Source: Lacisediminihabitans profunda (GTDB lineage: Bacteria > Actinomycetota > Actinomycetes > Actinomycetales > Microbacteriaceae). From it: a stretch of DNA of 64,000 nucleotides. Below, one piece after another: positions 1 through 64,000 of this stretch. The DNA lies in the NCBI RefSeq assembly GCF_008040105.1, contig NZ_VRMG01000015.1:124001-188000 (forward strand), given 5' to 3'. Position 1 is the stretch's first letter; each line of letters opens with the position of its first letter. A program made the translations under genes and the position numbers. The notes under the pieces are model-generated. The model did not search any database. It had not been told where the DNA came from and saw nothing but the letters and a program-made list of their open reading frames with translations.

Positions 1-85
1 CGAACCCATTGTTCACCAGATCGGCCGCCTGCAGGTGGGCGATGAACCCAGTGCCGAGGATGCCCCAGCGAATCGTGCCAGCCAT
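1..85 (-). CDS. Gfo/Idh/MocA-family oxidoreductase, N-terminal fragment (runs off left edge)
   Basis: Only the first 28 codons are in the window. They read MAGTIRWGILGTGFIAH and onward, which is the first beta strand and glycine-rich NAD(P)-binding loop (GxLGTGxIA) typical of Gfo/Idh/MocA sugar and cyclitol dehydrogenases. The start is an ATG at 83-85. The gene lies downstream of, and in the same direction as, the secreted CAP-like gene. The fold assignment is good because the GTGFIA signature is characteristic. The substrate cannot be told from this fragment. Confidence 0.72.
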   Translation of the reverse strand, partial: MAGTIRWGILGTGFIAHLQAADLVNNGF

Positions 86-128
86 GTCTTCCTTCCGACC
101 GGGCGACCGCGCCCGCGCCACAAGGAAT

Positions 129-1025
129 CTAGCAGCCACCCCAGCGGGCCGCGGCCCGCGTGAAGCTGTGCGGCTCGTTGGGGATTCCGCCGTGGGTCAT
201 CGCGAAGTAGATGCAGACGCCGCCGGTTCCGCCGGCGTAGCTCGGCTTGTAGAGGGACAGGCGGTGCGGCGCCGAGTCCCACCACTTCTGGGCGACCGTC
301 GCGCCGGTGTTGCCGGTTCCGCCGGCGAGATTGCCGTCGCAGCCGACGCTCGGCACGCCGTCGCTGCGCACCGAGCCGAGGTGGCCCCAGGCGCTCATCG
401 GGTCGGTGCTCGGGTCTTCCGCCATCCAGAACAGCCGTTGTTCCATGCAGCTGTCGTAACGGAAGTTGCCGGCCGGGATGGAGGGCAGGCAGTTCGCCGC
501 CCGGATGGCGTTGTAGGCCGCGGAGAAGGACTGGATGTCGCCGGAGGTCGTGCCGGCGACCCCTCCGCCGGACGTCCGGCCGGGCGCGCTTCCGCCGCCT
601 CCCGCGCTCCCGGGGCAGCCGGAGCCGGTTGCCACCGCCGCGGCGCGTCGCTCCGCGGTGCCGGAGGCAGCGGACGGGGTCGCGCGATGCCCGCTCACCG
701 TCCTCGACGCCGGCGGGGCCGGCGGGGCCGGCGGGACGACGACGACGGGCACGGGCACGGGCTTCTGCCCGAGGTGCTCGGTGTCCGTCTTGAGGTAGTC
801 GGCGGTGTGAGCGGCGCGGCTCACGATGGCGTCGATGCCGGGGACCGAGATCTGAACGGTGGCCCTGGCCGCGCGAGCGACAGGGGAAGCGAAGACGGGC
901 ACGCGGATCTCCGCGGCGGTGGCGGACGCGGCCGCGCCGAGCGCCGGTCCGCCGCCGCCGACGAACGGCAGCACGAGTGTGAGCACGGCCGTCACGAGTG
1001 TCGTGAGTAGTGCGAAGCGCTTCAT
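129..1025 (-). CDS. secreted CAP/SCP-like domain protein
   Basis: A 298-residue protein with an N-terminal hydrophobic segment (residues 1-32, charged MKR start), a low-complexity middle rich in Pro/Ala/Val/Gly (about 85-165) and a C-terminal domain from about residue 165. That domain has features of bacterial CAP (cysteine-rich secretory) domains: an early helix with AYNAIRAANCLP, a central HLGS, a VAQKWWDS tract before an HR motif, and a final YFAMTHGG strand. Several cysteines suggest disulfides in an exported protein. CAP proteins are extracellular; their bacterial role is mostly unknown. A purine-rich GGGGGAA stretch precedes the ATG. It stands alone, with no close partner. Confidence 0.75.
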   Translation of the reverse strand: MKRFALLTTLVTAVLTLVLPFVGGGGPALGAAASATAAEIRVPVFASPVARAARATVQISVPGIDAIVSRAAHTADYLKTDTEHLGQKPVPVPVVVVPPAPPAPPASRTVSGHRATPSAASGTAERRAAAVATGSGCPGSAGGGGSAPGRTSGGGVAGTTSGDIQSFSAAYNAIRAANCLPSIPAGNFRYDSCMEQRLFWMAEDPSTDPMSAWGHLGSVRSDGVPSVGCDGNLAGGTGNTGATVAQKWWDSAPHRLSLYKPSYAGGTGGVCIYFAMTHGGIPNEPHSFTRAAARWGGC

Positions 1026-1240
1026 TCCAGATTCCCCCGAACCCCCGAAAGGTGCGTACCCCTCAGCAGCACCTCCCTCAACGCTAGGCCCGCCCTCGCC
1101 CGGTCACAACCAATTCCGGGCATCAGGCCAGAGGAACACCCTCGAAATGGGGGCGTGTCGTTGCCGCCCGAAACCCTCAGTCCGGGGGCAGACCACACGT
1201 TGCGTCCCCCTTAAGGCGGACAGGTTTTGGGGCGAGGCGC

Positions 1241-2347
1241 CTAGAACCCGAAGCGCACCCTGGCGAGCCGATGAGCCTCGAAGGCGGCCCCCTCGAGCGG
1301 GGCGTGAGTGCTCACGATCACCTCGGGCGGGTCGAGCGCCAGGCCCGGGATGCGGCGCGCGAGGCCGTCGACCAGGCGCGCGCTGGCGGTGAGCGGGCCC
1401 CCGAGCACGACCGCGCGGGGGTTGACCAGAATCGTCGCGTTGACGATCGCGGTCGCCAACTCGTCGATGGCGCGCTCACCCGCCTCGCTCGGCGGAGTGC
1501 GGGAGAGAAGCCCGACCGCCGCCTCGAGATCGATGCCATAGGCATCCGCCGAGCCGAGGCCGAGCAGCGCGAGAGTCTGGGTGAGGTCCCGGCCCGTCGG
1601 GGTTCGAAGGTAGCCGATCTCGCCGGCGAGGCCGCGGGAGCCCCGCACGAGGGCACCGGAGGCGAAGACCCCTGCGCCGATGCCCGTCCCGAGATAGACA
1701 TAGACGAAGTCTTCACAGGCGGTCATCGAGCCCAGATGACGTTCGGCGATCGTCGCCCAGTTCACGTCGTTGTCGACGATGGCCGGGCCTGTGGGGGCGA
1801 GGGCGAGTTCGCGCAGAGGGTTGAACTGGCCGGCCGGGAACGGGGAGTTGGGAAGCCGCACGGTATCGCCCGTCGAGCTGTCGACCGGCACGGCGACGGA
1901 GACCGCTGCGGAGATGAGCTCCGTGCGCGCGGCATCCGCGCTCGCCCGGATGAGCCGATTGGCGAGCGCGACGACGTCGTCGGTCGTGGCGGAGGGCGGC
2001 AGGGCCTCCGCGCGGTCGAAGAGCGTGTGGCCCGCGAGATCCCTGGCCCGCACCGAGACGCCGGTCGGCTGCAGCCCGAGCGCGAGGGAGTGACCGCGGC
2101 TCCCGTTGATCCGGTACAGAGTGGCGACTCCGCCGCGTCTCCCGCCGCGCACGCCGGCATCGACGATGAGTTCGCTTCGCTCGAGGCGCACGGCCGCGTC
2201 GGAGATGGCGGGTTTGGAGATTCCGGTCGCGGCGGCGATCTCGGCGCGAGACAACGGGTCACCCGAGTCGTCGAGCGCGCGCAGGAAGCACTGGTCGGTG
2301 TGGGCGGCGAGCGGGTTGAGGCGGGGCTGGTGGCCGTCGTCGGTCAT
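1241..2347 (-). CDS. ROK-family transcriptional repressor
   Basis: About 368 residues. The N-terminal winged helix (about 15-75) contains LSRAEIAAATGISKPAISD, and a ROK (repressor/ORF/kinase) actin-like domain follows, with the VDNDVNWATIAERHLG and YVYLGTGIGAG motifs and a C-terminal VVLGGP loop. The usual ROK cysteine cluster (CxCGxxGC) is absent; the equivalent stretch after GEIGYL has no cysteine. I prefer the ATG at 2347 because an AAAAGG ribosome-binding sequence lies at proper spacing; a GTG lies 6 bases upstream. It is divergent from the DUF1479 gene with a perfect palindrome between them, so it probably represses that gene and itself in response to a sugar-like ligand (inference). Confidence 0.9.
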   Translation of the reverse strand: MTDDGHQPRLNPLAAHTDQCFLRALDDSGDPLSRAEIAAATGISKPAISDAAVRLERSELIVDAGVRGGRRGGVATLYRINGSRGHSLALGLQPTGVSVRARDLAGHTLFDRAEALPPSATTDDVVALANRLIRASADAARTELISAAVSVAVPVDSSTGDTVRLPNSPFPAGQFNPLRELALAPTGPAIVDNDVNWATIAERHLGSMTACEDFVYVYLGTGIGAGVFASGALVRGSRGLAGEIGYLRTPTGRDLTQTLALLGLGSADAYGIDLEAAVGLLSRTPPSEAGERAIDELATAIVNATILVNPRAVVLGGPLTASARLVDGLARRIPGLALDPPEVIVSTHAPLEGAAFEAHRLARVRFGF

Positions 2348-2411
2348 GATCACCTTTTCAGTTCGCAGGCTTTACCAAATGCTACCCGGTGGCGTAGGAT
2401 CGTCCCAACAC

Positions 2412-2434
2412 TTCAGTAAGACCTCATTACTGAA
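2412..2434. promoter_or_regulatory. probable ROK operator
   Basis: A perfect inverted repeat, TTCAGTAA - 7 bases - TTACTGAA, lies between the divergent ROK gene and the DUF1479 gene, 17 bases before the DUF1479 ATG. ROK repressors usually bind palindromes of about this size in their own intergenic region, so this is the natural operator candidate. Binding itself is inferred. Confidence 0.65.
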
Positions 2435-2450
2435 TAACCAGGGAGACATC

Positions 2451-3725
2451 ATGAATGCAATGGAGCAGACGAGCTGGGCCACCCCGCCCGAGGACATCTC
2501 GACCGCCATCGTGGCGGTCAAGAAGAAGCTGCGCGCCCAGATCGGCGATGTGAACGCACTGTTCGCCCGGATCGAGGCCGCGCTCGAGATCGAGGTCGCC
2601 GACATCGTCGCGACGAAGGAACGCGGCGAAGACGTCTGGCCGGTGATCCAGTTCTCGGACATCGCCGCCGGCACCGTGTCGAAGCAGCAGCTCGACCTCA
2701 TCCATCGTCGCGGCTGCGCCGTCGTTCGCGGGCAGGTGCCCGTGGAGACCGCCACCGCCTGGGACCGGTCCCTCGTCGACTACGTCGACAGCAACGACTT
2801 CGAGAAGAAATACCGTGGACCGGCGGACGACTTCTTCGGAACGCTCGCCGCCTCCAGGCCGGAGATCTACCCGATCTACTGGTCGGCCGCGCAGATGGAG
2901 GCACGCCAGCACGCCAACACGGCGACCGTGCAGAGCTTCCTCAACGCGCAGTGGAAGAACGAGTCGCAGGGCACCGTCTGGTTCGACCCGGACCAGGACT
3001 CGATGTATCCGGACCGCATCCGCCGCCGCCCGCCGGGGGTCACCTCCCAGGGCCTCGGCGCGCACACCGACTCGGGGTCGGTCGAGCGCTGGCTCACGCC
3101 CGCGTACCAGGAAGTCTTCTCCACCCTGTTCCACGGCGACTTCGACAGCTACGACCCGTGGGATGCCGCGCACCGCACCGAGGTCGACGAGTACCCGTCC
3201 TCCACGATGTGCAGCGTGTTCCGCAGTTTCCAGGGCTGGCTCGCGCTCTCCGAGATGCAGCACGACCAGGGAGTGCTGCACGTGGTTCCCGCGCCATCGG
3301 CCATGGCGTACCTGCTGATCCGGCCCCTGCTCGAGGACGTTCCGGAGGACTCGCTCTGCGGAGCCGCCCAGGGCAAGGCGCTCGGGGTGAATGAGCAGTG
3401 GCATCCGCTGCTCATGAAGGCCGTCTCGGGAATCCCCGACGTGCAGCCGGGTGACTCGGTCTGGTGGCACTCCGACCTCATCCACAGCGTCGCGCCGGTG
3501 ACCGACCAGGAGGGCTGGGGCAACGTGATCTACATCCCCGCCGCGCCGATGTGCGAGAAGAACGCGCGCTACGCGGCCAATGTCGCGGAGCGGTTCCGCC
3601 TCGGCGAGAGCCCGACCGACTTCCCCCAGGAGGACTACGAGGTGGAGTGGCCCAACCGCTTCGCCGAGGCACAACTGAACGAGATCGGCGCTCGGGCGCT
3701 CGGCCTCAGGGGTGCCGTCCGCTGA
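2451..3725 (+). CDS. DUF1479 (YbiU-like) putative Fe(II)/2-oxoglutarate-type oxygenase
   Basis: 424 residues starting at the ATG at 2451, preceded by GGGAG. The sequence matches the DUF1479/YbiU family, whose fold is a double-stranded beta helix. Candidate Fe(II) ligands are visible as an HTD motif near residue 206 (GAHTDSGS) and a distal histidine in WWHSDLIHSVAP near residue 345, the HxD...H pattern of 2-oxoglutarate oxygenases. An open frame continues far upstream of 2451 but lies over the repressor gene and operator, so it is not used. Substrate unknown. The dedicated ROK repressor suggests induction by a carbohydrate or a related ligand (inference). Confidence 0.85.
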   Translation: MNAMEQTSWATPPEDISTAIVAVKKKLRAQIGDVNALFARIEAALEIEVADIVATKERGEDVWPVIQFSDIAAGTVSKQQLDLIHRRGCAVVRGQVPVETATAWDRSLVDYVDSNDFEKKYRGPADDFFGTLAASRPEIYPIYWSAAQMEARQHANTATVQSFLNAQWKNESQGTVWFDPDQDSMYPDRIRRRPPGVTSQGLGAHTDSGSVERWLTPAYQEVFSTLFHGDFDSYDPWDAAHRTEVDEYPSSTMCSVFRSFQGWLALSEMQHDQGVLHVVPAPSAMAYLLIRPLLEDVPEDSLCGAAQGKALGVNEQWHPLLMKAVSGIPDVQPGDSVWWHSDLIHSVAPVTDQEGWGNVIYIPAAPMCEKNARYAANVAERFRLGESPTDFPQEDYEVEWPNRFAEAQLNEIGARALGLRGAVR

Positions 3726-3741
3726 ATCGTGGGCCCACACG

Positions 3742-3875
3742 TCACGGGACGACGCGCACGGGGCTGCCGACGGCGATCTTCGCCAGTGCGATGTCGCCGG
3801 CGCTGTCGAGACGGATGCACGCGTGACTGACCGCCCCGTCGTGCACCGCCGCCCAGTGGATGCCGACGAGACCCT
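3742..3875 (-). pseudogene. remnant of an L,D-transpeptidase (YkuD) C-terminus
   Basis: About 43 codons on the minus strand read [13 protein letters not shown], then [12 protein letters not shown], then VGSPVRVVP before the stop. This is the end of a YkuD L,D-transpeptidase, where the catalytic motif is normally SHGCIRL followed by a GTPV strand. Here the Gly is Ala (SHACIRL). Nothing upstream in any frame continues the family's roughly 100-residue N-terminal part; the frame instead runs antisense into the dodecin promoter. It is therefore a truncated remnant at the joint between the DUF1479 gene and dodecin. Confidence 0.6.
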
Positions 3876-3985
3876 GCACTACAACCGGCCATGCCCGCCC
3901 CCGAACTGCGGACCTGGGGTTGTCGAGCGCCCTACCGCGGCCTATGGTCAGGGGCAACACCACCCACGCGACGAGTGAGGAAACC

Positions 3986-4192
3986 ATGAGCGACAACACC
4001 TACCGAGTGATCGAAGTCGTCGGAACATCCCCGGACGGCATCGATGCGGCCATCCGAAACGGCATCGCCCGTGCGTCCGAGACGGTCCGTCACCTCGACT
4101 GGTTCGAGGTCATCGGCACCCGCGGCCACATCGAGGACGGCAAGATCGCCCACGTACAGGTCACGATGAAGGTCGGGTTCAAGCTCGAGTAG
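3986..4192 (+). CDS. dodecin family flavin-binding protein
   Basis: 68 residues, the full size of dodecin: a small beta-alpha-beta-beta protein that forms hollow dodecamers and stores flavin or related cofactors in the cytosol. Family marks are [33 protein letters not shown] with the Trp that stacks on the isoalloxazine ring, and the final strand [12 protein letters not shown]. The ATG at 3986 follows a GTGAGGAA ribosome-binding sequence. Its 3' end overlaps the convergent aquaglyceroporin gene by 14 bases. Confidence 0.93.
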
Positions 4193-4940
4193 GGGCTCCG
4201 ACTTCGGGATGGAACTCGGTCTGGTCGCGCGGGAAGAGTAGCCGCACACAGCCCCAGCCGATCGCGGCGCCGACAAGCTGCGCCGCGATGTAGCCGCCGG
4301 CAGAACCGGGAGCGATGCCGGCGAAGCTGTCGGTGACCATGCGGCCGATCGTGATCGCCGGGTTCGCGAAGCTTGCCGACGACGTGAAGAAGTACGCCGC
4401 TCCGATGTACGCGCCGACGGCGGGAGCGGCCAGGGCGGAACGTCCGGTGTGCGCGAGGGCGAAGATCACGAGGACGAGACCCGCGGTGGCGACGGCCTCG
4501 GCAAGAAGGTGCGGCGCGGACAGTCGCTCGGTCGTGCTCCAGGTCACGGCCGGTTCGCCGAACATCAGGTTGGCGAGCATCGCGCCGACGATGCATCCCA
4601 CGACCTGCGACGGGATGTAGCGCACGACCTCTCCCCAACCACGATGACCGAGGAGCGCATCGACGAGGGAGACGACGGGGTTGAAGTGAGCCCCCGACAG
4701 CGGGGAGAACACCAGAATCAGAACGGCCAGGCCGAGCGCGGTGGCGAACGCGTTCTCGAGCAACTGCAGACCGGTGTCGTTCGGCGACAGCCGCTGGGCG
4801 GCGATCCCCGATCCCACCACGATCGCCGTCAGCAGTGTGCTGCCCAGGAACTCGCCCACCACGCGCCGCGCGGCGGATGCGGAAGCGGCCGGAGATCCGC
4901 CAACCCCGGGCGGGGAAAGGGTCTCGGCCCATTCACTCAC
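4179..4940 (-). CDS. MIP-family aquaglyceroporin of the arsenic operon
   Basis: 253 residues with six hydrophobic segments and the two half-helix boxes of the MIP family: the first degenerate, NPVVSL, and the second canonical, NPAITIGR. The GTG start at 4940 begins two bases after the arsC stop, so translation is probably coupled; there is no other plausible start. In arsenic operons such channels (AqpS type) let arsenite formed by arsenate reductase leave the cell by diffusion. No ArsB or Acr3 pump is present nearby, which supports this being the exit route here (inference). The gene closes the operon ArsR-ArsC fusion, ArsC, MIP. Confidence 0.88.
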
Positions 4941-4942
4941 GG

Positions 4943-5353
4943 TCAGCCCGCGACGGGCAGCAGTTCGGCGAGCAGGGCCTGAACCCGGGCCTTGATGTCG
5001 TCGCGGATCGGGCGAACCTCGTCGATCGACTTGCCCTTGGGGTCCGTCAACTCCCAGTCCTCGTAACGCTTGCCCGGGAAGATCGGGCACACGTCGCCGC
5101 AGCCCATGGTGATGACCACGTCCGAGTCCTTGACCTGCTCGGTCGTCATCAGCTGGGGCACGGCCTGGGAGATGTCGATGCCCTCCTCGGCCATCGCCTG
5201 GATCGCCATGGGATTGATCTGGTCACCGGGCTCGGACCCGCCGGATAGCACCTCGACGGCCCCGCCGGAGAGTGCGCGCAGGTAGCCGGCGGCCATCTGC
5301 GAGCGACCCGCGTTGTGGATGCACACGAACAGAACGGTGGGCTTCTCGGGCAT
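4943..5353 (-). CDS. arsC: arsenate reductase ArsC (LMW-PTP fold)
   Basis: 136 residues. The phosphatase-like loop CIHNAGRS starts at Cys11, and a second cysteine pair sits in MGCGDVCPIFPG (Cys85 and Cys89). The C-terminal EVRPIRDDIKARVQALL helix is typical. Actinobacterial enzymes with this GCGDxCP signature reduce arsenate to arsenite, mostly with mycothiol/mycoredoxin rather than thioredoxin (family knowledge; the donor is inferred). The start at 5353 follows a purine-rich GAGAGTAAGGAAT stretch. It has its own ArsR-type palindrome just upstream, so it may also be transcribed separately from the fusion gene. Confidence 0.92.
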   Translation of the reverse strand: MPEKPTVLFVCIHNAGRSQMAAGYLRALSGGAVEVLSGGSEPGDQINPMAIQAMAEEGIDISQAVPQLMTTEQVKDSDVVITMGCGDVCPIFPGKRYEDWELTDPKGKSIDEVRPIRDDIKARVQALLAELLPVAG

Positions 5354-5384
5354 GGGATTCCTTACTCTCGACGGCACTTCAAAG

Positions 5385-5402
5385 CATAGACCGAGATCTA
5401 TG
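5385..5402. promoter_or_regulatory. second ArsR-type operator, upstream of arsC
   Basis: CATAGA - CCGAGA - TCTATG, a perfect 6-base inverted repeat with a 6-base spacer, 32 bases before the arsC ATG. It shares the arms, the spacer length and the right flank TCTATGGGTCCGCG (5397-5410) with the site over the start of the ArsR-ArsC gene. A shared regulator is therefore very likely. Confidence 0.7.
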
Positions 5403-5427
5403 GGTCCGCGTTCGATCGAGAGGGAAT

Positions 5428-6330
5428 TCAGACGGCGTTCACCGTGAGGGACTCGAGAAGAGCCCGCACCCGGGCCTCGATGTCGTCGCGGATTTCCCGC
5501 ACTCGCCCTATCGGCAGGCCCACCGGGTCTGCGATCTCCCAGTCGAGGTATCGCCTCCCCGGGTAGACGGGGCAGGCATCCCCGCATCCCATCGTGATCA
5601 CGACATCCGCCGCGCGCACCACCTCGTCGGTCAGCGGTTTGGGAAACTCGCCGCCGATCGACACCCCGATTTCATCCAGCGCGGTGATCACCACCGACCG
5701 GACGGCGCTGGCCGGCGCCGATCCCGCAGTGCGGACCCGTACGGCATCGCCGGCCAGCTGGCGCAGGATTGCGGCGGCCATCTGAGACCGGCCGGCATTC
5801 TGCACGCAGACGAACAACACCTCCGGAACATGATCGAGGGCGGCGGACTCGCTCCTCGACAGGGCAGAGAGCCGGTCCGAGGCGAACCGCGAGGTGAGCG
5901 AGGGGAGGTAGCGTGTGATCCGGGCGTTCTCGGCCAGGAGGGCGTAGCTTTCCCGCACGTACCGTTCGACGGTTTCCGGACCGAAGACGCCGGCAAACCG
6001 CCCGGAGAGATCCGCAGCAATGCGCTCGAGCACACCCTCGGCCATCGCCGTGGCGTGGGACCCGGTGAGCACCTCCGCCACGCGGTCCGCCTGGTCGGGC
6101 TGCATCGAGTACCACGCGACTCTGCCCTCGGGTGTTCGCTCCAGAAGGCCCTCCCCGACGAGCGCCTTGAGGTGATGGCTCACCGTGGGTTGGCGCAGCC
6201 GGAGCTCGGCGGCCAGCTCGCCCACCGAACGCCGCCCGGTCGGGCTGTCCATGATGAGCCCGAGGATGCGCGCCCGCGTCGGATCCGCGAGGAGTCTCAG
6301 CACCGCGGACGGGACCGAATCGGTATCCAT
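5428..6330 (-). CDS. ArsR-ArsC fusion: arsenic-responsive repressor plus arsenate reductase
   Basis: 300 residues. Residues 1-90 form an ArsR winged helix (LLADPTRARILGLI, then the recognition helix LRLRQPTVSHHLKAL). A helical linker follows (about 90-160), then an LMW-PTP ArsC domain with CVQNAGRSQ, MGCGDACPVYPG and a C-terminal DDIEARVRALLES helix. A repressor and an arsenate reductase are thus one polypeptide, an architecture known from actinobacteria. I chose the ATG at 6330 because the ArsR domain begins there and the operator overlaps it; the longer upstream frame is repeat DNA. As(III)-binding cysteines of the classic ELCVCDL type are not visible, so the inducer site must differ. Confidence 0.9.
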   Translation of the reverse strand: MDTDSVPSAVLRLLADPTRARILGLIMDSPTGRRSVGELAAELRLRQPTVSHHLKALVGEGLLERTPEGRVAWYSMQPDQADRVAEVLTGSHATAMAEGVLERIAADLSGRFAGVFGPETVERYVRESYALLAENARITRYLPSLTSRFASDRLSALSRSESAALDHVPEVLFVCVQNAGRSQMAAAILRQLAGDAVRVRTAGSAPASAVRSVVITALDEIGVSIGGEFPKPLTDEVVRAADVVITMGCGDACPVYPGRRYLDWEIADPVGLPIGRVREIRDDIEARVRALLESLTVNAV

Positions 6331-6346
6331 AGATTGCAGTCTATGG
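6327..6346. promoter_or_regulatory. ArsR-type operator over the start of the ArsR-ArsC gene
   Basis: CCATAGA - TTGCAG - TCTATGG is a perfect 7-base inverted repeat overlapping the initiation codon. It has the same arms and spacing as the palindrome before arsC and an identical 14-base right flank, TCTATGGGTCCGCG. Binding here would block both transcription and initiation of the repressor gene, so it indicates autoregulation. Confidence 0.72.
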
Positions 6347-6416
6347 GTCCGCGCATGATCTGGCTGTGCTGCCCAGGGACGTTGGTTATGTTTCCTGGCA
6401 CGGGTGGCGCGGGACG

Positions 6417-6710
6417 GCAGGACGGGTTGTGCAGGACGGCTCCGCTGTCCACGGGTGCCCACCCCGCAGACTCCAGTTATGCAGGACGGGTTGTGCAGGA
6501 CGCCTCGGGCGGATAGCGAGGACAATAGGTGCAGAACCGACGGGAGCGTCCTGCAGACCGGGACCGTTCGGGTCGCCACACCCCCGCCGTGTCCTGCACA
6601 AACTGTCTTGCCCACGCTGTCTTGCCCACGCTGTCTTGCCCACGCTGTCCTGCACAACCAGAGTCTGCGGGGTAGGCACCGCACCTCCGGCGCCCGTCCT
6701 GCAGAACCCG
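6417..6710. repeat. repeat-rich spacer with direct, inverted and tandem repeats
   Basis: The roughly 460 bases between the arsenic operon and the NmrA-like gene hold no gene. They contain an exact 22-base direct repeat (6417-6438 and 6481-6502), an imperfect 33-base inverted pair (6455-6487 against 6647-6679, 29 of 33 matching), and three exact tandem copies of the 14-mer CTGTCTTGCCCACG (6603-6644). The octamer TGCAGGAC or its complement recurs about seven times. It looks like a non-autonomous intergenic repeat family (REP- or MITE-like); no transposase is encoded. Open frames across it are low-complexity artefacts. Confidence 0.7.
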
Positions 6711-6808
6711 GCCCGACCGACGCGGGCGGCACAACGAGATGGTCCGCCCCAGGAACTCGAGCATCGACTCCCCCACCTCACCCCGCGTGGGTCTCCAGGA
6801 GGAAGTGC

Positions 6809-7633
6809 CTAGAGCGATTCGGTGAGGGAGGCGGCTTCTCGCCTGGCCCAGTCGGAGAACGAGGTCGCCGGTCGGCCCAGCACCCGCTCGACGCCGTCGC
6901 TGAGGTAGGCGTCTTCGCCGCGGCGAATTCCCCCGAGCATCGCCATCCGCCACGCGATGTAGCCCTCGGGAGTGTTCGCCTCGCGAAGACGCTCCTCGTG
7001 TCGAGTGGGGTGCTCGTCGACGAAGGTGAAACTGCGACCCGCGTGCCGACCCAGCACGGAGACGGCCTGGTCGAATCCGACCGCACTCGGACCGGAGATG
7101 TCGATGGTGTCTCGGGCATATCCCGGGTCGACCAGCACGGCGGCGGCCACCTCGGCGAGGTCTTCGATGTCGATGAACGGCTCGGCGCCATCCGCGACGG
7201 GGGCGTGCACCTCGCCGTCGACGGGCACGAACATCGCCTCGGTGAAGTTCTGGGCGAAGTGCGTTGGTCGAAGAATTGTCCAGTCGAGCGGACCGGCGCG
7301 CAGCGCCTCCTCGGCGAGCGCGACCGCTCCGCCCGGCAGGAATTCGACGCCTCGTGCGGAGAGGAACACCGCGCGCTGAACGCCCTCGGCCTCGGCCGCC
7401 TGGAGGAGCTCGGTCAGAAGGCCCGACCAGTCGGTCGCGCTACCGGGCCCGACCACGAAGATGCCGTCGATTCCGGCGAGCGCGGGTCGGTAGGTGGCGG
7501 TGTCACGCCAATCGAAGCGCACGTCGCCGCCGGTCCTGCTGGCGATACGAACGGTGTTGCCGGCCGTTCGCAGGATCTGGGCCAGTCGGCCTCCGACCTT
7601 GCCGGTGCCGCCGATGATGAGGTAACTGTTCAT
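6809..7633 (-). CDS. NmrA-like NAD(P)-binding protein
   Basis: 274 residues. The N-terminus YLIIGGTGKVGGRLAQIL is an atypical-SDR Rossmann loop (GGTGxxG), and the middle VQRAVFLSARGVEF and LDWTILRPTHFAQNF strings are typical of NmrA-like oxidoreductases or redox sensors such as QOR2/azoreductase relatives. No SDR YxxxK catalytic pair is evident, so it may sense or reduce small quinone-like molecules. It is a single gene, transcribed toward the repeat spacer. Substrate unknown. Confidence 0.85.
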   Translation of the reverse strand: MNSYLIIGGTGKVGGRLAQILRTAGNTVRIASRTGGDVRFDWRDTATYRPALAGIDGIFVVGPGSATDWSGLLTELLQAAEAEGVQRAVFLSARGVEFLPGGAVALAEEALRAGPLDWTILRPTHFAQNFTEAMFVPVDGEVHAPVADGAEPFIDIEDLAEVAAAVLVDPGYARDTIDISGPSAVGFDQAVSVLGRHAGRSFTFVDEHPTRHEERLREANTPEGYIAWRMAMLGGIRRGEDAYLSDGVERVLGRPATSFSDWARREAASLTESL

Positions 7634-7736
7634 GGGTTCAACTTTCTAGTGATGACGCGTGGACGTGTGATCAGGAGATGGCGAGCCAGCAGCGCGGCGA
7701 TGTCGATGATCATGGTGTGTCCCGCCTTCCTGTTGG

Positions 7737-8753
7737 TCAGTTCGATTGGGTGCTGAGGGCCGGGATCGGTTCCCGCTTCGCCCCCGCGTTTGCGGTCGCG
7801 AGTCGTGCGTGTCCCTGTCGGGAGCGGGCGAAGTAGAGCCGAATCGAGTTGATGCCGATAGCCCCGATCAGCACCGTGATGCCGGCCAGGATGGCGATCA
7901 CCGGCGCCTGCCAGCCGAACGGCCGCACGAGATGCAGCCATTCGATCGCGTACCCGCTCACCGCCGCGAAGGGAAAGGTGAAGGACCAGAACCCGAGCGA
8001 GAAGCGCAGCGTGCGGTAGCGGGGAATGAGGAAGAGCTGCATGACAACCATGACCACGGTCAGGGCCGCGAGCGCGTATTCGACGGTTCCCGCGTGGCCG
8101 TCGATCGCGAACCAGGCCGTGCCGGCAACGGCCGGCGGGGCGACGATGATGGCAAGCGTCGGAGTCAGCGGTGCGGGCAACGCCGGTCGGGTAGCGAGTC
8201 GGGCGATCAAGGCGGCGAAGATCGCGACCCAGAAGAGGATGCCCACCGCGAACGCTCCGACGGCGAGTGCGGTCAGCCCCACGTCCGCGGCCGTCGCCGC
8301 CCCCACGAGGCCGGCGGCCACCGTGGGCAGGAAGTATCCCCCGTGCATCGCGTCCGCCTGGAGCGACCCGCTCGTCCAGAAGGCGAGCAGCCACCCCGCG
8401 AACAGAGCCGCCACGACTATCGATGCGACGACCAGAACGACACCCGCCACCGGAATCAGGCGGTACAGGGTGGCCCCCAACAACATCCCGACGGTCGGCA
8501 CGAGAGCGGCGATCGGACCCTGCGCCGGGTGCCTCAGCTGGCCGACCAACGAGTCCGCGCTGCGGGCACCGCGCACCGCGTGCGCGACGATCATCCACAC
8601 CCACGCGATAGCCGCCAGCACCCACAGGGCGTCAGCGATCCCGCCGGGCCACTCGAGATCGGCACTCGCCCCGGTCCACACCGCCGCCAGGCCGGAGAGA
8701 CCGAAGGGAATCGCGAGGGTGTTCAGGGGGATGCGGGTCCCGGTTGTCGTCAT
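7737..8753 (-). CDS. SLAC1/TehA-type (TDT family) membrane transporter
   Basis: 338 residues with about ten hydrophobic helices. The opening PFGLSGLAAVWTGAS, the middle SLGFWSFTFPFAAVSGYAIEW and the repeated helical hairpins match the tellurite-resistance/dicarboxylate transporter (TDT, SLAC1) family, plasma-membrane channels or exporters for anions such as C4-dicarboxylates, sulfite or tellurite-related species. The gene follows the CGNR-type regulator in the same direction, with an inverted repeat in the gap, so regulation by that protein is likely. The transported ion cannot be read from sequence. Confidence 0.85.
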   Translation of the reverse strand: MTTTGTRIPLNTLAIPFGLSGLAAVWTGASADLEWPGGIADALWVLAAIAWVWMIVAHAVRGARSADSLVGQLRHPAQGPIAALVPTVGMLLGATLYRLIPVAGVVLVVASIVVAALFAGWLLAFWTSGSLQADAMHGGYFLPTVAAGLVGAATAADVGLTALAVGAFAVGILFWVAIFAALIARLATRPALPAPLTPTLAIIVAPPAVAGTAWFAIDGHAGTVEYALAALTVVMVVMQLFLIPRYRTLRFSLGFWSFTFPFAAVSGYAIEWLHLVRPFGWQAPVIAILAGITVLIGAIGINSIRLYFARSRQGHARLATANAGAKREPIPALSTQSN

Positions 8754-8761
8754 CGCACCAC

Positions 8762-8793
8762 GCTAATGCTTTATTGTAAATAAATCCATTAGC
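8762..8793. promoter_or_regulatory. inverted repeat in the transporter promoter
   Basis: GCTAATG and CATTAGC form perfect 7-base arms separated by 18 A/T-rich bases containing TTATTG, immediately upstream of the transporter ATG. A related string, CTTATTGTGCATTAG, lies upstream of the CGNR gene (about 9579-9593). The shared sequence suggests that one regulator, perhaps the CGNR protein, acts on both promoters. Confidence 0.45.
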
Positions 8794-8947
8794 TCGTCTC
8801 GTGCAGAACATGGACGTGCACGGTGCGGTCCTCGGCACGAGTGCTCCATCTCGGGCCGAGTCGGGCGCCGGCGACGTGCTCGGGCGCCACCGCGCGGCTG
8901 GGCGTCGCTCGCCGGACGCGATCGACGCGGCATGCGCTGTCGCACCG

Positions 8948-9544
8948 CTAGGCCGAGACGGCCGCCCGAGCGTGCCGCGCGACGCGTTCCCGGTTGCCGC
9001 AGCCTTCCGGGGTGCACCACCGGCGCTTGGCGTTCAGCGCCACGAAGAACATGCTGCACGTGGGCGAGGCGCATCGCCTCAGGCGATCCGCGCTGGATCC
9101 GGTCAACACCGTGATGGCAGAGCGCGCGGCGACCGCCAGTGACAGGGCGCCGGGCGTTTCTGCTATCCACCGCACGCGAGACTCGGTGGTGGCCCCGTTC
9201 GTCGAGAGTTCCGGCCGAGCGACCGCGGAGGCGACCGATTCATTCACGAGGCGGAGCGCTTCCTCGTCAAACGGGGCACCGTCGACCTTGGCATCGAACA
9301 GCCTTCGGATGGCGCCGCGGAGTCGCTGGGTCGACTCGAGGTCTGGCACTCCAGCGCCCTCGGGGAGTTGGCTCTCTTCCAGCCGCCAGAACACCTCGTG
9401 GCGCCGGGCGTCTCCAATCAGGTCCAGCGGAGGCTCGACCGCCGTCTTGATGGTGTCGGCGAGATCGACGGCCAACGGCTCTCCGGCCACCACCAGGCCG
9501 GCCGCACGAGCGGCTTCCTTGGGAACGATGGACGGCGCGCGCAT
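8948..9544 (-). CDS. CGNR zinc-finger / ABATE-domain putative transcription factor
   Basis: About 198 residues. The N-terminal two thirds (DLADTIKT, then LRGAIRRLFDA) are the ABATE (DUF1470) region, and the C-terminus has the CGNR zinc knuckle: RRCASPTCSMFF, then RRWCTPEGCGNRERVARH with four spaced cysteines. Such proteins are thought to be stress-responsive transcription factors (family knowledge, thinly tested). The ATG at 9544 and a GTG 6 bases upstream are both possible starts. It lies upstream of, and collinear with, the TDT transporter. Confidence 0.85.
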   Translation of the reverse strand: MRAPSIVPKEAARAAGLVVAGEPLAVDLADTIKTAVEPPLDLIGDARRHEVFWRLEESQLPEGAGVPDLESTQRLRGAIRRLFDAKVDGAPFDEEALRLVNESVASAVARPELSTNGATTESRVRWIAETPGALSLAVAARSAITVLTGSSADRLRRCASPTCSMFFVALNAKRRWCTPEGCGNRERVARHARAAVSA

Positions 9545-9618
9545 GCCCACAGTCTACTCGCATATAACGGATAGCTAGCTTATTGTGCATTAGTTTCTCG
9601 ACGTCGCGCCGACGATTC

Positions 9619-10461
9619 CTAGGTGTACTGTCCAGGAAAGTCGGCCGAGGCACTCACGCTCGCCCACTTCTCGGTCTCCGCGGCTCGGGCATCCGCCGCG
9701 GCGCGGATCAGGCTCACCGCTCCGGCGCCGAGCACGAGGCGGAGGGGCAGATCGTCGCCGTTGACCGTGTCGACGATCACGTTCGCCGCCCGCGCGGGAT
9801 CTCCCGGCTGATTACTCGCGTTCGAGGCGCGGTACGCGTTCAGGGCGCCCACGGTCTCCTCGTAATCCGCTCCTACAGGGTGGAGCTGCATGGAAGAGCC
9901 CTGCCAGTCGGTTCTGAACGCTCCGGGCTCGACGATCATCACTCTGACTCCGAAGGGGCGCACCTCATTGGCCAGCACCTCGGAGAAGCCCTCGACGGCG
10001 AACTTCGCCGTCTGGTATGCCCCCATGCCGGGAGTGCCGCCCACCCGGCCGCCTACCGAGGAGAACTGCACGATAGTACCGGAGCGCTGCGCTCGCATCA
10101 CTGGCAGTGCGGCCCGCGTCACGTTGACCGTGCCGAACAGGTTCGTCTCCACCTGGCCACGGAAGTCGGCGTCCGTCATCTCTTCGATCGGCGCGCTGTT
10201 CGCATAGCCGGCGTTGTTCACGACGACGTCGAGAGATCCGAATTGCTCCACAGCGAACCTCACCGCCGCCTTCGCCGAGTTGTCGTCGGTGACGTCGAGG
10301 GCGAAGGTGCGCACGCTCGAGCCGTGGGCCTCGACCAGGGGAGCGAGTTCCTCGGGGCGGCGTGCGGTAGCGACGAGGCGATCGCCGCTGGCGAGAACCG
10401 CGCGACTCAACTCCGCCCCGAACCCTCGCGAACTGCCCGTAATGAGCCACGTCTTCGTCAT
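9619..10461 (-). CDS. classical short-chain dehydrogenase/reductase
   Basis: 280 residues starting at MTKTWLITGSSRGFGAEL, the Rossmann loop TGSSRGFG of classical SDRs. NNAGYAN, a catalytic serine in QFSSVGGR and YQTAKFAVEG (YxxxK) follow, so the NAD(P)-dependent oxidoreductase is catalytically complete. It is divergent from a TetR gene with two operator copies between them, a common arrangement in which the TetR protein represses the SDR until an inducing small molecule binds. The ATG at 10461 starts directly at the conserved strand; an upstream ATG would overlap an operator. Confidence 0.9.
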   Translation of the reverse strand: MTKTWLITGSSRGFGAELSRAVLASGDRLVATARRPEELAPLVEAHGSSVRTFALDVTDDNSAKAAVRFAVEQFGSLDVVVNNAGYANSAPIEEMTDADFRGQVETNLFGTVNVTRAALPVMRAQRSGTIVQFSSVGGRVGGTPGMGAYQTAKFAVEGFSEVLANEVRPFGVRVMIVEPGAFRTDWQGSSMQLHPVGADYEETVGALNAYRASNASNQPGDPARAANVIVDTVNGDDLPLRLVLGAGAVSLIRAAADARAAETEKWASVSASADFPGQYT

Positions 10462-10492
10462 CGGATGCTTCCCTTCGATCCATGCCACGAAG

Positions 10493-10510
10493 CAACTAAA
10501 CGGTTATTCG
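10493..10510. promoter_or_regulatory. second, imperfect TetR operator copy near the SDR start
   Basis: CAACTAA - ACGG - TTATTCG keeps the exact left arm and the 4-base spacing of the perfect palindrome at 10550-10567; five of seven right-arm bases match. It lies about 30 bases before the SDR ATG, so it could block the SDR promoter while the perfect copy controls the TetR gene. Confidence 0.5.
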
Positions 10511-10549
10511 TGGCTGTCGACAATGCAACACCCTCTTAGATGAGCTTGT

Positions 10550-10567
10550 CAACTAAAAAGTTAGTTG
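10550..10567. promoter_or_regulatory. TetR operator palindrome
   Basis: CAACTAA - AAAG - TTAGTTG, a perfect 7-base inverted repeat 13 bases before the TetR ATG. Its size and position are those of a TetR-family autoregulatory operator in a divergent promoter. Confidence 0.68.
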
Positions 10568-10580
10568 TAAAATCGGGAAC

Positions 10581-11144
10581 ATGATCCGAGACGCCGAGCG
10601 CACGAAGAAGCTACTGCTGAAGGCCGCCACGGACGAGTTCGCCGCCTACGGCATCGCCGGCGCCCGAATCGATCGCATTGCGGCCAGCGCCGGTGTCAAC
10701 AAGGCGATGATCTACAGCTACTTCGAGAGCAAGGACAACCTGTTCGACACGGTCTTCAACGCCATGACGAGCGCGTCGCTCGAGCAGGTGGTCTTCGACG
10801 TCGCTGACCTTCCCGGCTACGCCGGTCGCTTGTTCGACTCATTCGAGGACAATCCGGACACGGTCCGGCTCACGACCTGGTACCAGTTGGAGAGGCCGCA
10901 CGGGACTCCACTGCACGCCGTCGTTGCATCCAACGCGGCCAAGCTCCACGAGCTGCGCGGCGCGATTGCCGCCGGCACTCTCCCCGACCGCTTCGAACCC
11001 GTGGAGTTCCTCGCCCTCGTTCGCGCGGTCGTGCTGTCCTGGTCGACGACGGTTCCCGAACTGGGTCCCGCCGTGCCGAAGGACAGGGCTCGGCGGCGCG
11101 CGGTCATCGTCGACGCCGTGCGGCGGCTCATCGCCTTCGACTGA
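10581..11144 (+). CDS. TetR-family transcriptional repressor
   Basis: 187 residues. The N-terminal helix-turn-helix (about 10-55) reads KAATDEFAAYGIAGARIDRI, then GVNKAMIYSYFESKDNLF, the TetR signature. The C-terminal ligand domain has a LTTWYQLERP segment, seen in actinobacterial TetR proteins that control neighbouring reductases. It starts at an ATG close behind its palindromic operator and is divergent from the SDR gene, its probable target. Confidence 0.9.
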   Translation: MIRDAERTKKLLLKAATDEFAAYGIAGARIDRIAASAGVNKAMIYSYFESKDNLFDTVFNAMTSASLEQVVFDVADLPGYAGRLFDSFEDNPDTVRLTTWYQLERPHGTPLHAVVASNAAKLHELRGAIAAGTLPDRFEPVEFLALVRAVVLSWSTTVPELGPAVPKDRARRRAVIVDAVRRLIAFD

Positions 11145-11326
11145 AACAAAAGAGGGGCCCGACGCCTGGCGAGCCTCGGCTCGAGCGGTTGCCCAGCGCC
11201 TACACGTACTGCGCCTCGCCCGACTCGAAGGGCCACAGTTCGACGACGATTATCATGTCGATCCATTCGTAGCGCGCAGCCCGGCGAGCAGCGTCTTTCA
11301 CCTTAAGACAGGAAGCGGCACGAGTT

Positions 11327-11363
11327 TGTGACACCCGGTCACATCTCGATGAGCCACCCGGTC
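11327..11363 (+). promoter_or_regulatory. candidate ECF41-type promoter
   Basis: GTCACA at 11338-11343 is followed 16 bases later by GGTC at 11360-11363. The published ECF41 promoter signature, as I recall it, is TGTCACA - 16 bases - CGTC, so this is one mismatch away in each element. The left element also forms the palindrome TGTGAC-ACCCG-GTCACA (11327-11343). It lies about 55 bases upstream of the first sigma-factor gene, so autoregulation is expected. Confidence 0.5.
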
Positions 11364-11417
11364 ATAGTTAGAAAGCGGACCGACGCCTTCGGTCCCGTCG
11401 GCTCAGGAGGAACGCCC

Positions 11418-12335
11418 ATGCCGCAGAATCTCGACCAGGGAAGCACCAACCGCGAAGACGACGTCGACATCGACGACGCGGTCGCCGTGTTCGCCTCCGT
11501 TCGGCGACGCCTCTTCGGTATCGCCTATCGCATGCTCGGCACATCGTCGGACGCCGATGACATCGTTCAGGATGTCTGGGTGCGGTGGCAGACCTGTGAC
11601 CGGAGCCTGGTTCTCGACCCGCCAGCGTTTCTCGCAACGGCGACCACGCGCCTGGCGATCAACGTTCTCCAGTCCGCGCACTCCCGGCGCGAGACGTACA
11701 TCGGCCCCTGGCTCCCGGAACCGGTCAACACCAGCGACGACCCCGCGCTCGGCGCCGAGCGCGGTGAAGCGCTCGGGTTCGCGATGCTCCTCCTCTTGGA
11801 GAAGCTGACGCCCACCGAGCGCGCCGCCTACATCCTGCGTGAAGCCTTCGACTACCCGTACGAGCAGATCGCGCAGATCGTGCAGCTCAAAGAACCCGCA
11901 ACACGACAGCTCGTGAGCCGTGCGAGAAAGAAGCTGACGACCGAGCGCCGGGTGCCCGTCGAATCCACCGAGCAACGTCGCCTGCTCGCCGCGTTTCTTC
12001 AAGCCGCCCAGCAGGGTGACGTCACGACGCTCGAGGAGCTGTTCGCCTCAGACGTGGTCAGCTACTCCGACGGCAATGGCGTAAGATTCGCCGCCAGGAT
12101 TCCGGTCCACGGACGCAGCCGCGTGGCGAAGTTCATCGCTGCCTTCTCGACCCACTTCTGGACCGGCAAGACCATCGACTGGGTCGAACTGAACGGTCAG
12201 CAGGCCGTGACGCTGACGGAAGACGGCACGGTGACAACCGCGCTCACGATGACGGTCGGTGATGACGGAATCCAGCAGCTGATGTGGATCATGAATCCCG
12301 ACAAACTCGGTCACGTCGCGTCCGCACGCGCGTGA
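11418..12335 (+). CDS. ECF41-type RNA polymerase sigma factor with fused C-terminal regulatory domain
   Basis: 305 residues. Sigma region 2 (about 15-80) includes FGIAYRMLGTSSDADDIVQD, and region 4 (about 125-180) includes LTPTERAAYILREAF and EPATRQLVSRARKKL. A WLPEPV linker and a SnoaL-like tail ending in NPDKL complete the diagnostic features of the ECF41 (SigJ-like) group, in which the fused tail replaces a separate anti-sigma factor. I chose the ATG at 11418 because AGGAGG lies 7 bases upstream; the longer frame has no such site. A second ECF41-like gene follows directly. Confidence 0.93.
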   Translation: MPQNLDQGSTNREDDVDIDDAVAVFASVRRRLFGIAYRMLGTSSDADDIVQDVWVRWQTCDRSLVLDPPAFLATATTRLAINVLQSAHSRRETYIGPWLPEPVNTSDDPALGAERGEALGFAMLLLLEKLTPTERAAYILREAFDYPYEQIAQIVQLKEPATRQLVSRARKKLTTERRVPVESTEQRRLLAAFLQAAQQGDVTTLEELFASDVVSYSDGNGVRFAARIPVHGRSRVAKFIAAFSTHFWTGKTIDWVELNGQQAVTLTEDGTVTTALTMTVGDDGIQQLMWIMNPDKLGHVASARA

Positions 12336-12387
12336 ACAGCCGTGTTGGCCCAGATCCCGCCATTGGCGAACGACGAAGGTGGAACAG

Positions 12388-13299
12388 GTGTCGCCTGTGG
12401 ACCCCGTGAACCCGAAGTCCGAGGACGACCTCTCCAGTGAGCGCCCCCGGCTGCACGACATCGCCTTCCGCATGCTGGGCTCCTCCTTGGAAGCCGAACG
12501 CGCCGTCGACCAGACAGTCGCCCGATGGCGCCGGGCGCAGAAGGCCGACCCGCACGCGATCGCCGCACGGCGCGATCTGCTGACGGAGATCCTCGCGCGC
12601 ACCTGTGTCGATATCTTGAGACAGGCCCGGGACGGCCATGACCGCTACCTCGGTGGCTGGCTCCCTGAGCCCATCCCCCACCCGCGCGCCGAGACCCGGC
12701 AAATCCTCGCCGATCCGGTCGACCGGATCTCGCTTGACGAGTCATTGAACATGCTTCTGCTTGTCGTGCTCGAATCGCTCACTCCCGAACAACGCGTCGC
12801 GTTCATCCTGCACGACGTGTTCGGTGTGCCCTTCTGGGGCATCGCCGATGTCGTCGGCCGCTCTCCCGATGACGCTCGTGAGCTCGCGCGCTCCGCTCGT
12901 CGTCAGATCCAGCAACGGAGGAAGCACGAGGTACCCCAAGAACACCACCGCAGCATTGTCATGGAACTCCTCGGCGGCTGCACGGCGAGAGCCGAAGACC
13001 GCGTGCGGGCGATTCTCCACCCGGACATCACCGTGCTCATCGACAACGGGGGGAGGGTGAACTCCGCTCCTTCGCCGGTCCGGGGCGTGGACGAGGCCGC
13101 GCGGCTCCTCATCGGCGTCGTCACCGGAGTTCCCGGTATGACCGTCTCCGAGCAGTCGGTCAACGGCCAGACCGGACTCGTCTTCCGGCAGGCATCTCGG
13201 GTGGTCGGCGTGCTGAGCGTGAACATCAAGGCCGACAATATCGTCGACACCTGGATCGTTCTCAACCCCGACAAGCTCCGCGCCTGGAACACGGACTGA
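12388..13299 (+). CDS. divergent second ECF41-type sigma factor-like protein
   Basis: About 303 residues, a paralogue of the gene before it. It keeps AFRMLGSS, the WLPEPI linker, region 4 (LTPEQRVAFILHDVFGVPF) and the terminal NPDKL motif. Region 2 is altered: the acidic DADDIVQD of the first paralogue is EAERAVDQ here, so core-polymerase contacts may be weakened. The GTG at 12388 has AAGGTGG about 8 bases upstream; a GTG at 12379 is possible. It starts about 50 bases after the first gene, so the two are probably cotranscribed. It could be a working sigma factor with other preferences or a modulator of its neighbour (inference). Confidence 0.85.
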   Translation: MSPVDPVNPKSEDDLSSERPRLHDIAFRMLGSSLEAERAVDQTVARWRRAQKADPHAIAARRDLLTEILARTCVDILRQARDGHDRYLGGWLPEPIPHPRAETRQILADPVDRISLDESLNMLLLVVLESLTPEQRVAFILHDVFGVPFWGIADVVGRSPDDARELARSARRQIQQRRKHEVPQEHHRSIVMELLGGCTARAEDRVRAILHPDITVLIDNGGRVNSAPSPVRGVDEAARLLIGVVTGVPGMTVSEQSVNGQTGLVFRQASRVVGVLSVNIKADNIVDTWIVLNPDKLRAWNTD

Positions 13300-13323
13300 C
13301 GCAGGCTCGAACGCTCCTGCCGG

Positions 13324-13554
13324 TCAGCTTGGGCGCGCCGGATCGACCAGGTCCGTGTACTCCCGATGTTCGCCTATGAACGCTGCGACGACCGGACACT
13401 GCACGATGATCCTGAGGCCACCTTCGCGAATGTCGTCCAGGGCGTGGGCGATGAGACCCGCGGCGATCCCCCACCCTCGGAATCGTGATCGCGGAACATT
13501 GCGCTCCTCCTTCTGCGGGACGGGTGCCTCCGCGTGGGTCGCCGAGCCCGTCAC
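13324..13554 (-). pseudogene. N-terminally truncated GNAT (YjdJ-like) acetyltransferase
   Basis: 76 codons. The second half matches the small YjdJ-type GNAT domain: RGWGIAAGLIAHAL (acetyl-CoA loop), RIIVQCPVVAAFI and HREYTDLV at the end. The expected N-terminal strands, roughly 30 residues or more, are missing. The GTG at 13554 overlaps the GAPDH stop as GTGA, which would allow coupled translation, so a short functional protein is not excluded. A truncation at the GAPDH joint is the simpler reading. Confidence 0.55.
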
Positions 13555-14543
13555 GATGCCAGACGAACCGCTGTCTCAGCCAGACGCATGGAGAACCCGG
13601 CCTCATTGTCGTACCACGCGGCCACGGAAATCAGTCCATTGAATGACTGGGTCAGCGGGAGGTCGACGATCGAGGAGTGAGGGTCACCGACCACGCGGGC
13701 CGACGTCCACTCGTCCTCGAAGGTGTCGAGGATGCCCTTCAGCGGGCCGGCGGTCGCGGCGCTGCGGAACAGGTCCCTGAGCGACTCGGTTGAGATCTCT
13801 CGCTCCGGAACCGCGTTCAGTTCCACGATGCTTCCGGTGCGCACCGGCACGCGATACGCCTTCCCCGTGATCTTCAAATCCGGCCAGATGAACCCGAGCG
13901 CCTTGGCGGCTCCTGAGGAGGAGGGGATGATGTTCTCGGCACCTGCCCAGGAATCCCGTCGGCTCTTCATCGGCTGATCGGTCAGCGACTGCGTGTTCGT
14001 GTACGCGTGCACCGTCGAGAACACTCCGTGTCTGATGCCCGTCGACTCGAGAAGCACCTTGACCACCGCAGCGAGAGCATTCGTCGTGCAACTCGCCATG
14101 CTGATGATCTTGTGGGCCTCCGCGTCGAAGTCATCGAGGTTGATGCCCGGGAGCAGGACGGCGTCGCAGTCGTCGGCCGTCGCGCTCGGTCCGCTCACGA
14201 GCACCCGCTTCGCGCCGTTCTCGAGATGGAGGCGCGCCACCTCGCGGGTGACCGCTCGGCCGCTGCAGTCGACGACGAGGTCGACCCCCAACTCGCCCCA
14301 CTGGGGAAGCGATTCGCGCGAGTTCAGATAGGTGATCCTCCTGCCGTCGACGGAGATCGATCCCTCGTCGGAGGTGACCCCGGGCCAGCGGCCGTAGTTG
14401 GTGTCCACCTCGAGCAGGGCCGCGAGGGTGCCGGCGGGCGCAATGTCGCACACGACTTTCGGCACGAAGAGGTCGTTGCGCACTGCGCTCCGCAGCAATT
14501 GGCGCCCGATGCGCCCGAGTCCGTAAATCGCGATCGAGTCCAT
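13551..14543 (-). CDS. gap: glyceraldehyde-3-phosphate dehydrogenase-like protein
   Basis: 330 residues. It has an N-terminal NAD loop (IAIYGLGRIGRQLLR), the catalytic motif SMASCTTNALA with Cys152, and His179 in STVHAYTNTQ. The end of the family signature, WYDNEAGFSMRLAE, is present. It oxidises glyceraldehyde 3-phosphate (or a similar aldehyde such as erythrose 4-phosphate) with NAD in the cytosol. The usual NxxxHG substrate stretch reads DTNYGRWPG, and the gene sits alone without pgk or tpi, so it is probably an accessory GAPDH rather than the glycolytic copy (inference). Confidence 0.9.
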   Translation of the reverse strand: MDSIAIYGLGRIGRQLLRSAVRNDLFVPKVVCDIAPAGTLAALLEVDTNYGRWPGVTSDEGSISVDGRRITYLNSRESLPQWGELGVDLVVDCSGRAVTREVARLHLENGAKRVLVSGPSATADDCDAVLLPGINLDDFDAEAHKIISMASCTTNALAAVVKVLLESTGIRHGVFSTVHAYTNTQSLTDQPMKSRRDSWAGAENIIPSSSGAAKALGFIWPDLKITGKAYRVPVRTGSIVELNAVPEREISTESLRDLFRSAATAGPLKGILDTFEDEWTSARVVGDPHSSIVDLPLTQSFNGLISVAAWYDNEAGFSMRLAETAVRLAS

Positions 14544-14582
14544 TTCCCATTCCTTTCGCCGGGAGTGAAGCTTCAGCCAGGT

Positions 14583-15347
14583 CTACTTGACGACCACCGG
14601 TGCCGCGCTCGCCAGCCACTCCTCGAAGCGGGTGGCGAAGATCACCGCGTCGGCGCCCGGCAGCAGCATACGCTCGTCCAGTTTCTGACCGAAATAGGTG
14701 GATTCGGCATCGGTGAGCACGGTACGCGGGTCGCCAGCGAAGCCGAGGCCGGCACGGATGAGGTCATCGAGTCCGAACTGCTCGGGTCCCGCAACCTCGA
14801 TGGTGGCATTGAGCGGCTCGCCGACGGTGGTTCGGGCGACCGCGGTGGCGACGTCCTCGGCCGCGATCGGCTGGATGAGTGCGTGCGAAAGACGCACCTC
14901 GTCACCAACAGTCGCGGTCGCGGCGATGCTCGTCACGAACTCGAAGAACTGGGTCGCGTGAATGAGCGAGTATGGGATGCCGCTTGCCTTGATGAGGTTC
15001 TCCTGGGCGACCTTCGCACGCTGGTAGCCGCTGTCCGTCATCCGCTCCGCACCGACGACGGAGAGCGCCACATAGTGGCCGATGCCGGCCTCCTTCGCTG
15101 CGGCGATGATGTTGGCGGTCGCGGTGGTGAAGAATCTCATCACGTCGTCGTCGGCGAACGAGGGTGAGTTCGACACGTCGAGCACGGTGTCCGCACCGAC
15201 GAGAACGTCGGCCAGCCCCTCGCCGGTCAGGGTGTTCACGCCGGTGTTCGGCGAAGCGGCGATGGCTTCGTGGCCGTGGGCGGAGAGCTTGGCGACGACC
15301 TTGGACCCGATGAGGCCCGTGCCCCCGATGATGACGATCTTGGACAT
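14583..15347 (-). CDS. NmrA-like / atypical SDR NAD(P)-binding protein
   Basis: 254 residues. It starts MSKIVIIGGTGLIGSKVV with the GGTGxxG loop, then HYVALSVVGAERM and IPYSLIHATQFFEF, typical of atypical SDRs related to NmrA and to the DUF of YtfG/NAD-dependent epimerase-like proteins. It lies 39 bases upstream of the GAPDH gene in the same direction, so the two may be cotranscribed. The reaction is not known; quinone or aldehyde reduction is plausible. Confidence 0.85.
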   Translation of the reverse strand: MSKIVIIGGTGLIGSKVVAKLSAHGHEAIAASPNTGVNTLTGEGLADVLVGADTVLDVSNSPSFADDDVMRFFTTATANIIAAAKEAGIGHYVALSVVGAERMTDSGYQRAKVAQENLIKASGIPYSLIHATQFFEFVTSIAATATVGDEVRLSHALIQPIAAEDVATAVARTTVGEPLNATIEVAGPEQFGLDDLIRAGLGFAGDPRTVLTDAESTYFGQKLDERMLLPGADAVIFATRFEEWLASAAPVVVK

Positions 15348-15625
15348 GAGTGAACCTTCCCTGTGCGCGGCGCGGGGAGTTCCGCTGCCGTCACAGAGCT
15401 ATGACCGGATAGCGTGCCCTCGTGTGACGGTCAGCACCCACGGCGCGGGCGACACGGTGCCACCGGTCGGGCGCAGAGCGGGCGCCGTCCCTCATCCACA
15501 TTGCGTATCCCCCCCACGAAGATCGCCGGGACTTACGGCCCCATGACTGTGCGGGCGAGTGGGAACACTGGGAGGGGCAGGATCCGTCAGGACTCCGCGG
15601 AATACACGGGCAGCGAGGCGACAAG

Positions 15626-15868
15626 ATGATGTGGGGCTACGGCATGAGCGGTTGGGCCTGGGGCTTCGGCGTGCTGGTGGTGATCGGAGTGGTGATCCTC
15701 GTGATCGTGCTCGTCCGGATGCTCGCCACCCCCCGACCGACCCCGCCACCGACGCTTCCGGGCGCGGCGCCATCGCCGAAGCAGATCCTGGATGAGCGCT
15801 ACGCCAGGGGCGAGCTGACGACCGAGGAGTATCGGGAGCGGCTCGCCGCGCTCGGGCTCGGCTCCTGA
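15626..15868 (+). CDS. small membrane protein with SHOCT domain
   Basis: 80 residues. It has a Trp/Gly-rich start MMWGYGMSGWAWG, one transmembrane helix (about 14-32), a Pro-rich linker and a C-terminal SHOCT motif (ILDERYARGELTTEEYRERL). Its stop overlaps the ATG of the multicopper oxidase gene (TGATG), so they are translationally coupled. SHOCT proteins of this shape are common next to copper-resistance genes; the role is probably in assembly or anchoring (inference). Either of two adjacent ATGs may start it. Confidence 0.85.
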   Translation: MMWGYGMSGWAWGFGVLVVIGVVILVIVLVRMLATPRPTPPPTLPGAAPSPKQILDERYARGELTTEEYRERLAALGLGS

Positions 15869-17319
15869 TGCAGCCGATGAGCCGCCGTACCGCCCTCACG
15901 CTGGGCGGCGTCGGTGCCGCTCTCGTTCTTGCGGGGGGCGCCGGGTTGGTCTGGGACGTCTCCACGAACTCCGGCTCGCCCCCACCCTCGCCCCGCGGGA
16001 GGGAGCTAGCCCAACCCCGGATCATTCGCAGCGCCAACGGCACACTCGACGTGACGCTCATCGCGAGCCCCTCCCCGGTCGTCATCGGCGGCACGTCTGT
16101 CACTGCCCTGGCCTACAACGGATCGCTCCCGGGGCCGACACTCCTGGTGCGTCCAGGAGACACACTGACGGTGACGCTCACGAACCGGCTGAACGATCCG
16201 ACGAACCTGCACACTCACGGGCTCCACGTGTCGCCGGCCGGTTCGAGCGACAACGTGTTCCGCCGCATCGACCCTGGCACGACGGCCGAGTACCGCTACG
16301 AGATCCCGACTGACCATCCTCCCGGGCTCTTCTGGTATCACCCCCACCACCACGGGATGGCCGCCCAACAGGTGTTCGGTGGGCTCTACGGCGCGATCAT
16401 CGTGGAGGATCCCGCTCCGATTCCGGCGACGACCGAGCGAGTCCTCATCGTGTCGGACCTGACGTTCGACGCGTCCGGGACCATCGCGGCGGCCTCGCAA
16501 ATGGACCGGATGCGCGGACGCGAGGGCACCACCGTGCTGCTGAACGGTCAGGTCGGCGCGACGATGACCGCGCATCCTGGGGACCAAGAACGCTGGCGGA
16601 TCGTCAACGCCTGCACCTCCCGCTACCTCGACCTGCGGCTCGACGGTCAATCGATGCGGCTCCTGGGCAACGACTCCGGCCGGTTCGCCACGCCCCGCCC
16701 GGTGGACTCCCTGACGCTGTCGCCCGGCAACCGAGCCGACGTTCTCGTCACCATGGCCGCTGGCACCTCGGTGCTGCAGACGCGGCCCGTAGATCGAGGG
16801 ACCCCAGCCGGCATGATGGGAAACCCCTCGTCCGGTGACTCGGTGAGACTCGCGACTCTGCGCGTCTCCGGCGCCGCGGCGGCCTCGTTGCCGAGCCCGC
16901 CCGGGGCCACGCCGCGGGAGCTCCGTTCCGAGCCGCTCACCGGCAGGAGGACGCTCACCCTCGCCATGGGTGGAGCCGGGATGGGCGGATCGATGATGCG
17001 TTTCACCATCGACGGTCGCGACTTCGATGCCGCCCGCGTCGACCAGACCGTCGCCGCCGGCGCGATCGAGGAGTGGACCATCGTCAACACGAGCCCGATG
17101 GATCACCCCTTCCACCTCCACGTCTGGCCCATGCAGGTCATCGAGACGGGCGGCCAGTCCTTCGCGACACCGACCTGGCAGGACGTCGTGAACGTGCCGG
17201 CCCGCAGCCAATCGCGGGTTCGCATCGCCTTCGAGGACTTCACCGGCACCGCCGTCTATCACTGCCACATCCTCGACCATGAGGACAACGGCATGATGGG
17301 CGTCATCTCCGTGGTGTGA
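15868..17319 (+). CDS. Tat-exported multicopper oxidase
   Basis: 483 residues. The start carries a twin-arginine signal (SRRTALTLGG plus a hydrophobic stretch to about residue 28). Three cupredoxin domains hold all four copper motifs: HTHGLH, WYHPHHH, HPFHLHVW near the C-terminus, and YHCHILDHEDNGMM with the type-1 copper Cys and Met. A methionine-rich stretch (MGGAGMGGSMM) resembles cuprous-oxidase substrate sites of CueO/CopA. It likely oxidises Cu(I) outside the membrane as copper defence. The CDF-like transporter gene follows about 90 bases downstream. Confidence 0.93.
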   Translation: MQPMSRRTALTLGGVGAALVLAGGAGLVWDVSTNSGSPPPSPRGRELAQPRIIRSANGTLDVTLIASPSPVVIGGTSVTALAYNGSLPGPTLLVRPGDTLTVTLTNRLNDPTNLHTHGLHVSPAGSSDNVFRRIDPGTTAEYRYEIPTDHPPGLFWYHPHHHGMAAQQVFGGLYGAIIVEDPAPIPATTERVLIVSDLTFDASGTIAAASQMDRMRGREGTTVLLNGQVGATMTAHPGDQERWRIVNACTSRYLDLRLDGQSMRLLGNDSGRFATPRPVDSLTLSPGNRADVLVTMAAGTSVLQTRPVDRGTPAGMMGNPSSGDSVRLATLRVSGAAAASLPSPPGATPRELRSEPLTGRRTLTLAMGGAGMGGSMMRFTIDGRDFDAARVDQTVAAGAIEEWTIVNTSPMDHPFHLHVWPMQVIETGGQSFATPTWQDVVNVPARSQSRVRIAFEDFTGTAVYHCHILDHEDNGMMGVISVV

Positions 17320-17408
17320 CGGTGGTGGCCTCCACCGCCGCCCGGACGCTCGATCGCGAGCACGGTCGACCTGTGCGGCGCCCGAGGGACGAAGGCTCGG
17401 ACTAGCCG

Positions 17409-18065
17409 ATGAACCCGGCCCGAACGGAACAGCTCAACCGACACGCCCTTCGGCTTGCCGGTTTCACGGTGGCCTACAACGTGCTGGAGGGCATCGTCGC
17501 CATCGCCGCCGGCATCACGGCCGGCCTGGTCTCCCTCATCGGATTCGGTTTCGACTCCGGCATCGAATCCGCGACCGCGATACTCGTCGGGCTCCGTCTC
17601 GCTGCCCGTCTGCGGCACGGCGAACGGGACGAGGCGAAGGAGCGCCGAGCTCTCAAATTCGTCTCCGTCACCTTCTTCGTCCTCGCCGCCTATGTCGTCG
17701 CCATCGGCATTCGCGACCTGGTGCTGCGGGAACAGCCGAACCCCTCTCCGGTCGGGATCGGGCTCCTCGTCGCGTCGGTCGTCGTCATGCCGATCCTGGC
17801 CGCGATGAAGAAACGCGTGGGCACCACGCTGGGCGACAGCCTCGTCCTGGCCGATGCGGCAGAGACTCGAATCTGCGTCCTGCTGAGCATTTCCACCTTG
17901 CTCGGACTCGTCCTCTTCGCCCTCACGGGGGCGGCCTGGATCGATCCCGTCGCCGGTTTCGTGATCGCCGTCTTCGCCATCAACGAAGGTCGCGAAGCCT
18001 GGCACGGGGAACTCGAAGAAGACGACCACCACACCCGCCGCGAACACGAGACCAGCGGGCAGTGA
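17409..18065 (+). CDS. cation diffusion facilitator-like membrane transporter
   Basis: 218 residues with five or six transmembrane helices. The LAGFTVAYNVLEGIVAIAAG and FDSGIESATAILVGLRL strings match the CDF/cation transporter family: the conserved Asp in GFDSGIE is a metal-binding position, and a second acidic pair lies at LVLADAAETR. The cytoplasmic C-terminal domain of full CDF proteins is absent; instead a short tail EEDDHHTRREHE carries acidic and His residues. It probably exports a divalent metal. It follows the multicopper oxidase and converges on the His-rich DMT transporter gene. Confidence 0.82.
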   Translation: MNPARTEQLNRHALRLAGFTVAYNVLEGIVAIAAGITAGLVSLIGFGFDSGIESATAILVGLRLAARLRHGERDEAKERRALKFVSVTFFVLAAYVVAIGIRDLVLREQPNPSPVGIGLLVASVVVMPILAAMKKRVGTTLGDSLVLADAAETRICVLLSISTLLGLVLFALTGAAWIDPVAGFVIAVFAINEGREAWHGELEEDDHHTRREHETSGQ

Positions 18066-18121
18066 CCGGCTGGACACCGCCCGCGAGGAGCGCTTCTCGG
18101 AGACCGCGCGTCGAGACGGCT

Positions 18122-19168
18122 CTAGTGGTCGTGCCGATGGTGCGAGTCGGGGTAGTGCTCATGGGTGTGAGTGATCGGCTCGTGAGCGTGCTCGTGCTTG
18201 TGCCGCTCGCCCGGCGCAACCACTCCCTCGTGTTCGTGCTGGTGGTGCTCGTCGTGAGTGTGCCAGTGATCGTGCGTGACAGCGTCGTGGGTGTGCTCGT
18301 GCTCGTGGCGTTCCGTGAGATGCAGCCACACGCCGAAGGCCATGAGGACCCCCGCGACCACGATCGGGATCGACACACTCGCGCCGAGGGCGATGGCGAG
18401 CACGGCGCCGAAGAACGGGGCTATCGAGAAATAGGCCCCGGCCCGCGCCGTGCCGACGAACCTCATGGCCACGATGAAGAGAACCAGGCTCACACCGTAG
18501 GCGAAGAACCCGACCACCATCGCGGCGGCGGTGGTGAAGGCGGGTGGCACCTGCGCACCGAGGGCAAAGGCGATCACCAGGTTCACCGGGCCCGCGACTC
18601 CCCCCTTGACCGCGGCGAGCCAGGTCGCATCGTTCAGGGCGATCTTGCGAGTCAGATTGTTGTCGATGCCCCAGCTGAGGCACGCGCCGAGGATCGCCAA
18701 CGACGGCCACACGGTGCCGAGGTCTGCCCCGGTCGGGATGCTGAGCACCACCGCCCCCGCCACGATCGCGGCCATGCCGAGAGCAATTCGACGGTCGAAG
18801 TTCTCTTTGAACACGAACCACGCCAGAAGGGCCGTAAACACGCCCTCCGCGTTCAGAAGGAGCGATGCTCCCGTCGCGGGCATGCCCGACAGGCCGAACA
18901 TGAGCAACACCGGGCCGAGGATGCCTCCGAAGCCCACCGCGCCCACCAAGGGCAGGAGTTCACCTCGCGGGAGACGCACACGAGGTGAGCGCCGAATGAT
19001 TCTCACCAGCCCGAGTCCGAGACCGGAACCGGCGTAGAGCAGACCGGCGAGCATCCACGGGCTGACGGACCCGAGAAGGATCTTCGCCAGCGGCGTGCCC
19101 GCCCCGAAGAGGATCGCGGCGGCAAGACCCGCCTGCACGCCCGGGCTCCGAAGACTCGTGAGTTTCAT
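18122..19168 (-). CDS. EamA/DMT-family transporter with long histidine-rich tail
   Basis: 348 residues. Residues 1-285 form a ten-helix EamA/DMT permease (AAILFGAGTPLAKILLG at the start, repeated EamA units). The last 61 residues contain about 23 histidines in HEH/HTH/HDH runs, broken by an Ala-Pro-Gly segment. The tail should face the cytoplasm and bind Zn, Ni, Co or Cu, so the protein is probably a metal (or metal-complex) exporter or a metal-regulated exporter rather than an amino-acid permease (inference). It is next to, and convergent with, the CDF-like gene. Confidence 0.85.
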   Translation of the reverse strand: MKLTSLRSPGVQAGLAAAILFGAGTPLAKILLGSVSPWMLAGLLYAGSGLGLGLVRIIRRSPRVRLPRGELLPLVGAVGFGGILGPVLLMFGLSGMPATGASLLLNAEGVFTALLAWFVFKENFDRRIALGMAAIVAGAVVLSIPTGADLGTVWPSLAILGACLSWGIDNNLTRKIALNDATWLAAVKGGVAGPVNLVIAFALGAQVPPAFTTAAAMVVGFFAYGVSLVLFIVAMRFVGTARAGAYFSIAPFFGAVLAIALGASVSIPIVVAGVLMAFGVWLHLTERHEHEHTHDAVTHDHWHTHDEHHQHEHEGVVAPGERHKHEHAHEPITHTHEHYPDSHHRHDH

Positions 19169-19221
19169 GTCCCCATTGGATCACGAGGAGGCGGCGCTTC
19201 TGCATCCTTCAGGTCTGCCAT

Positions 19222-20436
19222 TCAGGCCCGCTCGAAGACGGCGGCGAGGCCCTGCCCGCCGCCGATGCACATGGTTTCGAGGGCGTAGCGGCCGTCCATC
19301 CGCTGCAGCTGGTGGGCGAGGCCGGCGAGGATCCGCACGCCGGTGGCGCCGATCGGATGCCCGAGGGAGATCCCGCCGCCGTTCGGGTTGGTGCGCTCCC
19401 AGTCGGTCTCCGTGAAGTTCCACTCGCGGCTGACCGCGATCACCTGGGCGGCGAAAGCCTCGTTGAGCTCGATGAGGTCGAGGTCCTTCAGACCGATTCC
19501 GGCGCGCTCGAGTGCCAACTTCGTCGAGGGCACCGGGCCGAGCCCCATCCGGGTCGGGTCGACGCCGGCGCGCGCCCAGGACACGAGGCGCACGAGCGGG
19601 GTGAGGCCGAGCTCGGCAGCGCGCTCGGGGGTGGTGACGATGCACGCGGCGGCCGCATCGTTCTGGCCGCTCGAGTTGCCGGCGGTGACCGTGGCGTCCG
19701 GATCGCCCTTCGTCACCGGCTTCAGCCGGGCGAGCACCTCCACCGACGTGTCGGCACGAGGGTGTTCGTCGGTCGTGACGACGACGTCGCCCTTCCGGCC
19801 CGGCACGGTCACGGGCACGATCTCCGCGTCGAACAGCCCGGCGGTCTGTGCGGCCACCGCCCGTTGGTGCGACCGCGCCGCGAGTTCGTCCTGCTCCTCG
19901 CGGCCGATTCCGTAGTCGCGGCGGAGGTTCTCCGCCGTCTCGACCATGCCCCCGGCGGTCGGGTAGAACCTGCCGCCGGCGGTCGAGCGACCGCGGGTGA
20001 GCGCGTCGTGCAGCATGAGGCCGGCGCCCGAGATGCCGCGACGGCCCTCGACCGTGTACAGCGGGGCGTTCGACATCGACTCCACCCCGCCGGCGATCAC
20101 GAGGTCACTCGCGCCGGTCTGCACCTGCAGCGCCGCGTCGATCACCGCCTGCAGGCCCGATCCGCACCGCCGGTCCACCTGGTAGCCACCCACGGTGACG
20201 GGGAGCCGGGCATCGAGGGCCGCGACCCGGGCGATCGGTGGCGCCTCGGACGTGGGGTAGCCCTGGCCGAAGATCACGTCATCGACCAGCGAGCCGTCGA
20301 GTCCGGTTCTCGCCACCAGCTGCTCGATCACCAGGGTCGCGAGCGACAGGGCGGACAGCGTGGCGAACTGGCCGCCGAACCGGCCGACCGGGGTGCGCAG
20401 CGGCTCGCAGATCACGACCTGGCGCAACTCGGTCAT
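19222..20436 (-). CDS. pcaF: beta-ketoadipyl-CoA thiolase / acetyl-CoA acyltransferase
   Basis: 404 residues with the thiolase catalytic set: the nucleophile Cys91 in [26 protein letters not shown] with the His, and the second Cys in CIGGGQG. As last gene of the pca operon it should cleave 3-oxoadipyl-CoA to succinyl-CoA and acetyl-CoA in the cytosol. The ATG at 20436 overlaps the stop of pcaJ (ATGA). The open frame extends far upstream but that part is antisense to pcaI and pcaJ codon use and is not coding. Confidence 0.92.
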
Positions 20437-21077
20437 GCCGTCACCAGCGCGATCGCGAGCGGGGCGCCGGTGGCGGCCACGACCTCCTCGACCGTGACTC
20501 CGGGGGCGAGTTCGCGGAGGACCAGGCCGTCTCCGGTCACGTCGATCACGGCCAGGTCGGTGATGATCAGGCCCACGCAGCGCACCCCCGTGAGCGGCAG
20601 GCTGCAGCGCTCGACGATCTTGTGGCTGCCGTCCTTGGCCACGTGCTCCATCAGCACGATCACCCGGTCCGCGCCGTTCACGAGGTCCATGGCCCCACCC
20701 ATGCCCTTGATGAGCTTGCCGGGCACCGCCCAGTTCGCGATGTCCCCGGCGACCGAGACCTGCATCGCGCCGAGCACCGCTGTAGCGATCCGACCGCCCC
20801 GGATCATGCCGAAGCTCGCCGCGGAGTCGAAGTACGACGCACCCGGAAGCACGGTGACGGTCTCCTTGCCCGCGTTGATGAGCTTCGGATCCTCCTCGCC
20901 CTCCCACGGGTACGGGCCGACACCGAGGATGCCGTTCTCGGAATGCAGGACAACGGTGACGTCGCCCGGAATGTGGTTGGGAATCAGCGTCGGCAACCCG
21001 ATGCCGAGGTTGACATAGGTGCCATCGTGCAGCTCCAGTGCGGCACGGGCGGCCATCTCGTCGCGGGTCATCGCCAT
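20433..21077 (-). CDS. pcaJ: 3-oxoadipate CoA-transferase subunit B
   Basis: 214 residues of the beta-type family I CoA-transferase subunit. The catalytic glutamate is in [12 protein letters not shown], preceded by [34 protein letters not shown] is also conserved. With PcaI it moves CoA from succinyl-CoA to 3-oxoadipate. It overlaps pcaF (ATGA) and its ATG shares a base with the pcaI stop, so the subunits are translationally coupled. Confidence 0.94.
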
Positions 21078-21853
21078 CAGTTTGCTCGCCTTCGTACGGT
21101 GGTCTTCTCGATCGGCAGCTCCGTCGACTGCTCGCGACTGAGCACGACGACGCGGTCGATATAGATGCCGGGCAGGTGGATCTCGTCCGGGTCCAGCTCC
21201 CCCGGCTCCACGATCTCGTCCACCTCGGCGATGGAGATGCGGCCGGACATCGCCGCGAGCGGGTTGAAGTTGCGGGTGGACTTCTCGAACACGAGGTTGC
21301 CGTGCCGGTCACCCCTCGCCGCCCGCACCAGCCCGTAGTCGGCGCGGATCGCCTGCTCGAACACGTACTCCCGATCCTCGCCGAGCGAGGAGAGCATCCG
21401 CGTCTCCTTCGCCGGGGACTGCACGGCGACGCTGCCGTCGGCGGCGTACCGCCAGGGCAGGCCGCCCTCGGAGACCATCGTGCCGACACCGGTGGCGGTG
21501 AAGAAGCCGGGGATGCCGACCCCTCCCGCGCGCAGCCGCTCGGCGAGGGTGCCCTGCGGGGTGAGTTCGACCTCGACGTCTCCCCCGAGGTACTGCCGGG
21601 CGAACTCCTTGTTCTCGCCGATGTAGGAGGCGATCACCCGGTCGATGCGCCCGGCGGCGAGCAGCTCGCCGAGCCCCCAGCCGTCGACGCCGCAGTTGTT
21701 CGACACCACCTCGAGCCCCGAGGTGCCTCGGGCGAGGAGCGCCCGGATCAACACGATCGGCACTCCGACGAGGCCGAAGCCGCCGACCGCGATCGTGGAT
21801 CCATCGGGGATGTCCGCCACGGCATCCGCGGCGGAGTGGGCTGTCTTGTCCAT
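21077..21853 (-). CDS. pcaI: 3-oxoadipate CoA-transferase subunit A
   Basis: 258 residues. Alpha-subunit features are [15 protein letters not shown] near the start, [15 protein letters not shown], the [16 protein letters not shown] loop and [16 protein letters not shown]. It pairs with PcaJ in activation of 3-oxoadipate. Its ATG abuts the pcaL stop with no gap, in line with an operon under tight coupling. Confidence 0.94.
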
Positions 21854-23032
21854 TCAGTTGTCTCCTGAGTCGAGGTCGGCGAAGACCGACCGGGCGATGG
21901 CGAAGGCGCCGTTTGCCGCGGGCAGTCCGGCGTAGAGAGCGGTGTGCATGAGGACCTCGGCTATTTCCGCCCTGGTCAGCCCGTTGGCGATGGCGGCCCG
22001 AACGTGCATCGCGATCTCGTTGTCGTGCCCGCCGGTGACGAGGCTCGCGAGGGTCGCGATGCTGCGCTCGCGCCTGCCGAGCCCGGGTCGGCTCCACACG
22101 TCCCCCCAGGCATACCGGGTGAGGAACTCCTGGAAGTCCGCCGTCTCGGGCGTGATCTTGGCGTTGGCCCCGTCGACGTGCGTGTCGCCGAGCACCTCTC
22201 GACGCACTCGCATCCCCCGCTCGTAGGCGGTATCGGCCGACTCGCGGAGGAGGTCGGCGAGCACCTCGGCGACGAGTACCGGCTGCTCGAGCACGGCGAG
22301 GTGGGACGCCGCGGCGATCGTCACGGAATGGGCTCCCGGGATGCGTGCCGCGAGGTTCTGCAGGTCGGCAGCCGTGGTCACAGGGTCGCTCTCGCCGCCG
22401 ACTACCACCGTCGGAACGCGGATGCCGCCGACCTCTGCCCCGCGGTCGAAGCCGGCGAGCGCCTCGCAGCAGAGGGCGTACGACTCGTCGTCGACCTCGC
22501 CCAGTTCGACCAGGGTGCGGGATGCCTCGGCCGGTGCCCGCTCCACGAAACCGGGGGCGAACCAGCGGCCGGGCGTCGCCCCGACCAGCGAGGGCGTGCC
22601 TTGGCGGCGCACCTGGCGCGCCCGATCGGCCCAGCCCTCGGCCGTGCCGATCTTCGAATCGGAGTTGAGGATCGCCAGTCCGAGCAGACGGTGCGGATGC
22701 CGCAGCGCGAGTTCGATTCCGATGGCCCCGCCGAAGGAGACCCCGGCGTAGACGAAGCGGCCGCCGCCGGTCTCGTCGACGAGCCGGATCACCGCATCCG
22801 CGAGTTCCGCGAAGTCGAACGGCGCTGACGCAACCGGGCTGGCCCCGTGCCCCGGGAGGTCGAAACGCAGCACCCGGACGGCACGCCCGGCGGGGGTGGC
22901 GCGCAGCGCGGCGAGCGCCGGACCCCAGAGCGCCGTCGTCGTGCCGAGGGAGGGGCCGAGCACCAGAAGGGTGCTCGACGTGCTCTCGGCGCCCGCGGGG
23001 TCGATCGAACAGCGCAGGGTCGGCACAGTCAT
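21854..23032 (-). CDS. pcaL: fused 3-oxoadipate enol-lactonase / 4-carboxymuconolactone decarboxylase
   Basis: 392 residues with two domains. Residues 1-255 are an alpha/beta hydrolase (enol-lactonase, PcaD) with nucleophile loop YAGVSFGGAIGIEL and a C-terminal catalytic His in AAASHLAVLEQP. Residues 265-392 are a carboxymuconolactone decarboxylase (PcaC) with DVWSRPGLGRRERSIATLA and the HVRAAIANGLTRAEI helix. Such PcaL fusions are known in actinobacteria. It catalyses the two steps from gamma-carboxymuconolactone to 3-oxoadipate. The ATG at 23032 overlaps the pcaB stop (ATGA). Confidence 0.93.
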   Translation of the reverse strand: MTVPTLRCSIDPAGAESTSSTLLVLGPSLGTTTALWGPALAALRATPAGRAVRVLRFDLPGHGASPVASAPFDFAELADAVIRLVDETGGGRFVYAGVSFGGAIGIELALRHPHRLLGLAILNSDSKIGTAEGWADRARQVRRQGTPSLVGATPGRWFAPGFVERAPAEASRTLVELGEVDDESYALCCEALAGFDRGAEVGGIRVPTVVVGGESDPVTTAADLQNLAARIPGAHSVTIAAASHLAVLEQPVLVAEVLADLLRESADTAYERGMRVRREVLGDTHVDGANAKITPETADFQEFLTRYAWGDVWSRPGLGRRERSIATLASLVTGGHDNEIAMHVRAAIANGLTRAEIAEVLMHTALYAGLPAANGAFAIARSVFADLDSGDN

Positions 23033-24363
23033 GAGGCATCTCTCTTTCTCAGGCGGGCAGCGCGTCTGGCGAGCGCGGCATCCACCACGGTCGCCGCGGC
23101 GACGAGGGTGGTGGCGGTCGACAGTTCCATCGGCACTGCCTCCGCGAACGGCGTTGGGCCGTCGATGGCCGAGGCCACCATCGCGGTCGCCTCGGCCCGG
23201 CCGCGGTCGCGGGTGAGCCGCGAGAACACCTCTTCGGAGTAGATCAGCCCGGCCGTGAGATCGACGTTGGCACGCATCCGGTCGGCATCCACGACGAGCC
23301 CGGCGAAGAGGGCGGCGGATGCCTCGGACGCCTCGACGGCGAGCGCGAGAAGCTGCCGAAGGGCCTGCCACTCGGAGTGCCACTCGCCCGCGGCCCGTTC
23401 GTCGGCCGAGGCCATCGCCGAGAACAGGGTCGAGAGCAGCCCGGGCGATCGCCCTGCGGCCGCGACGATGAGCACCGCCGTGGCCGGATTGCGTTTCTGC
23501 GGCATCGCCGACGATGAGCCGGCTCCGCCCTCGGCGACCTCGGCGACCTCGGTACGGGCGAGCACGAGCAGGTCGGCGGCGATGCGACCGAGGGCACCGA
23601 GGGCGGTCGCCAGGGCCGAGGCCAGCCGAGTGACCGGGGAGCGTTCGGCCTGCCAGCTGCGACCGGGGTCGGCGAGACCGAGCCGCGCGGCGAGCCCGGC
23701 ACGCAGCGCGGCGGGGGCGTCCGGTGAGCCGGTCAGATCCACGAAGGACGACCCGATGCCGACGGAGCCGGCGAGTTGCACGGGGGGCTCGATGCGGCCG
23801 AGAGCCGCGATCGCCGACTCGACGCCGTCGAGCCAGCCGGCGACCTTCGCCCCGAACGTGATGGGGGCCGCGTGCTGGGTGAGGGTGCGCCCGGGCATGA
23901 GGCTTCCGCGGTGCTCGTCGGCCAGGTCGGCGAGGCGGGCGCCCAGGTTGTCGAGACGATCGGCCACGACCACGATCGCCCGGGAGGCCACGAGCATCAG
24001 CGCGGAGTCGAGGATGTCCTGGCTGGTCGCACCCCGGTGGATCCAGTCGCCCGCGCCGGGCCGCTCCCGGTCGGTGTAGTCGCGAAGCGCGGCGACGAGC
24101 GGGATCACGGGGTTGCCGCCGGCGCGCGCTCCCCGGCGGAGGGCGTCACGGTCGACCCGGGCGCCCGAGAGCGAGGACGCGATCTCCTCCAGCCAGGCCG
24201 GTGCGAGGCCGGCGTCCGCCCAGGCGCCGGTGAGGGCGGCCTCGACGGCGATCAGGGCGGCGAGCACGGCGTCGTCCCCGGTCAGCGCGCAGGAGCCGCT
24301 GCCGAAGGCGAGCGGCTCGAGGAGGCCCCAGTCCGAGGCGTCGTCGCCCGGGGCGTCAGGCAC
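23029..24363 (-). CDS. pcaB: 3-carboxy-cis,cis-muconate cycloisomerase
   Basis: 444 residues of the fumarase/aspartase superfamily, with the signature loop GSSSAMPQKRNPATAV and the conserved TSQDILDSALML and LTQHAAPITFGAKV stretches. It converts 3-carboxymuconate to gamma-carboxymuconolactone. I place the start at the GTG at 24363, which overlaps the last codons of pcaG by 8 bases; the frame further upstream has out-of-frame codon use. The length then fits the family (about 440-450). Confidence 0.9.
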   Translation of the reverse strand: MPDAPGDDASDWGLLEPLAFGSGSCALTGDDAVLAALIAVEAALTGAWADAGLAPAWLEEIASSLSGARVDRDALRRGARAGGNPVIPLVAALRDYTDRERPGAGDWIHRGATSQDILDSALMLVASRAIVVVADRLDNLGARLADLADEHRGSLMPGRTLTQHAAPITFGAKVAGWLDGVESAIAALGRIEPPVQLAGSVGIGSSFVDLTGSPDAPAALRAGLAARLGLADPGRSWQAERSPVTRLASALATALGALGRIAADLLVLARTEVAEVAEGGAGSSSAMPQKRNPATAVLIVAAAGRSPGLLSTLFSAMASADERAAGEWHSEWQALRQLLALAVEASEASAALFAGLVVDADRMRANVDLTAGLIYSEEVFSRLTRDRGRAEATAMVASAIDGPTPFAEAVPMELSTATTLVAAATVVDAALARRAARLRKRDAS

Positions 24364-24949
24364 GGCGGGAGAGCGGATAGTCGATGAACACGGTCTCATT
24401 CTCGCCCTGCAGGCGGATGTCGAACCGATACTGCGCGGCTCCGTCCCGTTCGGCGACCAGGGTGGCCACCCGAGCCGCGTCCACTCCGGCCAGGAACGGG
24501 TCGGCCCCGTTCGCGGCCGGCTCGTCGGAGAAGTACGCCCGCGTGAACAGGTGGTGCAGAAGCCCCCGCGCAAACACGGTCACGAGAATGTAGGGCGCGG
24601 ACCCGGCGCGGGCCGACCCCGGCTTCACCGTGGTGAAGGAGTAGTGCCCGGAGCCATCCACCGCGGCACGCCCGAAGCCGGTGAAGGTGTAGCCGTCCCG
24701 GTGCAGGCTGCCGCGCTCCGCGACAACGGCGCCCGCGGCATCCGGCTGCCAGATCTCGATGAGGGCATCCGGCACCGGCTCGGAGTCGCCGTCGAACACC
24801 GTGCCGTGGAGGCGGATCGTCTCTGGCGCGTGGGGCGGCAGCAACTCGGGCCCGCCCGCATAGGGCAACGCGTAGCCGTAGAACGGGCCTACCGTCTGTG
24901 ACGGGGTCTGGCGCGCCGCCATCGCATGGGTCGAATCAGGCGTGGTCAT
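24356..24949 (-). CDS. pcaG: protocatechuate 3,4-dioxygenase alpha subunit
   Basis: 197 residues, the usual alpha-subunit size. It shows QTVGPFYGYALPY near the N-terminus, the intradiol fold segment IRLHGTVFDGDSEPVPDALI and EIWQPDAAG. As in other alpha subunits the iron ligands are not all kept, because catalysis uses the beta subunit's iron. It overlaps pcaH by 14 bases. Confidence 0.94.
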   Translation of the reverse strand: MTTPDSTHAMAARQTPSQTVGPFYGYALPYAGGPELLPPHAPETIRLHGTVFDGDSEPVPDALIEIWQPDAAGAVVAERGSLHRDGYTFTGFGRAAVDGSGHYSFTTVKPGSARAGSAPYILVTVFARGLLHHLFTRAYFSDEPAANGADPFLAGVDAARVATLVAERDGAAQYRFDIRLQGENETVFIDYPLSRRA

Positions 24950-25709
24950 CGTGTTCGCCCTCCATCCAGGTCGCCTTCGAACCGGTCAGCACGATGTCCC
25001 AGCGGTAGCCGATCGCCCAATCCGGCTCGGTCACATCGTGGTCGTAGTGCGCGATCAGCCTCTGCCGGGCGCTCGCGTCGGTGATCGACTGCAGGATCGG
25101 GTCGAGCGGGAAGAGCGGATCGCCGGGGAAGTACATCTGGGTGACGAGCCGCTGGGTGAATTCGGTTCCGAACAGCGAGAAGTGGATGTGAGCCGGTCGC
25201 CACGCGTTGCGGTGGTTTCTCCAGGGGTAGGCGCCCGGCTTGATCGAGGTGATGCGGTAGCTGCCGTCGTCTCCGGTGATCAGCCTGCCGGTGCCGGTGA
25301 AGTTGGGGTCGAGCGGCGCCGGATGCTGGTCGCGCTTGTGCACGTAGCGTCCGGCCGAGTTGGCCTGCCACACCTCCACCAGCTGGTTGCGCACCGGGCG
25401 TCCCTCCCCGTCGAGCACCCGTCCGGTGACGATGATGCGCTCGCCGAGCGGTTCGCCGGAGTGCTGGATGGTGAGGTCGCTCTCCTGGGGCGCCACATCG
25501 GTGTGGCCGTAGACGGGCGAGACGAGTTCGATCACCTCGGGGTCGGCACGAACGAGGTCGTGCAGCGGATGCCGCAGCGTCGCGCTCCGATAGGCCGTGA
25601 ATCCACGGTCCGGGTGATCGGCGCCGGGGGTGGCCCCCGCCTGAAGCCGGGTGATCTCGGCGGAGATCTCGGCCTGGCTCGCCAGTTCGTCTCGGGACGG
25701 GTCGGTCAT
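24936..25709 (-). CDS. pcaH: protocatechuate 3,4-dioxygenase beta subunit
   Basis: 257 residues. The non-heme Fe(III) ligands are present: Tyr122 in GRYVHKRDQHPAP, Tyr161 in GAYPWRNHRNAW, and His174/His176 in RPAHIHFSLFG. It cleaves protocatechuate between the hydroxyls to 3-carboxy-cis,cis-muconate. It starts 2 bases after the pobA stop, so it is the second gene of the operon, followed by its partner PcaG. Confidence 0.95.
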   Translation of the reverse strand: MTDPSRDELASQAEISAEITRLQAGATPGADHPDRGFTAYRSATLRHPLHDLVRADPEVIELVSPVYGHTDVAPQESDLTIQHSGEPLGERIIVTGRVLDGEGRPVRNQLVEVWQANSAGRYVHKRDQHPAPLDPNFTGTGRLITGDDGSYRITSIKPGAYPWRNHRNAWRPAHIHFSLFGTEFTQRLVTQMYFPGDPLFPLDPILQSITDASARQRLIAHYDHDVTEPDWAIGYRWDIVLTGSKATWMEGEHDDHA

Positions 25710-25711
25710 GG

Positions 25712-26905
25712 TTACAGCCCTTCGATCGGGAGTCCGGTGTACTGCTCGGCGAGCCCGCGCCTGGCGTGCTCCGATCCGGTGACGTAATCGAGTTGCCCGA
25801 GCTGGCTCATGTGGCGGAAGGCCCGGTCCGCGTCACTAGCACCCGGGCCGCTGGTGTGCAGCATGTCGGTCATCCACTGCGAGAAGTACTGGGTCTTCCA
25901 CTGCCGGCGCAGGGCACGGTCACTGTACAGCGTCAGTGGGACGCGGTCGCCGGCGAAGAAGGCGGTGAAGGCCGCCCCGAGCATCGCGACGTCGGAGATC
26001 GCGGCGTTGAGTCCCTTGGCTCCGGTCGGAGGCACGATGTGGCCGGCGTCGCCGACCAGGTAGAGGCTGCCGTACTCGAGGGTGGATGCGACGAAGCTGC
26101 GCATCGGCGTGATCGACTTCTCGGTGACCTCGCCCTCGTGCAGCGTCCACCCGTCCACTCCGAGGCGGGTGTGCAGCCCGTCCCAGATGCGGGCGTCGCT
26201 CCAGTCGTCGATGGACTCGCCGGGGTCCACCTGCAGGTAGAGCCGGGAGACCGACGGCGATCGCATGGAGTGCATAGCGAAGCCGTCCTCGTGCAGCGCG
26301 TAGATCAACTCGTCGGTCGACGGGGCGACGTTGGCGAGGATGCCGAGCCAGGCGAACGGGAAGTCCCGCTCGTACGAGGTGATGGCTCCGGCCGGGATGA
26401 TCGTGCGACAGACACCGTGGAACCCATCGGCCCCGACGATGAAGTCGGCGTCGACGGTGAATTCGACCCCGTCGTTGACGAAGTCGACCGAGGGATGTGG
26501 GGTGTCGATGCCCCGGGGAAGCACGCCGCTCGACTCGAAGTAGACGGCCGAACCGAGGGCATCGTGCGCGAGCATGAGGTCGTTCACCACCTGCTGCTGG
26601 CCGTAGACGGTCACGGTGCGGTCGATGAGCGCCTTGAAGTCGATGCGGTGCCGAGTGCCGGCGTACTGCAGGTAGATGCCGTCGTGCACGAGGCCCGCCT
26701 CACGTAGCCGGGAGTCCAGCCCGAGCGAGGCGAGAACATCCACCGAGGACTGTTCGAGCACCCCCGCACGCACGCGGGACAGGATGTACTCGCGCGAGCG
26801 CTGCTCGACGATGACGAAGTCGATGCCCGATTTCTCGAGCAGATGTCCGAGGAGGAGACCCGCGGGACCGGCGCCGATGATGGCGACCGTGGTTCGAATG
26901 TTCAC
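25712..26905 (-). CDS. pobA: 4-hydroxybenzoate 3-monooxygenase
   Basis: 397 residues, close to the 394 of well-studied PobA. It has an FAD-binding GAGPAGLLLGHLL loop after a short beta strand, the DG motif (VGADGFHGVCR) and the GDAGHIVPPTGAKGLN stretch with the flavin ribityl Asp. It hydroxylates 4-hydroxybenzoate to protocatechuate with NAD(P)H and O2. I chose the GTG at 26905 with GAAGG upstream; a longer frame would add 18 residues of promoter DNA. It is the first gene of the pca operon, behind an IclR regulator and a palindrome. Confidence 0.93.
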   Translation of the reverse strand: MNIRTTVAIIGAGPAGLLLGHLLEKSGIDFVIVEQRSREYILSRVRAGVLEQSSVDVLASLGLDSRLREAGLVHDGIYLQYAGTRHRIDFKALIDRTVTVYGQQQVVNDLMLAHDALGSAVYFESSGVLPRGIDTPHPSVDFVNDGVEFTVDADFIVGADGFHGVCRTIIPAGAITSYERDFPFAWLGILANVAPSTDELIYALHEDGFAMHSMRSPSVSRLYLQVDPGESIDDWSDARIWDGLHTRLGVDGWTLHEGEVTEKSITPMRSFVASTLEYGSLYLVGDAGHIVPPTGAKGLNAAISDVAMLGAAFTAFFAGDRVPLTLYSDRALRRQWKTQYFSQWMTDMLHTSGPGASDADRAFRHMSQLGQLDYVTGSEHARRGLAEQYTGLPIEGL

Positions 26906-26974
26906 TGCGGGCCTTCGCGACGGTGGGAATGGTGGCTCAACTGTCTCGGAACGGCGCACCAGCCACTACGGCAA

Positions 26975-26989
26975 TTCCATTGAGTGGAA
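26975..26989. promoter_or_regulatory. IclR-type operator upstream of pobA-pca
   Basis: TTCCA - TTGAG - TGGAA is a perfect inverted repeat in the 92-base gap between the iclR stop and pobA. Its arms are the TTCCA/TGGAA pair found in IclR-family sites. It lies about 70 bases before the pobA start, so it fits an activator or repressor site of the adjacent IclR protein. Confidence 0.6.
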
Positions 26990-26997
26990 GAAAGAAC

Positions 26998-27765
26998 TCA
27001 GGCCCGCCAGCCGAGCGCCCGGGAAATCCCTCGAGCCGCGACGCTCACGGCGAGCGGAAACTGCGGATCCGCACTTCGGTCGGCGTGCGCCACGATGGAG
27101 ACGGCCGCCACCACCTCGCCGGTGTGATCCCGTATCGGTGCCGCGGCCGAGAAGGAGTCCTCCGTCATCTCGTTCACCGAGACGACGAGGTCCCTGGCGC
27201 GGATGTCGGCGAGCCGCGGCCGTAGCTCGGGGTCCGTCGTCATCGTGTTCTGCAGATACCGGCGCGGCCGAGCCTGCACCACCTGCTCGAACACGTCGGC
27301 CGGCGCGAACGCGAGCAGCACCAGCCCCACGCCCGTGGCGTGCAGGGGAAGCCGGCTGCCCACCTCCGAGATCACCGGGACGGCACCCCGGCCGGAGAAC
27401 CGCTCGAGGTACAGCGCGCCCAGCCCATCCCGCACCGCGAGGTGCACGTTCTCCCTCGTGAGTTCGTAGAGGTCCTCGAGGTATGGCCGGGCGACGGTGC
27501 GCAGCCGGCGGGCCGTCGGCGCCCGCATGCCGAGCTTCCACAGCCGCATCCCCACGCGGTAGCGGCCCTCGTCGGTGCGCACGATTCCACCCCACTCCAC
27601 CCACTCGGTGACGAGCCGGTGGGTGGTGGACAGCGGCAACCCGCTGCGGCGGGCGATCTCGCCGAGCGTCAGGTCGTCGCTGCCCGGGCCGCCGAACGCG
27701 TCGGCGATCGCGAAGACGCGTTCGGCGACCGAGCGCGGGTCGTCCGACGAGCGGTTGCCTGCCAT
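26998..27765 (-). CDS. IclR-family regulator of the pob/pca operon
   Basis: 255 residues. The N-terminal winged helix (about 12-70) contains LTLGEIARRSGLPLSTTHRLV, and the C-terminal effector domain has NVHLAVRDGLGALYLER, LPLHATGVGLVLLAF and NEMTEDSFSAAAPI. Family members PcaU, PcaR and PobR sense protocatechuate, 3-oxoadipate or 4-hydroxybenzoate. It is immediately upstream of and collinear with pobA, so it is very likely the pathway-specific regulator. It resembles the second IclR protein at 39293 in layout (GRYRVGMRLW, RTVARPYLEDLYE). Confidence 0.9.
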   Translation of the reverse strand: MAGNRSSDDPRSVAERVFAIADAFGGPGSDDLTLGEIARRSGLPLSTTHRLVTEWVEWGGIVRTDEGRYRVGMRLWKLGMRAPTARRLRTVARPYLEDLYELTRENVHLAVRDGLGALYLERFSGRGAVPVISEVGSRLPLHATGVGLVLLAFAPADVFEQVVQARPRRYLQNTMTTDPELRPRLADIRARDLVVSVNEMTEDSFSAAAPIRDHTGEVVAAVSIVAHADRSADPQFPLAVSVAARGISRALGWRA

Positions 27766-27793
27766 GGCGCAATGCTAGCGGTGCCACCCCCAG

Positions 27794-28579
27794 TCAATCG
27801 CTGATGACCGTTCCCCCATCCACCATGATGTTCTGGCCCGAGACGAACGAACCGGCCGGCGATGCGAGCCAGAGGGCAGTTCCGGCGATGTGGAACGGCT
27901 CACCGAAACGGCGGAGCGGCGTCTTCGCCAGTCGCGCGTCGGCCAGTTCGGAATCCGAGGTGATCGTGCGCGCGAGATCGGTGTCGATGACGCCGGGCGC
28001 GATGGAATTGACCCGGATGTTCCGATCGCCCCACTGCACGGCAAGGTTGCGGGCAAGCTGCGCATTCGCCGCCTTCGTGATGCCGTACTGACCAAGAATC
28101 CGATTGCCACGAACGCCGGCGATGCTCGACATGATGAGAAAGGTTCCCCCTCCACCCCTCGCTATCACCGGCAGGGTGAGGTTGGCCATCGCGATGACGC
28201 TGCGGACGTGAACGTCGAACATCACCTCGAGCTGGTCTTCAGTGCCGCCCGTATGCGGGCTGCTGTCGAGGGCGACCCCGGCGTTGCAGAACACGACGTC
28301 GAGACGGCCGTGTGCCCGGATGACGAAGTCGACCAGATCCTCGAGTGCCCGATGGTCTGTCACATCGAGCGTCCGGCCCTCGACGGCCAGCCCGTGTTCG
28401 TCGGCGATTCGCGCGGCGACGCGCTCTGGATCCTCGTGCTCGAGTCCGGTGAGAATCGTGGTCGCGCCGGCCGAGGCGAAGGCCTCGGCCGTGGCGAGTC
28501 CGATGCGGCGGGTCGCTCCCGTGACCACGGCGACCATTCCCTCGAGGGAGAAGAGCTCGGTGACCTGTGCTGCCGTCAT
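27794..28579 (-). CDS. short-chain dehydrogenase/reductase (gluconate 5-dehydrogenase-like)
   Basis: 261 residues: VAVVTGATRRIGLATAEAF (cofactor loop), FCNAGVALD, a catalytic Ser in LIMSSIAG, YGITKAANAQLARN (YxxxK) and the C-terminal GSFVSGQNIMVDGGTV. This is the classical SDR of the FabG/gluconate-dehydrogenase type. The ATG at 28579 is used because upstream codons belong to a broken glycosidase remnant. It is downstream of that scar and 28 bases before the iclR gene, reading the same way. Substrate not defined. Confidence 0.88.
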   Translation of the reverse strand: MTAAQVTELFSLEGMVAVVTGATRRIGLATAEAFASAGATTILTGLEHEDPERVAARIADEHGLAVEGRTLDVTDHRALEDLVDFVIRAHGRLDVVFCNAGVALDSSPHTGGTEDQLEVMFDVHVRSVIAMANLTLPVIARGGGGTFLIMSSIAGVRGNRILGQYGITKAANAQLARNLAVQWGDRNIRVNSIAPGVIDTDLARTITSDSELADARLAKTPLRRFGEPFHIAGTALWLASPAGSFVSGQNIMVDGGTVISD

Positions 28580-28604
28580 ACCATGACCTCGGTTCGCGCT
28601 CGGG

Positions 28605-28950
28605 CTACGCGACGAGCGTGACTCGGGTGACCTTCGCCGAGGCGAGCGAACCGCCGACGAACACCTCGAACTCCCCCGGCTCCAGGACCAGTTCGGGCAA
28701 CGGGCCAACGGGCCGTCGCCCCAGAACCCGAGATCCTCCGCGCCCAGATCGAACTCGACCGTCACGGAATGGCCGGGCTCCAGGGTGACCCGCCGAAAGC
28801 CCCTCAGCCGGCGCACGGGTTGGGCGATGCTCGCCACCACGTCGTGGACGTACAACTGCACAACCTCGTCGCCGAGCACCGTGCCCGTGTTCGTCACCGA
28901 TACCGAGACGCGGACTCCGCCCGCCGAAATGCTGAAATCCTGAGCTGTCC
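28605..28950 (-). pseudogene. GH3 beta-glucosidase C-terminal remnant, frameshifted
   Basis: About 110 codons matching the fibronectin-III-like end of GH3 glycosidases. One frame reads VTNTGTVLGDEVVQLYVHDV and LRGFRRVTLEPGHSVTVEF up to LGFWGDGP. The match then continues in another frame as LVLEPGEFEVFVGGS to the stop. The frame change is near 28700. The N-terminal and catalytic parts of the 700-residue family are absent; upstream the sequence switches abruptly to a carboxymuconolactone decarboxylase start. Confidence 0.72.
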
Positions 28951-29033
28951 CCGACTATCACCCCATCGGTGAGTTCGACGATCTTCGGCGCGAAGTCTCC
29001 GACGACCCTCTGGATGGCGGAGGGTTCGGTCAT
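28947..29033 (-). pseudogene. N-terminal stub of a carboxymuconolactone decarboxylase-like gene
   Basis: An ATG at 29033 opens 29 codons, MTEPSAIQRVVGDFAPKI followed by VELTDGVIVGD, which is the start of a CMD/alkylhydroperoxidase-like protein (normally continuing DVWxRPGLSxRDRS). Here it runs straight into the GH3 remnant. A deletion seems to have fused the start of one gene to the end of another. It lies 12 bases downstream of the MFS pump gene stop, so it was once the next gene in that operon. Confidence 0.6.
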
Positions 29034-29045
29034 TGTGGGCTCCTT

Positions 29046-30494
29046 CTACATGGCGGGAACGGTCGCGGCAGCGTTGGATTGCCGTACTCGCGCGCGGGCC
29101 GAGCGTGCGGCTGGCGCGATGAGCGCCAGGGTGGCGGCCAGGGCAAGTGCGAGCAGGACGCTGCCGGCGGTGAGGGCTGCCGACACTTCGGTCGCAAGCC
29201 GTGCCTGAGCAGACGCGTGGTCGACAGCGGCTCCCGCAGCGGATGCGGTGGCCACAAGGATGCCGAGTCCGAGCGATGATCCGACCTGGTGGAAGGTGTT
29301 GACGAGCCCAGATGCGGCACCCGCGTCAGCAGGCGAGGTGCCGGCGATCCCGGCGGAGGTCATGGGTGCGAACGCGAGGCCCTGCCCACCGCCGATCAGC
29401 ACCATGGGCAGGGCGACCCCGAGCAGGTAGCTGCTGTCGGGGTCGACGCGACTCAGCCAGATCATGCCGGCCAGGGTGAGAGCGACTCCCGCGACGAGCA
29501 CCGGCACGGCACCGGCGCGCCCGATGATCCGCGGGACCAGCATGGCGACGGCGAAGTTCACGATGGTCATCGGCAGGAACGCCAGCCCTGCCTGCAGCGC
29601 GGTGAATCCGAGCACTCTCTGCAGGAACTGCGAGGTGAAGAAGAAGAATCCGATCATGGCCGCGAGGTAGAAGAAACGCGTGAGGAAAGCGCCGGTGCGC
29701 TCACGACTCGCGAACAGCCTCAGCGGCACGATCGGCTGCACCGCACGCGATTCGACGATGACCAGGAGCACCAGGGCGACGACAGCGCCACCGAGGGCGA
29801 TCAGCGTGGGGACCGACGTCCAGCCATTCTCCGAGCCGTTGAGCGTGGCGAACACCAGTCCCCCGACGCCCAGAGTGGAGAGGATCGCACCGGCGATGTC
29901 GAGCCTCCCGGGATGCGCCGGGATTCGCGGGAGGTACCGGGGAGCCAGGGCGATCATCGCGATGCCGATCGGAACGTTGACGAAGAACCCGGCACGCCAG
30001 GAGATCCACGACGCCAGAGCGCCGCCGATGACGAGGCCGAGGCTCGCCCCGATTCCCGCCATCGCCGCGTACCAGGCGACGGCCCGTGCTCGTTCCCGTC
30101 CTTCGAAGCTCGCCGTGAGCAACGAAAGGGCGGAAGGGGCCACGATCGCGGCGCCGATGCCCTGCACCGCGCGGGAGGCGATCAGCCATCCCGCCGATGG
30201 GGCGAGCGCGATGGACAGGGAGGCGGAGGCGAAGATGATCAGCCCGACGATGAACACGCGTTTGCGGCCGATCAGGTCGCCCGCCCGCGCGCCCAGCAGC
30301 AGCAACCCTCCGAACACGAGGGTGTAGGCATCCTGCACCCAGGCCAGTTCGGTTGCTGACAGGTGCAGGTCCGCCTGAAGGCTGGGCAGCGCAGTGAAGA
30401 TGACGGAGTTGTCGAGCAGGATCATGAAGTAGCTGACGAGAATGATCGCGAGGATCGCGCCCTTGTGCCGCACGGTTGTCCCGGGGGTGCTCAC
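29046..30494 (-). CDS. MFS (DHA2-type, 14-helix) efflux transporter
   Basis: 482 residues with 14 predicted transmembrane helices. It has DHA2 hallmarks: MILLDNSVIFTALPSLQADL in helix 1, a WVQDAYTLVFGGLLLLGARAGDLIGRKR motif A region, and motif C-like GLVIGGALASWISWRAGFFVNVP. It likely exports drugs or aromatic compounds by proton antiport. The GTG at 30494 overlaps the stop of the upstream alcohol dehydrogenase gene (GTGA), so the two are coupled. They are divergent from an XRE-type regulator. Confidence 0.9.
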   Translation of the reverse strand: MSTPGTTVRHKGAILAIILVSYFMILLDNSVIFTALPSLQADLHLSATELAWVQDAYTLVFGGLLLLGARAGDLIGRKRVFIVGLIIFASASLSIALAPSAGWLIASRAVQGIGAAIVAPSALSLLTASFEGRERARAVAWYAAMAGIGASLGLVIGGALASWISWRAGFFVNVPIGIAMIALAPRYLPRIPAHPGRLDIAGAILSTLGVGGLVFATLNGSENGWTSVPTLIALGGAVVALVLLVIVESRAVQPIVPLRLFASRERTGAFLTRFFYLAAMIGFFFFTSQFLQRVLGFTALQAGLAFLPMTIVNFAVAMLVPRIIGRAGAVPVLVAGVALTLAGMIWLSRVDPDSSYLLGVALPMVLIGGGQGLAFAPMTSAGIAGTSPADAGAASGLVNTFHQVGSSLGLGILVATASAAGAAVDHASAQARLATEVSAALTAGSVLLALALAATLALIAPAARSARARVRQSNAAATVPAM

Positions 30495-31534
30495 GGGGTG
30501 ACCATCACCTTGAGCGCGGAGCGCTCGTCCATCGCCCGGTATCCGTCTGGGGTGTGTTCGAGGTCCACCGTCCGGTCGAACACCTCGCCGGGATTCACGG
30601 TGCCGTCGAGCACCGCGGGCAGTAGGTGCTCGATGTAGGCACGAACCGGCGCGGGGCCGCCGGTGAGGGTGACGTTCTTGCCGAACAAGCTGCCGAATCC
30701 GACCGGGGCACTCTCGTATTGCGGCACGCCGACCCGGCTGATGACTCCGCCCGGACGGACGACGCCGAGGGCCTGCTCATAGGCGGGCATGTGTCCGACC
30801 GCCTCGAGAACGGCGCGGGTGCCGTACCCGCCGGTCAGCTCTCGGACTCTCTCGATGCCCTCCTCACCGCGCTCGGCCACGACATCCGTGGCACCGAACT
30901 TGCGGCCGAGGTCCGTGCGGGACTGGTGACGGCCCATGAGGATGATCTGCTCGGCACCCAGCTGACTGGCCGAGAGCACGGCGAGCAGTCCGACGGCGCC
31001 ATCGCCGATCACCGTGACGGTGCTGCCGTCGGTGATGCCGGCGCGGACCGCGGCGTGCCACCCCGTTCCGTAGACGTCCGAAAGGCTGAGGAGCGACGGA
31101 TAGAGATCGGGCGAGACGGGGCCGGGTACCTTCACGAGGGTGCCGTCAGCGAGCGGGACGCGAACGGCTTCGGCCTGCGCGCCCCCGACCTGCAGGCGCG
31201 GCATGTTCCAGAAACCGCCGTGCTCGCAGGAGGTCTGCAGTCCCTCGCGGCAGAACGGGCAGGTGCCGTCCGACCAGGCGAAAGGTGCGATGACGAAGTC
31301 GCCGACCTTGAGGGTCGCGACGTCGGCGCCGGTCTCCTCGATCACCCCGATGAACTCGTGGCCGATGGTGGCGCCCTGGTCGGACGCAGGCATGGAGTGG
31401 TAGGGGTGCAGGTCGCTGCCGCAGATGCACGCGCGCGTCACCCGGACTATCGCGTCGGTGGGTCGGAGGATTCTCGGGTCCGGCGCATCCTCGACACGGA
31501 TGTCTCCGGCTCCGTAAATGTAGGTGGCTCTCAC
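30491..31534 (-). CDS. zinc-dependent alcohol dehydrogenase (MDR family)
   Basis: 347 residues. Catalytic zinc ligands are visible in ACICGSDLHPYHSM and GHEFIGVI, the structural zinc cysteines in the region from CPFCREG to SCEHGG (one fewer Cys than usual), and the NAD(P) loop in VTVIGDGAVGLLAVLSA. The GTG at 31534 has AAAGGA upstream; longer frames run into the regulator's promoter. Related genes are often annotated as threonine- or sorbitol-type dehydrogenases, but the substrate is open. It is the first gene of a two-gene operon with the MFS pump. Confidence 0.9.
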   Translation of the reverse strand: MRATYIYGAGDIRVEDAPDPRILRPTDAIVRVTRACICGSDLHPYHSMPASDQGATIGHEFIGVIEETGADVATLKVGDFVIAPFAWSDGTCPFCREGLQTSCEHGGFWNMPRLQVGGAQAEAVRVPLADGTLVKVPGPVSPDLYPSLLSLSDVYGTGWHAAVRAGITDGSTVTVIGDGAVGLLAVLSASQLGAEQIILMGRHQSRTDLGRKFGATDVVAERGEEGIERVRELTGGYGTRAVLEAVGHMPAYEQALGVVRPGGVISRVGVPQYESAPVGFGSLFGKNVTLTGGPAPVRAYIEHLLPAVLDGTVNPGEVFDRTVDLEHTPDGYRAMDERSALKVMVTP

Positions 31535-31603
31535 GGGCGTTCCTTTCACTGATGTTCTCGAGTTCCATCCCATCCCTGATGCGCACACCGCGGGAGTGAC
31601 TGC

Positions 31604-31617
31604 CATTACGTGTAATG
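31604..31617. promoter_or_regulatory. palindrome between the ADH operon and the XRE regulator
   Basis: CATTAC - GT - GTAATG, perfect 6-base arms, sits in the 127-base divergent promoter, 45 bases before the regulator ATG and 70 bases before the dehydrogenase GTG. It is the obvious operator candidate for the XRE protein controlling both directions. Confidence 0.55.
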
Positions 31618-31661
31618 CCAGTACCTCCCACAGCGCGAGACGGCGGCCTAACGTCGTAGTC

Positions 31662-32555
31662 ATGACCAACCAGGACGACGTCAAGGAGTTCCTCTCCTCC
31701 AGACGAGCGAAGATCACCCCGGATCAAGCGGGTTTACCCGCCTATGGCGGCAATCGACGGGTGAAGGGTCTCCGCCGCGAAGAGGTCGCCATGCTCGCAG
31801 GAATGAGCGTGGACTATTACAACCGCCTCGAACGTGGGAACCTCCGTGGGGTGTCGGACGCCGTGCTCGGCTCCGTCGCCCGCGCGCTTCACCTCGACGA
31901 AGCGGAGACCTCACACCTCTTCGACCTCGCCCGAGCAGCGAGCGCGTCGCCGACGAAGCGACGCCGATCGAGTCCGCTCGGCGTGCGGCCCAGCGTTCAG
32001 CGGATGCTCGATGCCATGACCGAGGCCCCGGCCTGGGTGCGCAATGCTCGCCACGATTTCCTTGCGGCCAACCGTCTCGGGTTCGCGCTGTACAGCGAGA
32101 TCTTCACCGACCCCGTGCGGCCGGCCAACAACGCGAGGTTCGTCTTCCTCAACGAGCGCTCGAAAGCGTTCTTCCCGGACTGGGAACGCGCGGCAGACGA
32201 CATCGTGGCCATGCTTCGATCCGAGGCGGGCGTGAACCCCTACGACCGGGACCTGTCCGACCTGATCGGCGAACTGTCGACCCGCAGCGAGACCTTCCGC
32301 ACTCGCTGGGCGGCGCACAACGTGCGGTTCCATCGCACCGGGGTCAAACGGCTGCATCACCCGCAAGTCGGCGACCTCGAGCTCTCCTACGAAGCGATGG
32401 AACTGAGCTCAGACCCCGGCCTCACCTTCCTCGCCTACACGGCCGAACCGAACACGCCCTCGGCGGACGGCCTGCGCCTTCTCGCAAGCTGGGCCGCCAC
32501 TCTCGACGCCGTCGAAGCGCCGACGACCGACCCCGCCATCCCCCACAACAACTAG
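31662..32555 (+). CDS. XRE-type regulator with MmyB-like ligand domain
   Basis: 297 residues. The N-terminal helix-turn-helix (about 25-80) reads RVKGLRREEVAMLAGMSVDY and YNRLERGNLRGVSDAVLG, and the C-terminal MmyB-like (PAS-like) domain contains APAWVRNARHDFLAANRLG and NNARFVFLNERS. This class regulates neighbouring dehydrogenase genes and is thought to bind a fatty acid or similar ligand. It is divergent from the ADH-MFS operon and followed by cupin, DUF2255 and AKR genes. The ATG at 31662 is the first after the palindrome. Confidence 0.9.
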   Translation: MTNQDDVKEFLSSRRAKITPDQAGLPAYGGNRRVKGLRREEVAMLAGMSVDYYNRLERGNLRGVSDAVLGSVARALHLDEAETSHLFDLARAASASPTKRRRSSPLGVRPSVQRMLDAMTEAPAWVRNARHDFLAANRLGFALYSEIFTDPVRPANNARFVFLNERSKAFFPDWERAADDIVAMLRSEAGVNPYDRDLSDLIGELSTRSETFRTRWAAHNVRFHRTGVKRLHHPQVGDLELSYEAMELSSDPGLTFLAYTAEPNTPSADGLRLLASWAATLDAVEAPTTDPAIPHNN

Positions 32556-32587
32556 ACAACCGCTCCCCACCTGAAGGAGAACTCCGC

Positions 32588-32986
32588 ATGGAGATCATCA
32601 CCCTGCCCGCCACCTCCAAGGGCCCGGCAGCCATGTTCGCCGGCGACGTCTGGTTCGACGTCGTCGCCCCGCCGCAGGCCGACCCATCGCGCATGAAAGT
32701 CAACATCGTGCACTTCTCCCCCGGGGCGCACACCGCCTGGCACTCACACGCTCTCGGGCAGACCCTGCACGTCACCGAGGGCGTCGGATACGTCCAGTCC
32801 CGCGGAGGAGAGGTCGTGAAGATCCTCCCCGGCCAGACCATCTATACCCCGCCGGGGGAAGAGCATTGGCACGGTGCGACACCCGACCATTTCATGTCTC
32901 ACCTGGCGATGTGGGAGGGCATCCCCGAAGGCGGGGAGACCACCTGGGGTGCCCACCTCACCGACGACGAATACCCGTCAGCATGA
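32588..32986 (+). CDS. cupin-domain protein
   Basis: 132 residues, a single small beta barrel. Cupin motif 1 appears as AWHSHALGQTLHVTEG and motif 2 as PPGEEHWHGATPDH, so three His and a Glu could bind a metal. Such proteins next to AKR and ADH genes are often called carboxymuconolactone-decarboxylase-associated or quercetin-dioxygenase-like cupins; the reaction is unknown. It follows the regulator by 32 bases with GAAGGAGAA before the ATG, and overlaps the next gene (ATGA). Confidence 0.88.
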   Translation: MEIITLPATSKGPAAMFAGDVWFDVVAPPQADPSRMKVNIVHFSPGAHTAWHSHALGQTLHVTEGVGYVQSRGGEVVKILPGQTIYTPPGEEHWHGATPDHFMSHLAMWEGIPEGGETTWGAHLTDDEYPSA

Positions 32987-33348
32987 GCGGCTGGACAGCC
33001 GACGAACTCTCCCGGATCGGTAAAGCGGGCGAACTACGCATCGCGGGACGCCGCGCCGACGGCACGCTCCGCACACTTGTCATCATCTGGCAGGTTCGAG
33101 TCGGCGACGACATCTACGTGCGTTCTGTCAACGGACCGGGAGCCGCCTGGTACCGCGGCACCCAGGAACTCGGCGAAGGACACATCGAGTCCGGCGGTAT
33201 TTCGAAGGACGTCACCTTCACCAGCGACGACTCGAAGGACGCGGAAATCGACGCCGCCTACCGAGCCAAATACGGAAACGGCAGCCCCGTCCGCGCCATC
33301 ACCAGCGCGACCGCCACCAGCACCACCCTGCGCGTTGACCCGCGCTGA
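32983..33348 (+). CDS. DUF2255 family protein
   Basis: 121 residues. The opening MSGWTADELSRIGKAGEL, the strand IWQVRVGDDIYVRSVNGPGA, and WYRGTQELGEGHIESGGI then KDVTFTSDD identify the DUF2255 family, small proteins of flavin-reductase-like split-barrel type. The catalytic role is not known. The ATG overlaps the cupin stop, and the AKR gene begins 28 bases later, which makes a three-gene unit. Confidence 0.88.
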   Translation: MSGWTADELSRIGKAGELRIAGRRADGTLRTLVIIWQVRVGDDIYVRSVNGPGAAWYRGTQELGEGHIESGGISKDVTFTSDDSKDAEIDAAYRAKYGNGSPVRAITSATATSTTLRVDPR

Positions 33349-33376
33349 GTTGAGCGGCACTGAAAGGACAACCGAC

Positions 33377-34255
33377 ATGGACACCTTCACCCTCAATAAC
33401 GGCATCCGGATTCCCCAGCTCGGGTTCGGCGTCTTCCAAACGCCGCCAGACGAGACCCGGGACGCCGTGGGCGCCGCACTCGCCGCCGGGTACCGGCACA
33501 TCGACACCGCGGCGGCGTACGGCAACGAACGCCAGGTCGGCGAAGCGATCGCGGAATCCGGCATCGACCGGGCCGAGGTGTTCATCGAGACGAAGGTGTG
33601 GATCAGCGACTACGGCTACGCCGAGACGCTGCACGCGTTCGACAAGAGCGCACGCAAACTCGGTGTCGAGCAGATCGACCTTCTGATTCTCCACCAGGTC
33701 CTCCCCAGCGAATTCGACAAGACCCGCGAGGCCTACCGTGCCCTCGAAACCCTCCTCGCCGAGGGAAAGGTCCGCGCGATCGGGGTGAGCAATTTCATGG
33801 TCGACCACCTGGACCAGCTCATGGAGACCGCCACCGTCATCCCGGCCGTCAACCAGATCGAACTCCACCCCTACTTCCAGCAACCGAACGTGCAGGCCGC
33901 AGACGCCGAGCGCGGCATCCTCACCCAGGCATGGTCCCCGATCGGCGGAATCACCTTCTACCGGGACAGCGGCCACGGCAACACGCTCGACGACCCGACC
34001 ATTGGTGAGATCGCAGCAAAGCACAAGAAGTCGCCGGCCCAAGTCATGCTCCGCTGGCACATCCAGGAAGGCCGCTCGGTCATCCCCAAGTCGACGAAGC
34101 CGGCACGCATCGCCGAGAACATCGACGTGTTCGACTTCGAACTGTCTCCGGAGGAACGTTCCGCGATAGACGCCTTAGACACCGGACACCGAGGCGGCCC
34201 CGAGCCCGAGGCGATAACGCTCGAAGCCTTCGGCCGCTCGATTCCCGAGGACTGA
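33377..34255 (+). CDS. aldo/keto reductase (2,5-diketo-D-gluconate reductase type)
   Basis: 292 residues of the AKR5-like group: PQLGFGVFQTPPDETRDAV, the catalytic Asp and Tyr in RHIDTAAAYGNERQVGEAI, Lys in FIETKVWISDYGY and His in LLILHQVLPS, plus the NADPH end IPKSTKPARIAENI. It reduces aldehydes or ketones with NADPH. The ATG at 33377 follows AAAGGACA. It is the last gene of the regulator-cupin-DUF2255-AKR unit. Confidence 0.92.
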   Translation: MDTFTLNNGIRIPQLGFGVFQTPPDETRDAVGAALAAGYRHIDTAAAYGNERQVGEAIAESGIDRAEVFIETKVWISDYGYAETLHAFDKSARKLGVEQIDLLILHQVLPSEFDKTREAYRALETLLAEGKVRAIGVSNFMVDHLDQLMETATVIPAVNQIELHPYFQQPNVQAADAERGILTQAWSPIGGITFYRDSGHGNTLDDPTIGEIAAKHKKSPAQVMLRWHIQEGRSVIPKSTKPARIAENIDVFDFELSPEERSAIDALDTGHRGGPEPEAITLEAFGRSIPED

Positions 34256-34353
34256 ACCCGCTTCGCGGCCGGCACTTCCCGGCGGAGCCCTGCTGCCGCA
34301 ACTTCCCGTTCAGCGCAACCGACCTTTGACGACGGGCCTCGATCGGAGCCGGT

Positions 34354-34620
34354 CTAGTACCCGAGCGCGAGCTTGGCTTCGGAGTGCTGCCTCGCGATCT
34401 GCGGCGCGAGTTGCATCGCCGGAAGTTCGGCTAATTCACTGGGCCACTCCGGGAATGCGCCCAGGGCAGCCGCAGCGGCCTGCATTCCTGCGCCTCGTCT
34501 GACGTACCCATCGATAGCAGGCACACCCACTGGCATGTCGACCATCTCGCGCAGGACAGTCTGGACTGCGACGTTCTGGGCGGCGCCTCCGATGAGGAGC
34601 ACCCGTCGAACCTCGACCTC
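34354..34620 (-). pseudogene. xylulokinase (FGGY) C-terminal remnant
   Basis: About 88 codons. EVRRVLLIGGAAQN, VPAIDGYVRRGAGMQAAAAAL and GAFPEWP match the end of XylB-type FGGY kinases, where the GGAA loop binds ATP and AAGxQAAWALxG precedes the C-terminus. The frame stops in the upstream direction at a TGA near 34622 and the other 400 residues are absent. The remnant marks the left border of the AT-richer SDR gene and the catabolic block. Confidence 0.68.
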
Positions 34621-34722
34621 GCATCACCTCGCCGAGCGCTGGCTGTAGCAGCCATCGACGGCCGTCGGTCCTTTCGAGACTCCTCCGGTTGTGGCGGCAA
34701 TCAGCATCTGTAGCGTAGGGGC

Positions 34723-35400
34723 ATGGACCTTCAGCTTCGCGATCGTGTCGTCCTCGTTGTCGGGGGAACTGGATTCATTGGCTCTGCGATCGTTAGTCGC
34801 GCACGTGAGGAGGGCGCGACTGTGGTCGTCGCTTCGCGCCATGGTACTGAGGGAATCATGATGGATGCTCGGGACGAGAAATCTGTTGCAGCAGCTGTCG
34901 AACGAACGCTCAAGGACTACGGCCGCTTGGACGCGGCAGTAATCACTGCCGCGCCGAGCGCCCAGACATTGGATCCCACGCGTAACGGCGATCCTGCCCA
35001 AGTCGCTGAAGCATTTGATGCCAAAGCGATGGCGTTCCTTCGAGTAGCAAAGGCCGTCGTGCCGGTGATGCGCAAGGCAAACTACGGTCGCATCGTGGGC
35101 ATCAGCGGGCAAAATGCCTTCGTTACTGGAAATATCGCCGGATCAGTCCGGAACGCCGCGCTGATCATTGCCGCAAAGAACCTGGCAGATGAACTAGCGG
35201 AGACTGGCATCGATGTGATGACCGTCAACCCGGGAACAGTTGCGGAAGACCCATCTGCGTTAGTTGAGAATGGCAAAGGTGGCGAGTCGTCACCGACGCA
35301 GATCGCCGACCTTGTTGCGTTTCTCATTTCCCCAATTGCGTCTATGTCGGGTGAATCGATCGCAGTGGGACACAGAGTGCGTGGCTTCATTAGCCTCTAA
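34723..35400 (+). CDS. short-chain dehydrogenase/reductase
   Basis: 225 residues: VVLVVGGTGFIGSAIVSRA is the cofactor loop; GRIVGISGQNAFVTGNIAGS replaces the usual Ser-Tyr-Lys region. The conserved YxxxK tyrosine is not obvious (SVRNAALIIAAKN keeps the Lys only), so catalysis may be atypical. Base composition is clearly more AT-rich than the neighbours, with codons such as GCA, ATT and GTT. This suggests recent acquisition. It stands between the xylB remnant and the convergent TIM-barrel gene. Confidence 0.82.
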   Translation: MDLQLRDRVVLVVGGTGFIGSAIVSRAREEGATVVVASRHGTEGIMMDARDEKSVAAAVERTLKDYGRLDAAVITAAPSAQTLDPTRNGDPAQVAEAFDAKAMAFLRVAKAVVPVMRKANYGRIVGISGQNAFVTGNIAGSVRNAALIIAAKNLADELAETGIDVMTVNPGTVAEDPSALVENGKGGESSPTQIADLVAFLISPIASMSGESIAVGHRVRGFISL

Positions 35401-35501
35401 GAGGCTCCCGCATCGGCTAGCGAACTCATCAGGGCCGTCACAATGCACACCCCTGAGACGCTAATTAGCGAACGACCGCCCGAGATTGCGGACCGTGTCG
35501 C

Positions 35502-36311
35502 TCAAGCCCCGAGAGCCTCGCGAAGCAGCCTCTTGGTGCTGACCATTGCCTCGTCCGCCACGATCGCAAGCGGAAGCGTTTCGAGCGCGTTGGAGATTGG
35601 TTCGAGCGAGAACGGAAGGGGTGATGCCGCCGCGGCGTGCAGCGCGCGGAGGAATCCGAGCGAATCCAGAGTCCCACGCCCCGGATACGTGCGCTGATAG
35701 CGCGCCTCTTCCTTGTGATTCGATCCGCGATCGACTACATCGGAAAGCTGCACGACCGCGACTCGGCTCAAGGCCTCAGCGGTGAGCGCATCGAACGATG
35801 TGCCGGCTCGGAAGAAGTGCAGGATATCAAGCACGATCGAAGCATTTGGTGCTCCTACTGAATGTACGAGGTCGAGTGAAGCGGCGAAGCTGGGAATCGC
35901 GTTGTATGGCATGAACTCGAACGCGATCGGCAGGTGCGGGAGCCGCTCGCATACGCTGGCGAAGGTATCCCGGACCATTGAGTGCTCTACGTTCCACGCG
36001 GCGACGTGGACTCGGTCGGGTTCGAGGGCGAGCGCCAGGTCCTCGACAAGGGAATTGATGTGCCGCACGTGGCTGTCGTCGCCGAGCCGGATGAGCTCGA
36101 GCTCCCCGATGCTCAGTCCCGCATCCGAGAGACGGAGCCGGAGCTCGTCGAGCGAGATCCCGCGCTCGAGCGCGGCGACACACTGCCCGACTGTAACCCC
36201 AATGCGGTCAAAGCCCGCCGCCCTGGCCGCACTGACGACGTTCGGAAAGCTGCGGTCACGGAACGTAATGGCGCCAAGCGTGAGGGAGCCAACGAGGTCA
36301 AAAACGGTCAT
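35502..36311 (-). CDS. sugar phosphate isomerase/epimerase-like TIM-barrel protein
   Basis: 269 residues of the xylose-isomerase-like (AP endonuclease 2) TIM-barrel family. VVSAARAAGFDRIGVT is the first repeat, IAFEFMPYNAIPSF holds the metal-binding Glu, IVLDILHFFRAG the Asp and His, and VVQLSDVVDRG, then LEPISNA, the last ligands. Members include isomerases, epimerases and 3-dehydroshikimate or keto-inositol dehydratases; which one this is cannot be told. It is divergent from maleylacetate reductase with the best copy of the shared palindrome between them. A paralogue lies at 42338-43138. Confidence 0.85.
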   Translation of the reverse strand: MTVFDLVGSLTLGAITFRDRSFPNVVSAARAAGFDRIGVTVGQCVAALERGISLDELRLRLSDAGLSIGELELIRLGDDSHVRHINSLVEDLALALEPDRVHVAAWNVEHSMVRDTFASVCERLPHLPIAFEFMPYNAIPSFAASLDLVHSVGAPNASIVLDILHFFRAGTSFDALTAEALSRVAVVQLSDVVDRGSNHKEEARYQRTYPGRGTLDSLGFLRALHAAAASPLPFSLEPISNALETLPLAIVADEAMVSTKRLLREALGA

Positions 36312-36351
36312 GGGGCTACTCTGGCTAGTCGCTCGTCCGCGCACCCACCGA

Positions 36352-36370
36352 GTTCTCGCCGGGCGAGAAC
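36352..36370. promoter_or_regulatory. regulon palindrome, best copy (divergent isomerase / hydroxyquinol promoter)
   Basis: GTTCTCGCCGGGCGAGAAC is a perfect 19-base palindrome (central G) 41 bases before the TIM-barrel ATG and 58 bases before the maleylacetate reductase ATG. Variants with the same core CGCYGGGCG occur at 38439, 39210, 40104, 42251, 43493, 48060, 52235 and 53221. The IclR gene at 39293 is the nearest regulator and the likely reader. Confidence 0.65.
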
Positions 36371-36427
36371 AGCGGCGGCGTCGATAACAGTCCGGTGCGC
36401 AGACTAGGGGCTGGGAGAGGAACTGAC

Positions 36428-37504
36428 ATGGAACGGTTCGCACACAACACGCTTGCACAGCGCGTCGTCGTCGGGACGGGAACGATTGTCGGCGATCTCC
36501 TCGATGAAGTGGCCCGACTGTCTCTCGGTAGGGTGCTGCTGATCGGCGAGAACCGCCCGGACGGGCCGGCCGCCGAGATCGATGCGGCTCTGCATCCGGT
36601 CGCGTGGCTCACGTCCATCGAGCAGCACGTACCCGCGGACCTCGCCACGCGAGCCCGCGAGACGGCGACCGAGTCGGCCGCCGATGGAATCGTCGCGGTC
36701 GGCGGAGGGTCATCCATCGGGCTCGCCAAGATCATTGCTCTGTCTCACGGCATCCCAATCATCGCGGTGCCGACCACCTTCGCCGGCTCCGAGGCTACGG
36801 ATGTCTGGGGCATCACTGAGGACGGCCACAAAAAGACGGGGCACGATCTTCGCGTGCTCCCCCGCACCGTCGTGTACGACACCACACTCACCGCGACTCT
36901 GCCCGCGTTCATGATCGCGGCCTCGGGGATGAACTCGGTCGCGCATGCGATCGACACTCTGTGGGCACCGTCCGCCGATCCGATCAACGGTGCTCTCGCC
37001 CTCGAAGCGCTCCGAGCGCTCAACACCGGACTCCGCGCAATTGTTGCGGGCGACGCCGCTGACGCGGATCGCATGGAGGCCACGACGGGCACGTATCTTG
37101 CGGGTGCCGCGTTCGCCTCCGCCGGCTCCGGACTTCACCACAAGATCTGCCACGTGCTTGGCGGCACCTTCGGTTACCCCCACGCTCCCACCCACGCAGT
37201 TGTGCTGCCCTACGTGCTGGCGCTCAATGGTCCACTCGTGCCCGACACGACGCGTCGGATCGCCGACGTGCTCGGCACGGGCACCGCTCTCGGCGGCCTG
37301 ATCGCGCTCGGCGCGGCACTGGACGCCCCCCGCGCGCTGCGCGACATCGGACCCGTCTTCGATCACGCGGCGGCAGCGGACATTATCCTCGGCGAAGCTC
37401 CGCCCTCGAACCCGCGTCGACTGACGCGCGACCTGCTCATCGAACTCCTCGATCTCGCGTGGCAGGGCGGCGACGCGGAAGAACTCGAAAGGAACGCACG
37501 ATGA
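36428..37504 (+). CDS. maleylacetate reductase
   Basis: 358 residues of the iron-ADH superfamily. [17 protein letters not shown] opens the protein, [19 protein letters not shown] is the dinucleotide loop, and metal-region residues are in [35 protein letters not shown] and [14 protein letters not shown]. This set is specific for maleylacetate reductases, which reduce maleylacetate to 3-oxoadipate with NAD(P)H. GAGAGGAA precedes the ATG at 36428. The next gene, the ring-cleavage dioxygenase, overlaps it (ATGA). The product feeds the pcaIJ-pcaF enzymes of this window. Confidence 0.93.
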
Positions 37505-38403
37505 ACACCGCTTCCGGGGGTTCGGCCCCCGACCTCCAGACACGATCGGAACTCGAGCTCATCGACGAGGTCGTCCGCTCCTTTGATGGCACATCGAATG
37601 CCCGACTGCGGCAGATCCTGCAGGCGGTCGTGCGGCACTCCCACGCCCTCGTTCGCGAGGTGCGGCTCACCGAGAAGGAGTGGGACGCAGCGATCACGTT
37701 TCTCACCGAGGTCGGGCACATCACCGACGACCGGCGCCAAGAGTTCGTCCTGCTTTCCGACGTGCTGGGCGTGTCGATGCAGACGATAGCCGTGAACAAC
37801 GAACGTCAGGGTGACGTGACGGAGGCGACGGTGTTCGGCCCGTTCTTCGCCGACGATGCGCCGCGTATCGAGAATGGCGGGGACATCGCTTTCGGCGCCG
37901 CGGGCGAGCCCAGCTGGGTGCACGGTTCGGTACGCGATCTCGACGGCGAACCTATCGTCGGTGCTCGCATCGAAGTGTGGGAGGCCGACGAGAACGGGCT
38001 GTACGACGTGCAGTACTCCGACGAACGCACCGCTGGCCGCGCCTGGCTCACCTCGGATGAGAAGGGTGACTATCGGTTCTGGGGTCTCACGCCGACGCCG
38101 TATCCGATTCCCCACGACGGCCCGGTCGGCCGACTTCTCGAGGCGGCGGGGCGCTCACCGGTACGAGCCCCGCACCTGCACTTCATGGTCTCCGCGCCGG
38201 GCAAGCGCGCTCTGATCACGCACATCTTCGTTGCGGGCAGTGACTACCTGGAGAGGGACAGCGTCTTCGGCGTCAAGGATTCGCTGATCAAGGACTTCGT
38301 CCGGCACGCCGTCACCGAGCCGACCCCCGATGGTCGGCTCATCACTACTACGACCTGGACCTCGGTGCTATTCGACATCGTGCTGGCCGACGAGCTCGAC
38401 TGA
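37501..38403 (+). CDS. hydroxyquinol 1,2-dioxygenase (intradiol)
   Basis: 300 residues. The N-terminal helical dimerisation domain (about 15-100) is typical of catechol-type intradiol enzymes. Fe(III) ligands are Tyr168 in [12 protein letters not shown], Tyr201 in [14 protein letters not shown], and His225/His227 in [10 protein letters not shown]. The pairing with maleylacetate reductase makes hydroxyquinol (1,2,4-benzenetriol) the likely substrate over catechol, giving maleylacetate. It ends just before a strong hairpin terminator. Confidence 0.92.
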
Positions 38404-38406
38404 CGC

Positions 38407-38447
38407 GCGAGAACCGGCGAGTCGCCAGGCGAACCGCCGGTTCTCGC
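38407..38447. terminator. bidirectional hairpin between convergent genes
   Basis: A perfect 13-base stem (GCGAGAACCGGCG at 38407-38419 with its complement at 38435-38447) and a 15-base loop sits between the dioxygenase stop and the convergent SnoaL-like gene. There is no T run, as is usual in high-GC actinobacteria. The right arm overlaps a copy of the regulon motif (38439-38457), perhaps by chance. Confidence 0.7.
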
Positions 38448-38454
38448 TGGGCGA

Positions 38455-39123
38455 TCAGTGCAGGGGGATGCCCGCCGAAGGCGCACCACCGAGCCACGCG
38501 GCACCCGCGCGGTAGAGCTCGTCGACGGCGTCTCCCACGAGGCCGGGCAGGTGGTTCTTGACAGTGAATCCCTGCTTGACCTGGAGGTATCCCAGATGGC
38601 GGTAGCCCGTCGGCAAAGAGTCCAGTAAATCGGGATCGAGCGCGAGCGTCGCCGAGGGGTCAATAACAAACAACTGGTCCTTCTCGTAGATGGGTTGGCG
38701 GCGAACGATGCGCCACTGCCCCGCGCGGCACTCGAAGAAATCGTAGAACCGGCCCGTGCACAGCACGTCTACACCGACCCCGTCGATCTCCGCACGCTGG
38801 CTGATCGTCATCTTGGTCTGGGCGATGGCCCGATCCCCGACGACATCGATCGAGCATCCACCGAGGAAGTGCAGGATGCGCACCCCGGCCTCGAAGCCCT
38901 CGCGGCTGACGCGGATGAACTCGGTGTACGCGCCCTGAAACCAGGTCGCGGTCATGTATCCGTCGTCGTGCCAAACCGTCGCGAAGCGTTCCCAGTCGCC
39001 GGCATCCCGCCACACCGCCCAGCTTTCTACGGTGTCGCGGATCTCGCGACGAGCACGCGCTACCTCGGCGGCGTCGCGTCGGTTGCCGCTGGCGGTGTCG
39101 GCAGAAACGTCGTTCGTTAACAT
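38455..39123 (-). CDS. SnoaL-like (NTF2-fold) protein
   Basis: 222 residues. The segment WAVWRDAGDWERFATVWHDD, then TATWFQGAYTEFI and GRFYDFFECRAGQWRIVRR, belongs to the SnoaL_4/NTF2-like cone fold also used by small subunits of ring-hydroxylating oxygenases and by dehydratases. An Asp/His pocket (WHDD) is visible. A C-terminal extension of about 60 residues (DPDLLDSLPTGYRHLGYLQ) is specific to a less known branch. It is divergent from the IclR gene and probably belongs to its regulon. The function may be dehydration or isomerisation of a pathway intermediate (inference). Confidence 0.82.
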   Translation of the reverse strand: MLTNDVSADTASGNRRDAAEVARARREIRDTVESWAVWRDAGDWERFATVWHDDGYMTATWFQGAYTEFIRVSREGFEAGVRILHFLGGCSIDVVGDRAIAQTKMTISQRAEIDGVGVDVLCTGRFYDFFECRAGQWRIVRRQPIYEKDQLFVIDPSATLALDPDLLDSLPTGYRHLGYLQVKQGFTVKNHLPGLVGDAVDELYRAGAAWLGGAPSAGIPLH

Positions 39124-39209
39124 GGCGATTTTACCTTTCGTGCGCGTTGCTTTGACCGGTACTGCGCGCCTGCAGCTTGGCCGCAGAGTCCCGCGTTCGG
39201 GTCCCCAAG

Positions 39210-39227
39210 TTTTCGCCCAGCGGTATT
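39210..39227. promoter_or_regulatory. regulon palindrome in the SnoaL / IclR divergent promoter
   Basis: On the minus strand it reads AATACCGCTGGGCGAAAA, matching the core CGCYGGGCG of the perfect copy at 36352. It lies 86 bases before the SnoaL-like ATG and about 65 bases before the IclR ATG, so it could serve autoregulation. Confidence 0.55.
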
Positions 39228-39292
39228 TGAATGGAAACGCTATAAGCTACGAGCGGCGCAGCAGGGCGCTGCAGACGACGACCGGAGGCACC

Positions 39293-40099
39293 ATGAGCGG
39301 GAATTCGGCAGAGCCGGGTCGCACGACCACGAGCCGGGTGCTGGCTATTCTGGGGGCGTTCTCCCCGGCAGCGCGATCACTGTCCCTCTCCGAACTCTCG
39401 CAGAACAGCGGGCTGCCCATACCAACGGCCCACCGCCTCACGACGGAACTCGTGACTTGGGGAGCCCTCGAGAAAACTGAGACGGGCCGCTACCGCATCG
39501 GAATGCGAATTTGGGAGATCGGGTCTCTAGCACCGACCCAGCAAGGCCTGCGCACGGTCGCCCTTCCGTACATGCAGGATCTCTACGAGGCGACTCACGA
39601 GAATGTGCAGCTCGCCGTGAGAGAGGGAAACCGGGTGGTCTACGTCGACGCGATTTCGGGTCATCGCTCGGTGGGGACTGAAACTCGGGTCGGCGGAAAC
39701 CTCCCGCTTCACGTCACCGCTGTCGGCAAGATCGTGCTCGCTTACTCCGAACCCCAGTTGTTGAGCAGTACGCTCGCCGCCGGACTTACCTCGTATACCC
39801 GGTTCACCATCACAGAGTCTCACCTGCTCGCTGAGGCTATCCAGCAGATACGGGCCGAGCAACTCGCCTACTCTCGGGAAGAACTCACTTTCGGGGTGTG
39901 CGCCGTCGCGGCTCCCGTGCTCGCGAACGACGGCAGTCTCATCGCCGCTCTGGCGATCGTCGGCAGGTCATCGATGAATATCACCGCCCTCGCACCGGCG
40001 CTACGTACGGCAGCGCTCGGCATCGGACGACGCATGACAGCGCTGCCCGCCGCGTGGCGCCGGTCGCCGACGACGCAGCTCGCGGCACAGTTCGACTGA
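39293..40099 (+). CDS. IclR-family regulator of the catabolic cluster
   Basis: 268 residues. The winged helix (about 12-70) contains LSLSELSQNSGLPIPTAHRL, and the effector domain has RTVALPYMQDLYEATHENV, LPLHVTAVGKIVLAYSEP and LTFGVCAVAAPVL. A GGAGG lies 5 bases before the ATG at 39293. Its own promoter carries the palindromic motif found throughout the cluster, and it is the only regulator between 35.5 and 54 kb. It is therefore the natural pathway regulator. It is a distant paralogue of the pca IclR gene. Confidence 0.9.
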   Translation: MSGNSAEPGRTTTSRVLAILGAFSPAARSLSLSELSQNSGLPIPTAHRLTTELVTWGALEKTETGRYRIGMRIWEIGSLAPTQQGLRTVALPYMQDLYEATHENVQLAVREGNRVVYVDAISGHRSVGTETRVGGNLPLHVTAVGKIVLAYSEPQLLSSTLAAGLTSYTRFTITESHLLAEAIQQIRAEQLAYSREELTFGVCAVAAPVLANDGSLIAALAIVGRSSMNITALAPALRTAALGIGRRMTALPAAWRRSPTTQLAAQFD

Positions 40100-40103
40100 T
40101 CTC

Positions 40104-40122
40104 TTCTCGCCCAGCGAAAACC
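40104..40122. promoter_or_regulatory. orphan regulon palindrome downstream of the IclR gene
   Basis: On the minus strand it reads GGTTTTCGCTGGGCGAGAA. It follows the iclR stop by only 4 bases and precedes no intact gene. The roughly 500 bases to 40618 hold a possible short coding fragment (40151-40291, plus strand, VLLRSHVYALIQQAKPHG, unrecognised) and an alpha/beta-hydrolase remnant. The site may have served a gene that has been lost. Confidence 0.5.
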
Positions 40123-40290
40123 GCTGTCTTGCCCATGTCGTCGGGCGCCTAACGTGCGGATGTCGTCGTGTTGCTGCGAAGCCACGTTTACGCGCTCATC
40201 CAGCAAGCCAAACCGCACGGCGAACAGCGAGCAACGGTGGAGAGCATCCAGAGCCTCGCCATCGCGCCGGAATCCCCTCCCGCGCGCTGA

Positions 40291-40580
40291 TCAAGCAGGC
40301 CGCTTTGACCACCGCGACCAGAAGCTGAGGAGTGCTTTCGCGAGTTCGAGCGGGCGCTCCTCCGGCGCGTAGTGGCCGCATTCCAGGATCACGCCGCGGA
40401 TGTCGTGGGCACGCAGCCTAAGCCTGTCGTACAACAGGCCGCGGACGCCAGCGCTCGCGTCGACCGTCAGCAACGGCACCAGGATGCGGCGCTCTCCTCG
40501 GCGAGTAGCGACCCCGCGACCCGTGTCGCTGAAGTTCTCGCGGTAGTACTCGAGTCCAGCGCGGCAGCTGGACCGCTGGA
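40291..40580 (-). pseudogene. alpha/beta hydrolase C-terminal remnant
   Basis: About 95 codons. RAGLEYYRENFSDTG and then RILVPLLTVDAS and GVILECGHYAPEERPLELA match the cap end and catalytic-His region of the Asp-nucleophile hydrolases found intact at 52280-53143 (DCGHYLPEEQP) and elsewhere. The N-terminal two thirds, with the oxyanion and nucleophile loops, are missing; upstream the frame is low-complexity antisense of the SDR gene. It is a broken fifth hydrolase of the cluster. Confidence 0.65.
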
Positions 40581-40618
40581 GTCCACGCTGCTTCTGTCTC
40601 TCGGGTGCTCCGGACGCG

Positions 40619-41305
40619 TTACGGCCAGTCGTGAACCGTGACATCGGTGACGTACAACTCGCGGATGACGACGGAACTGGGCTGCTCCAGGCAGAACATG
40701 ACGGTGTCGGCGACGTTCCCGGGAGCCATCCTGTCCATCGACGGTGTGAATCGTTCTGGGCGTCCGTCGAAGAAGTTGGTGTCCATGGTGCCAGGGTTGA
40801 CAAGCGAAATCGGTATCACGCCGTTGAGCTCGAGCGAGAGGGCGTGGAACATCGCACGGAACGCGTGCTTCGAAACCCCATATGCCGACATCCCCGGCGT
40901 GATGCGCCGCCCGGCGGTGGAGCCGATGCCGACGAGCCGGCCCTTCGCCGCCTTCAACGCCGAGATGCCCGCTCTGGCGACGGCCGCGTTGCCGAGCAGG
41001 TTCACCGCGATGGGCTTACTCCAGGTTTCGATGTCCTGCTCCTCGAACATGCCCGGGATATTGATTCCGGCGCACAGTACGAGCGCGTCGATCGCGCGAC
41101 CATCCCCAATCGCTTCCTCACCGGCCGCGAAGGCCGCGGCTGTATCCGAGAGGTCGGCCAGTACGGTGGGAGCCTTTTCGCTTGGATTGCGATCGATGAC
41201 CGTCACCTCCCATCCCTTGAATAAGGCACGGGTCACGACCTCTGCGCCGAGGCCGCTCGAGCCTCCCGTGATTACGAGTCGGCGGGAGGGGGTGTCAATC
41301 GGCAT
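40619..41305 (-). CDS. short-chain dehydrogenase/reductase
   Basis: 228 residues. LVITGGSSGLGAEVVTRAL is the cofactor loop, LVLCAGINIPG replaces NNAG, and the catalytic Ser and Tyr/Lys are in VGIGSTAGRR and SAYGVSKHAFRAM. It is a complete classical SDR. Its ATG shares a base with the stop of the upstream hydrolase gene (TGATG), so the two enzymes are made together and probably act in succession. The divergent promoter beyond that gene holds a regulon palindrome. Confidence 0.9.
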   Translation of the reverse strand: MPIDTPSRRLVITGGSSGLGAEVVTRALFKGWEVTVIDRNPSEKAPTVLADLSDTAAAFAAGEEAIGDGRAIDALVLCAGINIPGMFEEQDIETWSKPIAVNLLGNAAVARAGISALKAAKGRLVGIGSTAGRRITPGMSAYGVSKHAFRAMFHALSLELNGVIPISLVNPGTMDTNFFDGRPERFTPSMDRMAPGNVADTVMFCLEQPSSVVIRELYVTDVTVHDWP

Positions 41306-42162
41306 CAGGCTTCCAAGAACGGAAGCAGTACGTCCAGCAGTTCACTCGGGCGCTCCTCGGCAACCCAGTGACCACAGTCACGGATGGAATGAGCAGTGAC
41401 GTCCTCCGCGAACTCCGACAGCACAGCCCCGATCCGATCGCCCCAGCGTCGGTCGCCGCCAACCCCGAGCACCGGAATGCGCAGCGGGTCGAGCGCGAAC
41501 CGTCGGTTGTCGATCACATCCTGCGGCAGCGCACGATACCAGCCGAGGGTTCCGCGGGTCGCGCCGGGCTGGGCCAACGCCGCGGCCCACATCGCTAAGT
41601 CATCGGCGGTCATCGCCCCCTGGTTGTACATCCGCTCCCGGATCATTGTCTCGACGTACGCGGTCTCCCGGCCGGCGATGAGCAACTCCGGCAGGTCTGG
41701 CTCCTGATGGAAGCTGAAGTGCCACATGGGTCGACTCAGCAACGCCGTCTCCCATTCGCGAGCGCCCGGCAGGAGAACGTCGATGACGGTGAGACGGTCC
41801 ACGGACTCCCGGAAGCTCGCGGCCCACGCGTACGCGACCATCCCCCCGAAGTCATGTCCGACGACGGATACGGTGTCGAAGCCCAGCTCTCGCCGTAACG
41901 CGTCGAGCTCGCCCGCCATCGTCACCTTCTCGTAGCCCGTTGCGGGCTTAGTGGACTGCCCGGCACCCTTCAGATCGACGGCGATGACGGTGAAGCGCTC
42001 GGCGAGCGGGTCCATCACGTGGCGCCACCCCTGCCAGGTCTGCGGAAAACCGTGCAGAAGAAAGAGAGGACGACCCGATCCCCCGATGACCGAGTGCAGC
42101 TGCACCCCGTTCCCAACATCCGTCATGTGATGCTGGAAGTCGCCGCTGGAACCCGCGTCCAT
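41305..42162 (-). CDS. alpha/beta hydrolase, Asp-nucleophile type (epoxide hydrolase/dehalogenase-like)
   Basis: 285 residues. The oxyanion loop is LHGFPQTWQGWRHVM, the nucleophile elbow VVGHDFGGMVAYAWA carries Asp instead of Ser, and the catalytic His is in DCGHWVAEERP. Asp nucleophiles mark the haloalkane dehalogenase, fluoroacetate dehalogenase and epoxide hydrolase lineages. It is clearly paralogous to the gene at 51226-52143 (same HHMTDVG start and GWYRALP/EWYRAFP cap). I use the ATG at 42162; one at 42126 (MTDVGNG) is possible. It is coupled to the following SDR. Confidence 0.87.
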   Translation of the reverse strand: MDAGSSGDFQHHMTDVGNGVQLHSVIGGSGRPLFLLHGFPQTWQGWRHVMDPLAERFTVIAVDLKGAGQSTKPATGYEKVTMAGELDALRRELGFDTVSVVGHDFGGMVAYAWAASFRESVDRLTVIDVLLPGAREWETALLSRPMWHFSFHQEPDLPELLIAGRETAYVETMIRERMYNQGAMTADDLAMWAAALAQPGATRGTLGWYRALPQDVIDNRRFALDPLRIPVLGVGGDRRWGDRIGAVLSEFAEDVTAHSIRDCGHWVAEERPSELLDVLLPFLEA

Positions 42163-42250
42163 GTAAGCCTGCTCTCTATGTCTTCGCGACGGGCGGACTA
42201 CCCGTCTCTCTTCGAAGGGTAGAACGCATGCGCCTCTGGACATCGATGGG

Positions 42251-42269
42251 GTTACCGCCGGGCGAGATG
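42251..42269. promoter_or_regulatory. regulon palindrome, hydrolase / TIM-barrel divergent promoter
   Basis: GTTACCGCCGGGCGAGATG holds the CGCCGGGCG core, 89 bases before the hydrolase ATG and 69 bases before the TIM-barrel GTG. Nearly the same string, GTTACCGCTGGGCAAGAA, precedes the hydrolase at 48158. Confidence 0.58.
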
Positions 42270-42337
42270 GTCCGTGCGGCCTCCGCTGGCTCCCGGCATA
42301 GCGTGCTCGAAGAACGCCGCTGAGAGGACAGGGAACC

Positions 42338-43138
42338 GTGAGCTATGAAGTGACTCTCTGCGCGATGAACCTGCTCCAGGTTGGATTCGACGAGCGCGTG
42401 CGCGTGGCATCGGCAGCCGGATTCGACTCTATCGGCCTCTCCCTCGCGCAATACCGACAGGCTCAGGACGACGGTTTCACGGATGCCGCGATGCGGGCTC
42501 TGCTCGCGGACACCGGGCTGCGCCTCGCCGAGATCGAGGGACCGTGGGATTGGCTGAGCGGCGACGCCTCGTCCCTCGAAGACACCGCAACGATCTTGCA
42601 TGCAGCGCGCGCGCTTGGATGTTCCCACATCACCGCTGTGCAATTCGTGCCCGCCGATGTCGATCATCGGGTCCGTGCGCTAAGCCGACTATGCGATGCC
42701 GCAGCGGAGTTCGGCGCCCGAGTCGGGCTCGAATTCATGCCGTTCAGTAACGTCCCGACGCTCAGCGATGCCTGGGGCATCGTTCAGGCCACCGCTCGGG
42801 ACAACTGCGGCTTGGTACTCGACAACTGGCACTTTCAGCGGACGAACGGGTGGGAGGAGCCCCTAGCCCTCATCCCCCATGAACGCCTCTATGCCATTCA
42901 GCTCTGCGATGCCGCGGCCGAGGCGGAACCGGATGCGCGCGAGGAGGCTCGTCACCGTCGACTGCTCCCGGGCGAGCAATCAGTCGCCATCCTCCGCCGC
43001 CTCGAGGACATCGGTTTCGCGGGTCGGCTGTCGACCGAGGTCTGGTCCGATGAACTCTTCCGCGCCGACCCGCGCGACGCCGCCGATCGTCTGTTCTCCG
43101 CCACGGTTACCGCGCTTCGCGCGGCGAACTGGCCCTGA
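42338..43138 (+). CDS. sugar phosphate isomerase/epimerase-like TIM-barrel protein (paralogue)
   Basis: 266 residues, same family as the protein at 35502-36311: VRVASAAGFDSIGLSLAQYR in the first repeat, VGLEFMPFSNVPTL with the metal Glu, LVLDNWHFQRTNG with Asp and His, AIQLCDAAAEAEP and the final STEVWSDELF Glu. A metal-dependent isomerase, epimerase or dehydratase is expected. GTG start at 42338 behind AGAGGACAGGGAA. The two paralogues in one regulon suggest two steps, or two substrates, of one pathway. Confidence 0.86.
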   Translation: MSYEVTLCAMNLLQVGFDERVRVASAAGFDSIGLSLAQYRQAQDDGFTDAAMRALLADTGLRLAEIEGPWDWLSGDASSLEDTATILHAARALGCSHITAVQFVPADVDHRVRALSRLCDAAAEFGARVGLEFMPFSNVPTLSDAWGIVQATARDNCGLVLDNWHFQRTNGWEEPLALIPHERLYAIQLCDAAAEAEPDAREEARHRRLLPGEQSVAILRRLEDIGFAGRLSTEVWSDELFRADPRDAADRLFSATVTALRAANWP

Positions 43139-43608
43139 GTGACGTCGAGACCAAATGCTGTCAGCTCACCGCGCTAATCGGAATGAGACTCTCCGGATCC
43201 GCGGATGCCTCGACGAGGCTCTCGAGCTGCGTTTCGAAAGTCACCGGCTGCAGGGTCTGGACGGTGCGGCAACGCTTCGTCCCATAGAACAAGACCGCGG
43301 ATGAACGTTGCCAAAGCAAGATGGGACATCAGAATGCCCCAACGCTTCCTACCGCTGCGGGTGGCACCCGCCATAAGGTGTCGGGGATCCCGCGCGATGT
43401 GCGAGCCGCGTCGGTCGTCCACCCCGCCGATTCCCCATTCCGACACCGGCCTCACTGAACGCCACTGCCTTCGCTCCGATACCACCAATTCTATTTCGCC
43501 CGGCGGAACCTCGATCGATCAGTCCGATCCCGAGGCGCCTAGTGTCCCGAGGATGTGACGCCAGCCTGACGCTGTGTCACCACAAATCACGACAGACAAG
43601 GAACAACG
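43139..43608. other. 470-base spacer before the ABC operon
   Basis: No gene is supported on either strand. Short frames exist but have no family resemblance and poor codon use. The right end holds a regulon palindrome (43493-43510) and the ribosome-binding sequence AAGGAACAACG of the binding-protein gene. The left part may be eroded coding DNA; I cannot identify it. Confidence 0.5.
43493..43510. promoter_or_regulatory. regulon palindrome upstream of the ABC importer operon
   Basis: On the minus strand it reads GGTTCCGCCGGGCGAAAT. The 15-base core TTTCGCCCGGCGGAA (43494-43508) is nearly symmetric. It lies about 100 bases before the binding-protein ATG, in the only promoter region of the ABC operon. 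Confidence 0.6.
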
Positions 43609-44775
43609 ATGTTCAGATCCAAGTCCATGCCTAAAGCCATTGGTGCACTGGCGTTGGTTGCGCTCTCGATGGTCGCACTTAGCGGCTGCGCTACCACCGC
43701 AGGGACCCCTGCCGCGAGCAAGCCAGCGGACAGCAAGAGCGCTGCGGAATTCACTGCGAAGATCGGTGCCGACATCACCGAGTTGTCCAAGCCGAATCTC
43801 GCACCGGCCCCCGCGTCCGGCCCGGCAGCCGTTTCGGGGAAGACGATCGCGGTCTTGCCCGTCACTTTGGCCGACGCGTCTGCGAAGCGCGCGTCCAATA
43901 CCGTCGTGGAGGCGAGCACGGCGATAGGTTGGAAGGCCACGATCTACGACACTCACGTTTCCGCAACTGAGGCAAACGAGAAGCTGCTGCAGGCGGTCAC
44001 CACAAAGGTCGATGGAATCGTCCTCGTCGGCCTCGACCCGCAGAACATCGGAAGTGGTCTGGCCGCTGCAAAGGCAGCTGGCATCCCGGTCTCGTGCATC
44101 GCCTGTTGGGGGCAAGACGATGCCGACACGAAGTCGAAGTTCCTCTCGGTCGCCCCGTCTGAGCAGGTCCTGACGGACTTGGGACGGGTGAGCGCCGAGT
44201 ACGCCTATCAGTACACGAAGGGACATCCCAAGTTCCTGGCGATGAACGACACATCGCTGACCAACCTCAAGTTCCGCCAGAACGGCTTCGACAAGTTCGT
44301 CGCGGACTGCACGAGTGCCGGAGCGGACTGCCGAGTATTGGCGAACCAGAATTTCCAGTACGCCAACACATTCACGACTCTTCCGGCGCAGGCTGCGTCG
44401 CTCGCCCAGGCACATCCCGGCTTCAATGCATTTTGGGCCGGCTTCGACGTCGCGGCACCGCCGATCATCAGTGGGCTTACTCAAGCCGGACTGACCTCGA
44501 GTGGTTCCTTCCTCGTCGGCTCGCAGGGTGACGGGGCAAGCGAGAAGCTCATCGCCAGCGGCGGATACCAGAAGGCCACTGTGGCCATCTCCTGGGAGTG
44601 GGCGGCGTACGGGATCATCGACAACTTCAATCGCCAGTTCAGCAAGGGAAAGCCGATCGACGTCACGGTGCCGATCCGCCTCTTCGACAAGTCCAACATC
44701 GCAGAAGCGAAAGACGGCACATGGGACGGAGACGTGGACTTCCGCGCCGCCTTCAAGAAGATCTGGAACGGCTAG
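43609..44775 (+). CDS. ribose-type ABC transporter substrate-binding lipoprotein
   Basis: 388 residues. A lipoprotein signal ends at Cys27 (MVALSGC), followed by a flexible Ala/Ser/Pro stretch and a periplasmic-binding-protein type 1 domain (about 75-385) with TIAVLPVTLADASAKR, KVDGIVLVGLDPQNI and FWAGFDVAAPPIISG. This domain binds sugars or sugar-like molecules (ribose, xylose, inositol, autoinducer-2) outside the membrane. The first gene of a three-gene import operon. The ligand here is probably the entry substrate of the cluster (inference). Confidence 0.92.
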   Translation: MFRSKSMPKAIGALALVALSMVALSGCATTAGTPAASKPADSKSAAEFTAKIGADITELSKPNLAPAPASGPAAVSGKTIAVLPVTLADASAKRASNTVVEASTAIGWKATIYDTHVSATEANEKLLQAVTTKVDGIVLVGLDPQNIGSGLAAAKAAGIPVSCIACWGQDDADTKSKFLSVAPSEQVLTDLGRVSAEYAYQYTKGHPKFLAMNDTSLTNLKFRQNGFDKFVADCTSAGADCRVLANQNFQYANTFTTLPAQAASLAQAHPGFNAFWAGFDVAAPPIISGLTQAGLTSSGSFLVGSQGDGASEKLIASGGYQKATVAISWEWAAYGIIDNFNRQFSKGKPIDVTVPIRLFDKSNIAEAKDGTWDGDVDFRAAFKKIWNG

Positions 44776-44780
44776 CCGCG

Positions 44781-46361
44781 ATGAACAACGAGGCCCGTTC
44801 AGCACTGCAGGTGTCAGGTTTGAGTAAGACGTTCACTGGCGTCCGAGTGCTGGACGGCGTCTCTTTCGATGTGTTCCCCGGAGAGGTCCATGCGCTGCTC
44901 GGCCAAAACGGTAGCGGCAAGTCAACCCTCATCAAATGCCTTGCCGGGGTCTATCGGCCCGATCACGGTGCTGAGATCTCTATCGCGGGAAAGCCCACCC
45001 GGCCCGGATTCCCGCCGAGCGGAGCCCGGCAACTGGGCCTGGCCTTCGTTCACCAGGACCTCGGCCTCATCCCCGACATGACTGTCGCCGAAAATCTGGC
45101 GTTGGGAGTAGGTTTCACCACACGAGGCGGCCTCATCAGCTGGCGGAAGCAACGCTCACTCGCCGAGCAGGCGATCGATATCTTCGACCTCGCGGTGCGG
45201 CCGGATGAACTGATTCGCGATGTGCCCGTGACCATGCGCACGCTTCTCGCCATCGCCCGCGCTCTGCAGACGCGCACCGGCCCTAACTCCTCCGAGCTGG
45301 CTTGTCTGATACTCGACGAACCGACGGCTTCGCTGCCTGATAACGACGCGGACATCCTGTTCGCCGCTCTCGATCGGGTCAAGGCGCAGGGAGTAGGCAT
45401 CGTGTACGTCTCCCACCGGCTCGATGAGATCTTCCGGATCGCTGACCGCGCGACCGTTCTGAGAAATGGGGTGAAGACGGGATCGTACGACATCGCCGCG
45501 CTCGATAAGCGCGCCCTGGTGGAGATCATCATCGGGCAGAAGCCGCCGACAACATCGTCATCGGCCGCGACATCTCGTCCCTCCTCGGCCGCCCTGCCCG
45601 ATGTACTACGCGTCTCGAACGTCTCGGGAATCCGGATTAAGGATCTGTCTTTGACCGTTCGTGCCGGTGAGATCGTCGGCGTAGCAGGTCTCGGCGGCAG
45701 CGGACGCAGCGAGCTAGCTCGCCTGATCTTCGGAGCCCAGGAGCGGCGGTCGGGGACGGTTCAGGTCGCCGACACAACCCTCCCCGCCGGATCGGTGTCG
45801 GCCGCTGTCGAAGCCGGTGTCGGCCTCGTGCCGGAGGACCGGCGTCGGGACGGATGCGTCATGTCGATGACGGTGACCGAGAACATGACCCTAGTCCACC
45901 CGCCCACGCTCACGTCCGGATTCCTCGACCTACGGCGTGAGAAAAGGAAGGTCAGGGACTCCATCCTGGAGTTCGATATCCGTCCGACCGACCCGAATAC
46001 GGTGATCGGCACCATGTCGGGAGGGAACCAGCAGAAAGTGGTGCTCGCCAAGTGGCTGGAGGTGAATCCGAAGCTGCTCATCCTCGACGAACCCGTGCAG
46101 GGCGTGGACATCGGAGCGAAAGCGGATATCTACCGCTCGCTCCGCTCGGCTTCAGAGCAAGGAACGGCACTACTCATGATCGACAGTGACTTCGACAACC
46201 TTGCCGAGTTATGCGATCGAGTACTCGTGATCAGAGATGGGCACGTCGCGGAGGAGTTGGTGGGCGCGCAGGTGACTTCGGCGGCCATGTCGCGAGCGAC
46301 GTTCGGCATAGCCGATACACACAGCATGCTTACGACCGAATTCGATGAAGGAGACCGGTAA
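44781..46361 (+). CDS. sugar ABC transporter ATPase with two nucleotide-binding domains
   Basis: 526 residues, the RbsA/XylG double-ATPase layout. Domain 1 (about 8-260): Walker A LLGQNGSGKSTLIK and Walker B LACLILDEPTAS; its signature region is degenerate (VPVTMRTLLAIARAL). Domain 2 (about 275-515): GLGGSGRSELARL, intact signature TMSGGNQQKVVLAKWL and LLILDEPVQGVDIGAK. It begins 5 bases after the binding-protein stop and overlaps the permease ATG (TAATG). Confidence 0.94.
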   Translation: MNNEARSALQVSGLSKTFTGVRVLDGVSFDVFPGEVHALLGQNGSGKSTLIKCLAGVYRPDHGAEISIAGKPTRPGFPPSGARQLGLAFVHQDLGLIPDMTVAENLALGVGFTTRGGLISWRKQRSLAEQAIDIFDLAVRPDELIRDVPVTMRTLLAIARALQTRTGPNSSELACLILDEPTASLPDNDADILFAALDRVKAQGVGIVYVSHRLDEIFRIADRATVLRNGVKTGSYDIAALDKRALVEIIIGQKPPTTSSSAATSRPSSAALPDVLRVSNVSGIRIKDLSLTVRAGEIVGVAGLGGSGRSELARLIFGAQERRSGTVQVADTTLPAGSVSAAVEAGVGLVPEDRRRDGCVMSMTVTENMTLVHPPTLTSGFLDLRREKRKVRDSILEFDIRPTDPNTVIGTMSGGNQQKVVLAKWLEVNPKLLILDEPVQGVDIGAKADIYRSLRSASEQGTALLMIDSDFDNLAELCDRVLVIRDGHVAEELVGAQVTSAAMSRATFGIADTHSMLTTEFDEGDR

Positions 46362-47380
46362 TGACTCAGCACGTAACGGATAAGCCACAGGTAGCTTCCG
46401 GCCCGGCGCCGGCGGGCGCGGCGATCCAATCGAACCGAGCGATCGCCGTCTCGGCATCTCGATTCGGATTGCCGGTCCTGCTCATCATCCTCATCGTCAT
46501 CTTCTCGGTTCTGGCTCCCCAGACCTTCGCGACAGTTACGAATTTGAGGACGGTCCTCAGTACACAATCCGTTCTCGCCGTGCTCGCGCTGGCGGCCATG
46601 ATGACGTTGGTCATCGGCGAGTTCGACCTTTCGCTCGGTGCGCAGATGGGGCTTTCGGCGCTACTCTTCCCCGGCCTTGCCGCGAATGGGACGTTGCCTC
46701 TTCCCGTCGCACTGATTTGCGCGATTCTCGCCACGACGCTGGTAGGCCTGATCAACGGCATCCTGGTCGCGAAACTGAAGATCAACTCGTTCATCGCGAC
46801 GATCGGGATGGCGGCGTTGCTCTCCGCCGCAGTTCTCGCATACTCGGGAGGCAACACCATTTATGCGGGCGTTCCGCCGTCGCTCCTCTCGATCGCGGCC
46901 TTTGCCCCATTGGGCATCCCCGGACCGATCATCTACGTAGCCGTTATCGCCCTGGTCGTGTGGTTGCTTCTGCAGCGCACACCGTTCGGTCGCTGGATGG
47001 CCGCTGTCGGCGGAAGCCGGGATGCGGCCAAGCTCTCGGGAATCAACACAGACCGGGTCACGGTTGTCACGTTCACGCTGGCGGGAGTCTTGTGCGGGAT
47101 CTCCGGTGTACTGCTGGCAAGTCAACTCGGAAGCGGGAACCCGGCCGTCGGCCCCGGCCAGCTGCTGCCCGCCTTCGCCGCCGCGTTTCTCGGTGCGACC
47201 TCGTTCCGTGTGGGCCAATTCAATGTGTGGGGAACGATCTTCGCGGTCTTGACGATTGCGACGGGAGTCGCTGGATTGAACCTGCTGGGACTGCCCTCCT
47301 GGGTGGAGCCAGCGTTCAATGGGTTGGCCTTGATCGTCGCGGTGACCGCCACCCGTTACCTCCGTGGAAAGCCGTTGTAG
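46361..47380 (+). CDS. sugar ABC transporter permease
   Basis: 339 residues with about eight to ten transmembrane helices of the RbsC/AraH (BPD_transp_2) family. It has the coupling region VIGEFDLSLGAQMGLSALLF, GLINGILVAKLKINSFIATIG and GAVGGSRDAAKLSGI-like loop VGGSRDAAKLSGINTDRV. The protein would work as a homodimer with the double ATPase. It is the last gene of the operon, followed by a hairpin terminator at 47395-47419. Confidence 0.93.
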   Translation: MTQHVTDKPQVASGPAPAGAAIQSNRAIAVSASRFGLPVLLIILIVIFSVLAPQTFATVTNLRTVLSTQSVLAVLALAAMMTLVIGEFDLSLGAQMGLSALLFPGLAANGTLPLPVALICAILATTLVGLINGILVAKLKINSFIATIGMAALLSAAVLAYSGGNTIYAGVPPSLLSIAAFAPLGIPGPIIYVAVIALVVWLLLQRTPFGRWMAAVGGSRDAAKLSGINTDRVTVVTFTLAGVLCGISGVLLASQLGSGNPAVGPGQLLPAFAAAFLGATSFRVGQFNVWGTIFAVLTIATGVAGLNLLGLPSWVEPAFNGLALIVAVTATRYLRGKPL

Positions 47381-47394
47381 ACCGTCTCGTTGCC

Positions 47395-47419
47395 TGTGGC
47401 GGCTCGTCGAGCCACCACA
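47395..47419 (+). terminator. hairpin after the ABC operon
   Basis: TGTGGCGGCTCG pairs with CGAGCCACCACA (one C/A mismatch, 1-base tip), 15 bases after the permease stop. No T run follows, so this is a probable actinobacterial-style terminator for the three-gene transport operon. Confidence 0.55.
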
Positions 47420-47477
47420 GCGGGCCGCGGAGGGCGGGAGCATTCCGGGCGCCCTCAAACTGTAGACAAGAATCAAG

Positions 47478-47835
47478 ATGGTCCTCGGCCTGGACCGGAA
47501 GATTTGGCGGTTGCTGAAGCGTGACGGCATCGACGTGGCCCGCTGCACCGTCGAGCGGCTGATGCGCCGGCAGGGGATGCCTGGGATCCGCCGCCTTCGT
47601 CGCCGACGTCTTCGGCCGCCGCATCGTCGGTTGGCGAACCACGACCGGAGAAGCCACCGCCGGGGTCGCGCACCACAGCGACGCGGGATCCCAGTACACC
47701 TCAATCCGACGCACCATTCCGCACCATCGACGAGCTCGAACTCGCGACCCTGTCCTGGGTGAAAACACCGCCCAGCCGCAACCGCGACAGGGAGAACCCG
47801 CCCTCCACCAACCCCGGGGCGATCCAGGACAGTAC
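47478..47835 (+). pseudogene. IS3-family transposase (OrfB) remnant with internal deletions
   Basis: Three OrfB pieces follow one another in changing frames. The first reads RKIWRLLKRDGIDVARCTVE and RLMRRQGMPGIRR (helical N-terminal region). The next, from about 47593, reads AFVADVFGRRIVGWR and later HHSDAGSQYTSI (DDE integrase core). The last, from about 47723, is TIDELELATLSWV. Order and strand are right but the distances are far too short and frames shift, so the element is dead. Its ends are not evident. It separates the ABC operon from the esterase gene. Confidence 0.75.
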
Positions 47836-48059
47836 AACTAGCGACTCACGCCCACACGGTCACGGCCCTTCAGGCGGCGAACTGGCCCGCGTGAGTGCGA
47901 GCGTTACCGCGGTCGGCGCAACCGCCGTTTATCGGGATGAAATCCCGGCGGACACGCGGAGATCACGACGATGCACTCGAGAAGCGCTTCGAACGTTATC
48001 GAATCTCCGGGCCGCCCCTTGCGGCAGCATAAAGCCAGGGAACCGAGACAATCGAGCAC

Positions 48060-48077
48060 GTTACCGCTGGGCAAGAA
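48060..48077. promoter_or_regulatory. regulon palindrome upstream of the Ser-hydrolase gene
   Basis: GTTACCGCTGGGCAAGAA, about 80 bases before the start of the hydrolase at 48158, matches the site at 42251 at 15 of 18 positions. The remaining DNA from 47840 to 48157 shows no gene. Confidence 0.5.
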
Positions 48078-48157
48078 GACATGATGTGCGTGGCAACGAC
48101 ACCGGCCTAGGGTTTTGCCTGCGCGCCATAAGGACGTGGCCGCGGATGGAGAGAGAA

Positions 48158-48886
48158 ATGCCGCAGACCTTCGTATTGATAAACGGCGCCTGGCACGGCG
48201 GTTGGGCGTGGCACGCGGTCGCGTCCGAACTTCGGACAGCAGGACATGAGGTGTACGCCCCGATCCTCCCCGGCCTGGGCGAACACGATGACCCGTCGAC
48301 ACTCACCCTTCAAGAGTGCGTCGACTTCGTCGCTGACTACATCACCAGCAAAGGCCTCTCAGAAGTGATCCTGGTTGGACATAGCTGGGGCGGCTTCCTC
48401 GTCTCGGGCGTGACCATGAAGCTCGGACGCGCGATCGCCCGCCGCGTCTATTTAAACGCCCACGTACCACTCACCGGCGAATCGCTCAACGACATCGTGC
48501 CGCCGGAATACGTGACACTATTCGACGAGCTCGCAGAGGCCTCCGGCAACAACTCGGTGAGCTTGCCTTATGAACTCTGGCAGGAGGCGCTCATGCAAGA
48601 TGCCGGCGAGGAAGCGCAGCGAATCGCCCACGCGGGGCTATTGCCCCAGCCCTACCGCTACTTCACGGACAGCCTCGATCTCGATGGCCTCGAAGATAAG
48701 GGCGTCCCGGCCAGTTACGTCACGTCGCCAGATGACCTCGCTCTGCCGCCGGGTGAGTACGGCTGGACGCCCCGCTTCCCCGACCGCCTCCGGAACGTCA
48801 GGATCGTAGCCACGGTTGGCAGTCACGAGAGCCTCTTCACCCAGCCGGCAGCAGTCGCTGCTGCGCTACAAGAGGCCTCAGCCTAG
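48158..48886 (+). CDS. alpha/beta hydrolase, Ser-nucleophile esterase type
   Basis: 242 residues. FVLINGAWHGGWAWHAVASE forms the oxyanion loop, VILVGHSWGGFLVSGV the nucleophile elbow with Ser, and VGSHESLFTQP the catalytic His. This short, cap-rich type resembles plant methylesterase/hydroxynitrile-lyase-like enzymes, so it could split an ester of an aromatic acid or a C-C bond. The GTG/ATG choice: ATG at 48158 with GGAGAG upstream; an ATG at 48146 is less well spaced. A regulon-type palindrome lies upstream and an intrinsic terminator downstream, so it is a single-gene unit. Confidence 0.88.
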   Translation: MPQTFVLINGAWHGGWAWHAVASELRTAGHEVYAPILPGLGEHDDPSTLTLQECVDFVADYITSKGLSEVILVGHSWGGFLVSGVTMKLGRAIARRVYLNAHVPLTGESLNDIVPPEYVTLFDELAEASGNNSVSLPYELWQEALMQDAGEEAQRIAHAGLLPQPYRYFTDSLDLDGLEDKGVPASYVTSPDDLALPPGEYGWTPRFPDRLRNVRIVATVGSHESLFTQPAAVAAALQEASA

Positions 48887-48899
48887 TTGCCGAACCGAT

Positions 48900-48928
48900 C
48901 GGCGGGAGCGCTCGATTGGCTCCCGCCG
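48900..48928 (+). terminator. intrinsic terminator after the Ser-hydrolase gene
   Basis: A perfect 10-base stem (CGGCGGGAGC at 48900-48909 with its complement at 48919-48928), a 9-base loop and a T-rich tail (TTTCCCCTTATTTCC). It begins 14 bases after the hydrolase stop. Confidence 0.8.
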
Positions 48929-49387
48929 TTTCCCCTTATTTCCTTGGCTCCGGTCGCTGGCGTCTCGCAGAAATGAGGTTTGATGCGGCGAGGAGCCTAC
49001 GTGCAACTCTGCCTCGACGGCTACGCCGTTGGCGATCCAGCGATACTTCCTGCTGCGCCTGACGCACATTGGCCCGGCTGCCCTTCCCCGACGAGCTCGA
49101 CGACCTGGTCGTCGGCACCGGCCCTGCCGGGTGCGTTCTCCCAGGCGTTCTGAATGGCCATGACCATGCGGGCCAAGACCACCGGGCGAAAGAGAGCGTG
49201 TTCTGCCAGCCAAGGTGAACTAGGTGCCGAGTTCAACGTCAACCGGTCGACGAACGCGGACATGGTCGCGCGCTCAAACGCCGTGGCGTGATCGAGCGTG
49301 CTCGGCACGAGAGCGACGCCCGCCGCCACGTATCAAGTCTCACCAACTCAGACGATGGGGACGCTGCTCCGGCGCATCCTGGACCAG
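48929..49387. other. 460-base spacer with possible GMC-oxidoreductase scrap
   Basis: No intact gene. On the plus strand, 49090-49140 reads DELDDLVVGTGPAGCVLPG, which resembles the N-terminal FAD-binding loop of GMC oxidoreductases (DYxVVGAGSAGCVLA), but the match lasts only about 15 residues. A 102-codon minus-strand frame across the same DNA has no recognised family. I see no other structure. Confidence 0.35.
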
Positions 49388-51226
49388 TCAGGAGTGCTCC
49401 GAGCGGAGCTGAGCCGCACGTCGCACGGGCGAATTGCTGGCTCCGAATGCGAGGTAGTCGCCCAGCCTCTGCACTATCTCGAAGAACACGTTGTCGCGCG
49501 TCTCGGTGTACGCCTGCAGGAACTCGCCATCGGAATTCCGGTCATACATGATGTTCAACGCCTTGAGCGTCTGGACGTATTCGGGCGACAGATCGAATCG
49601 GCCGATCAAGTCGTCGTAATAGTTAGTCGGCAGCTGCAGCATCGGCACCCCGTTGAGGTCAAGGGAACGCACGGTCGAGAAGATGTCTCTCGACCCGAGC
49701 GCGATGTGCCCCGGAGATCGCGCGCCTCCTCCGGCCACGGACTCGACGACGCTCGTGGGGAGCACGTTGAGCACGACCCGAACCGTGCCGGCCCCATTGG
49801 CGAGCACCTGACTGCGAACGAGGCCGCGCTCGTCGGCCACGTCCTCGCTCGGTTGTGCGACCAGCCCAAGGATCGACCGATAGAAGAGAACCGCTTCGTC
49901 GAACGTGCGCCAGTTCTGAGGGAGCGCGATGTGATCCACATGGTCTATTGCTCGAGACCTCGCCGGCTCGGGTTCGGTTGCACCCGAGAAGCGTCCGATC
50001 CAGTCCGGCTCGTTCGCGACCGGTGCGGGACTCAACCCGACTCGCACCGATCCCGGGGCCCGCAGCACGTGGCTCGACGGACTCGGATCGGGTGCGACGT
50101 CGTGAGCGAGTAGCTCGCCTGCCCTCCGCGATGCCGCCTCGACGTCGACCAGGTGAAACCCGATCCCCACGATCCCGACAGGTGCGGTGTCGTCCGACCC
50201 ACTCGTCGTGATAATGAGCCGCACATCCCCCTGCGACCACAGATCGTCGCCGTTGCCGGATGCACCGCGATGAACGAATCCCAACGCGAGGAAAGTGCCG
50301 TCCAGGTCGTGCCGCTCGGGTACCGCGACCCGGATGTAATCGAAATCCTCCGCGGGACCACTGTGCGTCAGACGCGTCAACGAGGGACTGACTGCGCCGT
50401 CTCGAAAGCCGACTGTGGTCGCGGTGATGTCTTCGAGATAGCGAAGCGAACGGAGGCCGTCGATCGCAGTCAGTCGTGGATCCGTCTGCCTGAATACGTC
50501 GTTGAAGACCTCGATCGACATCGGACCGGCGTATCCGGTTTTGGCGATCGCGGCGGTCCACCCGACGAGGTCGAAATCACCCTGCCCGGGAAACAGGCGA
50601 TAGTGGCGACTCCAGGACAGCGGATCCAGCTGGATCAGGGGGGCATCCGCGACCTGGGCGAAGAAAATCTTCTCACCGGGGATCTCCTCGATCAGCTCGA
50701 GCGATGATCGCCGAGACAGCATGTGGAAGCTGTCAAGACACAGGCCGACCGCGGGGTGGTCCGCCTGGCGAACGATCGACCACGCATGGTCGTACGTCGA
50801 CACGAAGCGCCCCCAGGCGAGCGCTTCGTAGGCGATCTTGACCCCCCTCTCCTGGGCGAGGTCGCCAAGGACCCTCAACTGCTCCGCCAGCAGGTCATCG
50901 TCATCGATCACCGCCGTCGCTACGTTCGAGCACAGCAGCATCAGCGGTGCGCCGAGCTGTGCGGCGACATCCAGCTTTGCAGCAGCCCGGCGAAGGTTGG
51001 CTTCGAACTGGGATTCGAGCACTCCCTCGAAGTCGCGGAAAGGCTGATAGAGCTCTACGGCCATGCCAAGGTCCCTGGCGAAACGCCCCACGCCCCGCGG
51101 ACTCAGGGGACTCGCGATGAGATCATTGTCGAAGATCTCGACGCCGTCGAATCCGGCAGCTGCCGCGGCCCCGAGCTTCTCCTCCAATGAGCCGGAGAGG
51201 CTCACCGTGGCGATGGATGCCCTCAT
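49388..51226 (-). CDS. TIM-barrel / VOC fusion, 3-dehydroshikimate dehydratase (QuiC)-like
   Basis: 612 residues with two parts. Residues 1-280 are a xylose-isomerase-like TIM barrel: AAAAGFDGVEIFDNDLI, VKIAYEALAWGRFVS with Glu, VGLCLDSFHMLSR with Asp/His, and PMSIEVFND with Glu. Residues 300-612 are a two-module VOC region like 4-hydroxyphenylpyruvate dioxygenase, with HVDHIAL, PGHIALGS and the final VFFEIVQR giving His, His and Glu. This fusion is known from bacterial 3-dehydroshikimate dehydratases, which make protocatechuate. That would link the cluster to pcaHG. Its ATG shares a base with the upstream hydrolase stop (TGATG). Confidence 0.88.
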   Translation of the reverse strand: MRASIATVSLSGSLEEKLGAAAAAGFDGVEIFDNDLIASPLSPRGVGRFARDLGMAVELYQPFRDFEGVLESQFEANLRRAAAKLDVAAQLGAPLMLLCSNVATAVIDDDDLLAEQLRVLGDLAQERGVKIAYEALAWGRFVSTYDHAWSIVRQADHPAVGLCLDSFHMLSRRSSLELIEEIPGEKIFFAQVADAPLIQLDPLSWSRHYRLFPGQGDFDLVGWTAAIAKTGYAGPMSIEVFNDVFRQTDPRLTAIDGLRSLRYLEDITATTVGFRDGAVSPSLTRLTHSGPAEDFDYIRVAVPERHDLDGTFLALGFVHRGASGNGDDLWSQGDVRLIITTSGSDDTAPVGIVGIGFHLVDVEAASRRAGELLAHDVAPDPSPSSHVLRAPGSVRVGLSPAPVANEPDWIGRFSGATEPEPARSRAIDHVDHIALPQNWRTFDEAVLFYRSILGLVAQPSEDVADERGLVRSQVLANGAGTVRVVLNVLPTSVVESVAGGGARSPGHIALGSRDIFSTVRSLDLNGVPMLQLPTNYYDDLIGRFDLSPEYVQTLKALNIMYDRNSDGEFLQAYTETRDNVFFEIVQRLGDYLAFGASNSPVRRAAQLRSEHS

Positions 51227-52143
51227 CAGACCGACGGTCCTGCACCAGCGAACCCGGGGGACAGGGGTAACCCGCGGCTGGTATCGCTTCCGCCATTCAG
51301 AAATGGAACGAGCAGGTCCAACAGTTCCTGAGGACGCTCCTCGGGAACCCAGTGCCCGCAGTTCGCAATGGAGCCGCCGGTTACATTTACGGCGAATTCC
51401 TGCAGAATACCGACCATCCGCGATCCCCACCGCTGGTCCCCGCCAATCGCGAGGACCGGTAGCTCAAGCGGGGTGCGCGCGAATTCACGGTTGTCGTCGG
51501 CGTCGCGCGGAAATGCCCGGTACCATTCCAGCATCCCTCTGATGGCACCGGGTCGAGCCATCGCCTCGGCGAAGACGGCTACATCCTCGGTAGTAATGCC
51601 CCCCTGGTTGTAGATGCGCTCGCGAACGAAAGAGTCGATGTACAGGAACTCTCGCCCTTGAATGAGCTGCTCTGGAAGATTTCGATGCTGATGAAACGCG
51701 AAGTGCCACAGCTTCGGGTCGACGAGGGCTGTATCCCAGAAGCTCGCCCCGGGGATCGGCACATCGATGATCGCCACTCGCTGTACCGAGGCCGGTGCCG
51801 ATGCCGCCCAGGCGAAGGCCGTCATTCCTCCAATGTCATGACCGACGACCGATACCTCGCCATAGCCGAGCTCTCGACGCAGAGTGTCGAGTTCTCGAGC
51901 CATGGCGAGTTTGCTGTATCCGTCGACCGGCTTGTCCGAGTCGCCGCTGCCTTTGAGGTCCACGGCGATCACGGTGTGGTGCTGCGCGAGCGGCCCCATG
52001 ACATGGCGCCACTCTCGCCACGTCTGCGGAAAGCCATGAAGGAGGAATACCGGCTGGCCGACACCGCCGATGACCGAATGCAGCCGTACTCCCCCGACGT
52101 CTGTCATGTGGTGCTCGAATACAACACCGTCAAACACGACCAT
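51226..52143 (-). CDS. alpha/beta hydrolase, Asp-nucleophile type (paralogue)
   Basis: 305 residues, the closest relative in the window of the hydrolase at 41305-42162. It has LHGFPQTWREWRHVM, the nucleophile loop VVGHDIGGMTAFAWA with Asp, and NCGHWVPEERP with His. About 20 extra C-terminal residues are unrelated. Predicted to open an epoxide, remove a halide or hydrolyse a related bond; the paralogy suggests that the two enzymes act on similar intermediates. First gene of a two-gene unit with the dehydratase-like fusion; a regulon palindrome lies 92 bases upstream. Confidence 0.88.
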   Translation of the reverse strand: MVVFDGVVFEHHMTDVGGVRLHSVIGGVGQPVFLLHGFPQTWREWRHVMGPLAQHHTVIAVDLKGSGDSDKPVDGYSKLAMARELDTLRRELGYGEVSVVGHDIGGMTAFAWAASAPASVQRVAIIDVPIPGASFWDTALVDPKLWHFAFHQHRNLPEQLIQGREFLYIDSFVRERIYNQGGITTEDVAVFAEAMARPGAIRGMLEWYRAFPRDADDNREFARTPLELPVLAIGGDQRWGSRMVGILQEFAVNVTGGSIANCGHWVPEERPQELLDLLVPFLNGGSDTSRGLPLSPGFAGAGPSV

Positions 52144-52234
52144 TTCGTCCGCCTCTCGTGAGTTGCGACTGACATCAGGCGGATGCAGTCGCCGAGCAGC
52201 CTAAGCAGGGATGTTCGACGCGGCTCAGTCACGA

Positions 52235-52251
52235 CTCCGCCCGGCGGAATA
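52235..52251. promoter_or_regulatory. regulon palindrome upstream of the hydrolase / dehydratase unit
   Basis: TCCGCC - C - GGCGGA (52236-52248) is a perfect palindrome; on the minus strand the site reads CTATTCCGCCGGGCGGAGT. It is 92 bases before the ATG at 52143. Confidence 0.55.
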
Positions 52252-52279
52252 GGTCGCTCGGGAGGTTGAAGCCTCTCAT

Positions 52280-53143
52280 TCAAGGCCCAGCCGAGAAGAA
52301 CTCCTTCAAGTGCCCCAGTACGGCCCCCGGCTGTTCCTCTGGCAGGTAATGTCCGCAGTCCGGGATGGCGTACCCCTGGACGTCGGACGCATATCGTCCC
52401 CAGATTCCGAGCACGTCATCGTTGCGCAACCCACCGTCCGCGCCCCATAACAGGAGGAGCGCAGCGGTGACGACGGTGCCTGCTGCGGCATCTTTGTCGT
52501 CCCTCTCGAGGTCAATGCCGAAGCCGGCGCGATAATCCTCCAGCGACGCCGCCAGATGTGCCGGATCTTCAAACGCGCGGAGATATTCGGATAGCGCATC
52601 GTCATCGATGGCACCCTTCTCGAGCGGCTCGCGAAAGAAATATCGCAGGTACGGCTCGGTGTTGCCGGCGAGCAGGATCTCCGGGAGGTCGGGCTGACGG
52701 TGGAAGAACCAGTGCCACATGCGCGTAGCCGAATCCACATCGACGGCAGCCATCACTTCGCGGGTAGGAAGGATATCGAGGAGAGCGAGCCGCTCGATGT
52801 CGGCGGGGTGGTCGAGCGCCCAGCGGTGAGATACGCGGGCGCCACGATCGTGACCGGCGACGAGAGCAGACGCATGACCCAGATGCTGCAGCAGCTCATG
52901 GAGATCGCGCGCCGTCGAGCGCTTATCGTAGCCTGTCGTCGCCAGGCCAGAGGCCCCGTACCCTCTCAGATCGGGAGCAACGACGGTGAATTCTCCGCCG
53001 AGCCCCTGCATCACGTGACGCCAGCAGGTGCTCGTCTGCGGCCATCCGTGCACCAGCACGACCAGCCGCTCGCCGTCCCCGAAGCGGCGGTAGGAAAGTC
53101 GCACCTCGTCCAGATCGACGGAGTGTGCGGTGACTTTCGACAT
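52280..53143 (-). CDS. alpha/beta hydrolase, fluoroacetate-dehalogenase-like
   Basis: 287 residues. The oxyanion loop is LVHGWPQTSTCWRHVM, the nucleophile elbow LVAGHDRGARVSHRWALDHP has the GHDRG signature of fluoroacetate dehalogenases and related hydrolases, and the catalytic His is in DCGHYLPEEQP. The cap contains WHWFFHRQPDLPEILL. The halide-binding set (His/Trp/Tyr) is only partly evident, so an ester or epoxide substrate is also possible. It is divergent from an SDR gene with a weak regulon palindrome in the gap. Confidence 0.88.
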   Translation of the reverse strand: MSKVTAHSVDLDEVRLSYRRFGDGERLVVLVHGWPQTSTCWRHVMQGLGGEFTVVAPDLRGYGASGLATTGYDKRSTARDLHELLQHLGHASALVAGHDRGARVSHRWALDHPADIERLALLDILPTREVMAAVDVDSATRMWHWFFHRQPDLPEILLAGNTEPYLRYFFREPLEKGAIDDDALSEYLRAFEDPAHLAASLEDYRAGFGIDLERDDKDAAAGTVVTAALLLLWGADGGLRNDDVLGIWGRYASDVQGYAIPDCGHYLPEEQPGAVLGHLKEFFSAGP

Positions 53144-53220
53144 GCGGCAACCTTCTCTCCGGTACGCAATCTCGCACCGTCGGTGACCGTACCACCTGGA
53201 CCGAATCCAATAGTCTCACC

Positions 53221-53240
53221 GGTTTCCGCCGACCGAAAAC
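53221..53240. promoter_or_regulatory. weak regulon palindrome, hydrolase / SDR divergent promoter
   Basis: GGTTTCCGCCGACCGAAAAC keeps the outer halves of the motif (compare GGTTTTCGCTGGGCGAGAA) but two central G positions differ. It sits 78 bases before the hydrolase ATG and about 60 bases before the SDR ATG. Confidence 0.38.
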
Positions 53241-53301
53241 TCGACGTGCAACGGAATTGCGTCCATGGAACATTCGGACCTAGTGCAATCTAGGGAGTGA
53301 C

Positions 53302-54072
53302 ATGAGCGACGATACAAAGAACGCAGTGGCCGTCGTCACCGGGGCAGCTGGCGGCCTCGGCAGGGTGATAACTCGCGTTCTGCTCGAGGACGGGTTCCGC
53401 GTGGCCGCCATCGACATCGGCCGAGGCCGGCTCGACGAGGCTTTTCGCGACGAGATCGGCTCTGGAGATGTGCTCGCGCTGGAATGCGACATCACCGACG
53501 AAGCCGCGGTCGCCCGCACGATCGCTCGAGTCGACGACACTTGGTTGCGGCTAGACGCACTCATCAACAATGCTGGAATTGAGCCACAGCACTCGATCCG
53601 CGATGCCGACATGACCCTGTGGGATCAGACGTTCGCGGTCAACGTGCGAGCCCCCATGATGTTGGTAAAACACGCCACGCCTATCTGGGAACGACAACAA
53701 CGCGGCACAGTCGTCTGCATAGGCTCGCGTACCTGGCAGAGCGGAAGCAGCACCGCATCCTACGGAGCGTCGAAGGCAGCGCTCGTTGGATTGGTTCGGT
53801 CGATCGCCTCCGAACTCGGACCGATCGGCGTGAACGCGAACGTCGTCGCTCCCAGTTTCGTGCGGACTCCCCTCAATGCGATCAAGGGCGACCATGATTA
53901 CATCGACGACTACGCAGCGCGATTCACGGCGATAAGCGCGATGCGACGACTGATCGAGCCGATCGATGTGGCCAACGCCGTTGCGTTTCTCGCGTCGCCT
54001 CGGGCTAGGAACATCACCGGCGACGTGATCAACGTCGCAGCCGGCAGCCACATGCCACCGACCATCAGGTAA
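53302..54072 (+). CDS. short-chain dehydrogenase/reductase
   Basis: 256 residues. VAVVTGAAGGLGRVITRVL is the cofactor loop and DALINNAGIEPQHSI the NNAG motif. Catalytic Ser and Tyr/Lys are in VCIGSRTWQSG and ASYGASKAALVGLV. The end, NITGDVINVAAGSHM, is the usual substrate-loop tail. A complete classical SDR of the FabG type, GGAGTGAC before the ATG. It is the last intact gene of the cluster and is followed by an IS481 fragment. Confidence 0.9.
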   Translation: MSDDTKNAVAVVTGAAGGLGRVITRVLLEDGFRVAAIDIGRGRLDEAFRDEIGSGDVLALECDITDEAAVARTIARVDDTWLRLDALINNAGIEPQHSIRDADMTLWDQTFAVNVRAPMMLVKHATPIWERQQRGTVVCIGSRTWQSGSSTASYGASKAALVGLVRSIASELGPIGVNANVVAPSFVRTPLNAIKGDHDYIDDYAARFTAISAMRRLIEPIDVANAVAFLASPRARNITGDVINVAAGSHMPPTIR

Positions 54073-54144
54073 ACGAGAGATTGAAGGACGCTGGGTTCTC
54101 GACGTTCGGCCCCGCCCGGTGTGGAAAATTGAGACTTCACGTCG

Positions 54145-54330
54145 TCAGCGATCCGGTTCGGGCTCACCCGTCGGTCGACGAGTGCGAGGCTCCAGCGCTG
54201 CAGCCAGGCTCTCTTCAAGCGCGCGCTTCCGGATCGCATGGAACGTCTTCCGAGACAGACCATGCTCGAGACAGAAGGTCGTCACCGACCCGCGTGGCGC
54301 ATCGCGGAAGTGTCACCGATCTACTGACGG
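54145..54330 (-). mobile_element. IS481-like element fragment (transposase N-terminus)
   Basis: On the minus strand DAPRGSVTTFCLEHGLSRKT, FHAIRKRALEES and LEPRTRRP form the helix-turn-helix start of an IS481/IS3-like transposase, ending at a stop at 54145. Just upstream (plus-strand positions 54308 on) lies GAAGTGTCACCGATCTACTGA, which resembles the leader of the second fragment at 59082-59275. The first 20 residues and the whole DDE domain are missing. Confidence 0.68.
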
Positions 54331-54379
54331 TTGACGTAGAACAATCCGCCCTTCCAGTGCCGGTCGTCATCGACGGCAT

Positions 54380-54926
54380 CCGGACGCGGGCGGCAAGGGT
54401 CACGCACATTGGCGGGGCACGCGTCGTGCTGACCTCTAGCCGAGCGCGCCGCCTGGGACTTCATCGGGCAGGAGGGCGGCGGCACCGAGTTGGTCGTGCT
54501 CAACCCGACCTGGATCGCCGGGTCGACGCTGACATCCGACGCCCGGTCGTCCCTGCAGGCGTTCTCGGCGATGCTCGGCGGACACATGCCGCTCGCGCCG
54601 CGGCAGCGGTTCGGGATCGCCGACGTGCGGGACGTGGCCTCCGCCCACCTGGCCGCGATGTCCGCCCCGGATGCCGCCGGCAAGCGCTACTGCTGCTCGC
54701 CGACGGGCCCACTACAAGCTGGCTCGGCGTCGCACACGTTCTGCACGAGCACTTCGGCGCCCTCGCCGCGAAAGCGCCGACAGAGGAGGCGCCCGGCGAC
54801 GACCTGCCGCCGCTGGTGATCCACAACGAGCGCGCGAAGGCGGAGCTCGGGTTCGCGCCCCGGCCGGCCGAGACGACCATCGTCGAGACGGTCGAGAACA
54901 TGCGCGTGCAGCGGATGCTCGGCTAA
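54380..54926 (+). pseudogene. broken extended SDR (dihydroflavonol reductase / epimerase-like)
   Basis: Pieces in different frames follow the order of an NAD-dependent epimerase: ARVVLTSS (about 54415), then AERAAWDFIGQEGGG and LVVLNPTWIAGSTL in the next frame, FGIADVRDVASAHLAAM, and after another shift LLADGPTTSWLGVAHVLHEHFG and ELGFAPRPAETTIVETVENM up to the stop. The YxxxK segment between the first two pieces is deleted, as is the N-terminal Rossmann half. The gene is dead. Confidence 0.72.
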
Positions 54927-54936
54927 CGCTCCGCCT

Positions 54937-55806
54937 CTAGAGTGCGAACCCCGACTGAGTCATTCGTCCCAGAAGCGCGAGCGCATGCTGCGAGGAGGTA
55001 CCTTCAACCGCCGTGCAGATGACGATGCTCTGACCCGGCGTCTCCGCGCTGGTCAGGAGTTGCTGGCGCAGGGCGAGTTCACCCGCGACCGGATGCCGCA
55101 CGCGATATGTCGCGCTCGACGAGGTACGGATGCTCTGCCCGGCCCAGATCCTTACGAAGTCGTCGCTCGACACGGATAGCCGGCCGATCAACGCGAGCAG
55201 GCGAGCGTCGGTGGGGAATCGAGCCGAGAGCACACGAAGGTGCCCGACGCTGGCGATCGCCTTCTCTTCCCAGTCGAGGTAGAACTCGCGCATGTGAGGG
55301 TCGAGGAAGATCATCTCTGTGGCGTTTGGTCGGCGCTCGGAGTCATCGACATCTGCTGGGTCGAGGTGCGGCGCGAACAGGGCGTGGCCGGCGCGGTTCC
55401 AAGCCAGGATGTCACGGCGCCTCCCGAGAACCATTGCGGCAGTGTCCTGAAGTCCGGTCAGGATCTCGCGGAAGCCGGCACTCGCCTGCTCCTCCGGCGG
55501 ATCCGCGAACGGGAGGGGACGCGTAGCTGCACGCGCGAGGTTGTGCAGGTGGTCGCGCTCGACGTCTCCGAGCCGGAGCGCCCGCGCGAGCGCATCGAGC
55601 ACCTGGGGCGATGCGTTGGCCGCCTGTCCCTGCTCGAGCCGCGTGTAGTACGAGGCACTCACTCCGGCGAGGATCGCGATCTCTTCGCGACGAAGCCCAG
55701 GAACACGACGGCGAAGCGGGCCCCGCTCTTCGCCTGCATCCGGAATCACCCGGGCGCGGCTGGCAGCGAGAAACGCACCCACTGTTCCCGCATCCCGACT
55801 GTGCAT
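54937..55806 (-). CDS. XRE-type regulator with MmyB-like ligand domain
   Basis: 289 residues of the same class as the regulator at 31662. The helix-turn-helix is RVPGLRREEIAILAGVSASY and YTRLEQGQ, and the C-terminal domain has MVLGRRRDILAWNRAGHALF, EMIFLDPHMREFYLDWEE and a late strand with YRVRHPVAGEL. It is divergent from the MBL hydrolase and carboxylesterase operon with a perfect palindrome between them, so it likely represses or activates that operon. Confidence 0.9.
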   Translation of the reverse strand: MHSRDAGTVGAFLAASRARVIPDAGEERGPLRRRVPGLRREEIAILAGVSASYYTRLEQGQAANASPQVLDALARALRLGDVERDHLHNLARAATRPLPFADPPEEQASAGFREILTGLQDTAAMVLGRRRDILAWNRAGHALFAPHLDPADVDDSERRPNATEMIFLDPHMREFYLDWEEKAIASVGHLRVLSARFPTDARLLALIGRLSVSSDDFVRIWAGQSIRTSSSATYRVRHPVAGELALRQQLLTSAETPGQSIVICTAVEGTSSQHALALLGRMTQSGFAL

Positions 55807-55838
55807 TGTTCATGATCCCACAGAATGCCACTCTGATG

Positions 55839-55853
55839 CCTGACCCTGTCAGG
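55839..55853. promoter_or_regulatory. palindrome between the XRE regulator and the MBL / esterase operon
   Basis: CCTGAC - CCT - GTCAGG, a perfect 15-base inverted repeat, 33 bases before the regulator ATG and 74 bases before the MBL gene. The sequence differs from the palindrome of the other XRE regulator (CATTAC/GTAATG), so the two regulators are not expected to cross-talk. Confidence 0.58.
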
Positions 55854-55926
55854 GGTAGTCCAGCCCGGGCGTGGCAGGTCGACGCTGTTGCAGGCAAGCT
55901 TGCCGATACCTACTGAGAGGACTGCG

Positions 55927-56820
55927 ATGAAGACCATCACAATCGGCGAGATCCCGATCATCCGGGTGGAGGAGATGCACGGCCCGATCATGCCGCCGGA
56001 CGTCTTCTTCCCCACCGTCCCGGCCGACGCGTGGACGAACCACACCGAGTTCGTGCCCGATCACATCGATGCCGAGGCCACCCTGGTCGAGGTCGCGATG
56101 CAGACCTGGGTGCTCAGGAGCAAAGACAAAACGATCCTCATTGACACCGGCGTCGGCAACGACAAAGCCCGACCAGCCGTCGACGTCTGGGACCACAACA
56201 GCATCGACTTCCTCGGTGCCCTCTCCAGGGCGGGCGTGAATGCGGCTGACGTGGACATCGTGGTCAACACCCACCTTCACGTCGACCATGTCGGATGGAA
56301 CACCTTCCTGCGCGACGGCGAGTGGCATCCCACCTTCCCGAACGCGACGTACCTGGTGAACCGACTCGACTTCGAGTTCTGGAACCCGGCCGGCAACGAC
56401 ACCATCACCGGGAGTGTCAACGAGAACGTCTACGAGGACAGCGTCGCACCTGTGCACCAGGCCGGGCAGATCCAGCTGTGGGAGGGGACTCACGCGATCG
56501 ACGACGCGATCACCCTTCAGTCGGCGCCCGGCCACACGCCGGGCCACAGTGTCGTGCTGCTCGAGTCCGGCGGGCAGAGCGCGCTGTTCGCGGCGGACCT
56601 CATCCACAGCCCCATCCAGATCCCGCATCATGAGCACAACAGTTGCTTCTGCCTGGATGCCGCCGCCGCCGCCGCCTCGCGGCGCAACTCGTTCGATTGG
56701 GCCATAGACCACGACGCCCTCGTGCTTCCCGCCCACATCAGCGGGCACGGGGCCTTCCGTGTCGCGCGGGCGGGTGGCGGCTACGCCATCCAGGCCTGGG
56801 CGGAATTCGACCGACTGTGA
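55927..56820 (+). CDS. metallo-beta-lactamase-fold hydrolase (lactonase-like)
   Basis: 297 residues. The zinc motif is NTHLHVDHVGW (His116, His118, Asp120, His121), with further ligands in APGHTPGHS and in FAADLIHSP, and a late His near ISGHG. The layout matches the AttM/AhlD-like MBL group that opens lactones, and other MBL hydrolases of xenobiotic pathways. TGAGAGGACTG precedes the ATG. The stop overlaps the GTG of the carboxylesterase gene (GTGA), so the two hydrolases are produced together and may attack the same ester or lactone. Confidence 0.9.
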   Translation: MKTITIGEIPIIRVEEMHGPIMPPDVFFPTVPADAWTNHTEFVPDHIDAEATLVEVAMQTWVLRSKDKTILIDTGVGNDKARPAVDVWDHNSIDFLGALSRAGVNAADVDIVVNTHLHVDHVGWNTFLRDGEWHPTFPNATYLVNRLDFEFWNPAGNDTITGSVNENVYEDSVAPVHQAGQIQLWEGTHAIDDAITLQSAPGHTPGHSVVLLESGGQSALFAADLIHSPIQIPHHEHNSCFCLDAAAAAASRRNSFDWAIDHDALVLPAHISGHGAFRVARAGGGYAIQAWAEFDRL

Positions 56821-58292
56821 ACATCACCGCCGAAACCGAGCAGGGGACGGTGGTGGGCACTCGCGGACCCTTGGCGGTGGTCTTCCATGGCGTGCCTTAT
56901 GCGGCACCGCCAGTGGGGCGGGCGCGTTTCGAGGCTCCCGCCCCTCCGCCGCATTGGTCGGGTGAACGGGACGCGCGCTTGCCAGGGCCGAACGCGCCTC
57001 AGCCGCGCCGGGATCGGTTCGGGCAACTCGACCTCTCCCCATTCTTCGCGGATGGCTGGCACCACGGTGACGACTATCTGACGCTGTCGATCTCGGCCCC
57101 GCCGGAGGCGCACCGCGCTCCCGTGGTGGTGTGGGTGCACGGTGGCGCGTTCCTCGCCGGTTCCACCCGAGCGCCCGCCTATGACGGTGAGTCGTTCGCG
57201 CGCGACGGCGTCGTCTTCGTCGGCGTCAATCTGCGCGTTGGCGCAGCCGGGTTCCTGAGGCTGCCGGACGCCCCCGACAACCGCGGTGTGCTCGACGTGG
57301 CGGCAGCTCTGGGCTGGGTGCAGCGCAACATCGCGGCCTTCGGAGGCGATCCTGGAGCTGTTACGCTCATGGGCCAGTCGGCCGGGGCGATCATCGTGAT
57401 GGACTTGCTGGGCCGCCCCGACATTCACACCCTCATCTCCCGCGCGATCGTGCAGAGCGGGACAGGTCTCGGCGGATTGACCGGCGAACAGGCGGATGTA
57501 GTCACAGGCGCGCTGGCCGCAGCGATCGGCGTCGCCCCGTCCGCGGCGGGTCTCGCCGACGTCTCAGACGAGGAACTCGTCGCAGCGTTCCCGCGGCTGA
57601 TGGACGTTGACATCACCCGACCCGGCGCGCGCGCACCGATGGATGGGATCGTACGATACGGGGTAGTGAGCGACCGGCAACCTCTGGTGTCCCTCCCCGA
57701 TGGTGCCGGCGTCGGCATTCCGTTGCTCATCGGGTCGAACCTCGACGAGGCCGCGTTGTATGTGCCGCAGTCCGACCGATCGGACGCCTCCGCCGAGCGC
57801 GCGCTCCACGCAGCAGCCGCTCGATTGAACGCGGACCCGGACACCATCGTCGAGGCCTACTGGCGACCCGATCGCACCCCCGACGAGGCGCACATCGCAC
57901 TCCTCAGCGACGGCATGTTCGGCCTGGGCACTCGGCTCTTCGCTGAGGCTCATTCTCGTGCCGGTCTCGCGTCCACCTATGTGTACGAATTCGAGTGGAG
58001 ATCGGACGCGCTGCAAAACCGTCTCGGTGCTTCTCACCTCATGGAGCTCCCGTTCGTCTTCGACAATGCCCGAATGCCGAGTCTGCACGGGCCCGACCGT
58101 CTGCTCGGCGATACCCCGCCGCCCCGCGATCTCGCCGAACGCATGCACGACAGTTGGATTCGCTTCGTGACGGAGGGCGACCCGGGGTGGCCGGCATTTA
58201 CGGGACCGGACGGGCCCGTTCAGCGGATCGGGCGCTCCTGGACCGTGCAGCACGCTCACCGCAGCGCCGAGTTCGCCGCCTGGGGCCGGTGA
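56817..58292 (+). CDS. type B carboxylesterase
   Basis: 491 residues. GVPYAAPPVGRARF, VVVWVHGGAFLAGS (oxyanion hole), the nucleophile Ser near 188 in VTLMGQSAGAIIV, a Glu in GSNLDEAALY and the His in GASHLMELPFVF give the complete triad of the cholinesterase/carboxylesterase family. It hydrolyses carboxylic esters; no signal peptide is seen, so it acts in the cytosol. The GTG at 56817 overlaps the MBL gene stop. Longer frames upstream lie inside the MBL gene and are excluded. Confidence 0.92.
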   Translation: MNITAETEQGTVVGTRGPLAVVFHGVPYAAPPVGRARFEAPAPPPHWSGERDARLPGPNAPQPRRDRFGQLDLSPFFADGWHHGDDYLTLSISAPPEAHRAPVVVWVHGGAFLAGSTRAPAYDGESFARDGVVFVGVNLRVGAAGFLRLPDAPDNRGVLDVAAALGWVQRNIAAFGGDPGAVTLMGQSAGAIIVMDLLGRPDIHTLISRAIVQSGTGLGGLTGEQADVVTGALAAAIGVAPSAAGLADVSDEELVAAFPRLMDVDITRPGARAPMDGIVRYGVVSDRQPLVSLPDGAGVGIPLLIGSNLDEAALYVPQSDRSDASAERALHAAAARLNADPDTIVEAYWRPDRTPDEAHIALLSDGMFGLGTRLFAEAHSRAGLASTYVYEFEWRSDALQNRLGASHLMELPFVFDNARMPSLHGPDRLLGDTPPPRDLAERMHDSWIRFVTEGDPGWPAFTGPDGPVQRIGRSWTVQHAHRSAEFAAWGR

Positions 58293-58643
58293 CCACGCTG
58301 TCCAGCCCAGAGGACGACTACTCGTTGGACGCAACGAGAATCGCCGGGGCCAGACAGATGGGCGCTCGGGCGGAATCGTGGGCCAGTAACTCCTGGCATG
58401 GACCTGAACCACCATTCATTCCGACGCTGCCGATGCTCTGAGGCGACTCACAGTGGCTTACCCGGCCGGAAAAGAGCAGATGGAAAAGGACGATCCCAAA
58501 CTTGGATCCGTCGTTAGCAATGCAGCGGTCAGACGATTCGGGCTGTGCAACGACATCGGTGAGCGATGGCGCGCGATCCGAAGACCGTACGGGCGTCCTT
58601 GGGCATCACTCGTGTCTAGTGGGATTGAACGTCCGAGAGTGTC
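58293..58643. other. 350-base spacer downstream of the carboxylesterase
   Basis: No gene, RNA or clear hairpin is supported. Short frames have no recognisable family, and codon use is poor. It lies between the esterase gene and the convergent epoxide-hydrolase remnant, and may be eroded sequence. Confidence 0.45.
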
Positions 58644-59050
58644 TCAGACCAGTAATGCGAATGTCGCCCGGACGTCTGCGACGAGGGCATCTGGCATTTC
58701 GAGGGCGAAGAAGTGCCCACCAGCGGCTGGTTCGTTAAAGTAGATGATCTTCGAGTATCGGCGCTCAAGTTGACGGCGCTACTTTCGGACAGCCTCCTTC
58801 GGGGGCATGGTGAAGCCGACCGGGACGCTGATCGGGTCGTCGATGGTGGCCGGCGATGACCAGCCGGACTGGTCCAATTCCCAGTACATCCGGGCGGCGG
58901 AGGCGCCTGAGTTTGGCAGCCAATACCTCATGATGTCGTCGAGTATCTCGTCGCGGGTGAAGGAGCCTTCGGCGTCGCCGGGTGTGCCGCAGGTGTCCTG
59001 GAACATGGCGTAGATCCATGCGGCCTGCCCTACGGGTGTCCCCGACTGTC
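58644..59050 (-). pseudogene. epoxide hydrolase C-terminal remnant, frameshifted
   Basis: On the minus strand GQAAWIYAMFQDTCG, SFTRDEILDDIMRYWLPNS and ARMYWELDQSG are the cap and middle of an EphA/microsomal-type epoxide hydrolase. After VPVGFTMPPKEAV the match jumps frame (near 58785) and ends QLERRYSKIIYFNEPAAGGH, FFALEMPDALVADV with the catalytic His. The N-terminal 60 percent is missing. It abuts an IS481 fragment, which probably removed the 5' part. Confidence 0.75.
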
Positions 59051-59081
59051 CCTCCCGATTTGAACGCTGACCGGTGGTCAC

Positions 59082-59275
59082 AATCAGCACAGAACGTCGA
59101 CACCGCTCCCCTCGGGGCATCAGACGGCCACTGAACGATGGCGAGACGGACGCGAGGATCAACAGGTTCAACAGCGCTCATCCCTCAAACATCGAGGCAG
59201 AAGTGTCAGGACCAAACGCCACGAAAGTGTCAGAGGTCTATTGATGCAGAAGTGTCAGGGATGTCCTGATACATA
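59082..59275 (-). mobile_element. IS481-like element fragment (end sequence and transposase start)
   Basis: An ATG at 59181 opens MSAVEPVDPRVRLAIVQWPS then DAPRGAVSTFC, the start of the same transposase type as the fragment at 54145-54330 (DAPRGSVTTFC). The match breaks after about 33 residues. Upstream, 59200-59275 holds three copies of (A)GAAGTGTCAGG or AAAGTGTCAGAGG, a leader pattern often seen before IS481-type transposases, sharing AAGTGTCA-n4-TCTA-n-TGA with the first fragment. Confidence 0.65.
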
Positions 59276-59305
59276 ACAAGCAGCTGAAGCTCTCGCCGAC
59301 GGGCT

Positions 59306-59328
59306 AATCCCCAATGAATACGGGGATT
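59306..59328. terminator. hairpin downstream of tRNA-Thr
   Basis: AATCCCC pairs with GGGGATT (9-base loop), 8 bases beyond the tRNA 3' end on its transcript side. It may end tRNA transcription. A TTTT run follows on the plus strand instead, so it could also stop read-through coming from the left. Confidence 0.5.
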
Positions 59329-59335
59329 TTGAGGG

Positions 59336-59408
59336 AGCCGCCTGTCAGAATCGAACTGACGACCTTCTCATTACGAGTGAGATGCTCTACCGACTGAGCT
59401 AAGGCGGC
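59336..59408 (-). tRNA. tRNA-Thr (anticodon CGT)
   Basis: A 73-base cloverleaf: acceptor GCCGCCT with AGGCGGC plus discriminator T, D arm TTAGCTCAGTCGGTAGAGC, anticodon stem TCTCA/TGAGA with loop CTCGTAA (anticodon CGT, reading ACG), and T arm GTCAGTTCGATTCTGAC. CCA is not encoded. The 3' end faces the accessory block and the IS481 fragment is only 60 bases away, the usual geometry of a genomic-island attachment site, although I found no repeat of the tRNA end elsewhere in the window. Confidence 0.95.
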
Positions 59409-59480
59409 GTGCTTCGGGAAACCCAAGTGGCACAGCATGAAAGCTTAGCGGATCGCGAGGGGTCCGCTTGCGCCCCGGAG

Positions 59481-60131
59481 TCAGCCGACCGGAACCCTGG
59501 TCGGCGCGAGGATCGAGCCGAGTTGGCCGAATGAGGCGCGGAGGCGGTCCGCGAGGGCGACTCCCCCTTCGTTGTCGGCCCAGCAGGACCAGGCGTGCTT
59601 CATCGCCCCGAACGCCACGAGGGTGATGAGTCTGGCCTTGTCGGCGAGGGCCGCCGGGTCGGCGGCGAGCGCCGGCTGGTCCGCGACGAGACGGCGGGCC
59701 ACCACATCGGCGAGCTGGTCCTCGAAGGCGCGCATCGCCGCCATCCGCAGGGCAACGAACTGGGGGTGCTGCTTGAGCACCCCGCGGCGCAGCAGGAGGA
59801 GGTCGGTGTCGGTGGATGAGACGTCGGAGCTTTCCGCGAGCAGGTCACCGATGCCTTCCAACAGGCTCGACGAAGGACCGGCCGCCACGAAACGGGCGAC
59901 GGCCCCCTCACCGGGAAGCTCGGGTGCATCGCCCACGATCGCCGCCTCCTTCGAGGCGAAATAGTTGAAAAAGGTGCGGGGCGAGATGTCTGCGACGTTG
60001 CTGATCTCGTCGATGGTGACCGTGTCGAGGCCCTTCTCGGCGACGAGGCTGAGGGCCGCGAACTGGATGGCGCGCCGGGTGGCCAGGCGCTTGCGCTCGC
60101 GCAGACCGGAATGGGCGGCATCGATAGTCAT
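59481..60131 (-). CDS. TetR-family transcriptional repressor
   Basis: 216 residues. The helix-turn-helix (about 12-58) contains AIQFAALSLVAEKGLDTVTI and DISPRTFFNYFASKEAAIVG, the SCO-type TetR with the MftR-like spacing. The C-terminal domain includes FGAMKHAWSCWADNEG, common in actinobacterial TetR proteins next to MFS pumps. The ATG at 60131 is followed upstream by a TGCAAATTTGCA palindrome. No pump is adjacent, so its target is unknown. Confidence 0.9.
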   Translation of the reverse strand: MTIDAAHSGLRERKRLATRRAIQFAALSLVAEKGLDTVTIDEISNVADISPRTFFNYFASKEAAIVGDAPELPGEGAVARFVAAGPSSSLLEGIGDLLAESSDVSSTDTDLLLLRRGVLKQHPQFVALRMAAMRAFEDQLADVVARRLVADQPALAADPAALADKARLITLVAFGAMKHAWSCWADNEGGVALADRLRASFGQLGSILAPTRVPVG

Positions 60132-60151
60132 GAGTACATTCTTGCGCGAAC

Positions 60152-60163
60152 TGCAAATTTGCA
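60152..60163. promoter_or_regulatory. TetR operator candidate
   Basis: TGCAAATTTGCA, a perfect 12-base palindrome 21 bases before the TetR ATG, is framed by an outer TTGCGC (60142-60147) and GCGCAA (60173-60178) pair. It is A/T-rich against a very GC-rich background, so it is likely functional. Confidence 0.55.
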
Positions 60164-60201
60164 CAATTTGGTGCGCAACCCTTCGGTCCGGCGCTCCCCG
60201 C

Positions 60202-61749
60202 TCATCCGGTGCAGTCCGGATCGCTCGAGGGCACAACCCCGGTGGTGAAGTAGCGGTCGACCGCGCCATCCACGCAGGCGATTCCGCGGTTGTACGCGGT
60301 ATGCCCCTCGCCGTGACGCGTGATGAGGTGCGCGCTCTGCAACTGCTTCGACAGCGCAACACCCCACTGGTACGGCGTCGCCGGGTCACCGGTGGTGGCG
60401 AGCACGAGGATGGGTGCCGCCCCCGTTCCGGACACGGGAGACGGCGGGGTGCGGTTGTGGAACGGCCAGTTCTGGCAGACGACGTCGCCCACCACGGAGG
60501 GTCGCGTCGTCGTGGGCGCGGCGGCCACGAGCAGGGCATTCTGCCGGGCGATCTCCGCCGGGTCGGTCACCACCGGGTAGTCCAGGCACATCACCGCGTA
60601 GAACGCGACCAGTGAGTTGTCCTTGTAAGTGCCGTCGCTGTTGCGACCGTTGTAGAAGTCCGCGAGCACGAAGGCGGTATCCGTCTTGCCCTTCCTGATC
60701 TCGCCGAACATGTCGCTGAGGTACGGCCACGACGACTTGTCATAGAGGGCGGAACTGATCGCGGTGGAGAGCAGGTTGTTGTCGAGTTTGCGACCGTCGG
60801 GCGCGGTGAGCGGTGACACGGTGAGATGGTCGTAGAGGGCGGAGATCTTCGCCAGGCTGTCGTCGACACTCCCCGTGAACGGACAATTCTTGGTCGACGG
60901 GCAATCCTCGAGGTAGTGACGCAGCGCGGTCTCGAAGGCCTTCGACTGCGCGAGGTCGACGTCGAAGATCGACAGGGTCGAATCGGTTGCGCCGTCGAGC
61001 ACGACGCGACCGACCCTGTCGGCGAACCGGTCGGTGTAGAACATGCCGATGTCGCTGCCGTAGGAGTATCCAAGGTAGTTGAGCTTCGTGTCCCCCACCA
61101 CTGCGCGCAGCATGTCCAGGTCGCTCACCGTGCTCTGCGTGTCCACGAAGTCGAGCAGCCGGCCGGTGTTCTTGAGGCATGCCGCGCCGAGATCCGTCGC
61201 CGACGTCGTCACCTCCGCCACCCAAGCCGGACTGTTGACGGGATTCTTGGCCAGACCGTAGATGTAGTCGTCGAGCCCGGCGTCGTCGTAGCACTTCACC
61301 GCGCTCGACCGGCCGACGCCCCGGGGATCCCAGCCGATCACGTCGAAGCTCTTGCGCAGCGTCGCGCTCACGGCGAACTTGAGGTTGTCGTGCACGGTGT
61401 CGTAGCCGGAGGCGCCCGGGCCGCCCGGGTTGACGAAGAGGGAGCCGAGGCGCGTGCCGGTGGCCGACGCCCGGGTGAGCGCGAGCGAGATGTCGGTGGA
61501 TGCCGACGGATGTTTCCAATCCATCGGCGCCTTCGCGAATGTGCACTGCTGGCTTCCGCAGGCCTTCCATCGGAGCACCTGCGAGTAGTACGGCTGGAGC
61601 TCGGCCGAGACCTTCTCGCCCGTCGGCTTCGAGGTGGTGGCGCCGCCAGAGGTGCCGAACGGCACGCATCCGCTCAGCACCAGCGTCGCGGCAACAAGCG
61701 CCGCCGCGATTCCGACGGCACGCACGCCCTTCCGCCGGGTCGTCAGCAC
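60202..61749 (-). CDS. secreted lipoprotein alpha/beta hydrolase (tripeptidyl aminopeptidase-like)
   Basis: 515 residues. A lipoprotein signal ends LVLSGC at about residue 28. The enzyme core has NPGGPGASGYD (oxyanion region), the nucleophile Ser in LGYSYGSDIG, the Asp in TTGDPATPYQWG and His in GEGHTAYNRG, the layout of the SCO7095/TAP family that trims peptides outside the membrane. The GTG at 61749 overlaps the stop of the upstream paralogue by 7 bases. About half of its residues match that neighbour, so this is a tandem duplication. Confidence 0.9.
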   Translation of the reverse strand: MLTTRRKGVRAVGIAAALVAATLVLSGCVPFGTSGGATTSKPTGEKVSAELQPYYSQVLRWKACGSQQCTFAKAPMDWKHPSASTDISLALTRASATGTRLGSLFVNPGGPGASGYDTVHDNLKFAVSATLRKSFDVIGWDPRGVGRSSAVKCYDDAGLDDYIYGLAKNPVNSPAWVAEVTTSATDLGAACLKNTGRLLDFVDTQSTVSDLDMLRAVVGDTKLNYLGYSYGSDIGMFYTDRFADRVGRVVLDGATDSTLSIFDVDLAQSKAFETALRHYLEDCPSTKNCPFTGSVDDSLAKISALYDHLTVSPLTAPDGRKLDNNLLSTAISSALYDKSSWPYLSDMFGEIRKGKTDTAFVLADFYNGRNSDGTYKDNSLVAFYAVMCLDYPVVTDPAEIARQNALLVAAAPTTTRPSVVGDVVCQNWPFHNRTPPSPVSGTGAAPILVLATTGDPATPYQWGVALSKQLQSAHLITRHGEGHTAYNRGIACVDGAVDRYFTTGVVPSSDPDCTG

Positions 61750-63287
61750 AGGGGATCCTTCGCCGGCACTGTGCCGCTCACCAGGAAGTCGTCGACGGCG
61801 TTGTTCACGCACGCGTTGGACTTGTTGTAGGCGGTGTGTCCCTCGCCCTTGTAGGTGACGAGGTGGCCGTTGTCGAGTTCCGAGGCGAGATTCTTCGCCC
61901 ACACGTATGGCGTGGCCGGGTCGTTCGTGGTTCCGACGACCATGATCGGGGCCGAGCCCTTCGCCGCTATCGCGACCCGCTCGCGCGTGGACTTGAACGG
62001 CCAGGCGGCGCACGACACGTCGTAGGACAGCTGCGGGCCGAGTACGGGCGCCGCCCGCTTCAGCCTGGCGGCATCCGCCCTCAGGCTCGCATTGGTCACC
62101 GGAGGGTTCTCGTAGTCGAGACAGTTCACCGCGATGAACGCCTCCGCGGAGTTGTCGGTGTACTTTCCCTTGGCAGTGCGGCCGAAGTAGCTGTCGGCGA
62201 GCTGGAACGCGTAATCCGCATCGCCCTGCATCACCCGGCTGAACAGGTCATTGAGGTACGGCCAGCTCTTCTTGTTGTAGAGCGGCAGGATGATCGCGTT
62301 GGTCATCGCCGCGCTGCCGAGCCGGCGACCGTCCGTGGCGAGCAGGGGGCTCACGTCGAGGCTGTCGAGCAGCGAGCGCACCGTCGCCATGGCGGAATCG
62401 ACGGATCCGGTGAACGGGCACTTCTTTCCGGTCTCGCAGTCGGCGATGTACGCGCGCAGGGCGCTCTCGAAGCCCTTCGCCTGGGTCTCGCTCACGTCGA
62501 GGCTCGAGGTGGCCGGGTCGAGCGCCCCATCGAGCACGAGTCGCCCCGTCTTCCTCGGATACAGGTCGGCGTAGGTGGCACCGAGCAGCGTGCCGTACGA
62601 ATAGCCGAGGTAGTTGAGCTTCTTGTCGCCGAGCACCGAGCGCAGCAGGTCCAGATCGCGGGCGGCGCTCACCGTGTCCACGAAGCCGAGCAGATCGCCG
62701 GTGTATTTGAGGCAGTCCTCCCCGAACTTCTTATTGCTCGCCTCCTGATCGGCGATCCAGGCATCCGATCCCACCGGATTCGGTGACACGTCGAAGAGGT
62801 ACGAGTCGAGCTGCTTCGGATCGGCGTAGCAGGACACCGCGGAGGACTTGTTCACGCCGCGGGGGTCGAATCCGACGATGTCGAAGTTCTTCTGCAGCGT
62901 GTCGTCGACGGCGTAGGACAGGCTGTCGCGCACGAAGTCGTAGCCGGAGCCGCCGGGGCCCCCCGGGTTCACCAGCAGCGAACCCAGCGCGGTGCCGGAG
63001 GCAGTCTTGCGGATGAGCGCGAGCGAGATCGACTTGGTCGCCGGATTCTTCCAGTCCATGGGGGCCTTCGCCGTCGTGCACTGGAACTCGCCGCCCTCGC
63101 AGCTCTTCCACTTCAGCACCTGGCTGTAGAAGGGTTCGAGGTCGGCCGCCACCGTCTCCCCCGTCGGGGTCGACCGCATGCTCGGCGGCTTGGGCAGGAA
63201 CGACGAGACGCACCCGCTCAGCACGAGCACGGCCGCGAGGGCCGCGGCCACGGCGGAAAATCGCGCCGGGTGGCGACGTATGGTCAT
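61743..63287 (-). CDS. secreted lipoprotein alpha/beta hydrolase (tripeptidyl aminopeptidase-like), first copy
   Basis: 514 residues, paralogue of the next gene: lipobox LVLSGC after a short Arg-rich start, NPGGPGGSGYDFV, nucleophile Ser in LGYSYGTLLG, Asp in TTNDPATPYVWA and His in GEGHTAYNKSN. Paired cysteines are conserved between the copies. The ATG at 63287 starts at the signal peptide. It follows the DNA polymerase III delta-prime gene in the same direction, as in many actinobacteria, where this hydrolase/holB pairing is conserved (family knowledge). Confidence 0.92.
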   Translation of the reverse strand: MTIRRHPARFSAVAAALAAVLVLSGCVSSFLPKPPSMRSTPTGETVAADLEPFYSQVLKWKSCEGGEFQCTTAKAPMDWKNPATKSISLALIRKTASGTALGSLLVNPGGPGGSGYDFVRDSLSYAVDDTLQKNFDIVGFDPRGVNKSSAVSCYADPKQLDSYLFDVSPNPVGSDAWIADQEASNKKFGEDCLKYTGDLLGFVDTVSAARDLDLLRSVLGDKKLNYLGYSYGTLLGATYADLYPRKTGRLVLDGALDPATSSLDVSETQAKGFESALRAYIADCETGKKCPFTGSVDSAMATVRSLLDSLDVSPLLATDGRRLGSAAMTNAIILPLYNKKSWPYLNDLFSRVMQGDADYAFQLADSYFGRTAKGKYTDNSAEAFIAVNCLDYENPPVTNASLRADAARLKRAAPVLGPQLSYDVSCAAWPFKSTRERVAIAAKGSAPIMVVGTTNDPATPYVWAKNLASELDNGHLVTYKGEGHTAYNKSNACVNNAVDDFLVSGTVPAKDPLC

Positions 63288-63339
63288 GGATTCCTCTGGT
63301 CTGGCGCTCGGCGAGCGCGGGCGTGCTGGGTCGTGGCGG

Positions 63340-64000
63340 CTACCGGGCCGCCGAGATGAGCATGGCCTCGAGGGCGAGCGCCGGCGAAACGTTGCCGTCG
63401 ATGCGCTTGCGGGCGGTGGCGATCGCATCCATCGTCCCGAGAGTGGCCGCCGCGGTGGTGGCCTCCGCCGCGCTCACGAGCTGCGAGTGGATGGCCAGGT
63501 TGATCGGCTCGCTCGGCACCCCGAGCTGCAGCAGCAGAATGTCGCGGTACAGCGACTGCAGGTCCACCATGATGCGGTCGATGCCGTCGCGCAGGCTGCG
63601 GGTCGCTCGCCGCTTCTGGTCTTCCTCGAGGGTGCGCAACTGGGCGCGCAGCGCGGGCGGGATGGTGCCGCCCGGCTCGATGCCGAGGGACCGCAGGGCG
63701 CCCTCGCGCTCCTCCGCGTCCCGCTCCTCGGTGATCGCCTTGGCATCCTCGCCGGCCAGGGCGAGCAGCTTGGACGCCGCGACCACCGCATCGGAGACGC
63801 TGTGGATGCCGAGGGCGATGTCCAGGGTCAGCTGGCGTCGCCGTCGCGCCTCCTCGTTCGTCGCCAGACGATGGGCCATGCCGATGTGGCTCTGCGACTC
63901 TCGTGCGGCGCGCGTCGCGGTGGCGAGGTCCACCCCGTCGCGACGGGAGATCAGTTCGGCGACCTCCGCGACATCCGGCACCCGCAGCCGCACGCTGCGC
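63340..64000 (-). CDS. holB: DNA polymerase III delta-prime subunit, C-terminal part (runs off right edge)
   Basis: About 219 residues are present. LRVPDVAEVAELISRRDGVD follows the AAA+ core, and SQSHIGMAHRLATNEEARRR with the long helical clamp-loader collar (ALRAQLRTLEEDQKRRATR, SLYRDILLLQLG) matches actinobacterial delta-prime proteins. It helps load the sliding clamp during replication. The N-terminal ATPase-like part lies beyond the window. The next genes downstream are the two lipoprotein hydrolases. Confidence 0.85.
   Translation of the reverse strand, partial: RSVRLRVPDVAEVAELISRRDGVDLATATRAARESQSHIGMAHRLATNEEARRRRQLTLDIALGIHSVSDAVVAASKLLALAGEDAKAITEERDAEEREGALRSLGIEPGGTIPPALRAQLRTLEEDQKRRATRSLRDGIDRIMVDLQSLYRDILLLQLGVPSEPINLAIHSQLVSAAEATTAAATLGTMDAIATARKRIDGNVSPALALEAMLISAAR

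Follow-up and report, generated by a model that had tools for sequence, protein, structure and literature searches.

Does the palindrome that recurs through an aromatic-degradation gene cluster of Lacisediminihabitans profunda mark a single regulon, and how would its regulator act? Within the window (the whole stretch of 64,000 nucleotides that was analysed) an 18-kb cluster holds eight copies of this palindrome, placed at a near-constant distance ahead of most transcription units. We consider it likely that the IclR-family protein encoded at 39293..40099 (+) binds these eight palindromes and, with an aromatic effector, activates the cluster promoters. The original prediction of one IclR regulon based on nine sites is supported in its main part (by site specificity, a fixed distance from site to -10 element and palindromes in related clusters), but the site at 38439 is probably the side of a hairpin and SDR2 lacks the spacing. 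It is also corrected in that the sites look like activator sites, and widened by genes for a decarboxylase-like and a dehydroshikimate-dehydratase-like protein. The description of the regulon as new holds only as far as the open-access literature searched.

The regulator gene was correctly placed in the middle of the cluster with a site of its own (39209..39227), and its product shows the N-terminal HTH_IclR and C-terminal effector domains that define the family (PF09339, 50.9 bits against a cut-off of 22; PF01614, 123.2 against 24). Ring cleavage is predicted for HQD (37501..38403, +), which by its closest solved relative (1tmx, phmmer 6e-127) and its intradiol domains (PF04444, PF00775) qualifies as a hydroxyquinol 1,2-dioxygenase. 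The adjoining MAR (36428..37504, +) is probably a maleylacetate reductase, judging from its iron-containing alcohol dehydrogenase domain (PF00465/PF25137) next to this dioxygenase; it is 50% identical to a gene annotated as such in Rhodococcus erythropolis R138. Two TIM barrels (PF01261) resemble Lmo2234 (2g0w): the xylose-isomerase-like TIM1 (35502..36311, -; phmmer 8e-21) and TIM2 (42338..43138, +; 9e-39). The SnoaL_4 protein (38455..39123, -) is matched by phmmer to 7jmr and 6w54. A QuiC-like bifunctional enzyme of the dehydroshikimate-dehydratase type (49388..51226, -) aligns with 5hmq over residues 1-609 of 612 (phmmer 6e-136) and stays below the curated cut-off of the QuiC equivalog NF042435 (497 against 1200 bits). 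A sugar-type ABC importer (43609..47380, +; PF13407, PF00005, PF02653; starts by codon usage) consists of a binding protein (43609-44775), an ATPase (44781-46361) and a permease (46361-47380). The remaining genes encode the short-chain dehydrogenases SDR1 (40619..41305, -; PF00106) and SDR2 (53302..54072, +; PF13561) and the alpha/beta hydrolases ABH1 (41305..42162, -; PF00561), ABH2 (48158..48886, +; PF12697), ABH3 (51226..52143, -; PF00561) and ABH4 (52280..53143, -; PF00561). For ABH1 codon usage shifted the start from 42243 to 42162, which is also downstream of the predicted -10 element; the start of ABH2 was set by inspection (48146 by codon usage).

All nine predicted 19-mers were recovered, at most 2 nt from their predicted positions. 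The proposed core CGCYGGGCG is exact in seven of them, whereas 48060 and 53221 deviate. At 36352-36370 the palindrome is indeed perfect (9/9 complementary pairs) and has no second copy with up to 2 mismatches in 4.0 Mb. Seven sites occupy promoter gaps, as had been claimed, and the other two are found at 38440 (in the hairpin) and 40103 (4 bp past the iclR stop); the eight operators are all located between genes. Alone, the bare core is not diagnostic: it occurs 21 times in the window against 9.7 expected, and we dropped it as a motif because 14 of these 21 matches are away from the nine sites. The complete motif discriminates far better. When 3 mismatches are allowed, the pattern GTTNYCGCYGGGCGARAA is found 13 times in the window where 1.8 are expected (0/100 shuffles). 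The nine sites are also the nine top-scoring 19-mers of the 64 kb, a ranking that is circular because the matrix was made from those same sites. With leave-one-out matrices they rank 2, 9, 8, 3, 5, 8, 9, 12 and 5, and the eight promoter sites alone rank 3, 6, 2, 6, 8, 10, 9 and 6, each time within 64 kb. In 80 kb of other DNA from the genome, seven sites have no match that reaches their left-out score and the eighth has one; the weakest of the eight by matrix score is 52233. The consensus we propose is about GWTNYCGC-N3-GCGRNAWC (19 bp), mostly with YGG/CCR rather than A/T at the centre.

The site at 38439 has a different character. Between the convergent HQD and SnoaL_4 genes an inverted repeat with 20-nt arms (38407..38447, 90% complementary) forms a hairpin with a minimum free energy of -42.6 and -42.9 kcal/mol on the two strands (z -4.6 and -6.3), which is terminator-like by position and stability and lacks a run of T. 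The site (38440-38458) is on its 3' side and has no hexamer at 38-40, which makes an operator the less likely reading; it is probably part of the hairpin, and nevertheless ranks ninth with the matrix of the eight other sites.

Measured from the palindrome centre to the first base of the -10 hexamer, a -10-like YANNNT is found at 38-40 bp in 10 of 12 promoter directions (seven at exactly 39), though the hexamers are predictions and YANNNT was widened from TANNNT after inspection of the same promoters (three of the ten hexamers are of the CANNNT type). Without the orphan at 40103 the count is 9 of 11. In 5000 rotations the highest count was 6 for any bin and 5 for 38-40; apart from overlapping bins, no other 3-wide bin exceeds 2. 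With TANNNT alone, 5 of 11 fall precisely at +39, while in 500 shuffles no offset collected more than 2. The best -35 matches cover 2-4 of 6 positions with spacers of 15-20 bp, so that no good -35 hexamer is present. The operator centre would fall near -51, a constant position ahead of -35 and the layout expected for an activator; we infer binding by IclR, and activation rather than repression. An IclR dimer bound there could contact RNA polymerase and stand in for the missing -35 element.

The individual operators illustrate this arrangement. Operator 1 (36352..36370, GTTCTCGCCGGGCGAGAAC) lies in the divergent promoter of TIM1 (-) and MAR-HQD (+), with CAGACT at +39 (36400-36405, +) and CAGAGT at +38 (36323-36318, -). 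Operator 2 (39209..39227) separates the decarboxylase-like gene (-) from iclR (+) and has CAAGCT at +39 towards the former. Towards iclR no hexamer occurs at 38-40 and a -10-like TAAGCT is found at +25, so operator 2 would overlap the iclR promoter, which fits autorepression: the regulator may activate the decarboxylase-like gene and, through this overlap, repress its own. Operator 3 (40103..40121, TAACGT at +38, +) heads an orphan promoter, with no intact gene detected right behind it; where Georgenia and R. erythropolis have a site at this place past iclR, an operon follows. Operator 4 (42251..42269) serves the divergent ABH1-SDR1 (-; TACCCT, +39) and TIM2 (+; TAGCGT, +39), and operators 5 (43492..43510; TAGTGT, +39), 6 (48060..48078; TAGGGT, +39) and 7 (52233..52251; TAGGCT, +39) belong to the promoters of the ABC importer, ABH2 and ABH3-QuiC-like (-), respectively. 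Operator 8 (53222..53240) lies between ABH4 (-) and SDR2 (+), with TACGGT at +40 towards ABH4; membership of SDR2 is uncertain because no hexamer is present at 38-40 on its side.

Genome-wide, GTTNYCGCYGGGCGARAA with up to one mismatch gives 5 rows (4 sites), all inside the cluster. Up to two mismatches give 25 rows, nine in the cluster, which cover all of the nine sites but 52233, and 16 elsewhere. When promoters are set against coding DNA, 14 of these 16 outside places are coding, about the background share (coding fraction of the window 0.85), whereas the eight operators are all intergenic. Matrix scores on their own do not separate these places from the cluster sites: the highest outside score, 19.9 within a gene, exceeds those of four of the nine. 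The -10-like spacing, on the other hand, is present at 8 of 9 cluster sites (the hairpin site being the exception) against 1 of 16 places elsewhere. As extra sites we rejected 60537 (coding, spacing absent) and the intergenic places L057 and L059 (spacing absent). A weaker match at 28913 (score 14.3, CACGGT at +39), upstream of the iclR paralog gene 26998-27765 in a stretch with an Fn3-like gene remnant, is a possible additional member.

Similar tendencies are observed in other actinobacteria. Clusters of Georgenia (L021), R. erythropolis R138 (L043) and Embleya (L069) have IclR (49-50% identity), SnoaL_4 (57-68%), MAR and HQD in common; TIM2, SDR2 and a hydrolase recur in Georgenia and Embleya, and TIM1 in Embleya. 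There, four of seven palindromes (picked by eye) have YANNNT at +38..+40: TAGCGT at 38 in Georgenia, TAGAGT and TATCGT at 39 in R138 and CACATT at 38 in Embleya. The spacing is absent from the other three, namely two palindromes at a different R138 iclR and the second one in Embleya. A site directly past the iclR stop is common to the window, Georgenia and R138. At the residue mapped to PobR Arg60, His goes with half-sites ending in CGC (window, Georgenia) and Arg with CCA (R138, Embleya, Dino_bin23); exceptions are Gordonia (His, TTTCAC) and proteins with Tyr or Leu, which have other half-sites. A less selected test on 29 iclR genes (window included) put 19 palindrome-to-hexamer offsets at 38-40 and is weak on its own because 17 also fall at 47-49. 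Among IclR homologs elsewhere the unchanged matrix gave few matches above 14, and a half-site matrix on 32 loci gave 19 intergenic matches, five with the spacing (all Microbacterium). In 398 sampled family and 396 order genomes (E <= 1e-60) no IclR homolog exceeds 46% identity save the protein itself, which makes close footprinting impossible. TIM2 was likewise found only in its own genome among the 396 order genomes (E <= 1e-50), and a same-genus genome with a 68% identical HQD and a MAR has neither an IclR homolog nor an operator in the 15 kb of that locus.

Given the spacing, it is very improbable that the palindromes reflect chance, composition or gene-end hairpins. The site at 38439 is probably such a case and is accepted as one, 14 matches to the bare core are away from the nine sites and certain coding places in the rest of the genome reach the scores of cluster sites; yet the other eight share a -10-like distance unmatched in 5000 rotations, by which this explanation is computationally refuted for the set. 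There is slightly more room, though still little, for another factor as the owner of the sites, such as the IclR paralog of the pca cluster (26998-27765). This protein is encoded in the same window, is 41% identical with the same recognition-helix His, and has the motif match at 28913 with its CACGGT at +39 upstream of its gene. The sites nonetheless surround the 39293 gene, homologous clusters have the spaced palindrome beside the homologous iclR, and the pca region offers only that one weak match in a gene-remnant stretch.

A repressor that is released by its effector would define the same regulon, the spacing then merely reflecting common promoter ancestry. A precedent is TsdR, a regulator of the hydroxyquinol type that acts as a repressor. 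The family as a whole comprises repressors, activators and dual regulators (PMC8222616). We regard this as unlikely all the same, for with its centre near -51 the operator would leave both -35 and -10 open, a good -35 hexamer is absent from the promoters and the spacing persists in other genera despite a changed half-site.

Activation by IclR would place the cluster genes in one pathway, whose effector, substrate and reaction order we infer. The sugar-type importer may take up a plant-type ring compound, which hydrolases and SDRs would hydrolyse and oxidise and which the two Lmo2234-like TIM barrels and the QuiC-like enzyme could aromatise or rearrange. The AGDC1-type protein would then decarboxylate a polyhydroxybenzoate, and HQD and MAR would convert hydroxyquinol via maleylacetate to 3-oxoadipate. 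For the SnoaL_4 protein, encoded beside hydroxyquinol cleavage, a role as AGDC1-type hydroxybenzoate decarboxylase is probable. AGDC1 and PPP2 are gallate and protocatechuate decarboxylases, with W35, D40 and H86 catalytic in AGDC1 (PMC7862292); the aligned residues are kept in the SnoaL_4 protein and all four bacterial homologs aligned. Unlike AGDC1 and PPP2 it is bacterial, and opposite the potassium ligand E88 of the alignment it has a residue other than Glu. The trio of decarboxylase, MAR and dioxygenase is also present on plasmids of Sinorhizobium, Shinella, Agrobacterium and Caballeronia, where the records examined annotate the decarboxylase only as an NTF2-family protein. In Caballeronia the adjacent IclR aligns at only 25%, with no spaced palindrome beside it. 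Among 394 class genomes the SnoaL_4 profile (E <= 1e-40) found only the own genome and one other, whose two loci have no IclR homolog and no convincing operator.

A broader reading, plausible without yet being the favoured one, is that of a scattered regulon in which one activator uses a rigid promoter code at most units, with the operator centre 39 bp ahead of the -10 hexamer. The spacing would be conserved between actinobacterial orders, and a single residue of the recognition helix would re-code the half-site. The regulon would serve an undescribed route from a carbocyclic or ester-linked plant acid to a polyhydroxybenzoate, its decarboxylation by a cofactor-free AGDC1-type enzyme and hydroxyquinol cleavage. 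What looked like a loose set of catabolic genes becomes a single pathway open to testing, for which a regulator, its operators and the expected transcription starts are specified. Studies of how IclR activators read DNA and engage RNA polymerase gain a natural series in which His/Arg and the CGC/CCA half-sites vary while the spacing stays constant. A probable AGDC1-type decarboxylase module also emerges in bacteria, with recurrences on plasmids of rhizobia and Burkholderiales.

Among known systems, PcaR, PcaU and PobR (protocatechuate and 4-hydroxybenzoate catabolism) share the HTH_IclR and IclR_C domains, the control of intradiol ring cleavage and a palindromic operator of the YCRY-N3-RYGR type; in their subfamily model TIGR02431 the present protein stays below the cut-off (136.1 against 284.75 bits). 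The gamma-resorcylate pathway under TsdR runs via hydroxyquinol and maleylacetate. TsdR of Rhodococcus jostii RHA1 is likewise an IclR-family regulator with another operator, GTGTGRYTSSMRTCAYAC (PMC8222616), and a gamma-resorcylate decarboxylase is not among the cluster proteins scanned, which include the AGDC1-like protein instead. The PcaR operator of Corynebacterium glutamicum, GTTCGC-N3-GCGAAC (PMC8222616), has the same inner half-site CGC-N3-GCG; here the aligned half-site starts with T instead of G, the motif is longer with a mostly YGG/CCR centre, and the regulated genes differ. Compared with the group 1 subgroup operator WTTYCRY-W3-RYGRAAW, with its A/T centre of 3-4 bp (PMC8222616), the half-site is largely matched (W 15, T 15, T 8, Y 16, C 15, G 16 and C 15 of 16 half-sites) and the centre in most sites is not. 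The usual reach of an IclR regulator is its own gene plus one or two neighbouring operons (PMC8222616), whereas here eight sites are predicted to serve nine gene-bearing promoter directions. Plasmid pLRE138 of R. erythropolis R138 differs in its half-sites (CTGCCA/TTACCA), in its folate and P450 gene neighbours and in that homologs of the TIM barrels and ABC importer were not found in 24.8 kb; like the present cluster, it brings together IclR, an NTF2-like protein, maleylacetate reductase and a dioxygenase under the same operator spacing.

All nine copies of the 19-bp palindrome (36352, 39209, 40103, 42251, 43492, 48060, 52233 and 53222, with a ninth at 38439/38440) are present in the window; the core CGCYGGGCG ascribed to them is exact in seven. 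The core alone is little proof because it is common elsewhere in the window (21 matches against 9.7 expected). Specificity is higher for the full 19-bp motif, whose leave-one-out ranks are 2-12 for the nine sites and 2-10 in the window for the eight promoter sites only, and in 80 kb of other DNA of the genome seven of these eight have no match as good as the left-out site (one match for the remaining site). Across the 4.0 Mb of the genome, every row within one mismatch of the consensus (five rows, four sites) falls inside the cluster; allowing up to two mismatches gives 25 rows, nine in the cluster (eight sites, including 38440; 52233 is missed) and 16 outside, counts that are partly circular since the pattern was derived from the sites themselves. 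A second copy of the perfect palindrome within two mismatches was sought across the same 4.0 Mb and not found. The matrix score by itself does not separate the two groups, as the 16 outside places (up to 19.9, 16.9 and 16.5) overlap the weaker cluster sites (16.2-19.4).

The original prediction of a single cluster-wide regulon passed the computational tests that we judge most telling, above all that of promoter spacing. Orienting the promoter sites towards each gene possibly served gave 11 directions; 40103 on the + strand, where a hexamer had already been seen, was added as a twelfth. The -10-like hexamer TANNNT starts exactly 39 bp from the palindrome centre in five of 11 directions (at most two at any offset in 500 shuffles), and YANNNT, a form widened after inspection, is found at +39 in 7/12 and at +38 to +40 in 10/12 (9/11 without 40103). 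Over 3-wide bins the mean is 0.7, and no bin besides those overlapping +38 to +40 holds more than two. Given that the hexamer was spotted by eye in the same promoters before counting, the fair control is a rotation test that takes in every bin: with each promoter randomly rotated 5000 times, there were never more than six in any bin and never more than five at 38-40. A -35 search with spacers of 15-20 bp gave best matches to TTGACA of 2-4 of 6 letters. The exceptions to the spacing are the directions of iclR and SDR2 (a short-chain dehydrogenase gene); towards iclR a -10-like TAAGCT stands at +25, and the operator beside iclR would overlap its promoter. With an assumed transcription start 12 bp beyond the first base of the hexamer, the start for TIM1 (a TIM-barrel gene) would coincide with its ATG (36311), and the start codon of the alpha/beta hydrolase gene ABH1 is therefore placed downstream of the longest ORF start, at 42162 rather than 42243, a choice that codon usage supports.

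Comparison of promoter with coding matches across the genome also bore out the prediction. When the 16 outside places were fetched and placed relative to predicted genes, 14 fell within genes (as expected from 85% coding density) and two were intergenic, against eight of eight for the cluster operators; only one of the 16 has a hexamer 38-40 bp away, whichever direction is read.

The ninth site (38440-38458) is probably not an operator but part of a hairpin. It alone of the nine lacks a hexamer at the common distance. An inverted repeat (38407-38447; 20-nt arms, 90% complementary) separates the convergent dioxygenase (HQD) and SnoaL_4 genes at their stops, and the site lies on its 3' side. The fold energy is -42.6/-42.9 kcal/mol (z -4.6/-6.3), and by position and stability the hairpin is terminator-like, yet without a T run after it.

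Window proteins were compared by tblastn with fetched loci. Embleya sp. NBC_00888 carries within ~11 kb homologs of IclR (49%), SDR2 (54%), SnoaL_4 (64%), the TIM barrels TIM2 (38%) and TIM1 (52%), HQD (43%), the probable maleylacetate reductase MAR (43%) and the hydrolase ABH4 (57%). Georgenia sp. EYE_87 has IclR (50%), TIM2 (43%), a hydrolase (48-54%), SDR2 (48%), SnoaL_4 (57%), MAR (51%) and HQD (64%, cut by the locus end), and R. erythropolis R138 has IclR (50%), SnoaL_4 (68%), MAR (50%) and HQD (61%). The module in this genome is thus a recurring one, divided here among many transcription units. On a Rhodococcus sp. USK13 plasmid a homologous sugar-type ABC importer (45/48/57%) adjoins an NTF2 gene; an IclR homolog was not found within the 31 kb seen.

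Palindromes beside the related iclR genes were sought by symmetry, and seven were picked by eye because they resembled IclR half-sites. Four show the spacing: CTTCCGCTCAGCGGGAG in Georgenia (TAGCGT at 38), CTGCCATTCAGTGGCAG in R138 (TAGAGT at 39), a second R138 copy missed by the symmetry search, TTACCACTGAGTGGCTG (TATCGT at 39), and ATTGCCACTGAATGGCAAT in Embleya (CACATT at 38). The other three lack it: another Embleya copy, at 12900, and two palindromes next to a further R138 iclR (44%). Like 40103, the Georgenia site and the second R138 copy come directly 3' of the iclR stop; in those genomes they head operons, whereas at 40103 no intact gene follows. The gap instead holds, after the dehydrogenase gene SDR1 and opposite this orphan promoter, an alpha/beta hydrolase C-terminal remnant (40321-40410, - strand; 45-56% to ABH1/3/4).

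One aligned position is His in the window and Georgenia regulators and Arg in those of R138 and Embleya; by alignment it would correspond to PobR Arg60/TtgV Gln51, which PMC8222616 lists among DNA-contacting or specificity positions. The His proteins go with half-sites ending in CGC (TTYCGC in the window, TTCCGC/TCCCGC in Georgenia) and the Arg proteins with CCA (TTGCCA, CTGCCA, TTACCA). In MAG Dino_bin23 a third Arg protein is paired with GTTGCCATCCAATGGCAGC and TAGCGT at 39, and one from Streptomyces has ATGTTCATTCAATGGACAC without a hexamer. Gordonia (His) is an exception with TCTTTCACTCAGTGAACGA and TACCGT at 39, as are proteins with Tyr or Leu, whose half-sites differ again. Seven intergenic matches (from five loci, two pairs of them near-copies) belong to more distant Microbacterium iclR genes (37-39%); in five of the seven a palindrome of TTTCGC or TTCCGC type has CANNNT at 38-39, as does the site at a sixth locus, which the gene caller placed inside a predicted gene. 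One of these Microbacterium genes adjoins an aconitase-X-type cluster (aconitase X, UGSC, AMP-binding ligase).

HQD matches hydroxyquinol 1,2-dioxygenase 1tmx (6e-127), TIM1 and TIM2 match Lmo2234, and the QuiC-like enzyme (49388-51226) aligns over its full length with 5hmq; the pathway substrate and the order of reactions are inferred. For the SnoaL_4 protein the matches are PPP2 and AGDC1 (1e-22, 7e-21). Residues aligned to AGDC1 H86, D40 and W35, whose mutants H86A, D40N and W35A are described as inactive in passages of PMC7862292, are retained in all four bacterial homologs aligned. SnoaL_4 homologs occur in 20 plasmid records; among the eight examined, six (R138, Embleya, Sinorhizobium Rm41, Shinella, Agrobacterium, Caballeronia) have the gene near those for maleylacetate reductase and an intradiol dioxygenase, and two (Bradyrhizobium elkanii, Streptomyces NBC_01562) do not. 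On the Sinorhizobium, Shinella, Caballeronia and Agrobacterium plasmids the three are clustered, with a type II dehydroquinate dehydratase and a sugar phosphate isomerase-like gene also at the Sinorhizobium locus.

Elsewhere in the window, a pca-type cluster (21854-28579, - strand; Pfam domains indicating PcaCD-, PcaB-, PcaH- and PobA-like genes and an SDR) has an IclR of its own at 26998-27765 (41% identity with the one at 39293-40099) and, together with the QuiC-like enzyme, could carry protocatechuate onward. An Fn3-like remnant (28715-28867, within 28580-29045) shares its reading frame with the SDR gene; close by, a motif match at 28913 with CACGGT at +39 may be a further, ninth operator or a chance occurrence. 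Between the permease and ABH2, the stretch 47466-47888 contains an HTH_21 (IS3-type transposase) remnant and, farther along, a run of 11 codons that agrees with the TIM2 C-terminus at 10 (a weak match, E 0.004), possibly traces of rearrangement.

The IclR protein encoded at 39293-40099 (+) is likely the regulator, and activation is a better reading than repression. The proposed regulon is of interest for how broad it is, for the rigid layout of its promoters and for its probable decarboxylase module; a search of the open-access literature, with most subscription papers outside it, found no paper on the cluster or the operator. Among known systems, TsdR is a repressor whose pathway proceeds via hydroxyquinol.
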